Shown piece after piece: positions 1 through 64,000 of a DNA stretch of 64,000 bases (its first letter is position 1; each line of letters starts with the position of its first letter). A model generated the notes under the pieces. That model saw only the letters and a program-made list of their open reading frames with translations, searched no databases and had not been told where the DNA came from. The stretch is from Planctomycetes bacterium syqfu (lineage in GTDB: Bacteria; Planctomycetota; Phycisphaerae; Phycisphaerales; Phycisphaeraceae). Location of the stretch: the NCBI GenBank assembly GCA_020974905.1, contig CP087563.1, forward strand, positions 6,696,001 to 6,760,000. The letters run 5' to 3'. The position numbers and the translations under genes are program-made.

Positions 1-2957
1 ACGAATTGACCTTGCGTGCAACGAGCAGTCTGTTTGATGTCACCTTGGATAAGCTTATTGTCCTTGATCCTGCCCAGAAAAAACGGGTGTCGCTGAGTCT
101 TGCGATACCAGAAAAACTTGCGGACATTGATGTGCCATGGACGTTGACGTTGACGGATAACAAAGGCAAGGTGCGCTTTACCGATCAACACACTTTGCGC
201 ATCCGAAACCGTGCTCTGATCAAGCAACCTGCGACCGCGTTGTATGTCATGCAGGGTGACGGGCGACTGATATCAAAACTCAAGCAACTCAAACTCAAAT
301 ATCAAAAAATCACGGGTTTTACAGACTTAACCGACATCAATGCCGGACTCCTGCTGGTGGGCGCCAATGCTGCATTGCAGGGGGCCAACAGTCACGATCG
401 TGATGCGCTAGCAGCGTTTACCCAACGTGGTGGCAAGGTCATGTTCTTGACGCAGGAGCAATATCCGTCGTGGTCCATGGTCCCTGCACGGATCAGTCAG
501 GACACCGGCCATGATGCAACGTTGGCACATCTCTCGGTCAAAGACCATCCGGTGTTGGCAGGTTTAGCCAGTGAGGATTTTCAGTATTGGCCCAACGGTC
601 ATCGCGTGAGTCGCAATGACTTTTACAAATCTCAATCCGATGGCGTGCTGTCACTTTTAACCACCGGCGGACGTATTGGGTTGGCATGGTCACCACTGCT
701 GTATGTGCCATCCGGACAGGGTTGGTTTGTTATGAGTCAGTTGGATTTGCTCGACCAGTTTGATGCACACCCAACCCCATCGCGACTGCTTGCCAACGTG
801 TTTTCGCTGGCCGATCAATCGCATGTCAAACAGACTGCCAAGCTGTATCTGGTGGGGCAATCGCCAGCATGGGAGTCTGCTTTGGAGAAGGTGGGCATTG
901 CGTATCACCGACTTGAATCTCCTCAAGAACTTGATGCCTTGGATACAAACCATTGGTTGCTCATTCCCGATGGACAATGGGCAGAGCCATGGACGCAGCC
1001 CGTCATGGCGTATGTCCAGAAGGGGGGCAAACTCTGGCTGATGGATTGGCAATCTGCTGGCTTTGATCAACTCGATCAACAGTACGGCATTCGCCCACTC
1101 AAGCGTGATCTGAGTGATTACAGCCTTGCAATCAACGCCAAGCATCCCTATCTCAACCAACTCATGGGTTACGACTGTTTCTGGGCTCAGCCGACGCAGG
1201 GCGATCCCAAGCCCTATACCAACATCGCGCGATTAGCACTGGTGGATTACGATCCCAACTGTCTTCGTATTGAATTGGCGGACATGAAACTTGATACCGC
1301 AGGAACCAAAGATTCGCTGAGTTCATGGGGCGTTCCAAAGGGGTATCACGGTGTGTTCAACTTCAAGAACACCAAGCAGAATCTCCAGTGGACTGTCCCT
1401 GCGGACAAGGCAGGCACGTATTACGTTGGCATTCAAGGTCGTGTTGCACATCGCATCCCAAAGAAGGTCGAACAACTCTCCGTCGCGTATCTCTCCGAAC
1501 CGTTCTCGTGGAGTTTGGCAAAGCATTATGTTCTCAAACGCAATGGGCAGGAAATTGATCTGCAGACGTCCGGCGATCAGGTGCAGGTTCCGGTAGTCGC
1601 GGATGGTTGGGCGATGCCGTATGGCAGCATGGTCAGCTTCAAACCCATCACGCTTAATGCAGGTGATGTCCTTTCCATTCATACCACCAATGCAGGCAGT
1701 GAATGGGTCGCGGGACTTGATCTCTATCGGCCACGCACCGACAGTCGCATCCAAAGTCTCACGCAGCCGGCGGTGCTTAATGTCCTGCAGGTTGGCCAAG
1801 GCCAGGTGCTCCTTGACGGCATTCATTGGCAAGGTGGTTTTGACCACGCGGACCGTTTGGCAACGATGATGCTTAACAATCTGGCGTCGGGTATGGGACT
1901 TGATTTTAAAGCCTATCAGCCCAAGTTACACACCGGTTCGGTCAGCAGTAAACTCATGGCCGATGATGCCAAACTCACGCAGGATGCCGGCTTGCCGACG
2001 CTACATACCGATGGCACACGCAACCTGCATACACCGTTTACCTCTGCCGTTGCACTCAAAGTTCCCGGACAGTGGAGCGTTTGGACGGTGCCTCAGACAT
2101 TGCCAGCAGGGCCGTACCAATTGCGTGTGATCGCGCGTGTCAGTAACACATCCCCCAAGGCGCCGGACCTGGCAAAACACTATGTTTTTAGGCATAACGG
2201 TGAAGTGAAGCCATTGGTCTTTGATCCGAATCTCGGTCAGCCGTTTGTTGCATTGCAGGCCAAGGGTTGGGCGGTGGTGTATGGCACACTTCGCAGTGAA
2301 GACCTGCTGTCACTGACCCCCGGTGATGAAATCGCAGTGGGCTTAAAACACAGTGGCACGGCATTCGTCCCACAGATTCAACTGGTCCACCGTGATGATC
2401 TCGTGCAAACCCAGTCAGTAAAAATCACAGGCGGATTGCCCATCAAACTCAATCGCACCATTCACGTGAACTGGGCAGACATTGATCAGACACTCACGTT
2501 GGATCAGAGCATTGCACTGAGTCCCGAACACAAGACACTGGAAATGCTCCCCGAGAAGCAGACGTTTAACCGACTCTACATTGCCCAGAGTTTCTACCAT
2601 CCCTGGACGGACTTTGCAGGCCAATCCGCGGATAAACCGGTCGCACGTTGTACGGTGACCTATGCGGATCAGAGCCGTGAAAGTTTTGATGTGATTTACT
2701 ATCAGCATGTCACCATGCCACTGGATGCTCAGCCGAATTTACCGCAGGCCAAGTTGCTTTGGCAGGACCGCCAACCCTATGACCAGTTCCTGGATGACCT
2801 GACCGGGAAAAAGGGACGCTGGATTCAAATGCAGCATCCGACACCGATTTATGGCATGCATTGGGACAACCCGCACCCCAAGAAGTCCGTGGAGAAAATA
2901 CACATGCAGATGCTCCAGGGTGGCGTGCTTTGTCTGTTTGATGTTCGTGCACAATAA
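1..2957 (+). CDS. Large glycosidase-associated protein, 5' truncated
   Basis: The reading frame is open to the left edge, so only the last ~984 residues are visible. I do not recognise one exact family. Near residues 75-160 and 275-345 there are two segments that look like the GATase-type (beta-galactosidase trimerisation-like) fold, each with an FTQRGGKV or VQKGGKLW strand. Two beta-sandwich modules follow, each starting with an AKHYV[LF]xxNG motif (near nt 1520 and 2172) and ending in a GWAxxYG and GD pattern, so the module is duplicated. The C-terminus resembles a discoidin-like module ending in WDNPHPKKSVEKI. No catalytic domain is visible; it may lie upstream of the window. Such architecture fits a secreted GH2- or GH42-like carbohydrate-active protein. 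The next gene starts 70 bp downstream, in the same direction. Role in glycan degradation is inferred from context. Confidence 0.6.
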   Translation, partial: ELTLRATSSLFDVTLDKLIVLDPAQKKRVSLSLAIPEKLADIDVPWTLTLTDNKGKVRFTDQHTLRIRNRALIKQPATALYVMQGDGRLISKLKQLKLKYQKITGFTDLTDINAGLLLVGANAALQGANSHDRDALAAFTQRGGKVMFLTQEQYPSWSMVPARISQDTGHDATLAHLSVKDHPVLAGLASEDFQYWPNGHRVSRNDFYKSQSDGVLSLLTTGGRIGLAWSPLLYVPSGQGWFVMSQLDLLDQFDAHPTPSRLLANVFSLADQSHVKQTAKLYLVGQSPAWESALEKVGIAYHRLESPQELDALDTNHWLLIPDGQWAEPWTQPVMAYVQKGGKLWLMDWQSAGFDQLDQQYGIRPLKRDLSDYSLAINAKHPYLNQLMGYDCFWAQPTQGDPKPYTNIARLALVDYDPNCLRIELADMKLDTAGTKDSLSSWGVPKGYHGVFNFKNTKQNLQWTVPADKAGTYYVGIQGRVAHRIPKKVEQLSVAYLSEPFSWSLAKHYVLKRNGQEIDLQTSGDQVQVPVVADGWAMPYGSMVSFKPITLNAGDVLSIHTTNAGSEWVAGLDLYRPRTDSRIQSLTQPAVLNVLQVGQGQVLLDGIHWQGGFDHADRLATMMLNNLASGMGLDFKAYQPKLHTGSVSSKLMADDAKLTQDAGLPTLHTDGTRNLHTPFTSAVALKVPGQWSVWTVPQTLPAGPYQLRVIARVSNTSPKAPDLAKHYVFRHNGEVKPLVFDPNLGQPFVALQAKGWAVVYGTLRSEDLLSLTPGDEIAVGLKHSGTAFVPQIQLVHRDDLVQTQSVKITGGLPIKLNRTIHVNWADIDQTLTLDQSIALSPEHKTLEMLPEKQTFNRLYIAQSFYHPWTDFAGQSADKPVARCTVTYADQSRESFDVIYYQHVTMPLDAQPNLPQAKLLWQDRQPYDQFLDDLTGKKGRWIQMQHPTPIYGMHWDNPHPKKSVEKIHMQMLQGGVLCLFDVRAQ

Positions 2958-3027
2958 GTGATACCGGCTTTGGGGATGGATTGCTTTGAACTTTTCAAGT
3001 AAGACACAATTGGACATCGGCAAGCAC

Positions 3028-4983
3028 ATGGCCAATTCATATGACGTGGTGATCATCGGGGCAACACCGGGTGGGATTGCTGCAGCGATTCGCTCTGCAA
3101 ATGAAGGGTTGTCCGTCTTGCTGGCCGAGTCTGCTGATCATGTGGGTGGGATGTGGACCAGCGGTTTGCAGGGGTTGGACACACGTTATGCCGGTCATCG
3201 CTGCCCGGTGCTGACCGACTTTGTTTCACGGATTCAGGACCATTACCGCAAGACGTTTGGTGAGCATTCGCCGGAGTATGCCAGCGCCTGTTTTGGTGAT
3301 CCGACGTTGCATGGTCAGCGTCCCAGGTTCGAGCCATCCGTGGCCGAGGCCGTGTTACGTGAGATGCTTGCAGCGCATGCCAACATCCAACTACAAACCG
3401 GTTGGCGACTGGAGCATGTGGTTTCAGAGAACACCGCAAACAGCCGCAACATTCGTCAGGTTCAATTGACTTGTGTCACTGACCCACAGCAGCAATGCTG
3501 GGCCGCCGGCAACGTGTTCATTGATGCGACTTACGAGGCGGACCTGGTAGCAGCAGCAGGGGCGCCATACCGCTTGGGGCGTGAAGACCGGTCCGCGTTT
3601 AACGAACCACACGCAGGCAAGTATTGGTCCACGCTTGAACCGATCGGTGAGATGGGCGTCGAAACATCCAAGCGACTGAACCTGCACTTTTTCAATCGGA
3701 CATCACGCAAGACTTTTAAAGAGAACACCGGCCAGGGCGATCATGCGATTCAAGGTTACGCGTTGCGCATGACTCTGACGGATGATCCGGAAAACCGGGT
3801 GACAATTCAGAAGCCCGACGGCTATGACCGCCAGCGTTTTGTTGGCATGCTTGATCGGAGTCCTGAGGCGTACACCAAAGCCTATCCATTGTCTTCGCAT
3901 TTTCTCAAGGGCAATATTGCCAACCTGCGCATTAACGCAACACTGCCTAACCGCAAGACCGATTGGTTGGGGGTAAACTATGTCGGGCATAATCACGATT
4001 ATCCCGAGGTGGATTGGCAACGGCGTCAGCAGCTTTATCGCGAACATGCTGATCATTCACTGGGGGCGTTGTACTTTTTGCAACATGATGAACAGGTACC
4101 CGCCCAAACACGAAAAGCCCTTGAATCATGGGGTTTGCCACGCGATGAGTATGTCGATACCGATCATTTGCCCTGGATGATTTATGTCCGTGAAGCAAGG
4201 CGGTTAAAAGGTGTTTACACTTTCACCGAGCATGATGGCAGTCGGCATCCCATGCATCAGCGGACACCGATTCACACGGACGCCATTGCCTTTGCCGAGT
4301 GGCCGATGGATTCACATGACTGTCATCCCGTGCGATTGGATGGGAGTTTAAATGATGGTGAATTCATATTGGCCCAGGAGACATTGCCCTCACAGATTCC
4401 CTATCGCTGCCTGATCAGTGATGCGGTTGAAAATCTGTTGGTCCCGGTGTGCATGTCATCGACGCATGTGGGATGGGGGACGCTGCGACTTGAGCCGGTC
4501 TTCGTTCACACCGGTGAAGTGGCAGGGCTGGCGGCAGCCATGTGTGTCAAGCAGCATACGTCTGCTCGTCATCTGGACGTGACTGAACTGCAATGCCAGT
4601 TGCTTCAAAGGCAAGTGGTGATTTCCTACCTATCGGATGTGAAACTCGGGGAGGTCTCGGATGCATCGCAGACTGCATTGCAACTGCTCTCGACGCGCGG
4701 GTTTTTCGGGGACTATGCAACACACGCTGACGAACCAATCACACCACGCATCGCTCAGGCCTGGCAACGAATCCTGACTGACATGTTGCAGGCAACAGGA
4801 GATGCCAACACCTACGCGGCCTGTGTCTATCAGGCGGAGACAGGGGATCAATCCCAGGTGCATACACCGCAGCCGGCGTCCGACAACATTGTCAAAGAAC
4901 ACATTGATTGGGATTGGCAATCGCCACAGTCGATTCGTGAAGCTGCAAAGCGCATCGCTGCAGGCCTTTTTGAGTCGCTTTGA
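3028..4983 (+). CDS. FAD-dependent oxidoreductase (FAD_oxidored type)
   Basis: This 651-residue protein starts with a Rossmann dinucleotide-binding fold: VVIIGATPGGIAAA at residues 7-20 (GxxPGG variant) and an acidic residue, E34, at the end of the second strand, the usual FAD ribose ligand. GGMWTSGLQGLD follows, typical of the family of planctomycete and Bacteroidota FAD-dependent oxidoreductases found beside polysaccharide-degradation genes. No signal peptide is visible, so it is probably cytoplasmic. The substrate is unknown. A TTG start at 2986 would add 14 residues, but they precede the conserved nucleotide-binding strand; the ATG at 3028 places that strand at residue 6, as usual. It lies between a glycosidase-like gene and a sugar importer, so oxidation of a sugar or a sugar-derived product is a reasonable inference. 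Confidence 0.75.
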   Translation: MANSYDVVIIGATPGGIAAAIRSANEGLSVLLAESADHVGGMWTSGLQGLDTRYAGHRCPVLTDFVSRIQDHYRKTFGEHSPEYASACFGDPTLHGQRPRFEPSVAEAVLREMLAAHANIQLQTGWRLEHVVSENTANSRNIRQVQLTCVTDPQQQCWAAGNVFIDATYEADLVAAAGAPYRLGREDRSAFNEPHAGKYWSTLEPIGEMGVETSKRLNLHFFNRTSRKTFKENTGQGDHAIQGYALRMTLTDDPENRVTIQKPDGYDRQRFVGMLDRSPEAYTKAYPLSSHFLKGNIANLRINATLPNRKTDWLGVNYVGHNHDYPEVDWQRRQQLYREHADHSLGALYFLQHDEQVPAQTRKALESWGLPRDEYVDTDHLPWMIYVREARRLKGVYTFTEHDGSRHPMHQRTPIHTDAIAFAEWPMDSHDCHPVRLDGSLNDGEFILAQETLPSQIPYRCLISDAVENLLVPVCMSSTHVGWGTLRLEPVFVHTGEVAGLAAAMCVKQHTSARHLDVTELQCQLLQRQVVISYLSDVKLGEVSDASQTALQLLSTRGFFGDYATHADEPITPRIAQAWQRILTDMLQATGDANTYAACVYQAETGDQSQVHTPQPASDNIVKEHIDWDWQSPQSIREAAKRIAAGLFESL

Positions 4984-5127
4984 ATGGCAGATGATGGCGG
5001 GTGAAATCACTTGTGTTATTTCTGACAGATTCTTCTGGCATCCCGTCACTGGATTTTTTATGCTTGGGGGTCTGATGTTCTCAAGGGCATGACGCGATGC
5101 CCCTCGCTTTCACATCCCCAAGCCAAC

Positions 5128-5157
5128 TTGAGAATGTGAAAAAAATCACCTTACAAT
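5128..5157 (+). promoter_or_regulatory. Candidate sigma70-type promoter for the first transporter
   Basis: TTGAGA (5128-5133) and TACAAT (5152-5157) are separated by 18 bp. A second candidate, TTGAAA-16-TACAAT, follows at 5168-5195. Both lie upstream of the TTG start at 5228, which has a GGGAG element 8 nt before it. If the second promoter is used, the alternative TTG at 5168 would not be transcribed, which supports the later start. Assigned by pattern only. Confidence 0.35.
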
Positions 5158-5227
5158 CATTAATTCATTGAAAAATTTAAAAGCCGCTCTACAATATGAC
5201 AGATTTGTAGATTTGGGAGTACCACGC

Positions 5228-8008
5228 TTGAGATACCACCACCCTGGTCATTTGCGGACATTTTCCGGGCTCGTCCTGTTGTTGTCGTTGCTGGTTGTGA
5301 TGTGTGTAAGTCATGTTTCACATGCAGGATACATCGAAGATCGTGAGGGGGTCACGGTCATTCATCTCAAGGTGGCCAACCTGCCTGATCCTTCCAAGAC
5401 GGACACGGCTTCACGTGCGGATGTGGCGGCAGTGGCCCGTTTCAAGGAGCGCTTTGCCGACATCTTCCGCGAAAAATATGCTCAGCAGTACAAGGACCAT
5501 CCTGAGATTTACGGGCAGTACAACTGGGACAACGTCCAGATCGAATTGCATAATTTCTCCGGCCTGAAAGTCGAGAGCGTGGAGACGGACCTGCTTGCCA
5601 TCGCAGGTAACCTGGCTCCGGACGTGTTGTATGTGAACTTCCGAAAAAGTGACACCTACATCCGCAACGGCTTCTTGTATCCGATGGATCAGTGGATTGA
5701 CACACTGCCCAAACAGGAGCTTGTTCAGCGTGTGCATGACAAAATCTGGCCGGTGATCAAACGCAAGGGACCGACCGGGCAGAAGCATGTCTGGGCGATG
5801 CCTTACGGCGGTGCCCTGGGTAAGGTGCTGCTGTTCCGCAAAGACCTTTTTGATGAAAACAACATTCCCTACCCGGACCTGAACTGGACCTGGGAGAAGA
5901 TGTTTGAAGCTGCCAAGAAACTCACCAAGCCTGCTGAGGATCAGTACGGACTTCTGCTGGGGCGTGGCAAGCATGAATCCTGGTTCTGGGTGTCGTTTCT
6001 GTGGTCAGCTCGCAGTGACGTGATGACATACGATGAAGAGAAAGACCAGTGGACCTGTGCGTTTAACACGGGAGATGCTGCCAAGGCGTTGGACATTTAC
6101 ACGCGCTTAAGTGCAGAAAAGTGGATTGATGACAACGGCCTGATTCGTCGCGGTTATAGCTCCAAGGACACGGCCGGTGCCAGTAACAAGTGGGATGAAG
6201 GCAAAATCGGGATGCACTTTGCCTACATCGACGAAAAACTATTCTCCACCATCAACCCTGATGTCACCGGCATGGTGCCTGTCCCGCTGGGACCGGCGGA
6301 CGAAGACGGCAACCGCATGCGTGGTGGCGAACTGAACAGTCGTATGCTCGGTATCTTTGCCGGGATTGAACATCCTGCGATTCGCGATGCAGCCTTTGAG
6401 TACATCTGGTACTACGACTCGGATGAGGCCACCCGCATCAAGACCAATGTCATGGTCGAAGGCGGTCTGGGGCGATTCGTCAATCCCAAGTATCTGGAGC
6501 GTTATGGTTATTACGATGTTTTGCAACTGACGCCACGCGGTTGGGCGCAGACCTTTGAAATCGCCGTGAACACCGGCAAGCCTGAACCCTACGGCCGCAA
6601 CAGCAACGTGGCCTACGACATGATGACGTTGCCACTGCAACAGGCTGAACAACTGATGATCAACGGTGATCTGGCCAAGGATCAGGAAGCTCGGTTACAG
6701 CAGTTCCAGGAGATTCTGGATAAGGCGGTTGAGAAAGCCAATGAAAAAATGCTTGGCATTCTTACCCCTGAGCAAAGGCGTACCCGTCGGATCACGGCTG
6801 CAGCAGTATTGGTTCTGATTGTCATCGCGTTTGCCCTGGTGTTCCGTAAAGTGATCAAGACCTTCACCCCTCCCAGCACTGCGATCAATGGAAAACAGGT
6901 TCGCTGGGGGTTTAAAAAATACTGGTCAGCTTACCTGCTGCTTGTGCCAGCAGTACTGACCATTCTCATGTGGCATTACGTCCCGCTTCTCCGCGGTTCG
7001 GTAATGGCATTCATGGATTACAACATCATGGGCAATTCCAAGTTCACCGGTCTGGAGAACTTTGGCAATGTGCTTTTTGATGTCGCCTGGTGGCAGTCGG
7101 TTTACAACTCGCTGCGATACTGTTTCCTGATCATTGCTTTGACATTCCTGCCACCGGTGATTCTGGCAATCCTGCTTCAGGAAGTCCCGCATGGCAAGCT
7201 GCTTTTCCGGACGGTGTTTTATCTTCCCGCGGTGATCACCGGTTTGGTGACCTTGCTGTTGTGGAAGATGTTCTACGCTCCGTCGGAGTCCGGTGCACTC
7301 AATAAGGTGTTGATGCATATCCCCGCGATCGTCTTTGTTGCAGGTGGGGTGGTGATACTGATTTCCTGTCTGCTCTTTGCCAGGCGACTGTTTTTCCATG
7401 AAGCGACCTTTGCAGGTGTCTGCTTCATCCTTGCGGGTTTGTTCTTTGGCTTTGCGATTGTGTCACTGGCTTCGCCGATACTCATGCCCCGTGGTGAGTC
7501 GGTCGGACAATGGGTGGTTCATTTTGTCCCGAGACTGATTGATACCTTGCCCGAACCTTATCAGTGGTTAAGTAACAGCAACACGGCCATGATCGCCTGT
7601 GTGATTCCCATGGTCTGGGCAGGCATGGGGCCAGGGTGTCTGATTTATCTTGCAGCCCTCAAGGGGATTCCCGATGACTTCTACGAAGCGGCGGACCTGG
7701 ACGGCGCAGGCTTCATCGACAAGATTCTGTTTGTGGTCTTCCCGATTTTAAAGCCTTTGGTGATCATCAACTTTGTCGGCGTCTTCATCACCGCGTGGAT
7801 GAGTTCAGCCAACATTCTGGCTTTGACTGCGGGTGGGGCCAACACCGAGGTGGCGGGTCTGCGCATTTTCTACGAAGCGTTTACCTACCTGAAAATGGGG
7901 CCGGCAACGGCGATGGCGTGGCTGCTTGGTTTCATGATGATCGGCTTTACGGTGTACCAACTGCGTATCCTCAGCCGTTTGGAATTCAAGACCACCGGCA
8001 AGAAATGA
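5228..8008 (+). CDS. ABC sugar importer: solute-binding protein fused to MalF-type permease (copy 1)
   Basis: This 926-residue fusion has an N-terminal export segment (hydrophobic stretch near residues 13-28), then a family 1 extracellular sugar-binding protein of about 480 residues beginning GYIEDREGVTVIHL. A helix near residue 520-540 anchors it, and a MalF-type permease follows. The permease EAA loop is DDFYEAADLDGAGFIDKILF (about 816-835). Compared with usual MalF-like permeases it has two extra membrane helices, near residues 700-720 and 728-749, before the helix preceding the EAA loop. I chose TTG 5228 because of the GGGAG element and because the length then matches the second copy (43353-46145); TTG 5168 is the alternative. 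The partner permease follows 99 bp later. No ATPase is in the window, so a shared MsmX-type ATPase elsewhere is inferred. The substrate is probably an oligosaccharide; which one is unknown. Confidence 0.85.
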   Translation: MRYHHPGHLRTFSGLVLLLSLLVVMCVSHVSHAGYIEDREGVTVIHLKVANLPDPSKTDTASRADVAAVARFKERFADIFREKYAQQYKDHPEIYGQYNWDNVQIELHNFSGLKVESVETDLLAIAGNLAPDVLYVNFRKSDTYIRNGFLYPMDQWIDTLPKQELVQRVHDKIWPVIKRKGPTGQKHVWAMPYGGALGKVLLFRKDLFDENNIPYPDLNWTWEKMFEAAKKLTKPAEDQYGLLLGRGKHESWFWVSFLWSARSDVMTYDEEKDQWTCAFNTGDAAKALDIYTRLSAEKWIDDNGLIRRGYSSKDTAGASNKWDEGKIGMHFAYIDEKLFSTINPDVTGMVPVPLGPADEDGNRMRGGELNSRMLGIFAGIEHPAIRDAAFEYIWYYDSDEATRIKTNVMVEGGLGRFVNPKYLERYGYYDVLQLTPRGWAQTFEIAVNTGKPEPYGRNSNVAYDMMTLPLQQAEQLMINGDLAKDQEARLQQFQEILDKAVEKANEKMLGILTPEQRRTRRITAAAVLVLIVIAFALVFRKVIKTFTPPSTAINGKQVRWGFKKYWSAYLLLVPAVLTILMWHYVPLLRGSVMAFMDYNIMGNSKFTGLENFGNVLFDVAWWQSVYNSLRYCFLIIALTFLPPVILAILLQEVPHGKLLFRTVFYLPAVITGLVTLLLWKMFYAPSESGALNKVLMHIPAIVFVAGGVVILISCLLFARRLFFHEATFAGVCFILAGLFFGFAIVSLASPILMPRGESVGQWVVHFVPRLIDTLPEPYQWLSNSNTAMIACVIPMVWAGMGPGCLIYLAALKGIPDDFYEAADLDGAGFIDKILFVVFPILKPLVIINFVGVFITAWMSSANILALTAGGANTEVAGLRIFYEAFTYLKMGPATAMAWLLGFMMIGFTVYQLRILSRLEFKTTGKK

Positions 8009-8107
8009 TTTGTAGATGACTGTGCCGCAGCGTTGGTAAATGCTCGGTGAGAAAAATGAAAAATGCCCTGAAATACAGGGCCAAATGCATAGACGGAAAT
8101 ATTTACC

Positions 8108-10018
8108 ATGCCCATGATTTCAACCATTGGTCGCAAGAGTCTGCGTGTTCGACTGCTCATCAGTGGGATTTATCTGCTGCTGATCGTCGGCTCAATCACC
8201 ATGGTCTATCCTTTCATGTTGATGATCTCCGGCAGCACCAAGAGTTCGGTTGACCTCAACGAACTGCGCATCGTCCCGGGTTTTCTAACAGAAAACGACA
8301 CGTTGTACCGCAAGTATCTCGAAGGCTTGTTCAACGAGAAGATGGATCTGTTCAAGCTGACATACAACGTGGATGATTCGAGTTTTGAATCCGCATCCGT
8401 ACCCCAGCAAGTCAACGACCAATACGTCGACGCATGGGAAGCCTTCCTGACGCAAGCCGATATGGGACCGTATGCCAGCATGATCGGCATGATGGAAATG
8501 CCGGTGACCAAAACCGTGCAGGCCGAAATGCTGCGCGCGTTCATGGGCGAAATGGCCGACGCCAACGACGGTGATATTGAAAAAGTCAACGACGCGCTGG
8601 GCACACGCTTCAGCAGTTGGAGTACGTTTGTCATCCGACCTCAGCCGTATCTGCTTCGACGTCAGATGCCCAACCCCACGCCATTAGATGATCGACTCCA
8701 GAAATTTTACGCACAGGCACCGGATGTCTATCGTTTTTATCCCAGTGTCACCGGCATGTATCGCAGTCTGTTTCTCAAGACGCAGTACACCCGCGATATC
8801 GCCGAATACAACAAAGCGCATGGCACAAATTACGCGGACTACAACAAGGTCCACCTGTCTCAGACCTATCCGGTCAATGGGACTGATCTGGAAAAAGAAG
8901 ACTGGGAAAACTTCGTCCGCCAGACCGTCAACCTGCTTTGGCTAAATGCCGATGAGTCCTCCCGCCTGATTTTTACGCGTTTTCTCAAAGCCAAGTATCA
9001 AAGCATTGATGCGGTGAATCAAGCCTATGCCACCAACTATGCAAGCTTTGAACAGGTTCCGATGGGGGGCTTGCCTTACACCACGCCGCAGCGTCTTGTC
9101 GATTGGCAGAGCATGATCGAAGGTTGGGTCGATGCGAACTCGGGAGATCGTTTGATCATTCCCATCGAGTCGATTCGTTTTGACTCAGTGGACTTTCGCT
9201 TTGCCGATTACCTGCTTCAAAAGCATGGTTCGATCGAGAAAGTCAACGCTGCCTTGGGAACGGACTTTGCCAGCCGCGAGGATATCACGACTCCGCAGCA
9301 GCAGTGGCATTACCGCATGTTCCAAGCCAGGACCGGTGATCTGAAATGGGAGTTTCTGGTTCGTAACTACATCACGGTGATCAACTACATCGTGCTTCAC
9401 GGACGCGGTGTGTTTAACACGGTGGTTTACTGTGCGCTGGCGATTCTCTCCGCGTTGATCGTCAACCCGATGGCAGCCTATGCGATGAGTCGGTACAAGA
9501 TGCCTTCGACGTACAAGGTGCTTTTGTTCCTGATGCTGACGATGGCTTTCCCGCCGATGGTCACGCAGATTCCCAACTTCCTGATGCTTCGAGAACTTGG
9601 TTTGCTCAACACGTTTGCTGCATTGATCCTGCCGACCTTGGCCAATGGTTATGCGATCTTTTTGCTCAAGGGCTTTTTCGATTCACTGCCCAAGGAACTC
9701 TACGAATCCGCCTCGTTGGATGGTGCCAACGAATGGGTGATGTTCTGGCAGATCACCATGAATCTCTCCAAGCCGATTCTGGCAGTCATCGCATTGCAGG
9801 CCTTTAATCATGCCTATGCCAACTTCATGTTTGCCCTGCTTACCTGTCAGGATGACAAGATGTGGACATTGATGGTATGGTTGTACCAGTTGCAGTCCAG
9901 CAGTACCCAGGGCGTGGTGTTTGCTTCTCTGATGATTGCTGCCGTGCCGACGTTTTTGGTGTTTGTTTTCGCGCAAAACATCATCATGCGTGGTATCGTG
10001 GTGCCTGTGGAGAAATAA
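8108..10018 (+). CDS. ABC sugar importer: MalG-type permease with giant extracytoplasmic insert (copy 1)
   Basis: A 636-residue permease, more than twice the usual MalG length. Membrane helix 1 is at about residues 15-42. The next ~370 residues are soluble, and the remaining helices start near residue 425. The EAA loop is KELYESASLDGANEWVMFWQ (about residue 529-548). The insert holds four copies of a motif of the form (I)xxxNxAxGTxYxSxxxV: VNDALGTRFSSWSTF (~160), YNKAHGTNYADYNKV (~235), VNQAYATNYASFEQV (~303) and VNAALGTDFASREDI (~379). The same motif follows the acid/base glutamate in the two GH42 proteins of this window. The insert should lie outside the cytoplasmic membrane, where it could contact the tethered binding protein or a glycan; this is inference. 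The CBM9-like gene starts 2 bp after its stop, so they are surely co-transcribed. Confidence 0.85.
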   Translation: MPMISTIGRKSLRVRLLISGIYLLLIVGSITMVYPFMLMISGSTKSSVDLNELRIVPGFLTENDTLYRKYLEGLFNEKMDLFKLTYNVDDSSFESASVPQQVNDQYVDAWEAFLTQADMGPYASMIGMMEMPVTKTVQAEMLRAFMGEMADANDGDIEKVNDALGTRFSSWSTFVIRPQPYLLRRQMPNPTPLDDRLQKFYAQAPDVYRFYPSVTGMYRSLFLKTQYTRDIAEYNKAHGTNYADYNKVHLSQTYPVNGTDLEKEDWENFVRQTVNLLWLNADESSRLIFTRFLKAKYQSIDAVNQAYATNYASFEQVPMGGLPYTTPQRLVDWQSMIEGWVDANSGDRLIIPIESIRFDSVDFRFADYLLQKHGSIEKVNAALGTDFASREDITTPQQQWHYRMFQARTGDLKWEFLVRNYITVINYIVLHGRGVFNTVVYCALAILSALIVNPMAAYAMSRYKMPSTYKVLLFLMLTMAFPPMVTQIPNFLMLRELGLLNTFAALILPTLANGYAIFLLKGFFDSLPKELYESASLDGANEWVMFWQITMNLSKPILAVIALQAFNHAYANFMFALLTCQDDKMWTLMVWLYQLQSSSTQGVVFASLMIAAVPTFLVFVFAQNIIMRGIVVPVEK

Positions 10019-10020
10019 AG

Positions 10021-10722
10021 ATGTCGATCACAGCACAATCAATGGATGTCAATGAAGTGTCCGCCTACCATGTGACGCGCGTCAATCAACCGGCTGGCCA
10101 GTTACTTGATTTATCGGATTGGCAGGCAATCCCGGCATTGGACATTGCGCAGGTGCATGCCAAGAGTTCAGCACATCAACCAGCAACGCAATGTCGCATG
10201 GCTTGGCAGCCCGAAGGGATTCACCTGCGCTTTGATGTCGACGATCAATATGTCTGTTGTCGACAGGCTAAGCACCAGGGGCCCATCTGCACCGACAGTT
10301 GTGTTGAGGCCTTTTTGCAGCCCGATCCTGAGAAGGGGTATTTCAATTTTGAGATCAACCCTGCGGGGATGATGCATGCCAGTTACATCTATGACAACAG
10401 CCGGACCTCGAAGGGGTTTAAAGGGGTTTCATACTTGAGCCCCACGCAACTGGAGCAAATCAAACTCACGCCGGTCTTTGACCAACCCTTTGAGGATGAA
10501 ATTCCTGAGCCGATGTCATGGTCGATGACCGTTTGGATTCCCGTGTCGGTTTTTGAGGACTTTCTCGGGCCGATCTCAGTTAATGATCAGACCCGTTGGC
10601 GTGGGAATTTTTACAAGTGTGCTGACGCCTCGTCCCATCCGCATTGGTTAAGCTGGCAATCGGTTGGCGAACAACTCAGCTTCCACAAACCCAGCACCTT
10701 CGGTTCGCTGATCTTCCGTTGA
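10021..10722 (+). CDS. CBM9-like carbohydrate-binding protein
   Basis: This 233-residue protein resembles the carbohydrate-binding family 9-like group (single beta-sandwich domain). The features seen are MAWQPEGIHLRFDVDD in an early strand, the TDSCVEAFLQPD segment with an FNFEINPAG strand pair, and a C-terminal WRGNFYKCAD and HWLSWQ pattern typical of these proteins. No signal peptide is visible, so a cytoplasmic or non-classical location is likely. The start at 10021 lies 2 bp after the permease stop and has GGAG 9 nt upstream. The family often accompanies sugar importers and glycosidases, and its exact role there is not established. It probably ends the operon: a hairpin-forming repeat (10871-10904) lies between it and the convergent M14 gene. 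Confidence 0.7.
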   Translation: MSITAQSMDVNEVSAYHVTRVNQPAGQLLDLSDWQAIPALDIAQVHAKSSAHQPATQCRMAWQPEGIHLRFDVDDQYVCCRQAKHQGPICTDSCVEAFLQPDPEKGYFNFEINPAGMMHASYIYDNSRTSKGFKGVSYLSPTQLEQIKLTPVFDQPFEDEIPEPMSWSMTVWIPVSVFEDFLGPISVNDQTRWRGNFYKCADASSHPHWLSWQSVGEQLSFHKPSTFGSLIFR

Positions 10723-10870
10723 GTCATCATATGAAACCTCCGTCAAGATGACGGTGCCATGTATATAGCCGAGCCATCTTGGCTAGGTTGCCTTGAGCGA
10801 TGTTCTTGAATTCACCTGCAATCAACGAGTGCGGTGCGCTTCAAACAATTCATGTTCATTCTATCGTTGA

Positions 10871-10904
10871 TTCCGTCACTTCCGCCTGCGTGGGAGTGAC
10901 GGAA
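10871..10904. repeat. Short palindromic repeat between convergent genes
   Basis: TTCCGTCACT (10871-10880) pairs perfectly with AGTGACGGAA (10895-10904); three further pairs extend the stem around a GCCTGCGT loop. The left arm matches the left arm of the larger palindromic element at 19821-19918, so both belong to one dispersed repeat family. Placed between two convergent genes, it could also act as a bidirectional transcription terminator. Just upstream, CCGTCAAGATGACGG (10740-10754) forms another small hairpin. Confidence 0.6.
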
Positions 10905-10930
10905 AGTGGAGACTCGTTATTTGTACTGAT

Positions 10931-12067
10931 CTAGTCGTTTGTGATAAAGCTCTTGATCGCGGTAGCCAGATCGCGTCCAAATAGTCGTGCGTTATCCGCA
11001 TTAATGATTTTGTCACGCACCTTGGCGTAGGGGATCTCAATCGTCGTGCCGAACCGGACATGCTCCACGGCCGCTGCCCAATGTCCGAAGCTGCAACCTT
11101 TTTTAAAATTGTCCGCGGTGTTCCAGGCGGTTCCGAACGGGATGTTATCCGACGGATCAAACGGGAGGGGGCCGGTGATCGCTTTCTCAATGCAGTCACT
11201 GAATCGGTTCGTGGCCTTGATGTTGTCATCACCACTTTTACCAGCCATGTAAATCGCTTCGTTGAGATCACTCTTGATCCAAGGACAATGCAGGTCGAGT
11301 ACCAGGTCAACACCATGCGATGCGATTCGGCTGAATAAATCCTTGATTGGCTGCGTAGTCGGGTGAATCGGGTTGTCATCATAATCACGGTTGTGATCAC
11401 GCGGCTTGCGGTTCTTGCCTTGATCTCCCGCAACAACGCCATCGACATCCACAAACGGAATCACGGTCAGATTCACATGCTTGCTAAACCATTGGCCAAC
11501 TTGACCCTCATCCACAGCAGCATCAATGATGCCTTCCAGAACGTAGCTTCCCATCATCTCACAGCAGTGATGTCGGGCGGTGAGAAAGACGCGGTATGAT
11601 GCGGTCGCTTCGTCAGCTCCGAATTGCCAATATTCCACACGGTGACCTTTGGGGGTTTGGCAAAGCAGGTGTTTTTTTAGATGCTGGCCATGATGCACCT
11701 CAAACGCTTTGAGGTGTCGGGTGACATAGGGCATGGCCATACTCAGACGGTAGTCATCACAATGATCCGGGATCGACACGCTGAAGGATTCGTCATCATT
11801 GACGGTGGACGGATCAAGCCATTTCCAGCTAAAGCCTCCATCCAGACTCGCGGCAGGGGCATGATTGGTGAGCATGTTTCTATCTGCAGGATGAAAATGC
11901 AGTGTTTGGCCTGAAGCGTTTTTAACTGCGAAATACCAGTAAAACCAGTGTCCGTCGGTGTCCCGCAGGTCGGGTTTGAAGTGGATATGGTTGTCCTGGA
12001 TTTTTTCGATCAGGACGTTGCCGCCTTCAATGTTGGCGTCGATGGTGAAAGTGGGGGATGGGGGCAT
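10931..12067 (-). CDS. M14-family zinc carboxypeptidase
   Basis: This 378-residue protein has an N-terminal beta-sandwich of about 140 residues and then a metallocarboxypeptidase domain. Zinc ligands are visible: H167xxE170 in ARHHCCEMMG and H260 in DLVLDLHCPW. N226-R227 in the NRDYD segment would bind the substrate carboxylate, and E344 in TTIEIPYA is the catalytic glutamate. This layout (N-domain plus HxxE) matches the cytosolic carboxypeptidase / AGBL-like branch of M14. No signal peptide is seen, so it should act in the cytoplasm, removing C-terminal residues from peptides or side chains; the substrate is unknown. It begins 2 bp after the stop of the marC-like gene and is probably co-transcribed with it. 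Confidence 0.8.
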   Translation of the reverse strand: MPPSPTFTIDANIEGGNVLIEKIQDNHIHFKPDLRDTDGHWFYWYFAVKNASGQTLHFHPADRNMLTNHAPAASLDGGFSWKWLDPSTVNDDESFSVSIPDHCDDYRLSMAMPYVTRHLKAFEVHHGQHLKKHLLCQTPKGHRVEYWQFGADEATASYRVFLTARHHCCEMMGSYVLEGIIDAAVDEGQVGQWFSKHVNLTVIPFVDVDGVVAGDQGKNRKPRDHNRDYDDNPIHPTTQPIKDLFSRIASHGVDLVLDLHCPWIKSDLNEAIYMAGKSGDDNIKATNRFSDCIEKAITGPLPFDPSDNIPFGTAWNTADNFKKGCSFGHWAAAVEHVRFGTTIEIPYAKVRDKIINADNARLFGRDLATAIKSFITND

Positions 12068-12069
12068 GG

Positions 12070-12668
12070 TTATCCAATGACTTGAAAGTGTTGTAGACCC
12101 TGCATGATGATCTGGACCGCTAACGCGCTGAGAATCAGGCCGGTGAGTTTACTCATGACGTTGATACCTTTGCGGCCGAGTTTCTTTTCGAGCGTGTCCC
12201 CGATCGCCAGCAGGATACCCAGCGTCAGGATTGCTGCCAACAGGGCGCTGTACCCAATTGCGCGGTCTTCAAACGTTCGCAGTTCCGAACCCATGACCAT
12301 CAAGACACCAATGGTCCCCGACCGACGATTACGGGGATCGCCAGCGGGACAACCGCGATGTCCTGCGTGCCTTTCTGCATGTCGTAAAACTCCTTGCCCT
12401 GCACCAGTGAAATGGCAGAGAGCAGCAGCAGTATCCCTGCACCAATGCGAAAGGCATCGAGCGTGATCCCCATGACTGCAAACAGGTAATCACCACAGGT
12501 CAGCAGGACCGCGCTGATGACCACGATGGCAATGATCACGCGACGAATGATCGCAAAACGCTCTACCTTGCTGCAATCTTTAGACCACGTCAGAAACGAA
12601 GTCAAAGCCACGAAGGGCGTGAGAATAAAGAACAGTTTCAGATACGTATTGATGAATTGACTGAGCAT
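12070..12668 (-). pseudogene. MarC-family membrane protein, frameshifted
   Basis: Two adjacent frames together encode a full MarC/UPF0056 family protein of about 200 residues with roughly six membrane helices. The first part (12668-12300) runs to QDIAVVPLAIPVIVG and then reads RGPLVS and stops. The family expects GPGTIGVLMVM here, and that sequence is present one base out of frame. A single missing base near 12320-12321 (TCCCCGACC instead of TCCCCGGACC on the plus strand) restores it. The second part (12303-12070) continues to the normal C-terminus. Either the gene is inactivated or the assembly lost one base of a short run. MarC proteins are inner-membrane proteins of unsettled function. The M14 gene follows after 2 bp. 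Confidence 0.75.
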
Positions 12669-12731
12669 AGCCGTATCTCCAGGGCGGCATTGAAAAAACC
12701 ATCCAATGCCGTGAATTCGTGTCCGCCTATT

Positions 12732-13709
12732 CTAACGCGATTGCGTTTTCATACTGGACCGAAATGTGCTGGGCGTCATACCAAATGCATCGTGGAATCG
12801 GCGGGTGAAATAACTCTGCCGACTGAATCCGCAGTGTTGCGCGATCTGGGCGATACTCATGGTGCTGTGATGCAGCAGGTTCTGCGCCGCCGTGAGTCGA
12901 TGTTGGTTCAGGTAACTTGAAAACGTGATACCCATGACGCGGTGAAACAGGCGACTGAAATGAGCAGCACTCAGATGCACACGCGCTGCCATGGCATTGG
13001 CGCTGATGTCCCAGCAGTGTTCCTGATGCAGAATGTCCACAGCATGTCGGATGGCAGGTGAGCTTTGGAGTTTGACCTGGGCGATGAAGGCGTCGGTGGA
13101 AAGCTGATCCGCCAAGCCGCGTAACGCAGCATCCGCCAACATACCCACACGCAGTAATTGCTCTTCGGTCATCCGGGGCAGGGCATCAAAGCCCAACTGC
13201 AATTGCTTTCGCCGGGTCACCTGGTCTTTGGCATCCTGCCAGATCGCATCAAAACCCCGCGCTTCGATCTCCGGCGTGATGACCTGGCCGATGAAGACCG
13301 TCGCCAGATGTTCACTGCCATGACAGATCGGCACGATGACTTCGGCCACACCACGGTGACAGGTTTGCACAAACGGCTTACCAATGTGACCGGCACGGGT
13401 GTTGGTTAATGAGGAGTCATGCCCGCGACAGCCGCGCCCGTCCCGTGTGCGTTTGGCTGCCAGACAGAATGGGCTGCGATGTCGCAGGTAGGACGGGGGT
13501 AAATGGCGAATGTTCGAATCAGCCGTCCGGCGCGGAGGGGGGTAAATGCAGACATCCAACCCGGTGACCAATGAAATCGTCTGCATCAAATCCTGGAGAC
13601 TGCCCAGTGTCCCCATGGTCTGTTGTGGGAGATTATCCGGTTCTGGTGGGTCAAGAATCTGCAAATGCACACTGGTTGCAGATGTCTGTTTGGTCGGTTT
13701 GTCATTCAT
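12732..13709 (-). CDS. AraC-family regulator with PocR sensory domain
   Basis: A 325-residue cytoplasmic transcription regulator. Residues ~35-185 match the PocR sensory domain, which includes a conserved Cys/His-rich segment (PFCLAAKRTRDGRGC, then VQTCHRGVAEVIVPI and HLATVFIGQVIT). The C-terminal ~100 residues are an AraC-type double helix-turn-helix: ISANAMAARVHLSAAHFSRL and IAQHCGFSRQSYFTRRF. The gene diverges from the MmgE/PrpD operon at 13869 across a ~160 bp intergenic region, so it is the likely regulator of that operon. The regulator would respond to a small molecule bound by the PocR domain; the ligand is unknown. Confidence 0.8.
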   Translation of the reverse strand: MNDKPTKQTSATSVHLQILDPPEPDNLPQQTMGTLGSLQDLMQTISLVTGLDVCIYPPPRRTADSNIRHLPPSYLRHRSPFCLAAKRTRDGRGCRGHDSSLTNTRAGHIGKPFVQTCHRGVAEVIVPICHGSEHLATVFIGQVITPEIEARGFDAIWQDAKDQVTRRKQLQLGFDALPRMTEEQLLRVGMLADAALRGLADQLSTDAFIAQVKLQSSPAIRHAVDILHQEHCWDISANAMAARVHLSAAHFSRLFHRVMGITFSSYLNQHRLTAAQNLLHHSTMSIAQIAQHCGFSRQSYFTRRFHDAFGMTPSTFRSSMKTQSR

Positions 13710-13868
13710 ATGATTGGTTACATTTTATCGGCTGATTCCTTGATGTGCGATGCTAGACAGCTAAAAGCGCAAAAAAGTGACAAAATTACAACAAGGAGCA
13801 TGGTAGTCTCAGATGGTCATATCTCCGATCATGGTGCCTGTTCAACACGGTTTAACAAGGCAATGAAC

Positions 13869-15287
13869 ATGACACTGACACGTGAACTCTCCGAGTTTGG
13901 CATCAACACCACCTCAGCAGACATCAGCGACAAGGCATGGGCGTCAGCACGCATTCTCCTGCTCGATGCATTGGGATGTGCTTTGGCGGGTTGGCAGGCC
14001 GATGGTTGTAAGGATGTCATTGAGCAGATGCAGTACTGGGGCGGGCGCGGCGAGTCGTCATTGTTTGTGCTTGGTGACAAGTTGCCGATGCCCAATGCCG
14101 CCTTTGCCAACAGTGTGTTGGTGCATGCTCAGGATCTGGATGACGTTCACATCCCCGGCACGTTGCACATCTCCTCGATCGTGGTCCCGACCATGCTCGC
14201 TGCTGCCGAAGCTGCCAACGTTTCGGGACGTGATGCGCTGCTGGGTTTGATTCTTGGTGTTGAAATTGCAGCACGGATCGAAACGCCCGGACATGGCTTT
14301 AGACGTGGTGCCGGATACCTCCCGACCTCATTGGCCGGGAGTTTCGGTGGTGTGATGACGGCTGCCAGGATTTTAGGTTTGACAGCAGAACAATGTGCCG
14401 AAGCGATGGGCATCAACTATGCCCAGCTTTCGGGTAATCGCCAGGCACTCTACGATTCGACACTCAGTAAACGCATGCAGCCTGCCTTTGCAGCAAGGTC
14501 CGCCATCTGGGGGACGGTCCTTGCACAACGGAGTCTGACCGGCGCCCGCTATGCGCTGGAAGGTGAAGCCGGTTACTACAAGCTTTACCTGGATATGCCC
14601 AATGAACCCAAGTCCGGGCAGTTGACATTGCAACAGGATTTCTGGGAGATCGAGCGTGTCTCCTACAAGCACTATCCCAGTTGCGGAGCGAATCATCATT
14701 GTCAGGAAGCGGCTGAGAAAATTCATGATGAGGAAAAGATTGCACTGGATCAGATAAAACAGGTCTCCATCTTCGGCATTGCACCTGGGGGGATTGTCAG
14801 TCGCCCGTTTGAGATTGGCAAGAATCCGCAGGTCGATGCGCAGTTCTCCGTTGCATGGTCCGTTGCGCATTCGCTGCTTCGTGGTCGGGCGACCATGATG
14901 GATTATCGCAGTGAAAATGTAGTCGCTGACAAGCAGGTGATCGAACTTGCAAAGAAGATTGATTACATCCCAACCCCGGAGAATCTCCCACCGAAAATTG
15001 AACTGCCCAGGGATTACACGCCGGGCATGATCAATTGGCATGGCGTGGTGGTGACTTTGAAAGATGGTCGCCAGATCACACGTTGCTGTGCACCCGCTCA
15101 AACCTTCGCGCCGGGCAATCTCACTTGGGATCAAGCCGTTACCAAGTTTGAACAAAACGCCCAATACTCAGAAATCTGTAGTCCATCCGAAGCCCAGCAA
15201 ATCATCAATCACGTTCAGTCACTGGATCAGGCGGATGATGTTTCATCCCTGATGTCCAGCCTTTGTCTTCAACCGTCACTCGTTTAA
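13869..15287 (+). CDS. MmgE/PrpD family protein
   Basis: A 472-residue MmgE/PrpD-fold protein, near the usual family length (about 450). Features include the N-terminal helical part with ARILLLDALGCALAGW, NAAFANSVLVHAQDLDDVH, and the H-G-F/G-Y-x-P-T-S pattern in GHGFRRGAGYLPTSLAGSF. The family includes 2-methylcitrate dehydratase and, from memory, the iminodisuccinate epimerase of Agrobacterium. I chose ATG 13869 because AACAAGG lies 8 nt before it; ATG 13863 is only 2 nt from that element. It precedes a C-N-lyase-like gene by 14 bp and is divergent from a PocR-AraC regulator. A pairing of MmgE/PrpD with an argininosuccinate-lyase-like enzyme suggests epimerisation or dehydration followed by C-N cleavage of a succinate-type compound; this is inference. 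Confidence 0.8.
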   Translation: MTLTRELSEFGINTTSADISDKAWASARILLLDALGCALAGWQADGCKDVIEQMQYWGGRGESSLFVLGDKLPMPNAAFANSVLVHAQDLDDVHIPGTLHISSIVVPTMLAAAEAANVSGRDALLGLILGVEIAARIETPGHGFRRGAGYLPTSLAGSFGGVMTAARILGLTAEQCAEAMGINYAQLSGNRQALYDSTLSKRMQPAFAARSAIWGTVLAQRSLTGARYALEGEAGYYKLYLDMPNEPKSGQLTLQQDFWEIERVSYKHYPSCGANHHCQEAAEKIHDEEKIALDQIKQVSIFGIAPGGIVSRPFEIGKNPQVDAQFSVAWSVAHSLLRGRATMMDYRSENVVADKQVIELAKKIDYIPTPENLPPKIELPRDYTPGMINWHGVVVTLKDGRQITRCCAPAQTFAPGNLTWDQAVTKFEQNAQYSEICSPSEAQQIINHVQSLDQADDVSSLMSSLCLQPSLV

Positions 15288-15301
15288 CAAGGAAATAGAT
15301 C

Positions 15302-16810
15302 ATGACTTTTGACGTCGACGCCTATTGCGCCCGTAAAGATCACCGCGCTCATGCAGCAGGCATGCCCGCCGACCCGCGAGCTGCCCAGTGGGCGCAACAT
15401 CCCCGTAAATACATGGAAAAAATTGGTAACCGTCTTCCCTATGTCGGCAAGATGGATCAGGCATGGACGGTCATGCTTTACCGCCAGGGTTTGATCAAAC
15501 TCGAAACCGCGCAGAAACTTTTGCCAGTGCTCAAGGAAGCACAGAAGGAAGTCGGTTGGGGCGGTGAAGATTGGATCAAGGAAAAACTCGATGGCGATGA
15601 ATACACCGCATCGGCAGTGAATCTCGGCCGAACCTTGCAGGAACCCATGGCACGCATGCAGATGCGTGATGCGCTGATCGACACCTTCGACATGATTCAT
15701 GAAGTCCGTCAGGTTCTCATCGACCTTTCGGAAAAATATGTTGATGCACTCATGGCAGGGCAAAGTCACATGTCCCATGCTCAGCCGACCACCTATGGCC
15801 AATACCTGCTGACCATGCATGACGGGATCGCCCGCGCTGAAGAACAGCTCGCCTTGGCCTACAAGTTCACCAACATGAACTCCGGCGGATGTGGTGCGTG
15901 TTCAGGCACCGGTTGGAATGTCGATCGCCAATTGGTCACGGAACTACTTGGCTTTGATGAACTCATTGAGTTGGTTTATGACTGCGAAGCCAGCCAGGAT
16001 GAAATCCCGCAAATTCTCTTTGCGCTATCCAGTCTTGCCATGACGCTTAGCCGTGGCGCATTGGATCATGAAATCTGGTCCCTGGAAGAGATCGGCATGA
16101 TGGCGGTGGGGGACACCTGGAAGGGCTTGAGTTCATTCATGCCTCAAAAAGCACACTCTGGCGGGGTGACGGAAAATATTCGTCGAGCCTGCAATGAGGT
16201 GTTCGGCCAGATGACCACGTGCATGTTTGCCTACAAGGGTGAACTCATTCAGGACAACCTGCCGGTGTATCAGGCGCCGCCGTTTGTGTTCAATGGCTGC
16301 GCTGAAGCCCAACGTGCGATGGGGTTATTCAAGAGCATGCTGCCGGACATGTACGTGTATCCTGAGCGGATGCTTCAGATTGTCAAGGACGGTTACAGTG
16401 GCTCGCCGGACCTTGCGATCGTGATGATTCGCGATATGGATTACGGTTCGCGCCAGGCCCATCGCATCTGCGCCAATGCCATTCGCATGGCACGTCAACG
16501 CAACATCAAACCCTGCGAAATGACCGGCGAACTGATTGACGAAGCGGCTGCACTGTCCAACGAACCGTTACCGCATCTGACCACCGAGCAGGTTCAGGAA
16601 TGCATGAGTCTGGATCACTTTCTTGAAAAACATTGCAATCTCGGCGATCCTTGTCAGTCGGAAACGATGCGGATGATCGGCATCCGTCGCCAACAACTTA
16701 AAGCATCGCAGCAACAGCAGGCTCAGCGTAAACAGCGCCTTGAAGAAGGTGACAGGAAACTCGCTGATGCCATTGAAGCGATCCTGCAGGAGAAACCCGT
16801 TTGTGCCTGA
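15302..16810 (+). CDS. Argininosuccinate-lyase-like C-N lyase (fumarase/aspartase superfamily)
   Basis: A 502-residue member of the fumarase/aspartase superfamily, closest in layout to argininosuccinate lyase. GQSHMSHAQPTTYGQYLL (153-170) corresponds to the catalytic THLQxAQP region, and LSSFMPQKAHSGGVTENIRR (276-295) to the GSSxMPxKxN signature loop. The usual Asn after K is changed (KAH), and the following residues differ from true argininosuccinate lyases, so a different substrate is likely. The C-terminus carries a glutamine/lysine-rich helical tail (~470-500). The start has AAGGAA 5-8 nt upstream. Position directly after an MmgE/PrpD gene and before a TauE/SafE permease suggests catabolism of an N-substituted aspartate or similar acid. 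This is a cytoplasmic enzyme; the reaction is not proven. Confidence 0.75.
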   Translation: MTFDVDAYCARKDHRAHAAGMPADPRAAQWAQHPRKYMEKIGNRLPYVGKMDQAWTVMLYRQGLIKLETAQKLLPVLKEAQKEVGWGGEDWIKEKLDGDEYTASAVNLGRTLQEPMARMQMRDALIDTFDMIHEVRQVLIDLSEKYVDALMAGQSHMSHAQPTTYGQYLLTMHDGIARAEEQLALAYKFTNMNSGGCGACSGTGWNVDRQLVTELLGFDELIELVYDCEASQDEIPQILFALSSLAMTLSRGALDHEIWSLEEIGMMAVGDTWKGLSSFMPQKAHSGGVTENIRRACNEVFGQMTTCMFAYKGELIQDNLPVYQAPPFVFNGCAEAQRAMGLFKSMLPDMYVYPERMLQIVKDGYSGSPDLAIVMIRDMDYGSRQAHRICANAIRMARQRNIKPCEMTGELIDEAAALSNEPLPHLTTEQVQECMSLDHFLEKHCNLGDPCQSETMRMIGIRRQQLKASQQQQAQRKQRLEEGDRKLADAIEAILQEKPVCA

Positions 16811-17534
16811 GTTGGTTTTGATACTCTCGGTGGTCTTTCTTGCTGGCATCGTCCAGTCGACAACAGGCTTTGGCTTTGGCCTGGTGCTTGTGAGTCTGCT
16901 GAGTTTATCGCTCCCGGTTAAAACAGCAGTGGTGTTTAACGTGGTCCCCGCCCTGACGATCAATGTGATCCTGGGGTGGCGGCTACGTTCTCACCTGCGC
17001 TGGGACCACCTGAAATTCGCTGCCGTCGCTGCGGTCTTCTGTACGCCGTTGGGGGTGTTGCTCATCAACTATCTCAACGAGAAAGTCATGAACGGGATCC
17101 TGGCCTTGATCCTGTTGATGACATTGCTCCAGGCGATGCTGGGTAGTCGGATCACCCAGCGCCCCTGGCATCACATCTGGTTGGGAACTCCGATGGGCGC
17201 CTTTGCGGGTTTGCTGTCAGGATCGTACGGCGTTGGCGGTCCACCCCTGGTTGCTTATGTCCGTTCGCGTCAGTATGACCGGTATCAATATGTCGTGAGT
17301 GTGCAGGTCTTACTTGCCATGTCCGCCGTCTTCCGCGTGATCGCATTGCTTTGGCAGCAAACACTGACAACCGAGCAGTGGGTCATCAACGGCATGGCGG
17401 CAGCGGTTGCCATCCCCGCGATTTTTATTGGCATGAAGCTGCTCAAACACCTGCCAACCCTCTGGCTCAATCGCGTGGTTCTGAGCATGCTCGCGATTGT
17501 TCTTATCAACGTGGTTCTGAAAATGATGGATTGA
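16803..17534 (+). CDS. TauE/SafE-family membrane transporter
   Basis: A 243-residue membrane protein with about eight helices, matching the TauE/SafE (sulfite exporter / DUF81) family: FLAGIVQSTTGFGFGLVLVS in helix 1, LGTPMGAFAGLLSGSYGVGG for the second half repeat, which gives the usual internal duplication, and PPLVAYVRSR after it. The GTG start at 16803 overlaps the lyase stop by 8 bp and has CAGGAG about 9 nt upstream, so translation is probably coupled. Family members move small organic or sulfur-containing anions. Here it may import or export a substrate or product of the two upstream enzymes. This is inferred from the operon only. Confidence 0.75.
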   Translation: MPELVLILSVVFLAGIVQSTTGFGFGLVLVSLLSLSLPVKTAVVFNVVPALTINVILGWRLRSHLRWDHLKFAAVAAVFCTPLGVLLINYLNEKVMNGILALILLMTLLQAMLGSRITQRPWHHIWLGTPMGAFAGLLSGSYGVGGPPLVAYVRSRQYDRYQYVVSVQVLLAMSAVFRVIALLWQQTLTTEQWVINGMAAAVAIPAIFIGMKLLKHLPTLWLNRVVLSMLAIVLINVVLKMMD

Positions 17535-17669
17535 TCGACACGCTGTTGTGTTTGCTGGTTGAGTTATAAATAGATTGAAATAAATGGATTAACGATTCCA
17601 TTGAGGCCGCGGTTGTTGACTCATTGACCTGACTTCTTCAATAGAGATAAAAAACTTATTGGCTGTTGA

Positions 17670-17699
17670 TTGACTTGTCTGACCCAATGTGAATAAAAT
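17670..17699 (+). promoter_or_regulatory. Candidate promoter of the GntR/LacI regulator gene
   Basis: TTGACT (17670-17675) and TAAAAT (17694-17699) are spaced by 18 bp. The ATG at 17705 is only 5 nt beyond the -10 element, so a transcript starting at the usual distance would begin at or next to the start codon, i.e. be leaderless. No Shine-Dalgarno element is seen before this ATG, which agrees. Pattern-based only. Confidence 0.4.
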
Positions 17700-17704
17700 G
17701 GGTC

Positions 17705-18904
17705 ATGTCATCAACGGTCCGATCCTCCAAACTCAATCGTCAGCAAGTCATTGCTGTCTTGCAGTATGAATTGGCAAGACAACCTGCCGCGTCTGGTCAT
17801 CGACTGATCAACGAGCGACAGTTAGCTGACCTGCTCGGTGCCAATCGCATGACCATTCGGCGGAGTCTCAATGAACTTGAAGAGCAGGGCATTCTCGTGC
17901 GTCGCCATGGCAGTGGCACGTATCTGCGCAAAGTCCCCGTCGCGCCGCCATGTCCGTCCGACTACACGCCGATGCGACAAAGCCTTTTCGTCACCGAGCA
18001 AGCGACCGACCAGCCCACGCGACTTGCTCCCGATCCCTCACGTCAACAACTCACGCTCGGACTCTGGGGTGATATGCATTGCACGACACCAGCCAACCGG
18101 ATGCTTCTTGCAGGGATTGAAAATCGCACGCGTGAACTCAATCACAAATTACAGACCTATGCCATGGAATATGAAGCTGACGGTCTAACACCGATTGAGC
18201 ACATCGTCGATGAACTCAAAGCCAACCCCTGCGATGGCTACATTGTCAATAGTGGCATGGTCGATCGTTTTCTCAAGGCGTATCACAAAGTCTGGGGTCA
18301 AGCGCATCCGCCATTGGTTCAGGTTTGGCCCGGCACGATCCTGCCCACCTTCGAACCACTCATTCAAGCCGACACGCAGCAGGCCGTCGAACGTGGGACC
18401 AACTACCTCATTGAGCAGGGGTACCAACGCATTCAACTCTTGACCATGATGAGTCACATCGGCCCGACAGCTCGTAACGAACTGGGCTATCGTTTTGCCA
18501 TGACCAATGCCGGATTGGAGCCGATGCACACCGTCAAGCTTCAAAGCATCATGCATCTGAGTTGCCAGTGGGAGCCGGTGCTCGCGCGTTTGCTTGATGA
18601 GAAGCATCGACCTGAAGCGGTGATCATGGCATCGGAGATGCCGTTGGCAGTTCTTGCAAGATTGATGAAAGAACGCGGGCTCAAACCCGGTCGCGATATG
18701 GGCGTTCTCACCATTGCCAATGAAGACATAGCCTTACCCAAAGGTGAGGATTGGAGTCGCATGGTTTTTGATCTGCGCATGGTTGGCCACATGGCGGTGA
18801 CGAGCCTGGTTGATGTGATTGTTACGGCAGGTCAGAAGCTCTGTTCCTTTGCCCATCAAGGCTACTGGGCCCCGGGCAAGACCCATTTACGCAACCGCGA
18901 TTAA
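17705..18904 (+). CDS. GntR-type regulator with LacI-like sugar-sensing domain
   Basis: A 399-residue regulator. Residues ~8-78 form a GntR winged helix (RLINERQLADLLGANRMTIR, RRSLNELEEQGILVRRHGSG). Residues ~115-390 form a periplasmic-binding-protein-like LacI/GalR sensor domain (LTLGLWGDMH, GYIVNSGM, YLIEQGYQRIQLL, PEAVIMASEMPLAVLARL). This hybrid resembles AraR-type regulators and is common in Planctomycetota and Lentisphaerota. It should bind DNA as a dimer and respond to a sugar. The pseudopilin gene starts 38 bp after its stop and the 1465-residue GH42-like gene follows, so these are the likely targets. The sugar and operator are not identifiable from the sequence. Confidence 0.8.
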   Translation: MSSTVRSSKLNRQQVIAVLQYELARQPAASGHRLINERQLADLLGANRMTIRRSLNELEEQGILVRRHGSGTYLRKVPVAPPCPSDYTPMRQSLFVTEQATDQPTRLAPDPSRQQLTLGLWGDMHCTTPANRMLLAGIENRTRELNHKLQTYAMEYEADGLTPIEHIVDELKANPCDGYIVNSGMVDRFLKAYHKVWGQAHPPLVQVWPGTILPTFEPLIQADTQQAVERGTNYLIEQGYQRIQLLTMMSHIGPTARNELGYRFAMTNAGLEPMHTVKLQSIMHLSCQWEPVLARLLDEKHRPEAVIMASEMPLAVLARLMKERGLKPGRDMGVLTIANEDIALPKGEDWSRMVFDLRMVGHMAVTSLVDVIVTAGQKLCSFAHQGYWAPGKTHLRNRD

Positions 18905-18942
18905 TCACTTTGCACGTAATACATGACATAAAGGGATATCGG

Positions 18943-19698
18943 ATGCAAGCAGAATACCGCTTTGATCACCCGTTAAATCGGGGGTTCACACTCATCGAAC
19001 TGTTGGTTGTGATCAGCATTATTTCCCTATTGATTGCAGTGCTTTTGCCCGCTTTGGCCAGTGCCCGAAAGTCCGGCCAGGCGATCAGTTGTGCCAGCAG
19101 TCTGAGGCAAATTGGTATCGCGGGATTTGCTTACACCAATGATTACGACGGCTATTTCCCCAAGGTCACCAATAGCATTGGCGCGTCCTTCGGTCCGCAT
19201 CCGACCATCAAGTTTTTCGACTGGTGGGTGTCACATTTCATGTGTTACACCGGTCATGCCACGCAGTCCAATGCATCAGCGTCATGGCAGAAAGCCAAAG
19301 ACATATGGGATTGCCCAACCAACCCAAGTCCGCATTGTTCCAATGGTGCTTCAGGTAACTATGTTGTGAATCGTGAGATTGCCTACAACTTCCGAGCGGA
19401 TGTCACCAACATGCCAAACCTTGACCGGAACCTCGGTCGCCCGACTCTCTGGAACAATGCCAGCGATCTGATCTATCTTGGTGATGCTGCACAGGTGTCC
19501 GGGTACACAACCAATTACAACTATACGGAAGCGGGATATAACGGTCGCTATAACGTCGGTGCCTGGCATTTGGATCGAGCGAATATCGTCTTTCTCGATG
19601 GGCATGCGTCGCGCCAAGAGATTCCAGACAGCACCCATCAGCTTCCCATGACGTATTACCCGCAAGGTCTGATTTGGCTTAAAACATGGCGGAACTAA
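18943..19698 (+). CDS. Type II secretion-like pseudopilin with H-X9-DG motif
   Basis: A 251-residue prepilin-like protein. The class III leader ends at G14; the mature N-terminus is FTLIELLVVISIISLLIAVL with Glu at +5, the standard prepilin peptidase site. The C-terminal domain is of the DUF1559-like type seen in PVC bacteria: it has SCASSLRQIGIAGFAYTNDY after the helix and ends with HLDRANIVFLDG, an exact H-X9-DG motif. The ATG at 18943 has AAGGGA 6 nt upstream; an earlier TTG at 18910 would spoil the short leader. It sits between a sugar regulator and a very large exported glycosidase-like gene, so a role in secretion or surface display of that enzyme is plausible but unproven. Confidence 0.85.
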   Translation: MQAEYRFDHPLNRGFTLIELLVVISIISLLIAVLLPALASARKSGQAISCASSLRQIGIAGFAYTNDYDGYFPKVTNSIGASFGPHPTIKFFDWWVSHFMCYTGHATQSNASASWQKAKDIWDCPTNPSPHCSNGASGNYVVNREIAYNFRADVTNMPNLDRNLGRPTLWNNASDLIYLGDAAQVSGYTTNYNYTEAGYNGRYNVGAWHLDRANIVFLDGHASRQEIPDSTHQLPMTYYPQGLIWLKTWRN

Positions 19699-19820
19699 AA
19701 CAGACGCAGTGAATCATCGTATGGTGATGCACTAAAATTTAAATCGATATTCAAAATTTGTTATACAGAATTCATTAACCCAACACACGGTTTAAGTGGG
19801 TCAAATAATTATTCTCCATC

Positions 19821-19918
19821 TTCCGTCACTCCCGCGCAGGCGGGAGTCCAGTGGAACCTGCAAGCGTCATCAGAATGCCACTGGATTTCCGCCTTCCGGG
19901 GGTGCGGGAATGACGAAA
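19821..19918. repeat. Dispersed palindromic element (~100 bp)
   Basis: The outer arms TTCCGTCACTCCCGC (19821-19835) and GCGGGAATGACGAAA (ending 19918) pair with two mismatches. Inside, CTCCCGC/GCGGGAG and TCCAGTGG/CCACTGGA form further perfect stems. The sequence resembles the widespread class of intergenic palindromic repeats whose translation reads PSLPRRRES. It lies 60 bp upstream of the large GH42-like gene. A shortened relative is at 10871-10904. No gene is otherwise present between 19699 and 19977. Confidence 0.65.
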
Positions 19919-19977
19919 ATTAGAAATCTCATGGTGAATCATTGTTTTTCATGCTCTATTCGGAAAGCAGTTCTCTT

Positions 19978-22900
19978 ATGCGCTTTGGTCAGTTTGTATC
20001 CATCTTTGTTCTAGGGTGTTCTCTTGTCTGCTCATCGCAAACCTCGGCACAATCGCTTGTTGATCCGCTGAACCTGGCCGTCGTGCCTCTGAATTCACAT
20101 ATGGATCAAGTCGGCTGGCCGATCCTTGCAGGGCGCAATGGCGGATGGGGGCGATTTCCCAATTACTACTCCTACAAACGTGTCGAGATGGATGGCATGG
20201 CCTGTCTCATCGACACCTACCCGCACTCGCAGATCCACGGTTCGAGTAATGCCATCCGCATCGATTGGGATGGTGATCCGGCCAACGGCATGACGCCACT
20301 CAAAATCACACCGGGCATGCAACTTGAATTTGGTGTTTCGGTCTATATCCAACCCTGGACACATAACACACTTCGTTCGCACTATGTCCGCGATGGCACG
20401 CGCATGGTGCAATGGCGCATGGGGCCGGGCATGGTCCCTGAAAAAATCAAACCCATTGAGGATACTCGCAAGGTTAAAGATTTCAGTTGGCATACCCAGC
20501 GCGGGCCGCGTATCGGCTATCGCGTGGGCGATGTGCCTGATCATGATCCCACAGGAAAGCCTGTATTTGAAGCTTTTTCTGCGTTATCCGATCAAGTACA
20601 TACTTCGATGCAGGGATCACAAATTGCCTGTTGGTTCGATTTGAAACTCACCGTGCAATTCACTGAAAAAGCCAACACCGCAACCTGTCAGGCATTCTTC
20701 AAACCAACGGATGAACAGGCCTGGCAAAGTGTCGGTGAGTCTTGGACCATCACCTGGGATGCCAATGACAAGGATGCAAACAACCCAGCCAACTGGAATG
20801 CGTTGATCCTGGACATGCCTTATGCGCAGTGGTCGACCAAGGGCTACGGCCAACCTCAGGAGCACATGTTTGACCGCTATCGCCAGTTCACCGTCAAGGT
20901 TCAATTGCCAAATCAGCATCAGGTCGAAAAGCGAACAGAACTGATGCGCTTCGACCGTCAGGCAACCGCATGTCGGATGCTTATGCCCAGGTATGTCTTT
21001 GCGGATCAGCCGATTCCTGTGGAATTACAGGTTGTCAATGCATCCGGCGAGGACCTTCAAGGTGACCTGTTACTCAAAGCCCAAGACAGCGAACAACTGT
21101 TGGAAAAAGATTGGACACTGGCTCCCGATAAACAGTGGCAGGCCCTTCGCCGTTTTGCACCAGTCATTGACCTTTCCGAAATGACATTCGAATTGCTGAT
21201 CCGCAAAGCCGATGGCAAACAGCAATTATTGGCTAAAGAATCATGCGATATCATCAATCGCAACCTGCCCGGACCGACTGAAAATGTGCTTTATAACAGC
21301 GGTTTTGAGAAGACCGGCAAGTATAACGGCTCGAAAATGTACCGCGGTTACGAACGCGTCTACAGCTATGCCAAGCGTGGCAATGATTCGCTTTACACCC
21401 AACTTCCTGTCCAGTCATGGTGGGCATTGGATGCTAACGCAGATGGCATCACCGTTGACCGCACACACAAACATGCTGGTGAACAATCTCTGCTGATCCA
21501 AGTGGCGGATAAGCCGATGACCGTGGTCAGTGCCCCGGGCAATTGGCTTCCTGCTGGTGATGTGACGCTCTCTGCATGGGTCCGTTCAGAGCAGGCCGAT
21601 GCGACATTACAATTGAATTTACTCACCTCGGACGATCAAATCCTGCCACGCCGTGTCACCGTGCTTGAGAAGCAGAATCTCCCCGCCACGTCGGATTGGG
21701 TGCGTGTAACAATGAGCACCAGGATTGATCGACCGATGCAGGCATTGCCATGTCTGAACGTGCAAAAGGGCAAGGTCTGGATTGATGATCTGATGGTCCA
21801 GTCATCGCCGCAGGCAACGGACTATGCGCCGATCCCCACCGAGTGGATTGTCTTGGATATCTCAGGGCAGTCTGCTGATTCGGTGCCGATCTGGTCTGCC
21901 GGTGATACATCCAAACGTCAACTTATTCTGTCATCCCATGTGCCCGAGCATTTGCGTGGTTACGTGCAAATCTCCCTTGGAACATGGGAAAAACTGGCAA
22001 CGCAATCATTGGGACGCGTGGCTTTATCCGAACTTCACAGCCAGAAGAAAGTCAGCATCGACTTTGAAACATCACAGCTCAAACCCAATGCCTACGTTAT
22101 CTCAGCCGATGTGCATTTGGATGATGGACGCGTGATCAAAGGGGCAGGGCAGTTTCTCCCAAATCTCAGAATTGCCGGCAGTGCATCTGCCACGCAGGTG
22201 TTATCGCAGATGGTGATGCGCTTTGCCATTGCCCCAAGTTACAAACCCGCTGCGTTGTTTGGTGTTGGCAACGGAATGCTCGATCAACATGGCGATCACT
22301 TTGGAGGCTATCGCTTCAGTGACTACAAATGGGCAGGGCAGTTGGATTACATCTGTGACCGTGGCCGATACACCACGCAGAAAGGTTTTCTCATCGCTGC
22401 TGGGGGCATACCGACCCATCGCATGGAGTCACGCCGGTTGGATGTTGATCCAACACGCAACCGTGAGATTCAGAATCCGGCAAAAGGTGGGCGACTGGAT
22501 ATCTGGCATCCGGATGGACGCAAAGTATTTCTGGAACAAGCCGAATCAATCGGCAAGGAAAACGGTGAGAATCCGCAGATTGCTTCCTACCAGATGGCCA
22601 ATGAGCAACCGTTCTATGGTAAGGATGGTCTCTGCCCAACACCTTCTGCCGACGCCGCGTTTCGCAAGTGGTGTCAGCAACGCCACGGTGATTTAAAAAC
22701 ACTCAACCAACGATGGGGCACCAACTACACCACATGGCAGCAAGTCGAACAGCCGCTCTCTGCACGTCAGTTGCAGGTCGTGCAAAGCCAGGAAAAACTC
22801 AAAGGTGCCGACGCCATTGCATGGACCGCGGTGTATGGCAAGATGAGTAAGCAGGTTCAAACGCTGATGCAATCGGTCCCAGGGCGTGGCATGGACTGGT

Positions 22901-24375
22901 ATCGCTGGCGCACCGAAGCTTCTCTGGAAATGTTCACGCAGTTCCGTGAGCAGGCACGCAAGCACGATACCAAGACGCTCTACAGCACCAATCTCTGTTG
23001 GCCGAACTTCTGGCCGCAGATGGCCATGCCGTTTTTCCGCGCAATGGATGTCACCATGCTCGATATGGAGTATTCCGCTGGTCAGAAACGTGGACTCGGT
23101 AACCCGCAGGAAATGATGGAAATCATGGAGATGTTCGAGTCCAACGCACCGGGTAAACCGATGTGGGGCATCGAAGTCTACGTCCAACCCCAATGGCCCG
23201 CAGCATCGGCAGAACTGCAAAACTGGGGACTTTTAGCTCATGGCATGACCAATAACCTGATCTTCGGATGGCGTCCGTACTCTGATCATGGTCGCGTTCG
23301 TGGCACCCGCGCTTGGGAAAAAGACAAAGCGCATCCCATGTGGTTTCTTATTGACAACGACGGAACGCGCTTGCCGAGTTTCGATGCAGTCGAAAAAACC
23401 AAGGCACAAATTCATCAGTTCCATAAGCGCTATGACGGCTTGTCTCTCAAACGTTATCCGACCAACATCGGCATATACGTCTCCGATGACACGTCAGAAT
23501 ATCTGAGCTACATGACAGCCAATCGTCCGTACAATATCCCGTTGACCGCATCGCGTAACACGCTCATTTACCTGATGCGCATGGCTGGCTTACAGGCGGA
23601 CTATCTGGATGATCAGTTACTCGAATCAAAACGCAAACAGTATGACACGTTGATTCTTCCCCCGACGCCGTTGCTCAGTGACAAAGCTGCAAAACAAATT
23701 GCTGACTTTACACAACGCGGTGGCAAACTCATTCTTGTCGGAGCAGCAGGGCAACTCGACCCCTGGCTTATTCCCGTCTCCCCATTAGGTGGTAATGCAT
23801 GGGCTGATTTGAACTGGATCGCGCCGGACTATCAACATCGACAACTGCAAAGCAACGGTCATTTCCGTGGCGTTAATCCCGGCAATATCTCCAACGCCAA
23901 ATCAATCGTGGACTCACACAACCAAACCATCGGGTGGCATAAAACATGGGGGCAAGGTCACGTCTATGTCTACGCCGTTTACCCTAGTTTTTACGTGCAA
24001 AATCCACACATGCCAATCGACATGCATCAGTGGATGCAGCGCATGATCGAACTGACGGACTTGCCGGTCAACGCACGTTGGATCAACGACCAAACACCGG
24101 TGTATGACCCAAAGGTCAAGCATGGCAAAGGTTCACCGGTGGTGGAAGTTGTCCTGCGTAGAAAGTCCGACAAGGAAGTCTTTGCCTTTGTACTCAATCA
24201 GGGTGGCCAAGGGGAAGGCCGCATGCAATGCAATCTCCCCGGCAACTGGCAGATCACCGATGTCCTCACCGACCAAGCCATGCAACCAATTCGCGAGCAC
24301 AATAAAACGTCCGTGAAGCTGTCGCTGCCTGACTTTGGTTACCGTGTCTTTCGCATGGTCAAGACGGGTTCGTGA
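19978..24375 (+). CDS. Very large exported GH42-like beta-galactosidase-type protein
   Basis: This 1465-residue protein starts with a signal peptide (MRFGQFVSIFVLGCSLVCSS). The N-terminal ~700 residues are mainly beta-sandwich carbohydrate-binding-like modules. A GH42-like catalytic barrel follows from about 740: the putative acid/base glutamate is E876 in QMANEQPFYG, and the putative nucleophile is E1066 in MWGIEVYV. About 30 residues after E876 comes LNQRWGTNYTTWQQV, the motif shared with the permease inserts. A GATase-type trimerisation domain follows (TLIYLMRMAGLQADYLDD, FTQRGGKLILVG, ~1180-1275), then a small C-terminal domain. GH42 enzymes usually have ~650-700 residues, so this is about double. 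It probably cleaves beta-linked galactosides or a related polysaccharide outside the cytoplasm. It follows the pseudopilin gene by 279 bp and converges on the esterase gene with a 12 bp gap. Confidence 0.75.
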   Translation: MRFGQFVSIFVLGCSLVCSSQTSAQSLVDPLNLAVVPLNSHMDQVGWPILAGRNGGWGRFPNYYSYKRVEMDGMACLIDTYPHSQIHGSSNAIRIDWDGDPANGMTPLKITPGMQLEFGVSVYIQPWTHNTLRSHYVRDGTRMVQWRMGPGMVPEKIKPIEDTRKVKDFSWHTQRGPRIGYRVGDVPDHDPTGKPVFEAFSALSDQVHTSMQGSQIACWFDLKLTVQFTEKANTATCQAFFKPTDEQAWQSVGESWTITWDANDKDANNPANWNALILDMPYAQWSTKGYGQPQEHMFDRYRQFTVKVQLPNQHQVEKRTELMRFDRQATACRMLMPRYVFADQPIPVELQVVNASGEDLQGDLLLKAQDSEQLLEKDWTLAPDKQWQALRRFAPVIDLSEMTFELLIRKADGKQQLLAKESCDIINRNLPGPTENVLYNSGFEKTGKYNGSKMYRGYERVYSYAKRGNDSLYTQLPVQSWWALDANADGITVDRTHKHAGEQSLLIQVADKPMTVVSAPGNWLPAGDVTLSAWVRSEQADATLQLNLLTSDDQILPRRVTVLEKQNLPATSDWVRVTMSTRIDRPMQALPCLNVQKGKVWIDDLMVQSSPQATDYAPIPTEWIVLDISGQSADSVPIWSAGDTSKRQLILSSHVPEHLRGYVQISLGTWEKLATQSLGRVALSELHSQKKVSIDFETSQLKPNAYVISADVHLDDGRVIKGAGQFLPNLRIAGSASATQVLSQMVMRFAIAPSYKPAALFGVGNGMLDQHGDHFGGYRFSDYKWAGQLDYICDRGRYTTQKGFLIAAGGIPTHRMESRRLDVDPTRNREIQNPAKGGRLDIWHPDGRKVFLEQAESIGKENGENPQIASYQMANEQPFYGKDGLCPTPSADAAFRKWCQQRHGDLKTLNQRWGTNYTTWQQVEQPLSARQLQVVQSQEKLKGADAIAWTAVYGKMSKQVQTLMQSVPGRGMDWYRWRTEASLEMFTQFREQARKHDTKTLYSTNLCWPNFWPQMAMPFFRAMDVTMLDMEYSAGQKRGLGNPQEMMEIMEMFESNAPGKPMWGIEVYVQPQWPAASAELQNWGLLAHGMTNNLIFGWRPYSDHGRVRGTRAWEKDKAHPMWFLIDNDGTRLPSFDAVEKTKAQIHQFHKRYDGLSLKRYPTNIGIYVSDDTSEYLSYMTANRPYNIPLTASRNTLIYLMRMAGLQADYLDDQLLESKRKQYDTLILPPTPLLSDKAAKQIADFTQRGGKLILVGAAGQLDPWLIPVSPLGGNAWADLNWIAPDYQHRQLQSNGHFRGVNPGNISNAKSIVDSHNQTIGWHKTWGQGHVYVYAVYPSFYVQNPHMPIDMHQWMQRMIELTDLPVNARWINDQTPVYDPKVKHGKGSPVVEVVLRRKSDKEVFAFVLNQGGQGEGRMQCNLPGNWQITDVLTDQAMQPIREHNKTSVKLSLPDFGYRVFRMVKTGS

Positions 24376-24387
24376 TGTCGTTGATGT

Positions 24388-25698
24388 TTACTTGTCTGCT
24401 TTGTTGGTGACGATGAACTTGGGATAGTTTTTCATCGCATAGCCATGCTCACAGCCTTGACGGGTTTCGATGGTCTTTGGGCCGGGGAAATTGTTGTAGG
24501 CAATCCACACACCTGAGGGTGGGCAGACATAATCACCGAGGTTGGCAACGATGTACAGACTGCATTTGGGGTTGGCACGTTTGAGCAGATTGATCGGATC
24601 GTAATACAGCAGGGCGGGTGTGTACTTGACGTACCAGTGTCCGACAAGTCGGCCCAATTCCGTGCGCCCAAAATCACAGCACCACGGTGACCATGCCCAA
24701 CATTCTGAAACGTCGGTATCCAAACCGGCTGCGACGAGGGCTTGAAGTCCGCCCTGGCTACCGCCTGCTGCTTTGAGATCTTTGCCGTTCCATTGGGGGA
24801 GTGACTTGACGAATTCCAGTGAACGCATGACGCGGAAATACATGCCACGGAAGTAGGTCGTCTTGGGGTCTGAATTCTCTTCCTGGCTGAATGCATAGCC
24901 TTTGAGTTTGCCTTGTTTGAGTTCGTTGTAATAGGCTTGCGGTTTCCCGTTTTCGATGCCATGCGCATTGATGTTCAGGTAGATTTTGTCATAGCCTTGA
25001 TTGAGTCGATAGTTGGCACTGCGGACACCATAGCCGTGATAACCCACTTCCGCAGGCAATGACGCGTCCTTGGCATTCTTGGGCATCACCAAATAGCCCG
25101 ACACGGGCATACCACCGGCACAGTCGATTTTCACATCGTATGCAACCGCTTTGTTATCTTCAGCGATCTGCACCTTTTCCAATACTTTCAACGGGACCGA
25201 AGCGAGTTCCTTTTTTTCTGACTCCCAGAACGCATCAAAGTCCGACGGTTCATCAATGCCCTTGAGTGTTTCGGGAGCCACGCAGGCACCGCCATCAAAG
25301 AACACGGGTTTGTCCTTGCCTTTGACTTTTGTCATCGCCTTGCGACCATCAGGATCGGTTGCTGTGACATACAGACGCATAAAACCAGGCTGATTCATGG
25401 AGGCGGTAATCTGAGCACCGTCCTTGGTTGAGATGGCTGAACCCTTTTCCGTGATCCCGTCATCTCCGGTACGTTCCCAACTCAGAACGCAGTCTTCAAC
25501 AGGTTGATCGTCTTTGAGCAGCTTGATGGTGAACGTCATTTTCTCACCCGGCTCAAAAATCGCAGTCTCCCGATTCAGACTGCCCCACATTTCATAACTG
25601 TCCTGAGCATTTGCAACACTGTGACTGGCAATCACAAGTTGGCATAGAGCGATCAAAACAAACAGCATTAAACGACGAGAGATGTGGACTGCGTGCAT
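24388..25698 (-). CDS. Exported acetyl-xylan-esterase-like hydrolase (AXE1 type)
   Basis: A 436-residue protein with a signal peptide (hydrophobic residues 10-30, cleavage near ANAQD). An N-terminal Ig-like domain (~35-130) precedes an alpha/beta-hydrolase domain of the acetyl xylan esterase / cephalosporin deacetylase type. The triad is visible: S314 in AAGGSQGGLQA, D389 in NLGDYVCPP and H418 in CEHGY. It is expected to remove acetyl groups from polysaccharides or oligosaccharides in the periplasm. The ATG at 25698 has AGGAA upstream and starts the signal peptide; a longer frame to 25815 would add a non-hydrophobic leader without support. It is convergent with the GH42-like gene and divergent from perR. 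Confidence 0.8.
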   Translation of the reverse strand: MHAVHISRRLMLFVLIALCQLVIASHSVANAQDSYEMWGSLNRETAIFEPGEKMTFTIKLLKDDQPVEDCVLSWERTGDDGITEKGSAISTKDGAQITASMNQPGFMRLYVTATDPDGRKAMTKVKGKDKPVFFDGGACVAPETLKGIDEPSDFDAFWESEKKELASVPLKVLEKVQIAEDNKAVAYDVKIDCAGGMPVSGYLVMPKNAKDASLPAEVGYHGYGVRSANYRLNQGYDKIYLNINAHGIENGKPQAYYNELKQGKLKGYAFSQEENSDPKTTYFRGMYFRVMRSLEFVKSLPQWNGKDLKAAGGSQGGLQALVAAGLDTDVSECWAWSPWCCDFGRTELGRLVGHWYVKYTPALLYYDPINLLKRANPKCSLYIVANLGDYVCPPSGVWIAYNNFPGPKTIETRQGCEHGYAMKNYPKFIVTNKADK

Positions 25699-25884
25699 GG
25701 TGGTTGAGTTCCTGTTGCTGAGATTCAGATGTTTGTATCTGTTATTTATAACAAGTTCATCCGGCAATAGCATGGATGGTTGAGTCAGCGCAATCAATAT
25801 GACATACCGCGACATTTGTGTTTGCCAGGAACAACGGGTTCTGACACACGTGAATACGAATGATTGGGGTGTGATGAAAAATTT

Positions 25885-25903
25885 ATCAATTAAAAATTTT
25901 GAT
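25885..25903. promoter_or_regulatory. Candidate Fur/PerR-type operator
   Basis: ATCAATTAAAAATTTTGAT is a nearly perfect AT-rich palindrome overlapping the -35 region of the perR-katG transcript. Its size and base composition fit PerR/Fur boxes, and its position fits autorepression by the adjacent regulator. Not matched to a defined consensus of this phylum. Confidence 0.4.
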
Positions 25904-25930
25904 TGACTAAAAATAATTGCGTGTTACCAT
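25903..25930 (+). promoter_or_regulatory. Candidate promoter of perR-katG
   Basis: TTGACT (25903-25908) and TACCAT (25925-25930) are spaced by 16 bp. The ATG at 25938 is 7 nt downstream of the -10 element, so the transcript may have almost no leader. The palindrome at 25885-25903 overlaps the -35 element. Weak -10 match; pattern only. Confidence 0.35.
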
Positions 25931-25937
25931 CAACTCC

Positions 25938-26351
25938 ATGGAACAGGATTATCGAGACATGCTCAAAGCTCATGGTTTAAGCGTGACCTCTGTTCGGCTT
26001 GCCATGCTTGGGGTGTTGGATGGGCATGCTCATGCCGACGCCGAGGCGATTTTTAACGCTGTTTTCAAAGAAATCGCCACGACATCCAAGCAGGCGATAT
26101 ACAATAACCTTCACACGCTCGTGGCTCACGGTCTGATCCGGGAGATCAAACCCAAGGGGTTATCCTGTCTTTATGAGCTTCGCGTGGGGGACAACCATCA
26201 TCACATCGTTTGCAGGTCTTGTGGCAAGGTGGTGGATACCGATTGCGTCGTGGGGGCCAGGCCATGTTTAAAACCCAAAGATCATCACAACTTTCAAATC
26301 GATGAAGCTGAAGTTACGTTCTGGGGCCTTTGTCCCAGTTGTCAAGAATAA
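25938..26351 (+). CDS. perR: Fur-family peroxide-responsive repressor (PerR type)
   Basis: A 137-residue Fur-family regulator: winged helix (GLSVTSVRLAMLGVLDGH, TSKQAIYNNLHTLVAHGLI), HAHADAEAIF at 30-39, and DNHHHIVCRSCG at 85-96. C92/C95 and C132/C135 form the structural zinc site. The start at 25938 is preferred because the upstream TTG (25917) lies within the candidate promoter. katG follows 24 bp later, and Fur-family genes directly upstream of katG are typically PerR or FurA peroxide sensors that repress catalase-peroxidase until metal-catalysed oxidation inactivates them. PerR rather than Fur is therefore assigned from context and the HHH region; iron sensing cannot be excluded. Confidence 0.8.
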   Translation: MEQDYRDMLKAHGLSVTSVRLAMLGVLDGHAHADAEAIFNAVFKEIATTSKQAIYNNLHTLVAHGLIREIKPKGLSCLYELRVGDNHHHIVCRSCGKVVDTDCVVGARPCLKPKDHHNFQIDEAEVTFWGLCPSCQE

Positions 26352-28538
<2,187 letters not shown>

Positions 28539-28611
28539 TCCATCTAGCAAAATCCGGTTTAACGATGCGCAGCTATGACGTTGTTTGAATCGGAGTCTAT
28601 CATGACAATTC

Positions 28612-28647
28612 AAACGGTCCTCCTATGCAATCGGAGGACCGTTTTTT
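28612..28647 (+). terminator. Intrinsic terminator after katG
   Basis: ACGGTCCTCC (28614-28623) pairs perfectly with GGAGGACCGT (28633-28642) around a 9-nt loop and is followed by a run of T residues. This is a textbook rho-independent terminator, ending the perR-katG transcript before the convergent lipoprotein gene. Confidence 0.9.
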
Positions 28648-28708
28648 ATTGTCCACGCAACGGTTCTCAAATCCTGTTCGTCAGTCCAAACCGCCAGGTT
28701 GTACAACG

Positions 28709-31700
28709 TTACTCAGAGTCGTCATTGAATAACGCAATCGCCTTGTCTTTGAGTTCCTTCGAGACATTGGAATTGTGGCGATTGATCAGGTTCACGTATT
28801 TGTCTCTGGTTGTCGTGTCGATATTTTTGAGAATGCCACGTTTGATCAGGAAACGAATGGGTTGCAGTGGTCCTTCCATGTCGTATTTGGAATAGCCAAC
28901 GTTGATGGACCGATGATTGAGATAGGATCCCAAAACGGTCAGGCCGTGTTGATCGGTATGTTGGATATCAGCTCCCAATGCCAACAACTGATCGAAGAGA
29001 TCTTCATTTCGCCATGAGTCTGGTGTATAGAAGCGTCGGAGCAAGTGATTTCTGCAAGTCTGGTAGGCATAGAACAGAACCGTCTGGCCGTTTTCATCCA
29101 CCGCATTGATATCGTAACCTTCATCATTGATCATCTGCTCGAATCGTTGGAACTCATCGCGAGCCAGGGCTTCAATCAAGTTGGTGGCATCCTGTTGCGG
29201 GAGTTTTCGTTTTTCAAAGACATTGACAATGTCTGCCTGATTGTAATGCCGGGCCAGTTCCAGAGCCGTGAATGATTTGGCGTTGATGCTCCGCCAATTG
29301 GCGCCGCGATCAAGCAAGAATTCCGTCACTGGTACGTGACCATTGGCACTGGCATACATCAGGGGCGTCCAGCGATCATGACCCGTCGCGCTGATGTTGC
29401 ATCCTGCATTAAGAAGCCTTTGCACCAATTCCAGATCACCGCGGCTTGCAGCATACAACAATGGATCAGACGTAAGACGATTGCCCGAGGAACCGTTTGA
29501 ACTGGAATTGTTGTCGCGCCATGTCAGGTATAACATGGCCTTGTCATGCTCATCGACCTTGACAGCATCAACAATCATGCGATCCAGTGTTGAATCATTC
29601 AGATCATCAGGTCGTGGTTGAGTGGCAATGAGGCCCGATGATTTGTTTTGATTGTCCAGGTAAAGTTTCAGGAGATTCCGAGTTTGGGGGCGGCGTGCCA
29701 GGCTCAGGGCGGTTTGCCCATTCCTGTCCTTCATCGAGAGATCCGCATTGGCCTGCATCAGCAGGTAACAAGCCTCGGTCCGACCAGCTTGGGCGCACAG
29801 CATCAGTAAGCTCTGGCCTTCATCGTTTCGTTGGTTGATTGGATAGCCGTGCTCAATCAGCCAGTCGATGGTTTTCAAATCATCCGTTGTGTCACGATGC
29901 AATACGGATAACGGGGTGTGTCTGGCGACATCCCATCCCTGCTTAAGAAGCATGTCCAGCAACCTGGTGTCTTTCACGGAAAAGACAAGCTTCAACAGTT
30001 GCGGGTCATTGGGATGATTGATCTGAGAGATCGTCTGGGCAATAAGGGATTGATCATCCAAAGCAATGGCTATTTTGAGCATCAACGCAACAGGTTCCGA
30101 ACCAGGCTGATCGTTAAGCCATCGGACACATTCACTCACACGTTGCGGGTTAATGGGCACATTCAGCGTGCGATACTCAGAAAGGTTAATGGCAGTCAGA
30201 TCGATCATACTTGATGTAAGTAATGCTTGCAGGTAATCGGGCTGATGACTGGATAGTGCTGCAATGAGCGTGTTTTCGTCCTTGATCGGTATTCCGTCAT
30301 GATGCTTGCAAAGGTGATTAAACAGTGCTTGATCATCCATCAGAATCGACATCGTCAGTGGTGTGAGTGTTTGGGACTTGTAGTTGCCCGGGGACATGTT
30401 GTGGGGGTGATACCACAAACGCATGCTCTGATATTGACCGGGCGGATCATACTTTGCCAACGCATTGTAAATCTCAAATTGATGGTTGGCTTGAGCCATG
30501 CGTTTGAGTTCGCCATAGTGACGGGCTTTGTGTTCCCATTGTTGTTGTTTTCGATACAGCCAGTATCCGTTGCGAAGTTCTTCATAGCGTTTTTTGCTGA
30601 ATTCACTGGGTGGATCCAATGCGCAGAGACGAAGCAGTAACTGGAACACTTTTGGACGTCTGAGCGTCAATGCCTGTTTCAGTGGGATGATTAACTCTGA
30701 CAGGTCATAGCCAGTTTCCGGATACATCGCGCCAGCGAGTTTCATAAACTGTTTATCAGTGCTATGGAACATAGCAGCCTTGAGAATCTGCTGTCCAAAC
30801 CGGGTTTGATTGCGGTTTTTGCGTTGATATTCCCCGGCCCATTGGATCACTGGTTCCAGTTGGCCGGCGTAGGCAAGACGTATGGCCTGGTGCTTGTCCC
30901 GCGTGTCTGCAATACCGCCAAGCGGTTGGTCCCTATTCCATCGGATATCAAGGGGCTTCTGTGCGTCCGGATGATCGGTCAGTAAATCGATCAAGAGTCT
31001 GGTTGTGTTCAAATCAACAACTGCCCAGAGATGTCCATCAGCGGCGTTGATCGCAAGTAAATCACCGGGCATCGTGAAACGTTGTGTAATCGCCTGTTGC
31101 TGCATGTCCCAGACCAGGATATAGCTATGCCAATTCACAATGGACTCATTGGAAGTGTTACGCGGTTGCTGATGGTGAGTTACTTGTTTGGCTTGGCGGT
31201 AAGCCAGGTAAAGTCGTTGGGAGTCAGCTGCGAGCATGTCGGGTTGAATGTCCATGGGCAGCTTCCAGGTATGTGCCTGCTGACTTTGCATATTCAAATG
31301 GATCAACTGATTTTGGGTCGTTAGGTATAGATCGTTTTGATGACTGGTTGATTGTTGAGCATGGATCGAGGTGTAGGATCTTTGTATGTATTGACCATTG
31401 GGCATGGTGAAACCCGGCTTGGTGAGTTGATCGCCAAGTTGTCGGTGCAGGATCTCTCCGAGTATTTCGACTTTGCCTGTGTTAAAGTCGTAGAGAAAAC
31501 GGTCATCAAGAAAGATCCACTGACCGAGCGCCTGCATGTTTTTACCATTGGGCTGGAACATTCCTTGTATCTGTCGATTAAGTTTTCTCTCGATGATTTT
31601 ATGCGTGTTCAGATCAATCAAACTGATCCGATGATCCGAATGACAGACGATCAGTTGATCACCGATGCGTGTCATGCCGGTGGTTGACGTGTTGGCCAAG

Positions 31701-34162
31701 CCTTCTTTGAGCCCAATTGAGATACGTTTACCGGTGTCCAGATCAATGACGATAATACCGTTTTGTGAAAGATAGGCTTTGTTCTGAAAGATGATCAGAT
31801 CATTTAAACCTTTGGCTTGATTGTGTGGTTGTTCGCTTGTCATGGAACTTTCAAACGCAGCATTGAAAAAGCAGGCGTTCTGATCCGTTTCAAGCACACC
31901 GACGTGATCATTTTCAACGACCAGTTTGATGGCACGTGAATTGCTTGCATGATGACCATCGTGTTGTCTTGTCATCACCTGCAGGTTTTGATCATGGACC
32001 ACCGGCCAGTGTACCTGAGGGATATCCAATGTCTCTGCAGGATGTGCAGGCGCTTGCTGCCACGTAATGATGCCTGAACCAGGTCGACGATTTGGCGGAT
32101 GTTGGCTATTGAGCTTGCGATGGACGGACTTGAGAATTTTTGGGTCAACCTCAGGGCCATCAGAGAGTGTCTGAGCAACTGCTGTGGTTGAAGCTGCAGT
32201 TTGCTTTCGGAGCGTCTGGGCTTGGCGTTGTTGCCGCTCTTGATGTCGTTTTTCAACATCAGCAACATATTGTTCATAAGTCTGCTGTTCGCGAGCAATC
32301 AATTGTTGGATGACCTGTTTTGTACGTCGGGTGTCCTGATTGTCGAGTGGTAATTGATCGATCGTGTGCTCGAGACTGCTCAGAGACTTGAACAAGTCAG
32401 CACGATTGTACTTTTCCGATTGATCCAGAATCGTTGGCAGGAAACGTTCAAGACGGTTGCATCGCTCCAATGTCTGCGTGAACGAATTCTTCATCACATC
32501 CAACGGCATATCCAACGGAAAGATGAATTGCGCAAACGTCCAGTTCAAACCCATGTCATTCGTATTGCGTGTTGATTTGAGATAAAAATTGGCTTTGACA
32601 TGATCATTGAGTTTTCGGAGATAGCTCGTGGTTTCATAGGCATATTCCTTGACCGGGGCCAACGGAAACCGCGTGAAGAAATCCTCCCAGCGATCAAGCT
32701 CTCTACGCGAATTGCGTGTCAGACCAGGTGAAGTTCTGTAATTGGCATAGGATTCAAATTTCGCACGCTCAAGCGCAATCTTGTAGTCCGTCGGATCAAA
32801 AAACAGGGCCAGATCGATTTGATCTCGTTTGTATTTTGCATCGCCGCGGAGTTCGGTAATCAGGCTATGAGCAATGTGTGCATTGAGTCCTTTGCAGATG
32901 GTCTGCGAACGTGTCGGGTTGAGTTTGCTTTTGAGTTCATCGATCGTCTGATGCATGGCCGTTTCAAATTCAGCGATCCTTGTTTGATGTTCAGTTTGCG
33001 TTGGCAGATTCAGGCCATCCCAACTGTAGAGCTTGATGGTGACTGGGATGTCATCCACGGGCGTATTGTCCGGGTACTTGCCTTCGGCGTAATAACCCCA
33101 GAGATATTGGTCAGCAACATACTGCCAGGCGTTGGGATCATGCTCCGCCAGCCCGGTGATACCCATAGCCTGTTCCTGGCCGGTATGTTCAAGGCCGGCA
33201 ATTTTCAGGACGTGGATGTTGGATTGATTCGTCCACTTTTCGATGTTCTTTCGAAACGCCGTTTGATAATGTGTCAAGCGTTGGGAACTGGAGCGGTTGT
33301 GTATAAACAATGGGGCGATCAGTAGCTTGTCAGCGAGTTGCCTGCGTTGGATGATGGCTTGTTTGACCAATGCCGGTGCAGTCTGGTTGATCAGGGAAAC
33401 ATCTTCTTGAGTTGGGGCGAAGTGCCCTTCGTAGTGGGCCTGAAGTTTGAGGTCTTCCTGCACCAGGATATTGGTATGAGCCGTATCAATGACCTGCATT
33501 TTCAATGTGGTTTGTTTGCTGTCTTTGTCTTGAACCACAATGTGACGCAGGATCATGTCTGCCTTGAGAATCGCCCCAAGGCGCATGCTCTGGTTGGCAT
33601 CCATCCCCAGGGACAACGTCATTTCGCTGATCGCCTGCTTGATCTGTTGTCGGTCGACAAGTCGGACGCCCGATACATCAATCAGTGATGCCATCGTCAG
33701 GTCAGCAAGATTGACCGAAGCCAATTGGTTGCGATACCAGTTGGGGTTCAACTCGAATGGAGTGACCAGCAGGGTGCTTTGTGTCTCGGGAGTGGGGGCC
33801 TTGGCACGTTGGATTTTTTCAGCCGAGTCAATGAACGCCTGTAATTCTTTGGGTGACTGTGCGACGGATCGTTTGTAGCGATAGTTTGATGCGGTGACTT
33901 TTTGCCGATCATTTTGGTAGGCACTGTTACGCTCTGCGATCATCTTCTGAATACGCTCTTCAGAGACACCACTTTTACGCAGGTTTTCAATGACAGTCTG
34001 CGGCAGGGGGGGAGGCACTGCTGGTTTAGCTGCAGGTCGATGCTGTCTTGGCTCGGGTTTGCTGTCAAAAAGCCCCATGGTGTTACAGATGGTGTAAACA
34101 CAAGCACTCAGACTCCCGACAATAAAGACCGTCAGCACAATTTTTTTAATCAGATTGGTCAT
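28709..34162 (-). CDS. Giant lipoprotein with CsgG-like, propeller-like and ankyrin regions
   Basis: An 1817-residue predicted lipoprotein: basic N-terminus, hydrophobic stretch, lipobox LSAC with Cys at 21. Residues ~120-260 resemble the CsgG/FlgO-type fold (LVDRQQIKQAISEMTLSLG, then ADMILRHIVVQ), aligning with the separate CsgG-like protein at 36901. After a helical section there is a charged Gln-rich coiled coil (~640-670). Residues ~690-1080 look like a beta-propeller with repeated ixDLxTgk strands (IIVIDLDTGKRISIG, ISLIDLNTHKIIERK). A helical region and at least six ankyrin-type repeats (~1430-1800) follow, such as LLYAASRGDLELVQRLLNAG and TPLMYASANGHVPVTEFLLD. It starts within the stop of the upstream ankyrin gene (4-bp overlap), so the two are translated together. 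Function unknown; an envelope scaffold or sensor is a guess. Confidence 0.8.
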   Translation of the reverse strand: MTNLIKKIVLTVFIVGSLSACVYTICNTMGLFDSKPEPRQHRPAAKPAVPPPLPQTVIENLRKSGVSEERIQKMIAERNSAYQNDRQKVTASNYRYKRSVAQSPKELQAFIDSAEKIQRAKAPTPETQSTLLVTPFELNPNWYRNQLASVNLADLTMASLIDVSGVRLVDRQQIKQAISEMTLSLGMDANQSMRLGAILKADMILRHIVVQDKDSKQTTLKMQVIDTAHTNILVQEDLKLQAHYEGHFAPTQEDVSLINQTAPALVKQAIIQRRQLADKLLIAPLFIHNRSSSQRLTHYQTAFRKNIEKWTNQSNIHVLKIAGLEHTGQEQAMGITGLAEHDPNAWQYVADQYLWGYYAEGKYPDNTPVDDIPVTIKLYSWDGLNLPTQTEHQTRIAEFETAMHQTIDELKSKLNPTRSQTICKGLNAHIAHSLITELRGDAKYKRDQIDLALFFDPTDYKIALERAKFESYANYRTSPGLTRNSRRELDRWEDFFTRFPLAPVKEYAYETTSYLRKLNDHVKANFYLKSTRNTNDMGLNWTFAQFIFPLDMPLDVMKNSFTQTLERCNRLERFLPTILDQSEKYNRADLFKSLSSLEHTIDQLPLDNQDTRRTKQVIQQLIAREQQTYEQYVADVEKRHQERQQRQAQTLRKQTAASTTAVAQTLSDGPEVDPKILKSVHRKLNSQHPPNRRPGSGIITWQQAPAHPAETLDIPQVHWPVVHDQNLQVMTRQHDGHHASNSRAIKLVVENDHVGVLETDQNACFFNAAFESSMTSEQPHNQAKGLNDLIIFQNKAYLSQNGIIVIDLDTGKRISIGLKEGLANTSTTGMTRIGDQLIVCHSDHRISLIDLNTHKIIERKLNRQIQGMFQPNGKNMQALGQWIFLDDRFLYDFNTGKVEILGEILHRQLGDQLTKPGFTMPNGQYIQRSYTSIHAQQSTSHQNDLYLTTQNQLIHLNMQSQQAHTWKLPMDIQPDMLAADSQRLYLAYRQAKQVTHHQQPRNTSNESIVNWHSYILVWDMQQQAITQRFTMPGDLLAINAADGHLWAVVDLNTTRLLIDLLTDHPDAQKPLDIRWNRDQPLGGIADTRDKHQAIRLAYAGQLEPVIQWAGEYQRKNRNQTRFGQQILKAAMFHSTDKQFMKLAGAMYPETGYDLSELIIPLKQALTLRRPKVFQLLLRLCALDPPSEFSKKRYEELRNGYWLYRKQQQWEHKARHYGELKRMAQANHQFEIYNALAKYDPPGQYQSMRLWYHPHNMSPGNYKSQTLTPLTMSILMDDQALFNHLCKHHDGIPIKDENTLIAALSSHQPDYLQALLTSSMIDLTAINLSEYRTLNVPINPQRVSECVRWLNDQPGSEPVALMLKIAIALDDQSLIAQTISQINHPNDPQLLKLVFSVKDTRLLDMLLKQGWDVARHTPLSVLHRDTTDDLKTIDWLIEHGYPINQRNDEGQSLLMLCAQAGRTEACYLLMQANADLSMKDRNGQTALSLARRPQTRNLLKLYLDNQNKSSGLIATQPRPDDLNDSTLDRMIVDAVKVDEHDKAMLYLTWRDNNSSSNGSSGNRLTSDPLLYAASRGDLELVQRLLNAGCNISATGHDRWTPLMYASANGHVPVTEFLLDRGANWRSINAKSFTALELARHYNQADIVNVFEKRKLPQQDATNLIEALARDEFQRFEQMINDEGYDINAVDENGQTVLFYAYQTCRNHLLRRFYTPDSWRNEDLFDQLLALGADIQHTDQHGLTVLGSYLNHRSINVGYSKYDMEGPLQPIRFLIKRGILKNIDTTTRDKYVNLINRHNSNVSKELKDKAIALFNDDSE

Positions 34163-35697
34163 TTATCACCCCCGTTCTCCAACAACTGTTTGGCAGTCGA
34201 GACGGCCTGGGTGATGATCTTCTGGATGTCAGGTGTGCTGTACTGCCTGGCATATTCGATAATATCTATCTGATGGGTATTCTCGTAGAGGTTGTCGAAG
34301 TCAACGCGATGAAGGTCGGATAGTAAAATCTGAATCATTTCCACATCACTCTTTTTCACAGCAATCGGCAAGGCGGTCCTGCCCACCGGTACACCGAGTT
34401 TGAGTATGGCTTTGACGAAAGCATGAGCTTGTGCTGACACGCCGCGACTCACCGGGTCGTGATGCAGTGTGTTTGTTTTCTGAATTTTGTAACCGTATTC
34501 AATGAGCCAATTGACGAACTGGACTTTCCGAATATGTGAACCTAACAACATGTAGATTTCCCGGTTGAATTCCGGGGTATTGATGTCAACACCTGCAAAC
34601 AGGCAGTCATTGACTTGCGACCATTTTCCCTGTTTGATTGCGTTGCGCATTCTATTTTCCAGAACTCGATTGTGTTCATATGCAATGAAGGTTTCAAAGT
34701 TGGCATCTGTAATAATGCGGACCTGATCCAGTTGCCCGCGATGTTGCGCAAACTTCAAGGCGTGTTTGATAAAATCAGTCCGACAGGTTTGGCTGATGGT
34801 TGGTGCAAGGACTTTGAGCTTTACGGTATCTGCTTCAAGAATGGTGTCGATGATGCGTTTTTCCTGCTGATCGGTCTGGGTGTTTTCCGACCATCGCGTG
34901 ATCTGAAGCAGTGCCCGGGCGCAATCCAGATGATAAATGTCAAAAGCAACATCCATTGCCGTTTCTTTGTCACTGCGATTGATGGCCATCCCCAGCTTGC
35001 CGAATGTCAACACCAGGTCCGGGCGATTGTGTTTGATGGCAAAGTACATCAGCCAACCCGGGACCAGATCGTGATCCTCTGGGCGCAATCCTTTATCAAC
35101 AAGGTGTTGGAAAATCTCGAATCGTCCGTTGTACAGTGCCCAGCCCAAGGGTGTGAGATTGATACGGTTGGTGATTTTTACATCCGCGCCGTTGGCAATC
35201 AGAACATCCAGACAGTCGGTAGCACGGTTGATTGCAGCGAAATGCATCGCTGAGTTACCGCCTTCATGGTTGGGTAATCTTGCATCCAGTGGGACACCTG
35301 CCTTGATTGCTCGCTTGATGAAATCAGCATTGTTTTTGACGCAACCTGCCATCAAGGTGGTATACCCGAAGTCGGTTTGATCGTTGGCATCCGCGCCATT
35401 TTCCAGCAGCCAGTCGACGATTGTCGTGTGTCCTTGATTCAATGCTGTGATCAACGCGGTAAAACCTTTTTCCGTGCGTGAACGGATGTACGGTCCATCC
35501 TGGTTGAGTGTCTTGAGTTTTTGCAGATCACCATCATGGACTGCTTGCCACCAGACCTTTGGTGCGGTTTTGATAGCTTGAAACTGATTGAAGTCGGGTA
35601 TCGCCTGGGCAAATGTATGGGATGCCTGATAGGAGATCAAAATCAAACTGATCATGCCGACGGTCAGTCGACATGTCTTGAGACGCTCAATTGGCAT
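34159..35697 (-). CDS. Exported ankyrin-repeat protein
   Basis: A 512-residue protein with a signal peptide (MPIERLKTCRLTVGMISLIL, cleavage near FAQA). Most of the rest is ankyrin repeats: GFTALITALNQGHTTIVDWL, GYTTLMAGCVKNNADFIKRA, NSAMHFAAINRATDCLDVLI and LTPLGWALYNGRFEIFQHLV are clear, and the later repeats are degenerate. The start at 35697 is supported by AGGGG 7-9 nt upstream and by the signal peptide; the frame is open further upstream but without such support. It overlaps the giant lipoprotein gene by 4 bp (ATGA), so both products are probably made in matched amounts. It diverges from the 35880 gene across 182 bp. It probably mediates protein-protein contacts in the periplasm; partners unknown. 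Confidence 0.85.
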   Translation of the reverse strand: MPIERLKTCRLTVGMISLILISYQASHTFAQAIPDFNQFQAIKTAPKVWWQAVHDGDLQKLKTLNQDGPYIRSRTEKGFTALITALNQGHTTIVDWLLENGADANDQTDFGYTTLMAGCVKNNADFIKRAIKAGVPLDARLPNHEGGNSAMHFAAINRATDCLDVLIANGADVKITNRINLTPLGWALYNGRFEIFQHLVDKGLRPEDHDLVPGWLMYFAIKHNRPDLVLTFGKLGMAINRSDKETAMDVAFDIYHLDCARALLQITRWSENTQTDQQEKRIIDTILEADTVKLKVLAPTISQTCRTDFIKHALKFAQHRGQLDQVRIITDANFETFIAYEHNRVLENRMRNAIKQGKWSQVNDCLFAGVDINTPEFNREIYMLLGSHIRKVQFVNWLIEYGYKIQKTNTLHHDPVSRGVSAQAHAFVKAILKLGVPVGRTALPIAVKKSDVEMIQILLSDLHRVDFDNLYENTHQIDIIEYARQYSTPDIQKIITQAVSTAKQLLENGGDK

Positions 35698-35879
35698 GTG
35701 TTTTCCCCTGAATGTGAAGATGTGACGAATATGGGTATTATACAAAATAGTGTTTTGTTTTGTTGAGGCCTTCATTTCGGGTTTACTTGGTTGATTCAGA
35801 CACTTAAACTTGAAATGAACGAACCGCACGGGTGTGATTCAGTTCATATCACAGTTCGATTTTTCCCGGGGATCTGCAC

Positions 35880-36887
35880 ATGCTCCAATACGTACTACTG
35901 CTGACACTGCTCAATGGAACGCATCATTTTGCGCAGCAGACCGTACAGGTGGATCTCCAATTCAATGGCATCCAAACACAACAGGTCAGTTCCTTGCGAT
36001 GGCAATTGACTTGGGAAAATCAACAGGTGATATCCGATGCAATACTCACATTGAAGCAAAACACAGCTCACGTGAAGTTTGAACTGCCCAAGGTCCGTGC
36101 TCGTACGGTCTTGCAGTGGCAATATCAATGGTTCGTCGATGGCAAAGTTGTACAGCAGGATCGCGTGAAACTGTTTGTCTATCCCAGGGACACATTGCAT
36201 CAAGACTTTGGTCGATTCAAAGCGATGTCACTGGTTTTGATCAGCGGTCAAGATGGCCTTGGCAAGTTACTCACCGCCGAAGGTGTTGCGAGTCGGACTT
36301 GTTCCAGTTTCAATCAGGTTGGACTCAAGCGTCCTGATTATCTACTGGTCGATTCGCAGTATGTCAGTCACTCAGCGTTTGCACTCACACCACGGATTGA
36401 GCAACTGGTTCGATCCGGGACGCAGGTCGTCATCTTTGCCAATGACAAGCTAAGGACGATGACGAATCTGCCTGTTGCGCTGCAAACACTCAAGCCAACA
36501 CAACCCCTGGAATGGACCAAGCATCATCCACTGCTTCACGAACTGTACCTTGATGATTGGTTGGTTGAATCGCAAAAGGCGACAGTTTTGCAACTGGATG
36601 TGGAGCAACCGGTACAGGAGTTGGTGTGGCTTAAGGCGCCCGAAGAGTCTCAAAGACTCGACAGTCTTGTCACGATTGAACAAATGGGCAAAGGTCGGAT
36701 CATCTACTGGCAACTACCCATGGGAGATTGGCAGACGGATCCACGTGCTCAGCAGGTTCTGGTTAACTGTCTGGGATACCTGGCATCGCCCATTACTCCG
36801 ACACCTTCGCGCAAGATTCGTAATCAAAACCGACCCCAAACCATCAAGTCGGCGATTCCAACCATTCACTATAACGCATCTAACTAA
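35880..36887 (+). CDS. Exported protein of unknown function, GATase-like middle
   Basis: A 335-residue protein I do not recognise. A short hydrophobic N-terminus (MLQYVLLLTLL, followed by HHFAQQ) looks like a signal peptide. Residues ~20-110 appear as a beta-sandwich. Residues ~120-300 have an alternating alpha/beta pattern like GATase-type domains of glycosidase-associated proteins (PDYLLVDSQYV, IEQLVRSGTQVVIFAND, GKGRIIYWQLPMGDW). The C-terminus is basic and probably disordered. It has GGGGA 6 nt before the ATG and is followed after 13 bp by the CsgG-like gene. It shares the divergent promoter region with the two ankyrin genes, suggesting a common function in the envelope. Confidence 0.55.
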   Translation: MLQYVLLLTLLNGTHHFAQQTVQVDLQFNGIQTQQVSSLRWQLTWENQQVISDAILTLKQNTAHVKFELPKVRARTVLQWQYQWFVDGKVVQQDRVKLFVYPRDTLHQDFGRFKAMSLVLISGQDGLGKLLTAEGVASRTCSSFNQVGLKRPDYLLVDSQYVSHSAFALTPRIEQLVRSGTQVVIFANDKLRTMTNLPVALQTLKPTQPLEWTKHHPLLHELYLDDWLVESQKATVLQLDVEQPVQELVWLKAPEESQRLDSLVTIEQMGKGRIIYWQLPMGDWQTDPRAQQVLVNCLGYLASPITPTPSRKIRNQNRPQTIKSAIPTIHYNASN

Positions 36888-36900
36888 ATTGAGGTTCACC

Positions 36901-37902
36901 ATGAAACGTACAACAATGTTTTCGAGTCTGATGATCAGCATGCTCATTGCAGGCACACTCACCGCAGCACCTGTAGAGCCGATCACCGTGACGGTCTTTC
37001 CTTTTGACACCAAGGCCACCGGCCAGGAAGACCTCGGTGAACAGATCAGCCAACTTGTCGAGGCGCATCTGAGCCAGGCCGATCAGATCAAGCTGCTTGA
37101 CCGCAAGTACCTTGAGAAAATGCTTCGTGAACAGGAACTCAACCTCACCGGCATGGTGGATACCGACTCGGCTATCAAAGTTGGTAAGCTGGTTGGCGCT
37201 CGCATCATGGTCATGGGCAAAGCTTTCCAATTAGGTCAATCCATTTTCATGACCGCCAAGATTCTGGGGACGGAAACCAGTTTGGTGCAGATGGTTTCCG
37301 TCAAGGGCAAAACAGATCGCGATATGGGGGAGATGGTCTTTGAACTGGCAGAAAAAGTGCTGCAAACCTACCAGGAAAAAGCCACATCACTGGTGGCCGA
37401 GTCCAAACCCCAACCCACTTTTGATGTCTACAAGAAACAGTTGCAGGGCAAGACACTGCCCAGTGTGGTCGTGGCGGTACCTGAAGAACACATCGCAGCA
37501 GTCCGTCCCGCCCAGGCCGATCCTGCGGTGGAAACTGAGATCAAGAAGATTCTCCTGGATTGTGGCCTGACGGTATATGATGTGGATACCAACAAACTCA
37601 CAGCTCATTTAAAACGGTCCAAGATGCGCAATTGGCCGGATGATGCTGCCAAAGCCGACTGGATCATTGCCGGTGAAGCCTTCAGTGAATTTGGCGCCCG
37701 TATCGGCAATCTCAATAGTTGTTCGGCCCGTGTGGAACTCAATGTCATTGATGCCAAGACCGGGAAGCTGGTCATGTCAGACCGTGAAATGACCCGTGCG
37801 GTGGATCTGGGTGAAAATCTTGCCGGCCGCAAAGCCTTGCAATTGGCTGCACAACGGATTTCCATGCGACTGCTGGAGAAAATCCAACAGCATGCCAAGT
37901 AA
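36901..37902 (+). CDS. Exported CsgG-like protein
   Basis: A 333-residue protein with a signal peptide (residues 1-22, ending TLTAA). Residues ~25-165 resemble the CsgG/FlgO/LpoB-type domain: ITVTVFPFDTKATGQEDLGE, LLDRKYLEKMLREQELNLTG, KLVGARIMVMGKAF. A second, similar half follows (~185-330; SVVVAVPEEH, ADWIIAGEAFSEFG, RVELNVIDAKTGKLV). Such domains occur in outer-membrane secretion channels and lipoprotein activators. It has no lipobox and is probably periplasmic. Its N-terminal domain aligns with part of the giant lipoprotein at 28709-34162, which links the two divergent gene pairs. The function is unknown. Confidence 0.7.
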   Translation: MKRTTMFSSLMISMLIAGTLTAAPVEPITVTVFPFDTKATGQEDLGEQISQLVEAHLSQADQIKLLDRKYLEKMLREQELNLTGMVDTDSAIKVGKLVGARIMVMGKAFQLGQSIFMTAKILGTETSLVQMVSVKGKTDRDMGEMVFELAEKVLQTYQEKATSLVAESKPQPTFDVYKKQLQGKTLPSVVVAVPEEHIAAVRPAQADPAVETEIKKILLDCGLTVYDVDTNKLTAHLKRSKMRNWPDDAAKADWIIAGEAFSEFGARIGNLNSCSARVELNVIDAKTGKLVMSDREMTRAVDLGENLAGRKALQLAAQRISMRLLEKIQQHAK

Positions 37903-38119
37903 GTCCGATGTGATAGTAGACTGGATTTCAGGGCGTGGTGATCGTGTTTTGATGCGGTGTCCAGAAGCTTGAAAATGATGCATTGACGGATGAGGGATTC
38001 TGGATGCAACGAAGGTCTTTGTTCGCCAAAAGGATACAAAAAACCGCTATCGGATGGACAACGGGCACCGGATTGACGTTCGGTGTTCAAGTAAGCACGC
38101 GTTTTTACTGGAATTGGTT

Positions 38120-39220
38120 TTATGGGTCTGATGCAATGGGCTGAAAATAGAGATCAGCCAATGCCAGATGGGCAGCATTACAGGCACTGCGGGTACCAGC
38201 TTCTGGCCAGAGATCAAATTCAATGCGCTGGATCAATTGCTTAAGAAGATATCGTTTGGTTTGATTAATTGTTTGGTGGATCAAGTTCTGGCTGTGAGGT
38301 AAATGACTGGCCATGATGACATGCGAAGCCCTGGTGAAATTGATGACATTAGCTATCCCCATCGCCAGCAAATCGATCATTCTTGTCATGGCGGGATGAT
38401 CCAACATGTCATCAGCCAAGGCCTGCGCCAGTTTGATTGGCAAGCCATGAGCTTTTAAATCCACCGAATCGCAAATGCGCTCCAGGCAACCTGTCCCTCC
38501 ACAGTAACAGGTTTGAGTGGGCACATTCATGCGCATATGCCCCAGTTCGTTGGCACCGCTGATGCACCCGCGATTGGGGATGCCGTTAACAATGAAGCTT
38601 GATCCCATTGAGCCGTCTTCAAAGAAAATCAATAACGTATCTTCTTCGGGAGGGCATTTGGCGTTAAGCAGCCAGCGTGCAGCGATCGCATACGCTTCAG
38701 GTTCGATGCTGATCGTCACATCACCTGCTGCGCGATAGAGATTCGCCAGTGACACGGCATGTTGCTTTTTGAATGCCTGAGAGAGAACGCTCTGTTTTTT
38801 TTCACGGTCGATAAAGCCTGGGATGGAAACGCCGATACCCAGTGTTTGCTCATTAATCAGTTCTTCAAGCATCTGTTGAGCTTTGTCCATCAGCGATCGT
38901 GTCGAGGTTCTGCATTTCAAAGGGCGGGTCACTGGTTTGCCGTACAGGTCAAACCGACCGATTTCCAGTGCCTGGGGTTGCAGCGACAAGCCAATGACAT
39001 GTCGCGTCTGCGTGTCGATCTGCAATGGGGTGCGTGGACGGCCGACACTTTTGGGATTGGGAGCCTGCTCCTGGATAATGCCATGCGTCAAAAGCTCGGT
39101 CATATCGTCATAAACCGTATTTCGCCGAATTCCCAGTTTCTCCACCAGTTCCGTTCGACTCAGAGGGCCTTGGGTAAACAGTGTGAACAATTGCTTTTTT
39201 TGTCGCGCGTGTAATTGCAT
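38120..39220 (-). CDS. ROK-family transcriptional regulator (NagC/XylR-like)
   Basis: A 366-residue regulator. The N-terminal winged helix is LSRTELVEKLGIRRNTVYDD. The rest is a ROK fold with the SGANELGHMRM segment and the zinc motif CYCGGTGCLE. The DxGxT phosphate-binding motif of ROK kinases is absent (IGLSLQPQALEIG), so it is a regulator rather than a sugar kinase. The ATG at 39220 starts just before the DNA-binding domain; the longer frame to 39289 adds a Cys-rich leader unlikely to be real. It diverges from the isomerase/oxidoreductase/transport cluster starting at 39358 and is its likely regulator, responding to a sugar or sugar phosphate. Regulation of amino-sugar genes would fit NagC-type relatives. 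Confidence 0.8.
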   Translation of the reverse strand: MQLHARQKKQLFTLFTQGPLSRTELVEKLGIRRNTVYDDMTELLTHGIIQEQAPNPKSVGRPRTPLQIDTQTRHVIGLSLQPQALEIGRFDLYGKPVTRPLKCRTSTRSLMDKAQQMLEELINEQTLGIGVSIPGFIDREKKQSVLSQAFKKQHAVSLANLYRAAGDVTISIEPEAYAIAARWLLNAKCPPEEDTLLIFFEDGSMGSSFIVNGIPNRGCISGANELGHMRMNVPTQTCYCGGTGCLERICDSVDLKAHGLPIKLAQALADDMLDHPAMTRMIDLLAMGIANVINFTRASHVIMASHLPHSQNLIHQTINQTKRYLLKQLIQRIEFDLWPEAGTRSACNAAHLALADLYFQPIASDP

Positions 39221-39357
39221 GTGGGGTGAATCATAGCATTGTTGGCAGCAAAGAGAAGACTTGACACAATAAAGAACATGTCCGATCATAATTAGGGGCG
39301 TGATTCAAACAGTCATATCAAACGTTATTGACAAGTGTAATGAAGGTGGTAAACAAC

Positions 39358-40206
39358 ATGATCAAATCCATTAGCTACTGGTCCTTTGAACAGGGCTTGG
39401 CAGGGACGCACCCCATTGACCTTGCGTTGGCCCAAGCTTCCGAAGCAGGCTTTGAAGCCGTGGAACTGGCGATTGGTGCAGACGGTGCTTTTCACGTCGA
39501 CATGACCGAGACACAATGCAGCGCGATCAGCAAGCAGATTGCACAGTCCGGCATCGGTGTGCCAACCGTGGCTGCCGGTTTGAGTTGGGGGTGCAATCCG
39601 GTCAGTGATGAAGCATGGGTGCGTGAGCAATCCATCCAGATGCATGCCAAAGCACTCAGGTTGACCGGTGCCATTGGCGCCAAAGCCATGTTGATGGTTC
39701 CCGGTTATATCGGTGGACCGATTGGTGCAGGTGGCCCGGTTCGGTATGACAAGGCATTGGATCGGCTGCGTGATGCCGTTGATCAATTGCTGCCTGTTGC
39801 TGAGCAGGCCGACGTCGAACTGTGTCTGGAGAATGTCTGGAACGGCTTGTTCTATTCACCTTTGGAGTTCAACCGTTTTATCGATTCGTTTAATGTCTCT
39901 CGTCTGGGCATTTACTTTGATGTCGGTAATCTGTTGGGCTATCACCAACATCCACCACATTGGATTGAACTATTGGCTCATCGCATCAAGCGCGTTCACA
40001 TCAAGGATTACATTGAAAACTTCGGCTTTGTCGGGGGTTTTTCGTTTACCAGTCTTGACGCAGGGCAGGTGCCTTGGCAAGAAACGATGCGGGCACTTAA
40101 GCAAATCGGTTACGACCAGACGATCACAGCGGAGATGCTGCCATGGGATCCAGGCTTGCTCAAACGTACCAGCCTGGAGATGGATCGCATCATGACCCTG
40201 GTGTGA
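39358..40206 (+). CDS. Sugar phosphate isomerase/epimerase (xylose isomerase-like TIM barrel)
   Basis: A 282-residue cytoplasmic TIM-barrel protein of the xylose-isomerase-like / AP-endonuclease 2 superfamily. Metal-ligand positions typical of the family are seen: E in ELCLENVWNG, D and H in YFDVGNLLGYHQHPP, H in RVHIKDYI and E in ITAEMLPWDP. The ATG at 39358 has AAGGTGG about 8 nt upstream; earlier in-frame starts at 39340 and 39328 are less likely. It probably isomerises or epimerises a keto-sugar or sugar acid. A Gfo/Idh/MocA oxidoreductase gene follows 58 bp later; this pairing is common in sugar and inositol catabolism. The exact substrate is unknown. Confidence 0.8.
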   Translation: MIKSISYWSFEQGLAGTHPIDLALAQASEAGFEAVELAIGADGAFHVDMTETQCSAISKQIAQSGIGVPTVAAGLSWGCNPVSDEAWVREQSIQMHAKALRLTGAIGAKAMLMVPGYIGGPIGAGGPVRYDKALDRLRDAVDQLLPVAEQADVELCLENVWNGLFYSPLEFNRFIDSFNVSRLGIYFDVGNLLGYHQHPPHWIELLAHRIKRVHIKDYIENFGFVGGFSFTSLDAGQVPWQETMRALKQIGYDQTITAEMLPWDPGLLKRTSLEMDRIMTLV

Positions 40207-40264
40207 TCAACAACATTGGCTGTCATGTGTCAATCGTGAATGAAAGACTTTGGGAGAAATTGCA

Positions 40265-41284
40265 ATGATCAATATCGGTGTCATCGGCTTGGGAATGATG
40301 GGTTCAACGCATCTGGATGTCTATGCAAATCATCCGTTGGCCAATGTCGTTGCTGTTTGCGACATTAAGGAAAATATTCTCAAGGGTGAGGATAAAGCCC
40401 AGGGTAATATTGAAGGTCAGGCAGAAGGTGGATTCGATTTTCAAGCACCGGGACTCAAAAAGTACACCGATGCCATGCAGTTGATCAACGATCCAAAGGT
40501 GCAGTTGGTGGACATCTGTCTACCGACACCTGATCACGTGACATTCGGTACCGCCGCGTTGGAAGCCGGTAAGCATTTACTGATGGAGAAACCTTTGGGG
40601 CGTAATGCTCAGGAAACGCAGGCACTCATCGATGCGGCTTCCAAGGCCAAGGGCATGAGCATGTGCGCAATGTGCATGCGATTCTGGCCCGGATGGGATT
40701 GGCTTAAACAACAAGTCGAAAACCAAACCTATGGTAAAGTCCTTGCAGCCACCTTCCGTCGTGTGACTTCGCATCCAGCGCGTGATTTTTATATGGAAGG
40801 GGATTCCTGTGGCGGCGCCATTTTGGATTTACATATTCACGACACCGATTTTATCAAGCATTTATTTGGGATGCCCAAGGCGGTGTATAGTGCTGGATAC
40901 CCACACCCGACGACGAGGACCGATCATGTGGTGACGCATTATCAATATGACGATATCCCATTGGTCGTCGCTGAGGGGGGATGGACCATGACCGATGGCT
41001 ATGGTTTTACGATGCAGTACACCGTCAATTTTGAAAATGCGACAGCCGTGTTTGATCTGGCTCAGCCTCAACCGTTGAAAGTGATTCAAAAGGGGCAGGA
41101 ACCTCAAGTCATCTTACTTGCCACGGGCATGGGGTATGAATATGAGTTGGACTATCTGCTGCAATGTCTTGATGCGGGGAAACAGCCGGACCGTGTGACG
41201 TTTGCTGATGCCGCGGACGCAGTGAAAATCGTGAATGCAGAGGCTCAAAGTATTGCGTCAGGTCAGATTGTTTCGTTGGCATAA
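40265..41284 (+). CDS. Gfo/Idh/MocA-family oxidoreductase
   Basis: A 339-residue NAD(P)-dependent oxidoreductase. The Rossmann motif is INIGVIGLGMMGSTHLDVY at residue 2-20; MEKPLGRNAQETQALID carries the EKP signature, and the C-terminal domain has the DLHIHDTDFIKHLFG segment with the conserved HxxD. GGGAG lies upstream of the ATG at 40265. It probably oxidises a sugar or sugar acid to a keto form together with the isomerase encoded upstream. Cytoplasmic. It belongs to the same run of genes as the isomerase; the PIG-L gene downstream has its own candidate promoter, so it may be expressed separately. Confidence 0.85.
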   Translation: MINIGVIGLGMMGSTHLDVYANHPLANVVAVCDIKENILKGEDKAQGNIEGQAEGGFDFQAPGLKKYTDAMQLINDPKVQLVDICLPTPDHVTFGTAALEAGKHLLMEKPLGRNAQETQALIDAASKAKGMSMCAMCMRFWPGWDWLKQQVENQTYGKVLAATFRRVTSHPARDFYMEGDSCGGAILDLHIHDTDFIKHLFGMPKAVYSAGYPHPTTRTDHVVTHYQYDDIPLVVAEGGWTMTDGYGFTMQYTVNFENATAVFDLAQPQPLKVIQKGQEPQVILLATGMGYEYELDYLLQCLDAGKQPDRVTFADAADAVKIVNAEAQSIASGQIVSLA

Positions 41285-41564
41285 TTTTTCACATATCACC
41301 CAAGATCCAAACCGTTCCAGGGCCAGAGAGTTAAGCAAAATAGCCTGTTGAAGCATTGGGTTTATACACATTCACACATCGATTGGGTTTACGGTTCATT
41401 ACCGTGGACTTCATCATTTTGTGGCTGCGGTCCTTGGGGGTCTGGGGATGAGGTGCAACTCACCCAAAAACTAACATTGAAAATGGAGTAGGATTCGGGG
41501 GAATACGCTGGCTGGCTGAATATCGTCATCATCACAATTAAGCCAATTTGTATCGGTACTGCTA
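41285..41564. other. Intergenic region without a gene
   Basis: I see no coding region here. The only structures noticed are a direct repeat ATTGGGTTTA at 41355-41364 and 41382-41391 (27-bp period) and a small hairpin ACGGT-TCATT-ACCGT just after it. These could be regulatory sites for the promoter at 41565, but there is no other support. Confidence 0.4.
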
Positions 41565-41594
41565 TTGACTATTAAGTAACACATGCGATACAAT
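41565..41594 (+). promoter_or_regulatory. Candidate promoter of the PIG-L/NagB/transporter operon
   Basis: TTGACT (41565-41570) and TACAAT (41589-41594) are spaced by 18 bp. This is the best promoter-like match in the window. It overlaps the earliest in-frame ATG of the next gene (41583), so translation more likely starts at 41625. It would drive the operon of deacetylase, NagB-like, transporter, esterase and fucosidase genes. Confidence 0.5.
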
Positions 41595-41624
41595 GTTGTC
41601 CCGTTTGATGAAATGGAAGTGATG

Positions 41625-42407
41625 ATGTCGAAAGTAAACACCGTTCTTGTCTTGATGGCACACCCCGATGACGCGGAGATTCTCTGTGGGGGGACGCTGA
41701 TTCGCCTGGCGCAGTTGGGGTGGCAAGTTCACATCGCAACGGCTGCCAATGGTGATTGCGGCTCGGCAGAATTAGGTCGTGACGAGATCGCGGCGGTGCG
41801 GCATCTCGAAGCCCAGGAAGCCGTTACAAAGATCGGCGGGACCTATCACTGCCTTGGGATCAGCGATGTGCAAGTGGCTTATACACCAACGAACATCTGC
41901 AAGGCGATCGATCTGCTTCGTAGGGTGAATCCCACGTTGGTGATCACGCATCCGCGGCAGGACTACATGCTCGATCATGAACAGACGCATCTTTTGGCAC
42001 GGGCAGCCAGTTTTGCCTTTGCCATTCCCAATGCTTCGACATTGCCCTTGCCCGAGAGTGCAGTCGTACCCCATCTTTATTATGCCGATCCGCTGGAAGG
42101 ACGCGATCCTTACTCTGGCGAAGTGGTGGAGCCGACCTCTCTGATTGACATATCCGATGTGATGCAGGCCAAGAGCCAGATGTTGGCCTGCCATGTGTCA
42201 CAGCGCGAATGGTTACGCAAGCATCACGGTATGGATGAATACATTGATGCGATGCAGCGTCATGGCGCGATGCGTGGACAGCTATGTCACTGCGATTATG
42301 CCGAGGCCTTTGTCCAGCATCGTGGACATGCCTACCCGCAGAACGATTTGTTGAGTCGTTTACTTGAATCTTCAAACCTCACAACAAAAGAGGCAATTCA
42401 TGACTAG
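41625..42407 (+). CDS. PIG-L (LmbE-like) family deacetylase
   Basis: A 260-residue zinc-dependent de-N-acetylase of the LmbE/PIG-L family. The zinc and catalytic motif is [15 protein letters not shown] at residue 10-24 (His, Asp, Asp), with a later [16 protein letters not shown] segment that supplies the third zinc ligand region. Family members remove acetyl groups from N-acetylglucosaminyl compounds. Cytoplasmic, no signal peptide. The start at 41625 follows GGAAG by 5 nt and lies downstream of the candidate promoter. It overlaps the NagB-like gene by 8 bp, so deacetylation and deamination of an amino sugar may be consecutive steps. This order agrees with GlcNAc-type catabolism but remains an inference. 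Confidence 0.85.
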
Positions 42408-43337
42408 AGCAATGAGTAAAGTGGCACCGGATTGGTGGGACTACACAACGTTGGATGAGCAGATTCTTTCGGATGCTGCAACGCTATCCGTCAAAGATCT
42501 TGAGCAGTTGTCACGACCTGGCTTCCAGGTGCGAATTTATGACACGCTCCAGGAGTTGTATTGCGCTCAGGCATTGGAATATATCACGGCCTGGCAGCAG
42601 TCCACGCCGGACAACCCTTGCGGGATTTGCGGACCGATTGGGCCGACGGAACAATTGCCACTGGTGGCCCAGATGGTCAACAGCATTGGGTTGGACCTGG
42701 CAAAACATGAGGCTCATTTCTGGGGGATGGACGAATGGGTTGATGCAGAAGATGAGCCCGTGGGCATTGATTTCCCATTGTCTTTTGCCAAGGCTGATTG
42801 TGATTTGTGCTTTAATCGTATTGACTCGAATTTGATGATGCCCAAGGCCAATCTGCATTTCCCTGTGGGCGATCTGTCTCAATACAGTGACAGTTATGAT
42901 CAGATACGTTGCCTGGTGATGCAGGGGGGCAGGGGGAAGTCAAGCACTGGGCGTTTAACGATCCGCCCAAGCGTGAAGGGGCATACACGCAACAACCGCC
43001 TAGCCCGGAAGTCTATCGTCAACTGGGGACACGCGTGACGGACTTGCATCCGATGACCGTGATCCAGAATGCTCGGACATCCGGTGGGGGGTATGTGCCC
43101 CAGATCCCCACGCGTGCCTGTACGGTTGGCCCCAAGGAAACATGGAAGGCAGACCGCGTGTCCATCTGGCATCCGGGGCACCATGACAATCCCTTTGGCA
43201 TTCGCCTTTCGGCATTGATGATCAGCAAGAAAATCGTTGACACGTCGGTTCCCATGTCTCTGTTGGCTGATCACCCTGATGTGGTCTTCAGCTATTACCG
43301 TCATGGTATCGGTGAAGTGTCTGTGCAGATGCACTAA
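42400..43337 (+). pseudogene. Glucosamine-6-phosphate deaminase-like (NagB family), frameshifted
   Basis: Two frames together encode one NagB/6-phosphogluconolactonase-like protein of about 312 residues. The first part, from ATG 42400 (AGAGG upstream), contains [43 protein letters not shown] and ends in order at LVMQGG. The second part, in the next frame, continues [19 protein letters not shown] through [25 protein letters not shown] to the end. The join lies in the run GGGGGG at 42924-42929; one extra G gives an uninterrupted protein. This could be an assembly error in a homopolymer, a real inactivation, or a slippage site. If intact it would be a sugar-phosphate deaminase/isomerase acting after the PIG-L enzyme. 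The transporter gene follows 15 bp later. Confidence 0.75.
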
Positions 43338-43352
43338 ATGATTGGATGAGCA

Positions 43353-46145
43353 ATGATGATGATCGCAAATAGACGGTTGGATTTGCCACGGGCTCGGTAT
43401 TGTCGATCGCTTTTTTTTGTGTTTGCCCTATTGTTCGGTGTGACTGTTTCGCGTGCGCATGGTGGTTGGATCGAAGACAAAGACGGTGTGACGGTGATTC
43501 ATCTGACGATTGCCAATCTACCTGATCCAGCCAATACTGGCACTGCATCGCGTGCTGATGTGGCAGCCGTGCAGGCATTCGAGAATCGTTTTAGCGAGAT
43601 TTTTGCCCGTAAATATGCTGTCCAATACAAAGCGAATCCTGAGGTTTACGGTCAATACAACTGGGACAACGTTGTCGTGAAACTGGAGCGTTTTGCCGGC
43701 CTTCAGGTTCAGGGGGTGGAGACGGATTTGCTGGCCATTGCAGGCGATATGGCACCGGATGTGCTGTATGTGAACTTTCGCAAAAGTGACACCTACATTC
43801 GTAACGGCTTTCTCTATCCACTGGATCAATGGCTCGATGATGTACCGCAGGATGAACTCAATGCACGGGTGCATGACAGTATCTGGCCAGTGATCAAACG
43901 TAAAGGCCACGATGGTGAGAAGCATGTCTGGGCGATGCCATATGGTGGGGCGTTGGGCAAAGTTCTGCTTTTCCGGAAGGATCGTTTTGATGAGAACAAT
44001 ATTCCCTATCCAGACGCAAATTGGACATGGGAGCAACTCTTCGATGCTGCTAAAAAACTGACTGATCCGGTCAGGGATTACTATGGTCTGCAATTGGGAC
44101 GTGGGCAGTACGAATCGTGGTATTGGATCACCTTCCTCTGGTCTGCCGGGGGTGAGGTGATGGTTTACAACGAGCAGACCGACCAGTGGCGATGCGCTTT
44201 TAACAGTCAAGCAGCGGTTACCGCATTGGATTTTTATACGCGTCTGAGTGCTGAAAAATGGATTGATGACAATGGCATCGTGCGTCGCGGTTATAGTTCC
44301 AAAGATGCTGGCGACTCCAGCACCAAGTGGAGCCAGGGTAAGATCGGGATGCAGTTCAGTTATATCGATGAAAAACTGTTCTCGTCGATTAATCCAGATG
44401 TGACGGGCATGGTACCTGTGCCTTTGGGATACGCCAATGAGCAGGGCCAGCGTGTTCGTGGTGGTGAACTCAATAGCCGAATGTACGGCATCTTCGCGGG
44501 AGTCGATCATCCTGCGATTCGTGATGCAGCGTTTGAGTACATCTGGTTCTACGACTCGGATCAGGCCACAGCCATCAAGACAAAGATCATGGTCGAGGGT
44601 GGTTTGGGACGGTTTGTTAACCCCAAGTACCTCGAAAAATACGGCTATAAAGACGTACTGCAACTGACTGAACCCGGTTGGGCCAGGACGTTTGAAATTG
44701 CAGTGGATACCGGCAAACCTGAACCTTATGGGCGAAACAGCAATGTGGCTTATGAAATGATGTCTCTTCCAATCCAGGAAGCGGAGCAGATGCTTATCAA
44801 TGGCGAACTCTCGGATGACGAGCAGGTTCGACGTGAGCAACTCAAAGCGGTCCTGGATGCTGCAGTTGCCAAAGCCAATGAGAAGATGATCGGGATTCTG
44901 ACACCCGAGCAGAAGCGCAATCGTCGCATTACCGCTGCCATCGTACTGGTCGGGATTGTCATTGCGTTTGGCCTGGTGTTCCGCAAAGTGATACGAGCCT
45001 TCACCCCTCCCAGCGCCTCGGCTGACGGCAGCCAGGTTCGCTGGGGGTTTAAAAAATACTGGAACGCTTATCTGCTGTTGATCCCAGCGGCTCTGACGAT
45101 TCTTGTCTGGCATTATGTCCCGCTGGACCGAGGCTCGGCAATGGCGTTCATGGACTATAACATCATGGGCGGGTCAACCTTCACAGGCTTGGAAAACTTC
45201 GGCAATGTACTTTATGACAGCCAGTGGTGGGAGTCGGTGTACAACTCACTACGCTATTGTTTTCTGGTGGTGTCACTGACCTTCCTGCCGCCGATTCTAT
45301 TGGCGATTCTGTTACAGGAAGTACCCAAAGGCAAGATTCTGTTTCGCACGATTTTTTACCTGCCTGCGGTGATCACTGGTTTGGTCACGATGCTGTTGTG
45401 GAAGATGTTCTACGCACCCTCGGAAGCTGGTGCGCTCAATCGTGTGTTGATGATGGTGCCGGCAGGTGTCTATATGGTCTTGGGTCTGGTGTTGCTTTTT
45501 ATCTGTGTCCAATTCGGCCGACGCTTGATTTTTCATGAGTCCACCGGACCGGGATTGGCTTTCTTCGCTGCTGGTTTGTTGCTTTGCTACGCCAGTATCT
45601 CGTTAGCATCACCGATTCTATTTCCGACCGACGAACATATGGGACGTTGGATCGTGATGTTCGTACCGCGTTTATTGAGCACTTTGCCCGAACCCTACCA
45701 GTGGTTAAGCAATAGCAACACCGCGATGGTGGCTTGCGTGATTCCCATGGTCTGGGCGGGGATGGGACCGGGCTGCCTGATTTATCTGGCCGCACTCAAG
45801 GGCATTCCCGATGACTTCTACGAAGCAGCCGATTTGGATGGTGCGGGTTTTGTCGACAAGATTCTGTTTGTGGTGTTCCCGATTTTAAAACCACTGGTGA
45901 TCATCAACTTTGTCGGCGTCTTCATCGGGGCATGGATGAGTTCGGCCAATATTCTGGCCATGACCGGTGGCGGGGCCAATACTGAAGTGGCCGGACTACG
46001 GATTTTTTACGAAGCCTTTACCTATCTGAAAATGGGTCCTGCGACCGCCATGGCCTGGCTGCTGGGTTTCATGATGATCGGATTTACCGTTTACCAACTG
46101 CGTATTCTCAGTCGACTCGAATTCAAAACCACCGGCAAGAAGTAG
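43353..46145 (+). CDS. ABC sugar importer: solute-binding protein fused to MalF-type permease (copy 2)
   Basis: A 930-residue paralogue of the protein at 5228-8008 with the same architecture. There is a signal-like helix (SLFFVFALLFGVTV) and a family 1 sugar-binding domain starting GWIEDKDGVTVIHL. The linker helix is near residues 525-545. The MalF-type permease has the same extra pair of helices and the EAA loop DDFYEAADLDGAGFVDKILF. The C-terminal ~120 residues are almost identical to copy 1, including LEFKTTGKK at the end. The binding domain differs more, so the substrate may differ. GGATGAG precedes the ATG cluster at 43353-43361; which ATG is used is uncertain. The partner permease follows after 24 bp. 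Neighbouring deacetylase, fucosidase and esterase genes suggest a fucosylated or N-acetylated oligosaccharide as substrate. Confidence 0.87.
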   Translation: MMMIANRRLDLPRARYCRSLFFVFALLFGVTVSRAHGGWIEDKDGVTVIHLTIANLPDPANTGTASRADVAAVQAFENRFSEIFARKYAVQYKANPEVYGQYNWDNVVVKLERFAGLQVQGVETDLLAIAGDMAPDVLYVNFRKSDTYIRNGFLYPLDQWLDDVPQDELNARVHDSIWPVIKRKGHDGEKHVWAMPYGGALGKVLLFRKDRFDENNIPYPDANWTWEQLFDAAKKLTDPVRDYYGLQLGRGQYESWYWITFLWSAGGEVMVYNEQTDQWRCAFNSQAAVTALDFYTRLSAEKWIDDNGIVRRGYSSKDAGDSSTKWSQGKIGMQFSYIDEKLFSSINPDVTGMVPVPLGYANEQGQRVRGGELNSRMYGIFAGVDHPAIRDAAFEYIWFYDSDQATAIKTKIMVEGGLGRFVNPKYLEKYGYKDVLQLTEPGWARTFEIAVDTGKPEPYGRNSNVAYEMMSLPIQEAEQMLINGELSDDEQVRREQLKAVLDAAVAKANEKMIGILTPEQKRNRRITAAIVLVGIVIAFGLVFRKVIRAFTPPSASADGSQVRWGFKKYWNAYLLLIPAALTILVWHYVPLDRGSAMAFMDYNIMGGSTFTGLENFGNVLYDSQWWESVYNSLRYCFLVVSLTFLPPILLAILLQEVPKGKILFRTIFYLPAVITGLVTMLLWKMFYAPSEAGALNRVLMMVPAGVYMVLGLVLLFICVQFGRRLIFHESTGPGLAFFAAGLLLCYASISLASPILFPTDEHMGRWIVMFVPRLLSTLPEPYQWLSNSNTAMVACVIPMVWAGMGPGCLIYLAALKGIPDDFYEAADLDGAGFVDKILFVVFPILKPLVIINFVGVFIGAWMSSANILAMTGGGANTEVAGLRIFYEAFTYLKMGPATAMAWLLGFMMIGFTVYQLRILSRLEFKTTGKK

Positions 46146-46169
46146 TGCAACCTATACGGAACCTGCCCC

Positions 46170-48080
46170 ATGTCTTTGATCTCTACAATCGGTCGAAAAA
46201 ATTATCGTGTCCGTCTGCTTATCAGCGGAATCTATATGCTGTTGATTGTCGGCTCAGTCACCATGGTTTATCCATTTATGTTGATGATTGCAGGCAGCAC
46301 CAAGAGTAATGTGGATGTCAACGAGATGAGCGTAATCCCTGATTTCTTAACCAGTGATGTCAAGCTCTATCGCAAGTATATTGAAAGCCTCTTTAACGAA
46401 AAGATGGTTTTGTATAAGTTGACTTACAACGTGGACGAAGCGAGTTTTGAAAGTGCAGAGCTTCCAGAATCAATCAATGATAAACTCGTCGATAGTTGGG
46501 ATACATTTCTGAAACAGTCTGATTTACCGAGCTATGCCTCCACGGTGGGGATGATGAACATGCCTGCTTCCAAGGGGGTTCAGCCATTGCTGTTGCGACA
46601 GTTTATGGGGGAATTAGTAAATGAGTATGGTGGTGATATCGGACAGGTCAATCAAGCTCTTGATACACAGTATTACAGTTGGAACACGTTTACTGTTCGC
46701 CCCGAACCGTTTATTCGTCGACGTGAAATGCCCAATCCATCGCGCATTGAAAGTTGTCTTTCAGAATTCTATCAATCGGTACCGGATGCCTACCGCTTTT
46801 ATCCCAGCATCCCCGGTATGTATCGATCACTTTTTCTTAAAACCCAATACACACGAAATATCAAGTCATACAACCAAGCACACGGGACGAATTATGACAG
46901 TTATGATCAAGTGCATTTAACACGTACTTTCCCAACTGATGGCACGCATGAACAGAAAGCTGATTGGGTCAACTTTACCCGGCAGACGGTCAACCTGCTT
47001 TGGCTCACTGCAATGCCTTCGGCGCGTCCGATGTACGAACGCTTTCTCAAAGCCAAGTATGCCACCCTCGACGCATTGAACCAGGCGTATGCAACAAACT
47101 ACGAAAGCTTTGCCGATGTCCCCATGGCAGGCTTGCCTTACACCACGCCCCAACGCCTCGTCGATTGGCAAGGCATGATCGAAGGTTGGGTCGATCCTGG
47201 TACTGGCGAAAAATTCATCATTCCCGATGAAGCACTGATGTACGATTGCACAGACTTCCGCTTTGCTGACTACCTGCTGAAACAACATGGTTCGCTTGAC
47301 AGCATTAACACCGCTCTGGGTACAGATTACACAAGCATTGCTGACATTCACCCGCCACAAAAACAGTGGCACGCGCGTTTGTTCCGCGACATTACAGGCA
47401 AACTTCGCTGGGAGTTTGTTGCACGCAATTACATCACGGTATTTAACTACATTGTCCTGCATGGTCGCGGTGTGTTTAATACGGTCGTCTATTGTGCCCT
47501 GGCGATTCTCTCTGCTTTAATCGTCAACCCGATGGCCGCTTATGCGATGAGTCGCTACAAAATGCCATCGACGTACAAGGTGCTTTTGTTCCTGATGCTC
47601 ACGATGGCCTTCCCGCCGATGGTCACACAGATCCCCAACTTCCTGATGCTGCGTGAACTGGGCCTGCTCAACACATTTGCAGCCCTGATTCTCCCGTCAT
47701 TGGCCAACGGTTATGCCATTTTCCTGCTTAAGGGCTTTTTCGATTCACTGCCCAAGGAACTCTACGAATCCGCAGCATTGGATGGTGCCAACGAATGGGT
47801 GATGTTCTGGCAGATTACCATGAATCTCTCCAAGCCGATTCTGGCGGTTATTGCGCTGCAGGCATTTAACCATGCCTATGCCAACTTCATGTTTGCACTG
47901 CTCACCTGCCAGGATGATAAGATGTGGACACTCATGGTATGGTTGTATCAGTTACAAGCTGGTAGTTCCCAGGGCGTGGTGTTTGCCTCTTTGTTGATTG
48001 CAGCCGTGCCAACATTTATTGTATTTGTTTTCGCGCAAAACATTATCATGCGCGGCATTGTTGTTCCTGTTGAGAAGTGA
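46170..48080 (+). CDS. ABC sugar importer: MalG-type permease with giant extracytoplasmic insert (copy 2)
   Basis: A 636-residue paralogue of the protein at 8108-10018, of identical length. Helix 1 (YRVRLLISGIYMLLIVGSVT) is followed by ~370 soluble residues and then the remaining helices, with EAA loop KELYESAALDGANEWVMFWQ. The insert again has four copies of the N-x-A-x-G-T-x-Y motif: VNQALDTQYYSWNTF, YNQAHGTNYDSYDQV, LNQAYATNYESFADV and INTALGTDYTSIADI. The last ~215 residues differ from copy 1 at only about ten positions, whereas the insert is far less similar. The membrane core is therefore under strong constraint or was homogenised, and the insert has changed. An SGNH esterase gene starts 4 bp after the stop. 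Confidence 0.87.
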   Translation: MSLISTIGRKNYRVRLLISGIYMLLIVGSVTMVYPFMLMIAGSTKSNVDVNEMSVIPDFLTSDVKLYRKYIESLFNEKMVLYKLTYNVDEASFESAELPESINDKLVDSWDTFLKQSDLPSYASTVGMMNMPASKGVQPLLLRQFMGELVNEYGGDIGQVNQALDTQYYSWNTFTVRPEPFIRRREMPNPSRIESCLSEFYQSVPDAYRFYPSIPGMYRSLFLKTQYTRNIKSYNQAHGTNYDSYDQVHLTRTFPTDGTHEQKADWVNFTRQTVNLLWLTAMPSARPMYERFLKAKYATLDALNQAYATNYESFADVPMAGLPYTTPQRLVDWQGMIEGWVDPGTGEKFIIPDEALMYDCTDFRFADYLLKQHGSLDSINTALGTDYTSIADIHPPQKQWHARLFRDITGKLRWEFVARNYITVFNYIVLHGRGVFNTVVYCALAILSALIVNPMAAYAMSRYKMPSTYKVLLFLMLTMAFPPMVTQIPNFLMLRELGLLNTFAALILPSLANGYAIFLLKGFFDSLPKELYESAALDGANEWVMFWQITMNLSKPILAVIALQAFNHAYANFMFALLTCQDDKMWTLMVWLYQLQAGSSQGVVFASLLIAAVPTFIVFVFAQNIIMRGIVVPVEK

Positions 48081-48084
48081 TTAA

Positions 48085-49218
48085 ATGACTGTTTCCAATT
48101 CAATCGATATTTCGTCCCAAGAAGAATCCTTTTATTCTGTGCGTTGCGGACTTGGAGAGGCTGGTAAGAAATTAGCTTCAGGCGAGGATGTGACAGTGGT
48201 TTTCTTCGGGGGCTCCATCACTTGGGGGGGGCAAGCATCCGACATTGACCAAACCAGCTATCGCGCACGGACCACCCAATGGTTGAAACAACAATTCACC
48301 CAAGCCAACATCACAAGCATCAATGCCGGGATTGGTGGCACGGGGAGTAACCTGGGGGTGTTTCGGTGTAAAACCGATGTACTGGATCACAAGCCCGACC
48401 TGGTGGTTGTTGAGTTTGCAGTCAATGATGCAGGCATGGACGATGAAAAATCCATGGAGACCTTTGAAGCAGTGCTCCGCCAATTGCTCACCTGTGAGAA
48501 GCGTCCTGATATCTGTATTGTATATACCATTGCCAAGGATCATCTTGAAAGCTGGCATGCAGGCGAGTTATCTCCCCGTGCCGCAACCCAGGAAAAACTG
48601 GCTGAACATTACAACCTTCCATCCGTACGCATGGCAAGGGGGATTGCCGAAAAAGTCTGTAAGTCCGAGGCGACCTGGGAACAGTTGATGAGTGACAATG
48701 TCCATCCCCTGGATGATGGGCATCAAGCCTACACGCAGATTCTCACCGCGGCTTTGACCAAGTGCTTTAACATTCCTGTCGGTGAGATGACACCACTACC
48801 AACGCCGTTGGTCAGTGATCGTTATGTTTCAGCAACCATGCTGGATTTGCCGCACAAAGCGGACGGTTGGCAGTGGGTCGAACTTGAGAACAAGGGCGGT
48901 TGGGAATGTTTTGACGGCTTGCTTGAAGCCGATAAACCAGGCACACAACTCACAATCAACTTCACCGGTAAGCTCGTTGGTCTGTATTACCAACTCGGCC
49001 CGGATACCGGGAATTTGTATTACCAGATTGACGATGGTCCCCAACAGTTACTCGAGCCCTTTGATAAGTATGCACCGACCTGCTCACGACCGCAGTATCG
49101 TGTCCTTGATGATCAATTAACAGACGGGCCACACACCCTTACGGTTCGCATTGCACAATCAAGCGATGAGCAATCCAAAGGCACATGGACCCGCCTGGCA
49201 AAATTGATGGTCGGATAA
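48085..49218 (+). CDS. SGNH/GDSL esterase with C-terminal beta-sandwich
   Basis: A 377-residue SGNH hydrolase. Block I is VVFFGGSITWGG with nucleophile S44, the G of block II lies in NAGIGGTGS, N114 of block III is in EFAVNDAG, and the Asp/His pair is D204 and H207 in SDNVHPLDDGH. The C-terminal ~130 residues form a separate beta-rich domain (TQLTINFTGKLVGLYYQLGP), possibly carbohydrate-binding. No signal peptide is seen, so it should act in the cytoplasm, probably removing O-acetyl groups from imported oligosaccharides. It is 4 bp from the permease gene and 5 bp from the fucosidase gene, clearly one operon. Confidence 0.82.
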   Translation: MTVSNSIDISSQEESFYSVRCGLGEAGKKLASGEDVTVVFFGGSITWGGQASDIDQTSYRARTTQWLKQQFTQANITSINAGIGGTGSNLGVFRCKTDVLDHKPDLVVVEFAVNDAGMDDEKSMETFEAVLRQLLTCEKRPDICIVYTIAKDHLESWHAGELSPRAATQEKLAEHYNLPSVRMARGIAEKVCKSEATWEQLMSDNVHPLDDGHQAYTQILTAALTKCFNIPVGEMTPLPTPLVSDRYVSATMLDLPHKADGWQWVELENKGGWECFDGLLEADKPGTQLTINFTGKLVGLYYQLGPDTGNLYYQIDDGPQQLLEPFDKYAPTCSRPQYRVLDDQLTDGPHTLTVRIAQSSDEQSKGTWTRLAKLMVG

Positions 49219-49223
49219 ACATC

Positions 49224-50534
49224 ATGCAACCAACACATCAATCAACTTTCGCGACGCAACCAAACATGCAATGGTTCATCGATGCACGCTTCGGCTTGTT
49301 CATTCACTATGGTCTGTATTCGATATTGGGTCGCGGTGAATGGGTGATGAATCGCGAACGCATCGCGCCCGATCAGTATATGAAGCTCATGGAGCAATTC
49401 ACAGCGGAGTACTTCGATGCGGATGCGATCTGCAGCATGGCCAAGCAGGCGGGCATGCGCTACGTTGTGTTGACGACGATGCACCACGAGGGTTTTGCCT
49501 TGTACGATTCGGATGTCGTGCCTTATAACAGCATGAAGTCCACAGCAAGGCGTTGTCTGGTCGGCGAGTTCGTTGATGCTGCCCGTAAACACGATCTTAA
49601 GATCGGCCTGTACCACAGCCTTAACAACTGGTCATGCAAACCCGATGGCGCGGATGCCCTGGAAAACAAGGTCGATTATGACCGTTTCATCCAACACACA
49701 TTTGACCGCATCGAGGAACTGGTGACGAAGTTCAACCCGATCGATGTGCTGTGGTATGACGGCTGGTGGCCGTTTAATGCTGAGGGGTGGCAAGCGGTAC
49801 GCATGAACGAAATGGTTCGCAAGCATCAGCCGCACATTCTTGTTAACGGTCGTAATGGCTTGCCTGGAGACTTTGGTACGCCAGAAGGACATATGTCTGC
49901 ACCGACTCCATGGCGTCCGTGGGAAGGATGTATGACACATAATGAGAGTTGGGGGTTTGTTTCGGTTGACGAGAATTGGAAGCCTGCTTCTGAAGTGATC
50001 AAGATGCTCGCCACCGCCGCACAAGGCTGTGGTAACTTACTCCTAAACGTCGGCCCCAAACCCGATGGCTCAATCCCCCAACCCTCCATTGATATGCTCA
50101 AACAGGTAGGCGATTGGCTTAACCGTCACGGTGATCGCATCTACGACACCGAGCGATTTACGTTCAATGCCAGGGAGCGTGGCGATCATCGCGGCGATTG
50201 GTACAGCCACGGTCCGTTCACCGCCAAAGGCAACAAACTCAATCTGATCGCTACCCGTTGGCGTGATGAAGGCACCATGACCCTCGGTGGTTTTGTCGAC
50301 AAGGTGCAATCCGTCACGCTGCATGGCAACGATTCACAGCCGGTGTCCTTCACGCAGCAGGGCGATGTGGTCCAACTGACCAATTTACCAAAAACCAATC
50401 CCGACCCCATCTACCCGGTGCTGACATTTGCATTCGGAACCGATCGTCCGCAGCTGTATCTCACCGGCGGCATGCGCGTGCCAAAGGCCAAACATCCACC
50501 CTACGATCCCTGTCCCAGTGACATCATGTACTAA
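49224..50534 (+). CDS. GH29 alpha-L-fucosidase-like enzyme
   Basis: A 436-residue GH29 family protein: MQWFIDARFGLFIHYGLYS at the N-terminus, YVVLTTMHHEGFALYDSD with the conserved His pair, and the catalytic nucleophile D179 in DVLWYDGWWPF. The second half contains GCGNLLLNVGPKPDGSIP, typical of the family, and a C-terminal beta domain. The acid/base residue varies in GH29 and I do not assign it. No signal peptide, so it acts on imported sugars in the cytoplasm. The start at 49224 is 5 bp after the SGNH stop. Together with the importer it suggests uptake of fucosylated glycans. A related alpha-L-galactosidase or similar activity is possible. Confidence 0.85.
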   Translation: MQPTHQSTFATQPNMQWFIDARFGLFIHYGLYSILGRGEWVMNRERIAPDQYMKLMEQFTAEYFDADAICSMAKQAGMRYVVLTTMHHEGFALYDSDVVPYNSMKSTARRCLVGEFVDAARKHDLKIGLYHSLNNWSCKPDGADALENKVDYDRFIQHTFDRIEELVTKFNPIDVLWYDGWWPFNAEGWQAVRMNEMVRKHQPHILVNGRNGLPGDFGTPEGHMSAPTPWRPWEGCMTHNESWGFVSVDENWKPASEVIKMLATAAQGCGNLLLNVGPKPDGSIPQPSIDMLKQVGDWLNRHGDRIYDTERFTFNARERGDHRGDWYSHGPFTAKGNKLNLIATRWRDEGTMTLGGFVDKVQSVTLHGNDSQPVSFTQQGDVVQLTNLPKTNPDPIYPVLTFAFGTDRPQLYLTGGMRVPKAKHPPYDPCPSDIMY

Positions 50535-51466
50535 ACCCAGTAGCCAGAACATGTCCCATTTAATTGAGAAATAAGCATCGCACACTTGGACACGGCAATT
50601 GGGGCTTGAATACAGATCGGATAGCATCAAGATCAACAGACATGTGTGTTCCTTCATGGGGTGTCGTTCGTGTTTCGCGTGTCACGTTTGCCGAATCGTC
50701 ATGCCGAGATTACATGAGTGGGAACTGCCGTGTTTGATGGTCAATGAACATGATCGTGATGTCGAGCCAATCGCCGAAGCGGGGGTAGTCGTCCTGAAAT
50801 GTCATGGGGCGGGTGTTGGTATGGACCTTGCAACGAAATATGAAGGCTGCCGTGATGCATGTGTTGACTGGATTCCGTCAAACTAAAACATCCTTCTCCA
50901 ACCGATCTCAGAGGATATTCATTTATTGGTTGTGGTGTATACGAAGTGAGAACCATGAGGAACGCCTTTGTCATCGCGATGGAGGTCTTTGGCTTGCTTG
51001 AAGAGCGTGACTTCTCCTTTCCCTACTCAATGAGTATAAACACTGCAACAATATCGCTCTTAACAGTACTTCCGACGGCACACTCGGTCTCCCTGTCTTG
51101 GCATACGCTCAATCAAATATCGGCGAGAGTGGCTTGAGAATCGCATCGGTGGCAAGGTTGATGTGCCGAAGCGGATGATCAGGCCGAATCCGGTCTTTCA
51201 TCGAGATCGCATAAAACATCATCGACTTCACATTATTCTCACTACGCAAAGCAACCTTCTTAGCATAGAGAGAAATATTAGCGCATTGAGGGGAGTTTTG
51301 CAGGAGCATGACAGAATAGAAATTTGACACTCAAGTCGTCGGATAAGCTATGCTTTGAAGGCGATTCTGAAGGGGTAAGATCCCCATTTGTCCTTCTACG
51401 CCAGATTCACAGCGTTCACCATACAGCCGAAAAGATTATCCAAAATTCAAGTTGAACCATAGTAAA
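50535..51466. other. Gene-poor scar between two glycan clusters
   Basis: No intact gene is seen in these ~930 bp. A transposase remnant lies at 51013-51240 on the minus strand. Further down the same strand, between about 51025 and 50705, two short frames give protein-like sequence (LFKQAKDLHRDDKGVPHGSH and MTFQDDYPRFGDWLDITIMF) interrupted by stop codons, which may be the debris of another gene. The region separates the plus-strand fucosidase operon from the minus-strand cluster, so an insertion and deletion event at this junction is likely. Confidence 0.5.
51013..51240 (-). pseudogene. Remnant of an IS5/IS1182-type transposase N-terminus
   Basis: Read on the minus strand, MKDRIRPDHPLRHINLATDA, then ILKPLSPIFD, a stop codon (51109-51111), AYAKTGRPSVPSEVLLRAIL and LQCLYSLSRERR follow in a single frame. 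This matches the conserved N-terminal (DUF772-type) segment of IS5/IS1182-family transposases (DRIPxDHPLR, LSPxF, GRPSIPPExLLRALLLQ, LYSIRSERQ). The rest of the transposase and terminal inverted repeats are not found. It is a dead fragment. Confidence 0.75.
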
Positions 51467-52501
51467 TTACGATCCGAGAATATCCTTAATCACAGGTAGG
51501 AGGCATTGGGCCATTCGCATATAACCCAAATCGCTGGGATGCGACCCATCCAACGAAGCTTCACTATCCGTCCCCAGGAGCTCATCCCCTTTTAGATACC
51601 AAAGGTTAGTGTGTCTACTGTTTTTCAATTCATCATAAACACGGCGATACGCACGTCGGGCAGATCGATGTTCTGCCAAAACGTGAGGCTGAATCCAGGC
51701 ATTGGTCATGGTTCGGTCTTCGACCATGAGTATCGGAGTCTGTGGTTGCGCGTTAATCAACGCATTGAGAAATGGTTCCGCAAATTCCTCAACCATCGGC
51801 CCATTCATATTGGGCAAGGGATCAATCACATATAAACAGGACGTCAATTCGCCAAGACATTCTGCGATTCCCAGCTCCATCTTCGCACAACCGGAAAAGC
51901 CGAGGTTAATGACCGGGCGATCCAGCCAACGTCCGAGCAATGAAGGGTGGATGATACCTGCGTGACTGGCATAGGCGCCGTGAACAATCGAACTGCCGTA
52001 AAAGACAATCGGGCGCTGAGGCCGCGGCGGTATCAGCTGGTATTGGCTGTCATGATCAACGCCGATTTCAAGACTTAATACCGGATTCCTGGCTGGCAAA
52101 TAAAGCATATACTCTCTTTGCTTGCCATCCAATTTATCGATTAATGTCACTGTCGGGTGTTGGTCTTTAACTTGATTGGCCACGCATCCTGCCCAACGCC
52201 AGACATTCTGGTCTTTGGCATATAAATCAAGACCGCTGTAACAGGTCACGGGAAAGTTGGCTTCACCGAGTTCTACAGATGCAAGTTCCCAACGTGCATG
52301 AATAGCAGTTGAATCGGTGGTGAATTTTACACACATGCCTGTTGGACTGTGACTCAGTGCCCAAAGATTATCAGGTAATTGCTCTTTGATATCTGTGGGC
52401 AAACGTCCAAACGGATACTCTGTCTTGTCCCAGCCGCGTCCTTCCACATCACGGTTTGTGATTGCATGCCACTGGGTTTGTTGTTGAGATTTTTCTGACA
52501 T
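51467..52501 (-). CDS. SGNH/GDSL hydrolase with N-terminal GxDLY domain
   Basis: A 344-residue protein. The N-terminal ~150 residues form a beta-sandwich with SGLDLYAKD (90-94 GLDLY), the mark of the GxDLY domain that precedes many bacterial SGNH hydrolases. The catalytic part has PIVFYGSSIVHG (nucleophile probably S171), a conserved Gly/Asn region (NLGFSGCAKME) and DGSHPSDLGYMRMA with the Asp-His pair. No signal peptide is visible. It probably removes acetyl or other acyl groups from sugars. It is the last gene of the minus-strand cluster; the GH42 gene lies 84 bp upstream of its start. Confidence 0.82.
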   Translation of the reverse strand: MSEKSQQQTQWHAITNRDVEGRGWDKTEYPFGRLPTDIKEQLPDNLWALSHSPTGMCVKFTTDSTAIHARWELASVELGEANFPVTCYSGLDLYAKDQNVWRWAGCVANQVKDQHPTVTLIDKLDGKQREYMLYLPARNPVLSLEIGVDHDSQYQLIPPRPQRPIVFYGSSIVHGAYASHAGIIHPSLLGRWLDRPVINLGFSGCAKMELGIAECLGELTSCLYVIDPLPNMNGPMVEEFAEPFLNALINAQPQTPILMVEDRTMTNAWIQPHVLAEHRSARRAYRRVYDELKNSRHTNLWYLKGDELLGTDSEASLDGSHPSDLGYMRMAQCLLPVIKDILGS

Positions 52502-52585
52502 ATGAATACTCAGTTTTAATATTGGTTGAGTTGTAAAGTAATAATGATTGGGTAATTAATTAAATTAAAACCATTTAGGTATGTA

Positions 52586-54670
52586 TTACAGTTGGTACAG
52601 TCGAACTTCCCATGGTGCCAGTTGTTGATTGGGTTGGGAGGTATCGTCTGTTGATAGTAAGTTAATTGTATTTTCGTGATAGGGGAAATAAACCGTGTTA
52701 TCACTGCGATTAATGACGAATTGCAATGTTTTGTGTTCGTTGGAACGTTGAACAATTTCTACGGATTCTGAAAGACCAGCACATAACGGCTTGACATTTG
52801 ATAGCTTTAGCAGCTCTGGCATCAAGACATCAAGCAGGGGTTGGGTTAAATATGTTCCGACGTAAATGACATGGCCTTTGCCTACTTTTTTGCATGTGAT
52901 TGCAGGTTCGCCCACCAGGTGACTGTTTGCCCAGACACCCAGAGTTTGGACATCATCGTCAATACTGAGTTGTTCATACCAATGTTCACTTAAGAATGTC
53001 TGATCGCCAACCAGTACGTTCATCGGACGCTCGCCGGGATGGTTTTGTTTGCCATATTCAGTCACTTTGATACCCGCCAGGGGCGCAAGTGGTCCTGGAG
53101 GTGTTTGGCTCAGGACATGGTACTTTTTGTCGTGCGTCGCTGTTCTACCGCCTATCACCAGTGTTCCACCTGCCCGGACATAGTCATGCAATGCAGGTGT
53201 CCAGGTTTGATCAAACATCTGCCAGTGTGGGATGAAATACAAGCTTATGTCAGAAAGATCATCCTCCGGATGAATCAAACCTACTGCATATTGGCGACGG
53301 TTCAGCCAATGGTGAATGGTGGAACTTGCTGTTGAGATGTCGGGCATCCCCCAAGGTGCAATGGCAGAGACTGACATATTGTCAAAATCCATATCTGCGA
53401 TCGCGCAATCCACATGGACACTGGTGTCTAGAATTTCCTTCCCAACTTTTTTAAGTTCCTGGCCGACTTGCGTTGCTTCCTGGTAACGTCTTCGCGGAAT
53501 ATTATCGTGGTCAATGATGCCACACCAGTATTGTTCAGCTCCAACCCGGCACGTCCGCCAACGGAAGTAAAGCAATGCATCAGCACCACGTGCAATGGAA
53601 CTGTATGTCATCGCCCGCATCTCACCGGGGACCGGATTGTCGAGCATGTAACTGGGTTGGCCGCCTGCGCCTGCCTGATGTTCGAGAATCATGAAGTTGC
53701 CACTGCACGCTCTTGTACGGTCCAGAGAATAGGCTTGGCTCAGTCGTCTTGCTGAGTGCTGGCTGCAGAACATGGGATACATATCGTAACCCAATACGTC
53801 GAGATCCTGGGTGAAATCACCGCGGTAGTCAAGGTTTGGGAAGAGGCCATTATGCGTGATCCACCAGTTGGGATTGGCCGCACGCAGGATATCAGCCTGA
53901 TGATGTTGAAATTCGGTGACCATGCCCGAAAGGTAACGCAAATAGTCCAGGCGATGTGCGGGATTGTACTGTGAAGGTTTGTCAACCCTGGGGGTGGGGA
54001 TTTGCTTAAAGTTATCATAAATCTGAGACCAGAAAACGGTACCCCATGCTTCGTTTAGTGCATTGATATTATTTTGATATTTACTGGATAAATATTCTGA
54101 GAATGAATCTTGGCAGCTTTGACAGTGACAGAGACTGAACTTGCAGTTAAATTCATTGTCGGGTTGCCAGCCAATAACATGTTCATTTGCTGCAAAGTGG
54201 TCGGCCATTGCATGGGTGATTTTGCAACAGTAGTCAATATATACAGCATTTGAATAACAAGTATGCTGACGCGACCCATGTTGCATGGCAATGCCATCTT
54301 CATCGACACGGACGATCTGAGGGTGTTTTTGTGATAACCATCTGGGGGGTGCAGCCGTTGGTGTACACAGTATGACTTGTATGTTGTGTTCACTGAGTCG
54401 TCTGATGGCTTCGTCAAAGATATGAAATTGGTATTTACCTTCTTCAGGTTCAAGGATGGACCACGCGAAGTCTGCCATCCGAACAACATTAACCCCCATC
54501 TGCGCCATTCGCTGAGCATCGTTTTGCATGTCAGAAGTTTGCCAGTGTTCAGGGTAATAGCAGACGCCATAATGAAACTGTTTAAATGGGGTGATGTTTT
54601 TGTGCGATAAGGGACGTTTTTTGTGCACTGCTGGATCCTGCGTGGAATGAGTGTTTGCGAAAAATGTCAC
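52586..54670 (-). CDS. GH42 beta-galactosidase
   Basis: A 694-residue GH42 enzyme of normal length. The acid/base glutamate is E173 in GWQPDNEFNC and the nucleophile is E330 in NFMILEHQAG. C138, C181, C183 and C186 (HTCYS, CHCQSC) match the zinc-binding cysteines of the family. The segment INALNEAWGTVFWSQIYDNF (202-221) is the GH42 motif whose relatives recur in the permease inserts. A trimerisation domain (~400-600) and a C-terminal beta domain follow. No signal peptide, so it should hydrolyse imported beta-galactosides in the cytoplasm. The start is a GTG at 54670 without a clear Shine-Dalgarno element; a slightly later start cannot be excluded. A large inverted repeat lies ~60 bp upstream. 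Confidence 0.9.
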   Translation of the reverse strand: MTFFANTHSTQDPAVHKKRPLSHKNITPFKQFHYGVCYYPEHWQTSDMQNDAQRMAQMGVNVVRMADFAWSILEPEEGKYQFHIFDEAIRRLSEHNIQVILCTPTAAPPRWLSQKHPQIVRVDEDGIAMQHGSRQHTCYSNAVYIDYCCKITHAMADHFAANEHVIGWQPDNEFNCKFSLCHCQSCQDSFSEYLSSKYQNNINALNEAWGTVFWSQIYDNFKQIPTPRVDKPSQYNPAHRLDYLRYLSGMVTEFQHHQADILRAANPNWWITHNGLFPNLDYRGDFTQDLDVLGYDMYPMFCSQHSARRLSQAYSLDRTRACSGNFMILEHQAGAGGQPSYMLDNPVPGEMRAMTYSSIARGADALLYFRWRTCRVGAEQYWCGIIDHDNIPRRRYQEATQVGQELKKVGKEILDTSVHVDCAIADMDFDNMSVSAIAPWGMPDISTASSTIHHWLNRRQYAVGLIHPEDDLSDISLYFIPHWQMFDQTWTPALHDYVRAGGTLVIGGRTATHDKKYHVLSQTPPGPLAPLAGIKVTEYGKQNHPGERPMNVLVGDQTFLSEHWYEQLSIDDDVQTLGVWANSHLVGEPAITCKKVGKGHVIYVGTYLTQPLLDVLMPELLKLSNVKPLCAGLSESVEIVQRSNEHKTLQFVINRSDNTVYFPYHENTINLLSTDDTSQPNQQLAPWEVRLYQL

Positions 54671-54727
54671 TTGCGGGTGACTTGTGAAATTAACTGTATG
54701 GATTGAAATTGCAACATGTCATCTATG

Positions 54728-54792
54728 AACCAATTGGAAATGGTCATGACAATTGTACTTCGTTATTGCCATGACCATTTCATTAATTGGTT
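54728..54792. repeat. Long inverted repeat upstream of the GH42 gene
   Basis: AACCAATT (54728-54735) and AAATGGTCATG (54738-54748) pair perfectly with CATGACCATTT (54770-54780) and AATTGGTT (54785-54792). The stem has 19 perfect pairs with small internal gaps and a 21-nt loop. It lies between the stop of the pectate-lyase-fold gene and the GTG of the GH42 gene, both on the minus strand. It may be a terminator, an mRNA-stabilising structure or an operator. On the plus strand it is followed by TTTTCATTTTA, but no plus-strand gene reads into it. Confidence 0.6.
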
Positions 54793-54815
54793 TTCATTTT
54801 ATATCGGGGATTGAC

Positions 54816-57800
54816 TTATGGTTGGTTTTCCTGGTAAAGCGTGTTGATTTGACTGTCGGTCAAGACGACATTGACAATGGTCAGGTAATCATACTTGGCA
54901 CCAACATAGCCGCCTGTGGCTTTGGAGCGTCCGCCCAGAGCTATATCTTCGCTGTTGCCAAGTCCATTGCCATGACTGTAGTTTTCAGTGCTGTTGAGTG
55001 TGCCGTTGATATATATTTTTAGTGTCCCGCTTGCGACGGTGATGGCAATATGTTCCCAGTCTCCGGTGAGGACTCCGGGGATCGTTTTAAGTTGATTGGA
55101 ACCTGCACTGGTTTGGAAAAGGACACTCACATCATTGGTGCCAGGTCGGTTTTGTATTTCAATGCCATCGCTACTATCGCGATGTCCAAACAGTCTGGGC
55201 CAACCGGAAATCGGACTAGCTTTGAGCCAGAAGGCAATGGTGAAGTTGTTATCCAAATCAAGATCAGCGTTATGCTCGATCAATACAGCATCATTCGCAG
55301 CCGTGTTTTGGACGGCATAGCCTGTACCGGTTGGGGTGTCGGTTGTCCATGTCATGAGTTCTTCCAACGTGCCATGATTCCCATCGCCTGATGCGTCCAG
55401 AGCGGTCACACCCGATGGTCCGTCATCCAATCGGAGTTTGACGACGGTGTCTGCTGCAACCCCGGTTCGTAGCAGGTTGAAGTTGACACTGACTTTCTTG
55501 GTTTGTGAGCCGGTGTTGATGGATATTTCACCAATATAGTCACCGTCTGGCAATCCTGATGGGTCCGCTGCAATGGCAATCAAGTCCGAATCATTTTGAT
55601 TCACAACCGTTCCCGAACTGTCGTTGACTTTGAGCCAAGGCATGTTGCTGGTTGCTGTCCAGGACATGTTAGCGATGCCTGAATTCCAAAGTTCAATGGC
55701 AGAATCAGCATTGTCGCCTTCACTGCTCGTGTCGTACACACGTAAGGGTATTTCCGAAATTTCATCGGGATTCAGCAAACTACTGTCATACGTTGTTTCA
55801 AAACCACTGAACGTGTTGGCACTAAATGCTGGTGTTGTGACATCGTCAATAATTAATCCTGTCGAACCGGCATATGCTGCAGTTCCCAGTGTGAATGTAT
55901 TTTTGTAGAAAAGTACATTGGGCATTGGACCATTGTCATCTCGTTTTTCAAAGGCGATCGCTGAATCAGTGACGGTGTTATGTTCAAAGACGGTCATGAT
56001 ATTGTTGGCATACGTACCATTTGGACCTGACCGGATATTAATAGCATAGTCGACAGCACCTGTCACGGAGTTGCCACGGAACATACGACCGATTCCCTGG
56101 TGGCCGGTGTCACTTGCACTGCCCGTCAAGCGAAGACCAACGCGGCATGTGTCAATGGTATTGTTTGTGACCAGCGGGAAGAAGCAGGGGGCGCTTTCGC
56201 CTGTGGGCGGATTGTTTGTTCCCAGATTGGTCCAGAGACTGATACCCGAGCGTGCTTCGTGAATGGTATTGCTATCTATAATCAGATTACATGAACCGGA
56301 ATAGGGCTGGATGCCTGTCGAAGCGATGTGACTGGTACTTGTCACCGAACGAGTGTCAAAATCCAGTGAATTGTTGGCGATGACAATGTTGCTGTATCCA
56401 AATTGAGCCGTCACCAGGCTGCTGCTGTCAGGAATGACATCCCATGGCTTATCAACGGTCACAATGCCGGTAGTGGTATCGATGCCGATGATTTCACGGA
56501 ATTGGCCGCAGCCTTTTCCTGTGGTGATCATCAAACTTAATGGGACTGACGATGCTGTTGCACTATTTAGGGTGACCGTTGTGGCTGTGGCTGAAATGGG
56601 ATTGCCATAAAAATGGGTGGTTGCTTCCTCCCACATAATCTGCTCACCTGCATTTTGATTCCAATAGGTTGCTGAAGGTGTCAGATCAATTGTGGTATTG
56701 CCATCAATGTGAATGTTACGCATGGTGCCCCAGATTGAATCAGCAGTGATAAACCGACCTGAACAGAAGTTGTTATTGTCGGGAGACGTATTATCCAGAT
56801 GTTGCACGGTGCTATTGGTAATACTTACATCATGCCCGCTTCTCATATGTAATAACCAGAAGGCACCGGTCGTGCCTTTAAAAGTTGTGTCGTCCATGAA
56901 AACCTGCGATGCCGAGAGAAGTTGTGTGCCTGACCCGATAATTTCGCAACCGTTAAAAAAGACTCGTTCGGATTGATGAATATCAATTGGATAGGCATAG
57001 ACAGACGCACGCTGGGCACTGAATCTGACGTTGGTGTAGTGAATATCATATCCAAAGCGGTGAAGGATCATGACGGTTGCCCCTTCCCCGTTAGCATCAA
57101 ATGTCAGATCGGAATATCGGGCATAAGTTGGAGCTGAATTTGATATATAGCCGGTAAACCCAGGCATTTTACGGATGATCGTTTGATCCATGCCTGCACC
57201 TCGAATATGTAAACGCGTTGCACTGAGGATCACATCACTGATCATATACACACCTGCCGGGAAGTAGAGCGTGTTGACAGGACCGCTGTAGGTTGCGCCG
57301 GTGGTACGGGTGGCAAGAATAGCTGCATTGATCGCATCGGTGTCATCGGTCACACCATCGCCCACAGCGCCAAATGAAGTGACATCATAGGTGGTGCCCC
57401 CATCAAAGTCCGGCGCTAACTCGACGGTGATATCCAGTGGCTCGCTCCAACCCAGGTCACCGCCGTGACCATTATGAGCCCAGACTTCGTATGTACCGAC
57501 TGACAGGGTTGTGGGGATGGTGAAGCTCACTCGGTTGGGACTGACAGCTGTTGGCGTCAGCCACATGCCCGTGGCTCCATCGGTGAGGTATATCCACGCA
57601 TCTGTCGTGCCGTTGTCATGTGAAAGATTGCGCCCAAAAACCGAGACTGTGTCACCGGGGTAAGCGGTTTTGGGTCCGACCCACCATGCATGGGGATGAT
57701 TGATCATTCGCGGATAGCCTGCACCGTCTTCGTTCTCCGGCCAGATCAGGTAGAGGCTCGAAGCAGGGAGGGTATCGGGCAAGGTGACATGCGCAAAACC

Positions 57801-58241
57801 TTCGGCAAGCCGTTGAATACTGCCGTCACACAATGTTGCATTGGAAGACGTTGTTTGGCCATAGATACGAAACCGCGTGTCTTTGCCAGCATCTGTTCCA
57901 GTGAATTGTGATAAGTCATGGCCGGCTATGATGACCGTCTGGTCAGGTTGGGCGGTCCGTGTCAGTTCAGCGATTCCGGGTGTTTGCGAATAAGGCGCGG
58001 TGATGGTCCATGGTGGTGTGAAAGTATCAAATGCTGCGGGATACGTAGGAGTAGGCGTTGGTAGAGAGACGGAATATTGGAGTTGAGGTAACGGGGTTGC
58101 AGAACAGATTGTTGAAAAACTTAATTGTAATAATAATGACAACCTGTTTTTGAACATATTCGGGATATATTCTTTTACCCGAAGCAGATGCCCGGTTAGT
58201 GATTGAACCATGCTGGACATGGTTGTGAATCGCGTGCTCAT
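54816..58241 (-). CDS. Exported pectate-lyase-fold (beta-helix) protein with IPT-like and LamG domains
   Basis: An 1141-residue protein. After an unusually long signal region (hydrophobic part at ~33-45) there are two IPT/TIG-like Ig domains (~75-270). A right-handed beta-helix of the Pectate_lyase_3 type follows, starting DVTSFGAVGDGVTDDTDAIN and extending through about 800 with many NxI/V repeats. A beta-sandwich of the BACON type is at ~850-930 (WTATSNMPWLKVNDSSGTV). A C-terminal LamG-like domain (~935-1135; FTIAFWLKASPISGWPRLFG) could bind carbohydrate. The start at 58241 is favoured by AAGGAG 6 nt upstream; ATG 58157 would give a shorter signal peptide but lacks such an element. It probably depolymerises or binds an extracellular polysaccharide; the substrate is not deducible. 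Confidence 0.8.
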   Translation of the reverse strand: MSTRFTTMSSMVQSLTGHLLRVKEYIPNMFKNRLSLLLQLSFSTICSATPLPQLQYSVSLPTPTPTYPAAFDTFTPPWTITAPYSQTPGIAELTRTAQPDQTVIIAGHDLSQFTGTDAGKDTRFRIYGQTTSSNATLCDGSIQRLAEGFAHVTLPDTLPASSLYLIWPENEDGAGYPRMINHPHAWWVGPKTAYPGDTVSVFGRNLSHDNGTTDAWIYLTDGATGMWLTPTAVSPNRVSFTIPTTLSVGTYEVWAHNGHGGDLGWSEPLDITVELAPDFDGGTTYDVTSFGAVGDGVTDDTDAINAAILATRTTGATYSGPVNTLYFPAGVYMISDVILSATRLHIRGAGMDQTIIRKMPGFTGYISNSAPTYARYSDLTFDANGEGATVMILHRFGYDIHYTNVRFSAQRASVYAYPIDIHQSERVFFNGCEIIGSGTQLLSASQVFMDDTTFKGTTGAFWLLHMRSGHDVSITNSTVQHLDNTSPDNNNFCSGRFITADSIWGTMRNIHIDGNTTIDLTPSATYWNQNAGEQIMWEEATTHFYGNPISATATTVTLNSATASSVPLSLMITTGKGCGQFREIIGIDTTTGIVTVDKPWDVIPDSSSLVTAQFGYSNIVIANNSLDFDTRSVTSTSHIASTGIQPYSGSCNLIIDSNTIHEARSGISLWTNLGTNNPPTGESAPCFFPLVTNNTIDTCRVGLRLTGSASDTGHQGIGRMFRGNSVTGAVDYAINIRSGPNGTYANNIMTVFEHNTVTDSAIAFEKRDDNGPMPNVLFYKNTFTLGTAAYAGSTGLIIDDVTTPAFSANTFSGFETTYDSSLLNPDEISEIPLRVYDTSSEGDNADSAIELWNSGIANMSWTATSNMPWLKVNDSSGTVVNQNDSDLIAIAADPSGLPDGDYIGEISINTGSQTKKVSVNFNLLRTGVAADTVVKLRLDDGPSGVTALDASGDGNHGTLEELMTWTTDTPTGTGYAVQNTAANDAVLIEHNADLDLDNNFTIAFWLKASPISGWPRLFGHRDSSDGIEIQNRPGTNDVSVLFQTSAGSNQLKTIPGVLTGDWEHIAITVASGTLKIYINGTLNSTENYSHGNGLGNSEDIALGGRSKATGGYVGAKYDYLTIVNVVLTDSQINTLYQENQP

Positions 58242-58767
58242 TGTGATCTCCTTGTGTTTGGATTTGTAAAAAATCCGGATTACTTTTCAACTGAATAGGT
58301 CGTAGCCGGTCTTGATACAGTCTTGCAGGTGTCTGGCAAAATAGATTCATCGTTGTGTTTGTCGAGACTCTTCTTGTCAGTCTTGGCCTTGTGAGAGCCT
58401 GTTATACCAGAGGACTCGGTGGTCACGGGTGTATCAGCAGTACGCTGCATCAAACAAGGATTCCGGACATTGGGTTTGTTGGGAGGGCAGTGTCTGAACG
58501 TGATGTTCAAAGCGCAATGGCCATACGATAGCTGCCGTTCGAGACATATATCCATCGATCGTTAAATGTCGCTTAAATATAAATTTTGTCTATGTCTGTG
58601 TACGTTGACTTAGAATTTGTGATTTTCGATTCCCGTCCTCATTATTGTTTTTCCGAATTTGTATCATAGTGTTTCATTAAAGATACATGAGCATCGCTAA
58701 TACTGATCCACTCGACGATATAAACCCGGAATGAAGCAGCTGAGTGACGCGAAAGTTCAACACAACG
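58242..58767. other. Intergenic region without a gene
   Basis: No convincing gene, RNA or repeat is seen in these ~525 bp. A minus-strand frame at 58280-58555 has a Thr/Lys-rich translation without a known motif and no ribosome-binding site. The AT-rich part (58560-58700) may hold the promoter of the beta-helix gene on the minus strand, but no good -35/-10 pair was identified. Confidence 0.4.
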
Positions 58768-60180
58768 CTAGCAGTTTTTTTCTTGTGCAATCATATCTGC
58801 GGATTGTTTGTCAAACCAATTATTGAGATCCTGTGCCATTTGCATTTGGATTGTTAGATGTTTTTTGTCATCCCAGAGATTTTCACTGTCAATGGGGAGA
58901 TTCGTTCGGTCATAAAACTCGTAGACAATCTGACCGTTCACCTGATCACGCAGCAACTTCCATTGGCCTTGCACGAGCATGGCATGTGATGCTTGTTTGA
59001 AGAAGATGCGATCGTCCCAGTTTGTATTTTCATCCATTATCAAAGGTGTCAGATCACGCGATTCATGTTCGTGTGGTGCAGTTGCATCGGGCACTGACAG
59101 GAAGGTGGCAAACAGGTCAATCAAGCTGACCGCACGTGTTTCGCGTTGGTCTTTCCGGGAAGATCGCGGATCGACAATGATCAACGGCACACGGGCGCTG
59201 CCGTCATACCCCAGACTTTTAAAGTAGCAGCCAAACTGTCCAGCCATATCACCGTGGTCGGCGGTGAAGACAATCATGGTGTCCTCTTCATGTCCACTTT
59301 CACACAAGGCAGTCAGCAGGCGACCGATGTGATGGTCGATCATTGAGATGTTGCCATAGTATGCAGAAAGCGCCTTGCGATGGGTCTGGCGGGTCCAGCC
59401 TTGCTCTTTTCGCATCCTGAGGCTTTGCTGGTAAAAACCATTGTTGGAAATGATCGGTTTGTCGTTGAGGTCGTTGTCGAAATCCTCAGGCAGCGGGATG
59501 GTTTCCGGATCATACATCGTGTCCCACGGGGCAGGACAGGCATAAGGTTGATGCGGACCGAAGTATGAGACGTTAAGAAAGAAAGGTTGTTCTGGGGCAT
59601 GATTCAGAAATTCGATCGCCTGGTCCGTCATCCATGTGGTGTGATGATGCTCTTCGTCGACACGATTTCCACCCACGATAAAACGCCATTGATCATCAGG
59701 AAACGCCCCTTCATCAGCAGAGAACTGCTGGACGAGTCGATTTCCTGCATCGGTGCCCAGTTTCTCACGCAACCAATGGACATATTTTGAGTCTTCCATT
59801 GCTTTGGGATCATAGTTGTCAAAGAAGTAGTCACTGCGTTGAAAATGATCAAAGCCAAAGTCGCGGAAGATGGGGTTGAGATGCAGCTTGCCGATCAGGG
59901 CGGTGTGCATGCCGGCGGCCTGGAGATGTTGCGGCAGGATGGGACGATCATTGGGTGTTATGGGGTCATTGCCACTGATCACACCATTGGTGTCCGGGTA
60001 CGTGCCGGTCAACATTGAAGCGCGTGAGGGTCCACAGGGTGCGGTGCTTGCAAATGCGGATGTAAATTGAATTCCCTTTTTGGCAAGCGCATCGAGGTTG
60101 GGCGTTTTCACGCAGGGATGGTTGAGGTTGCTAAGGCAATCAAAACGAAACTGGTCGACACAAATAAAAAGAATGTTCAT
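58768..60180 (-). CDS. Sulfatase (type I, formylglycine-dependent)
   Basis: A 470-residue sulfatase. The signature CGPSRASMLTG begins at C49, the residue converted to formylglycine. Metal and catalytic residues lie in ILFICVDQFRFD (D9, with Q10 where many have Asp), GKLHLNP, and VFTADHGDMAGQFG. No signal peptide is present from the ATG at 60180, which has GGAG 8 nt upstream; a longer frame to 60285 would run into the upstream gene without export signal either. A cytoplasmic location is therefore predicted, which is unusual for a polysaccharide sulfatase and implies action on imported sulfated oligosaccharides. The esterase gene ends 16 bp upstream. No sulfatase-maturase gene is in the window. 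Confidence 0.9.
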   Translation of the reverse strand: MNILFICVDQFRFDCLSNLNHPCVKTPNLDALAKKGIQFTSAFASTAPCGPSRASMLTGTYPDTNGVISGNDPITPNDRPILPQHLQAAGMHTALIGKLHLNPIFRDFGFDHFQRSDYFFDNYDPKAMEDSKYVHWLREKLGTDAGNRLVQQFSADEGAFPDDQWRFIVGGNRVDEEHHHTTWMTDQAIEFLNHAPEQPFFLNVSYFGPHQPYACPAPWDTMYDPETIPLPEDFDNDLNDKPIISNNGFYQQSLRMRKEQGWTRQTHRKALSAYYGNISMIDHHIGRLLTALCESGHEEDTMIVFTADHGDMAGQFGCYFKSLGYDGSARVPLIIVDPRSSRKDQRETRAVSLIDLFATFLSVPDATAPHEHESRDLTPLIMDENTNWDDRIFFKQASHAMLVQGQWKLLRDQVNGQIVYEFYDRTNLPIDSENLWDDKKHLTIQMQMAQDLNNWFDKQSADMIAQEKNC

Positions 60181-60196
60181 GACTAACTCCAGCGGC

Positions 60197-62194
60197 TTAC
60201 TCACCGCGACTGAATTTTTCAAGCAGCGTTTCAAACGCCAACTCGGCCTCGGGAGGCTTGTGGTGTCTGGCGGTGGGTCCGACAATCAGACGCTTTTGAT
60301 CATCAGGTACATTGACAAGATTTTTGTAGATGCCGATTCCGCCCATGCTGTGTACGGTCAGATCACCGACACTCAGGGCCATGTACGTAGGACATTTAAT
60401 CCAGGTTGCAAGGTTGGCGGGGTCGAAATAGCTGAGCGTGGTCAGCAGGTCATCGAGGTTCTGGCCATCCGGAATTTGACCTCGGGATGGACCGAAGGTT
60501 TGATAATGCTTGATCGCAGTGTGATGCATCGCATTGGATGGTGAGTCGATAATCGCAAGCGCAATCCGCTCATCCAATGCTGCCAATGCCGTTGCCAGTG
60601 CCCCGCCCTGACTGCTGCCGAAGGTCATCACGCGGTTGATGTCCACAAGGTCAGGTCTGCTTGCCAGGTAGTCCACCGCGCGGACCATGGCTGCAAACCA
60701 GTACCTTGCTGCATAGGTTTGTTTGTCTTTCAACGGTCCCCACCAGGGGGCGTTAAATGGGACAGTTGGCGGGTCAGGTTCAAATCCGCGGACGATGGGC
60801 GTGATGGAAATAAACCGCCGGTCACGATTGATATGCGAGCCGTAGATCCCACCGGATTTTTTGAACTTGAATCCCGTGGCATTGGGGTGACTGGTCACCA
60901 TAGCCGGTGCGGGGGTGCTGATGCCTTTAGGAACATAAAGCATGGCATGGATGCGTTTGCCATCGAGAATGGTGTAGCTGACAACATACAATTCCCAATC
61001 GACAGCTTTTTCATGCACACGCTTTATGCTGACATCCATCGGGAGGGCTTGTTGTTCTTTGAGCGTCTGGTCCCAGAATGTGCGCAGATCACCCGGACGG
61101 TTGTATACAGGCTGATCGTGCTCCAGGTCATAAAGCATGCGATAGCGATCGGTCCAGATCAATCGATTGTCACCGCCGACCAATGTTGCCTGTACATCAC
61201 TGACACCCGGCTTGGTCAGTGACGTCGTAAAACGCGCAACCCAACTGCCATCGTCGGTTTGTTCCGGGCGGACCTGCTGGGCGAATTGCGTCTGCCCAAG
61301 TGCATGCGTAATTTGCAACGTGGCATATCCGGCAAAGGGTTTATCCGAAAGCCAATTGAATTTGACTGAAATCTCAAGCTCATTGCCGAGTCGATAGACA
61401 GGATTCTTAACACCTTTCGTCGCTATTTCTGAGACAAGATCATCATCGGGCTGGGTGACATCAAAGCGGGGGTTGAGGACAAAGTATTCATCCAGTGGCT
61501 TGCGATGAACTTTAATGTCAAAGCTGTTGGCCTTAAAACCTTCGACAGGTGCGATGACCGCCAGGCGTTGACCGCCATCAGGATGAGGTGTCTGTGCAAC
61601 CTGGCATGGGCCGGGGAACACGATCGCTCTACCGTTTTGATGCAGCAGCACGGCAGACTGTTTACCATTTGCCTTGAGCGTGATGTTATTCTGATGCGTG
61701 GCAACATCACTTTCATTGGCTTTGCCAAGTCCAATGAGTCGCACCTGTTTGACTGCATCATTGAGATAGATCACAAGTTCGTGAGGGTCTGGATCATTAA
61801 AACCTGCAAACAGTTCAAAGACAGGTAAATGTGGATCAGGTGTGATCTGGATTTTATAGATACCGTCATCAAACGAAGCGCACCGTCCGAAATGACCGCC
61901 TCTGTCCAGATTCGAGATGTTGGGAAAAGAATGGATGGTGCGTTTGGAATTGCGATACACAATGCCGCCGGTGTTGGGGGTGACGTGTAAAAACGCATCA
62001 CCTTCGACGGTCCATGAGGTCCAGCCTCTGCCACTTTGACCAGCAATGGCATAGCCATCGTTTTGAAACGTTGCCTGTTCGTTTTGACATGTCATCAGCC
62101 CAAGCACCGGTTGGTCGGCAGATACGGCGTTGGACTCAGTCAAAGCAATGCTGGCCATGGCAAATAACATCCCAAGTAATAGTCTATGAATCAC
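60197..62194 (-). CDS. Exported large acetyl-xylan-esterase-like hydrolase
   Basis: A 665-residue protein with a signal peptide (residues 1-26, ending AVSAD). The N-terminal ~240 residues are beta-rich and may bind carbohydrate. An Ig-like domain (~260-355) and an alpha/beta-hydrolase domain of the AXE1 type follow. The triad is S528 in FGSSQGGALA, D611 in SVGDLTVHS and H644 or H645 in TARHHKPPE. The GTG start at 62194 has AGGA about 10 nt upstream. It is longer than the related protein at 24388-25698 but shares the Ig-plus-hydrolase layout. It probably deacetylates a polysaccharide in the periplasm, before the sulfatase encoded 16 bp downstream. The substrate is unknown. Confidence 0.78.
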   Translation of the reverse strand: MIHRLLLGMLFAMASIALTESNAVSADQPVLGLMTCQNEQATFQNDGYAIAGQSGRGWTSWTVEGDAFLHVTPNTGGIVYRNSKRTIHSFPNISNLDRGGHFGRCASFDDGIYKIQITPDPHLPVFELFAGFNDPDPHELVIYLNDAVKQVRLIGLGKANESDVATHQNNITLKANGKQSAVLLHQNGRAIVFPGPCQVAQTPHPDGGQRLAVIAPVEGFKANSFDIKVHRKPLDEYFVLNPRFDVTQPDDDLVSEIATKGVKNPVYRLGNELEISVKFNWLSDKPFAGYATLQITHALGQTQFAQQVRPEQTDDGSWVARFTTSLTKPGVSDVQATLVGGDNRLIWTDRYRMLYDLEHDQPVYNRPGDLRTFWDQTLKEQQALPMDVSIKRVHEKAVDWELYVVSYTILDGKRIHAMLYVPKGISTPAPAMVTSHPNATGFKFKKSGGIYGSHINRDRRFISITPIVRGFEPDPPTVPFNAPWWGPLKDKQTYAARYWFAAMVRAVDYLASRPDLVDINRVMTFGSSQGGALATALAALDERIALAIIDSPSNAMHHTAIKHYQTFGPSRGQIPDGQNLDDLLTTLSYFDPANLATWIKCPTYMALSVGDLTVHSMGGIGIYKNLVNVPDDQKRLIVGPTARHHKPPEAELAFETLLEKFSRGE

Positions 62195-62224
62195 GACGTA
62201 TTCCTATACACGACAAACGCTGAG

Positions 62225-64000
62225 TCAGGGTTGGATTAGCGGTTGATTGCCGTTGGTGAGGATGAGGTTTAAATAGTCATGTCGCGGGGCATGGACGAGA
62301 ATCGTGCCATCGTCTTGCAAGAGGAAGTTGGCCTTGCTGCCCGGGTAAACGTTAAGTGCCTTACCGTCGACGAACTTTGCGTGTTCTGCAATGGCTTCGG
62401 CATTGTAGAGGTACCAGTAGCGAGGGTGAGGCAGGTTGAGTTTTTCAGGGTCAAGCGTGATGGTCACTTCCTGTGGGTTGTCATTTTTCTGCATACCTAC
62501 AACACATAGCAGGATAGAGCCGGGTTTACTCCAGGCACTGACTTTGACCTTGTCATCACTGACATGCACAGCCGGATCGTTTTCCCAGTAGCCGATAAAT
62601 CGCATGGCCGGATCAGCCATCCCAAAGCGGCTGCGACCATGGAACCACGTTTCGGGCATACCATGACTGGACATGGGCAGATTGTCATGCAGTTGCATTG
62701 CCGCAGCATAGGATCGCCAGACATCGTGGAAGGTGTATTTGCCCTCACTGTACCACCATCGTGGCGTATCGAACTCTGTTTTATAGGTGACGCGTACGCC
62801 CAATGCGCGTGGGATGTCTGCCTGCAATCGTTCCAGTGGCCAGGCGTCGAGGTACGTGCGGTTTTGCTTGCCGGTGATGTGATGGTCTTCACCGTCCAGT
62901 GCATAGTCGCAGGCTCCTAACCAGGGCATGACCATGTTGTGTGTCATGTGTGAGACGATCCAGCCGTCTTTGCCATGCTCGGAAAAGACCGCTCGCATTC
63001 GCAGGAAATAGCGACGTAGCCCGAACATGTTATAGCCCGGTTGCACGCGTCCATCCGGCAAGCGATAGGCTCGACCCGCTGCGACATTAAAGCAGACTGC
63101 CGGGTGGGTGTTGTCACTGTAATAGCCATCGATATCTGTCTTTTGAATCCATTGATCGAGTTGGTAAATCCAATAGTCGATAAGGCTGTCATCGTAGAAG
63201 ATGTGCCAACTTCCCTTGCTGTTCCACTGTTCGCCGAAGTAGGCAGCTTCGGGCATGTGTTTGGAAATCAATTCATTGTGACGACCATAGGGAATCACGG
63301 GTTGGCTGTAGGTGCTAAGCATGCGTGGCCTTTTTTTGTAGGCTTGCATGGCTTTACGCGCCTTGGGTACATCGAAGGACCAGGGAACCGGCGACAACAT
63401 TCTGCTGCTGCCTATGCTTGATGCGGTTTGCCAGTCTGCGAAGCTGTCACCGAAGCTGTAAACATGGTTGCGCCAGTCGACAGGCAGTGGTTTGACCGGA
63501 GTGGCCTGAAAGGCGAAGGTGATGGTGCGGGATTGATCCAGTATTGCTGCTTCGCTGACAAGGTTAAACACAAGGTCAGTACTGGCAGTGTCTTTGTCAC
63601 GACGCAGGACGATGGCAGGTGTCTGATCACTGGGTAACCAACCGCGGTCCGTGTCGGCAAACCAACACAATCCGCCATACGTATTGCCCACCCAAACGTA
63701 TGGAATAAATGACCCCTTGGCCATGCGTTGACCATCGACACTTTTACAGTTCCAAATCTCTCCCTGCTGATTGGGATCAATAATATGGTGGTTGTATCCC
63801 CAGCGAATGCCTTCACCACAGGCCGTCACATATTCTGCTGTTTGGTTGTTAAAGGGGACAACCATCTGCAAGGCTTTGATCTGAGTTGCTGCCTGCGGAT
63901 CAAGTGTCATGGAAATTTTGTACATGCCGTCAAAGGCAATTTCGATATTGCTGGTAATGGCAAGCGAGCCTAATTTGCTTGTGGCTTGAAGTTCGAGCTT
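62225..64000 (-). CDS. Glycoside-hydrolase-like protein (DUF6067/GH123-like), 5' truncated
   Basis: The frame is open through the right edge, so at least 25 more N-terminal residues exist beyond the ATG at 63925. 591 residues are visible. Features are an N-terminal beta domain, the conserved NHVYSFGDSFADW segment, and a barrel-like part with IDGYYSDNTHPAVCFN and CDYALDGEDHH that carry acidic residues suitable for catalysis, then WHDxxx-type segments and a C-terminal beta domain (TITLDPEKLNLPHPRYWYLY). I place it near the DUF6067/GH123-like glycosidases with limited certainty. It ends 30 bp before the esterase gene and likely forms an operon with esterase and sulfatase. Confidence 0.55.
   Translation of the reverse strand, partial: KLELQATSKLGSLAITSNIEIAFDGMYKISMTLDPQAATQIKALQMVVPFNNQTAEYVTACGEGIRWGYNHHIIDPNQQGEIWNCKSVDGQRMAKGSFIPYVWVGNTYGGLCWFADTDRGWLPSDQTPAIVLRRDKDTASTDLVFNLVSEAAILDQSRTITFAFQATPVKPLPVDWRNHVYSFGDSFADWQTASSIGSSRMLSPVPWSFDVPKARKAMQAYKKRPRMLSTYSQPVIPYGRHNELISKHMPEAAYFGEQWNSKGSWHIFYDDSLIDYWIYQLDQWIQKTDIDGYYSDNTHPAVCFNVAAGRAYRLPDGRVQPGYNMFGLRRYFLRMRAVFSEHGKDGWIVSHMTHNMVMPWLGACDYALDGEDHHITGKQNRTYLDAWPLERLQADIPRALGVRVTYKTEFDTPRWWYSEGKYTFHDVWRSYAAAMQLHDNLPMSSHGMPETWFHGRSRFGMADPAMRFIGYWENDPAVHVSDDKVKVSAWSKPGSILLCVVGMQKNDNPQEVTITLDPEKLNLPHPRYWYLYNAEAIAEHAKFVDGKALNVYPGSKANFLLQDDGTILVHAPRHDYLNLILTNGNQPLIQP

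Follow-up and report, generated by a model that had tools for sequence, protein, structure and literature searches.

Attachment of a binding protein (SBP) to the permease polypeptide has been described for OpuA, in which a short linker together with a membrane segment keeps the binding domain in place (PMC11065425). In GH164 (Bs164) and GH42 enzymes, a helical excursion of the catalytic barrel, subdomain H, is located after strand 4 and before the helix that follows, and in GH164 it touches domain A of the neighbouring chain (PMC7105311). In one GH42 enzyme, Trp-200 and Phe-221 extend into the substrate site of the neighbouring subunit (PMC10688820), and this stretch of GH42 is apparently the same region as subdomain H. 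Here we describe MalG-type permeases with a large insert that resembles this glycosidase piece; judged by titles and abstract openings, none of the papers listed in our literature searches dealt with a permease of this kind.

The window, that is, the whole stretch of 64,000 nucleotides analysed from Planctomycetes bacterium syqfu, encodes two such permeases:

8108..10018, plus strand: MalG-type permease copy 1 (P0001, 636 aa), BPD_transp_1 49.4 bits at residues 458-625, UgpE/MalG profiles
46170..48080, plus strand: MalG-type permease copy 2 (P0002, 636 aa), BPD_transp_1 50.1 bits

Both reading frames are open, and P0002 is 74% identical to P0001. Their BPD_transp_1 (PF00528) cores score above the Pfam cut-off of 26.4 bits, and MalG-type profiles begin to match only at residues 421-435. 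The core of the full P0001 model, in which pLDDT is only 63-77 over much of the membrane core, matched E. coli MalG (2r6g chain G) with a Foldseek E-value of 3.2e-8 and a target-normalised TM score of 0.62. The likeness to E. coli MalG and UgpE-type permeases lies in this membrane core, which runs from TM2 through to the C-terminal end, whereas the block between TM1 and TM2, which holds a tandem array, measures 394 residues in P0001 and in P0002, as against 32-53 residues in 25 ordinary MalGs. A third paralogue, measured in the same way, has a block of 391 residues. Because loop length is no Pfam family criterion, we treat the long TM1-TM2 loop as a variant within PF00528.

The partners of the two permeases are fusions:

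5168..8008, plus strand: partner copy 1, SBP-MalF-type fusion (946 aa), SBP_bac_1 51.3 bits at residues 144-421, UgpA profile 79 bits
43353..46145, plus strand: partner copy 2, SBP-MalF-type fusion (930 aa), SBP_bac_1 67.7 bits at residues 128-404, BPD_transp_1 31.8 bits at residues 741-913

SBP and permease lie within one polypeptide in P0003 and P0004; the BPD_transp_1 match of copy 1, at residues 754-929, is below the cut-off (18.9 of 26.4 bits). By eye, a hydrophobic stretch follows the SBP in the fused partner, which may be compared with the membrane segment of OpuA. OpuA likewise has its binding domain and permease in one chain (PMC11065425), but the present systems are of the MalF/MalG kind: a MalE-type SBP stands ahead of the MalF-type permease, and the array is carried by the other permease. 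The SBP-MalF fusion adjoins the repeat-bearing MalG at 43 of 54 loci and at 3 further loci sits on a different contig of that assembly, while MalF and SBP are split at 2; the fusion is present in the genome at 46 of the 48 judgeable loci (6 of the 54 were not judgeable). These loci and the searched genomes may overlap in organism, and L119, L122, and L123 stand outside the count because their MalG core is lost at contig ends.

A rule that the SBP-MalF fusion implies an enlarged MalG loop 1 was considered and fails: in a comparison of loci hand-picked by frame length, and thus non-random, the ordinary loop of 32-53 residues was seen in 25 of the 30 fused systems that do not belong to the family, and the TM1-TM2 gap exceeds 80 residues in 10 of 21 unfused MalGs. 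These counts leave out L140 (an own-genome paralogue), L172 and L174 (no SBP found in the MalF frame), L193 (TM1 not found), and L145, L171, L190, L196, L197, and L200 (MalG not found). L139, a candidate second fused system by frame lengths, was dropped as a PstC/PstA-like pair by eye. From rough lengths, longer inserts did not clearly go with longer SBP parts (Spearman 0.23, p 0.13, n = 43).

The insert of copy 1 was modelled on its own:

8234..9415, plus strand: stretch modelled as insert, copy 1 (residues 43-436), AlphaFold insert-only model

This model (pLDDT 91.9, pTM 0.89) is helical, with a few strands, none longer than 3 residues, and one helix order repeated five times; a (beta/alpha)8 barrel is absent. 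The catalytic Glu pair that GH42 has on strands 4 and 7 is likewise lacking, and none of the Glu positions in the alignment of inserts is 90% conserved. We take the insert to be a helical scaffold on the extracytoplasmic side, made of five tandem units that have neither the barrel nor the catalytic residues. NCBIfam profiles gave no match within the insert proper. None of 89 Foldseek matches at E <= 10 reached E <= 0.001, and the best 50 of the 89 also contain proteins that plainly bear no relation to it, with very low probabilities; similarly, 88 matches at E <= 10 and none at E <= 0.001 were obtained in a viral structure library. Known alpha-solenoids (TPR, HEAT, ankyrin, and similar repeats) were not noticed among those best 50 of 89 Foldseek matches or among the VIA structural alignments described below.

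The units and their motif copies are as follows:

8273..8461, plus strand: unit R0, degenerate fifth repeat, copy 1 (residues 56-118), helices 63-74, 79-86, and 104-116, profile-profile
8525..8716, plus strand: unit R1, copy 1 (residues 140-203), HMM, insert model, profile-profile
8747..8926, plus strand: unit R2, copy 1 (residues 214-273), HMM, insert model, profile-profile
8954..9121, plus strand: unit R3, copy 1 (residues 283-338), HMM, insert model, profile-profile
9188..9328, plus strand: unit R4, copy 1 (residues 361-407), continuing into TM2, HMM, insert model, profile-profile
46335..46523, plus strand: unit R0, copy 2, alignment to copy 1
46587..46778, plus strand: unit R1, copy 2, alignment to copy 1, HMM
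46809..46988, plus strand: unit R2, copy 2, alignment to copy 1, HMM
47016..47183, plus strand: unit R3, copy 2, alignment to copy 1, HMM
47250..47390, plus strand: unit R4, copy 2, alignment to copy 1, HMM
8540-8635, plus strand: motif copy 1 of P0001 (residues 145-176), HMM
8771-8857, plus strand: motif copy 2 of P0001 (residues 222-250), HMM
8972-9064, plus strand: motif copy 3 of P0001 (residues 289-319), HMM
9197-9295, plus strand: motif copy 4 of P0001 (residues 364-396), HMM
46602-46697, plus strand: motif copy 1 of P0002, HMM
46833-46919, plus strand: motif copy 2 of P0002, HMM
47031-47126, plus strand: motif copy 3 of P0002, HMM
47259-47357, plus strand: motif copy 4 of P0002, HMM

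The five units are spaced by 69-78 residues. HMMs built from one block, with the query block masked in the targets, matched other blocks, the lowest E-values being 3e-13 (45 bits) among relatives and 7e-9 among the window proteins; of 640 shuffled inserts tried for each block, the best reached 7.7 bits. Copies inside one protein share a mean identity of 19-29%, as compared with a mean of 5-7% (maximum 12%) out of register, and units at the same position are 31-40% identical across phyla. R0 was related to R1-R4 by profile-profile comparison at 85-97% probability, with shuffled R2, R3, and GH controls at 9.4% or less. The initial annotation had reported a large extra block between helices 1 and 2 of both permeases, which the measured 394 residues bear out, and four motif copies in each, all of which were recovered by HMM, but a degenerate fifth unit (R0) precedes them. 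It had also described a helix that usually precedes each motif copy; the unit is larger than the motif and takes in the following helix.

In the VIA structural alignment of the insert, one unit overlies subdomain H of GH barrels. Among 30 rows, 26 are glycosidases and 3 are a glucosyltransferase also named beta-galactosidase, and 29 of the 30 superpose on the predicted model at 1.8-3.2 A over 59-68 residues. The best row is the GH35 enzyme GlmA (5gsm; Z 8.0, 1.8 A over 64 residues), followed by GH42 (Z up to 7.9), beta-amylase of GH14 (1b90; 6.4), GH50-type agarase (4bq3; 4.6), and GH167 (9whd; 3.7); VIA's own guidance rates Z values of 4-8 as middling where helical repeats are concerned. Most alignments to GH fall on R3, while residues 171-236 of the insert, which overlap R2, were aligned to the beta-amylases 1vep and 1ven. 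The aligned segment begins just past the acid/base residue in 5e9a and GlmA, the two enzymes compared, according to their published acid/base positions. The unit resembles subdomain H of GH164 Bs164 and of GH42 (1kwg; Rahnella 5e9a) in its helix, short helix, extended turn, and helix, and in the sequence motif. The enzymes, including GlmA, beta-amylase, GH50-type agarase, and GH167, in which one equivalent segment superposes on the unit, have a single copy within a TIM barrel, whereas the permease has at least 5 in tandem, without the barrel or the catalytic Glu.

The motif is also present once in each of two GH42-type proteins of the window:

22660..22746, plus strand: single motif copy in the GH42-like protein at 19942-24375, repeat HMM 907-935, PF02449 56.7 bits
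54038..54103, minus strand: single motif copy in the canonical GH42 protein at 52586-54670, repeat HMM 190-211, PF02449 398.9 bits

Its LN lies 32 (P0006) and 33 (P0005) residues past the putative acid/base Glu, and one-block permease HMMs match P0005 at 5e-8 and P0006 at 3.5e-6. One motif copy occurs in 15 other ORFs of this genome, of which 12 were tested and 11 are GH42-like. Conversely, PF02449 (GH42) scores 27.7 and 28.3 bits in the two permeases (gathering cut-off 21), and 42.3 and 58.1 bits in the relatives L048 and L121. The best stretches in the two permeases take up 37 and 59 positions of the 376 in the profile (starting at 153 and 156 and ending at 189 and 214), with the remaining barrel unmatched. 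PF02449 is the only Pfam family above cut-off on the insert; below it, mostly weakly, come GH14, DUF5868, ELMO_ARM, and CoV_NSP4_N. The repeat profile matched 31 of 177,635 PDB sequences at E <= 0.035, many of them variants of one enzyme, and all are carbohydrate-active enzymes (GH42-type, beta-amylases, agarases, and GH167), with 1kwg, the GH42 enzyme of T. thermophilus A4, at 2e-8. hhalign of R1-R4 against 13 GH proteins, 11 of them chosen by the motif itself, gave 97-99% probability (column-shuffled controls, 3.6% or less), extending over 53 columns in R2 and 57 in R3, into the following helix, and over the motif only in R1 and R4. The proposals that each window GH42 protein has one motif copy about 30 residues past the acid/base Glu and that the predicted insert would resemble the GH segment thus held, and no unrelated domain scored better in the profile searches. 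That a glycosidase piece without its catalytic barrel was multiplied in a transporter is likewise supported, with the amendment that there are five units and that the piece is common to several GH families.

We have little doubt that the permease units are homologous to subdomain H of glycosidase barrels, as far as anatomy and homology alone are concerned. It is very improbable that the likeness to GH42 is a common helix-turn-helix hairpin without shared descent: the unit is indeed short, Foldseek E-values are poor, VIA Z scores are middling, and R1 and R4 match GH in the motif only, but the carbohydrate-active identity of all 31 PDB matches (even with many variants of one enzyme) and the R2/R3 similarity reaching the following helix, far above its shuffled controls even if most GH proteins were motif-picked, argue for descent. 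An ancestral MalG would have captured a subdomain H-type piece and multiplied it before the family spread, and the array would serve protein-protein docking, most likely steering the MalF-tethered binding protein onto the translocation path. We prefer a docking role because subdomain H contacts the neighbouring chain in GH164, as apparently does the same region in GH42. The whole chain of capture, multiplication, and docking is a tentative proposal whose chances we put somewhat short of even; fused systems with ordinary loops, the lack of a clear correlation between insert and SBP lengths, the sugar contacts of two residues of this region in GH42, and the same Foldseek, Z, and R1/R4 results weigh against it. 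In general terms, the added domain probably assists in docking proteins or sugars above the pore.

Each unit could instead be a weak sugar site, with which the permease captures oligosaccharides and feeds them to the tethered binding protein. The PDB relatives of the unit being carbohydrate-active enzymes, the substrate contacts of Trp-200 and Phe-221 in this region of GH42 (PMC10688820), and the many glycan-degradation genes of the window favour such binding, which we nevertheless regard as rather unlikely, since the piece contacts the neighbouring chain in GH164 (PMC7105311) and, in an alignment to 1kwg (Trp alone compared), nothing in the repeats corresponds to the pentapeptide that we take to contain the Trp. 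The latter is weak evidence, because several GH42-like proteins of this genome also lack the Trp. Less likely still is that the array serves as a passive spacer, or as a long-range anchor that spans the periplasm as far as the cell wall or the outer membrane, and that its length would matter and not its surface; the wide range of insert lengths and the tolerance of planctomycete MalG loop 1 for other inserts would suit it, but the identity of same-position units across phyla is higher than one would expect of a pure spacer. That subdomain H is a subunit-contact surface in GH164-type and apparently GH42-type enzymes also led us to consider that the array may dock the cell's own periplasmic GH42-type glycosidases, joining enzymes and importer in a transporter-borne scaffold made from copies of the piece by which the enzymes themselves make contact, which seems very improbable. 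Compared with these, docking of the tethered binding protein remains our preferred reading.

Repeat-bearing relatives of the permeases were found in Planctomycetota, Kiritimatiellae, Lentisphaerae, Verrucomicrobia, Spirochaetes, and others, and their inserts range from 348 to 910 residues. If our reading is true, a transporter family of several bacterial phyla has put a portion of a glycosidase barrel to new use as a tandem repeat, which would offer testable ideas on the steering of fused binding proteins onto MalF/MalG and would account for Pfam GH42 matches on sugar permeases without a catalytic barrel (four array-bearing permeases tested). Loop 1 of planctomycete MalG also takes inserts of another kind, without a match to the repeat.

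The genome, a single contig of 7.38 Mb, carries three paralogous MalG-type permeases, two of them (636 residues each) in the window and the third (locus L003; 73% identity) elsewhere. The window genes discussed here are the following.

8108-10018: MalG-type permease, first copy (source of the residue numbering used below)
46170-48080: MalG-type permease, second copy
19942-24375: GH42-like protein P0005
52586-54670: canonical GH42 protein P0006

The closest relatives of the permeases in genome_contigs are 79% and 94% identical and belong to two MAGs labelled Phycisphaerales and Phycisphaeraceae. From residue ~430 to the C-terminus each protein is an ordinary MalG/UgpE core, and a full-length model matched E. 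coli MalG over this core, with a pLDDT of only 63-77 across much of it. The block between TM1 and TM2 comprises 394 residues and, judging from the basic N-terminus and its position after TM1, probably sits outside the cytoplasm. Immediately 5' of each MalG gene, a MalE-type binding protein and a MalF-type permease are encoded as one gene (946 or 930 codons; SBP-MalF fusion); in the 946-codon fusion of the first copy, BPD_transp_1 was under the cut-off and the UgpA profile match was clear. The SBP-MalF gene of the third paralogous system (L140, G000:C1:2259500-2265500) consists of two overlapping frames of 580 and 421 codons, unlike those of the window.

The block contains a tandem array. Single-block HMMs were built over 32 relatives and searched with the own block masked in the targets and 640 shuffled decoys per block (top decoy, 7.7 bits). 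The best cross-block matches, all in relatives, were 3e-13 (R3 HMM), 2e-10 (R4), 3e-8 (R2), and 5e-7 (R1); within the window's proteins the best was 7e-9, from the R4 HMM to R3 of the second copy. The N-terminal unit R0 was weak in this test (best 0.007, 11.7 bits; top decoy 4.3), while profile-profile comparison placed it at 85-97% to R1-R4 and 90.5% to the glycosidase (GH) segment, with column-shuffled R2, R3, and GH controls at ≤9.4%. The repeats noticed in the initial annotation are thus real, but the number per insert rises from four to five with the degenerate R0. Within one protein, R1-R4 share a mean identity of 19-29% in register (out of register, mean 5-7%, maximum 12%), whereas units at the same position across the family of array-bearing MalGs share 31-40%, and therefore most unit duplications probably predate the spread of the family.

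Seven copies were detected in L048 and L050 and six in L043 and L044, and only two or three were detectable by HMM in some other relatives. The MalG frame of L121 (604-4077, minus strand) has 1158 codons and an insert of 910 residues, with room for about a dozen units, four of which are clear by HMM. In L036 (6127-7611) a stretch with two CxxC pairs, resembling a zinc ribbon, is added between R0 and R1. Beyond the loop-1 array, L034, L035, L037, and L038 carry about 60 further residues, partly hydrophobic, in a later part of the membrane core, where they may form an extra helix pair.

The Pfam GH42 model matched the window's two permeases at 27.7 and 28.3 bits (cut-off 21; best stretches 37 and 59 of 376 positions) and the relatives L048 (42.3) and L121 (58.1); GH14 was also listed for the window permeases but under its cut-off. 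With a profile of 100 repeats, 35 PDB sequences were matched at E ≤ 10. Of these, 31 reached E ≤ 0.035, and all 31 were carbohydrate-active enzymes, several of them variants of one protein: 15 named beta-galactosidase (the top match was 1kwg, 2e-8), a GH42 exo-carrageenase, six beta-amylase sequences, four agarase sequences, four sequences of an Ignavibacterium beta-1,2-glucosyltransferase, and one GH167 enzyme. The remaining four were a DASH-complex protein (0.27), two endoglycosidase F1 sequences (1.9), and an annexin (2.0). With the whole-insert profile, the first 28 of 33 matches (E ≤ 0.026) were enzymes of the same kinds, followed by RGS14 at 0.11. Run against the own genome at E ≤ 1e-4, the profile of repeats gave 26 matches: the three permeases account for 11, and the other 15 fall in 15 further ORFs with one each; PF02449 was above the cut-off in 11 of the 12 single-motif ORFs covered by the Pfam test (ten as cut loci, plus P0005 and P0006; L074, L078, and L090 fell outside it), the exception being L089. 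No repeat match occurred in MalG in the 54 MalG-labelled loci among L141-L200, which served as a negative control. By hhalign, the unit profiles matched the segment of 13 GH proteins at 97.1 (R1), 97.5 (R2), 98.9 (R3), and 98.6% (R4), against ≤3.6% for shuffled controls; the alignments of R2 and R3 (53 and 57 columns) reached into the helix after the motif and those of R1 and R4 (40 and 38 columns) covered the motif alone, with a bias towards motif columns since 11 of the 13 proteins had been picked up via the motif. The earlier proposal that a glycosidase piece was multiplied inside a permease is supported by these comparisons.

AlphaFold modelling of the insert alone (alignment of 48 sequences) gave a pLDDT of 91.9 and a pTM of 0.89, with an identical order of predicted helices in all five units and unit starts 69-78 residues apart.

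Predicted helices of the repeat units (residues of the first permease copy)
R0: 63-74, 79-86, 104-116
R1: 140-152, 157-164, 192-203
R2: 214-227, 231-238, 260-273
R3: 283-297, 300-307, 327-338
R4: 361-373, 376-383, 397-406

Foldseek returned no match to this model at E ≤ 0.001; its weak list was headed by GH50-type, GH42-type, and beta-amylase entries and also held unrelated proteins. In a second structural alignment (VIA), 29 of 30 rows were glycosidases (26) or an Ignavibacterium beta-1,2-glucosyltransferase also named beta-galactosidase (3), the sole other row being 8eki (Z 2.2). The best match was GH35 GlmA (5gsm; Z 8.0, 1.8 A, 64 residues), followed by the beta-galactosidases 5e9a (Z 7.9), 6y2k (Z 7.4), and 3tts (Z 6.9), beta-amylase 1b90 (Z 6.4), agarase 4bq3 (Z 4.6), and GH167 9whd (Z 3.7). 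The alignments lie mostly on insert residues ~238-312 (280-354 of the permease), and on 171-236 in two beta-amylase rows. The aligned segments of 5e9a (162-233) and GlmA (188-255) start soon after the published acid/base residues Glu-157 and Glu-179. The predicted fold is thus like the GH segment, as had been anticipated; because Z below ~13 can be commonplace among helical repeats, according to the tool's own warning, we weigh this match only jointly with the sequence evidence.

A scan of genome_contigs gave 32 loci with insert relatives, some sharing one MAG. By record title these are eight Planctomycetota (five Phycisphaer-), eight Kiritimatiellae/Kiritimatiellaeota, eight Lentisphaerae/Victivall-, three Verrucomicrobia/Puniceicoccaceae, two Spirochaetes (one MAG), and one each of Elusimicrobia, Cloacimonadota, and an unnamed bacterium. 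In the phylum sample the insert was matched at E ≤ 1e-6 in 18 of 392 genomes, own genome counted. Outside the window, 54 MalG loci bear the repeats, and 43 of them adjoin an SBP-MalF fusion. No fusion is in view in L016, L020, and L024, and one lies on another contig of the same assembly; the contig of L020 stops just upstream of MalG, so that adjacency is not judgeable there. L016 and L024 (Kiritimatiellae MAGs) have different genes upstream of the array-bearing MalG, the SBP-MalF partner likely being on the other contig, and L020 may be alike. The partner gene is split by a frame change in L003 and by a stop in L107 (second copy). Six loci are unjudgeable: MalF is cut by the contig edge in L019, L028, L107 (first copy), L112, and L125, and L027 begins inside MalG. 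Counted by genome, the multiplied glycosidase-type piece in MalG loop 1 thus occurs with a binding protein tied to MalF in 46 of 48 judgeable loci; in the other two loci the fusion gene is split. That a fusion entails an array was rejected: in 30 fused systems outside the family the gap was 32-53 residues in 25 and longer in five, with repeats in none, and the array is therefore the mark of one clade of fused importers and no general need of fusion.

GH164 has a helical subdomain, which a figure legend names subdomain H and which is seen in GH42 too, placed between the fourth strand and the helix that follows; it runs out along domain B and touches domain A of the adjacent chain, and its role in trimer stabilisation is the authors' speculation (PMC7105311). 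Since the role documented there is subunit contact, we tentatively regard the array as a contact scaffold with a docking role, a reading to which we give somewhat less than an even chance. The binding protein has to dock onto MalF/MalG from its tether, and the array might guide it; alternatively, the scaffold could hold other periplasmic proteins, e.g., GH42-type enzymes. Direct glycan binding by the array is the rival reading and appears less likely, but it gains, at the expense of docking, from two residues that contact sugar in this region of a GH42 enzyme: long helices there carry Trp-200 and Phe-221 at their tips, and both residues reach into the substrate site of the adjacent subunit (PMC10688820). 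In P0006, the Trp of an FW pair follows the acid/base Glu by 41 residues, nearly equal to the 40 from Glu-160 to Trp-200 in that enzyme (PMC10688820), and this Trp is thus probably the equivalent of Trp-200. The pentapeptide holding it has no counterpart in the repeats when aligned to 1kwg, which speaks against sugar binding; it is likewise absent from several GH42-like proteins of the own genome, and therefore its absence from the repeats says little, a further reason to lower the docking reading and raise sugar binding.

A literature search whose coverage left out bioRxiv preprints altogether, as well as the majority of subscription journals, found no description of such a permease; we regard the permease as a known kind, and its domain as one for which no description was met in the literature covered. 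The window also encodes a CBM9-like protein, alpha-L-fucosidase, sulfatase, acetyl xylan esterase-type proteins, GDSL esterases, PIG-L deacetylase, GH42 proteins, and ROK and AraC-type regulators, and these surroundings suggest that the importer takes up fragments of some complex polysaccharide, possibly sulfated or fucosylated. Between both transporter regions lie two neighbouring ankyrin-repeat proteins of 1817 and 556 aa (28709-35829, minus strand).

Another type of large loop-1 insert, of ~300 residues and more, is found in the MalG genes of L135 (3085-4848), L137 (2776-4509), and L141-L144, adjoining another clade of SBP-MalF fusions; it lacks the GH repeat, and in L135 and L137, the two run against Pfam, the insert matched no family. 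Further planctomycete inserts at this place, strand-rich by eye, occur in L177-L183, L192, L199, and L126, with MalF separate in all except L126. In this phylum, MalG loop 1 seems to be a site of insertion in general.
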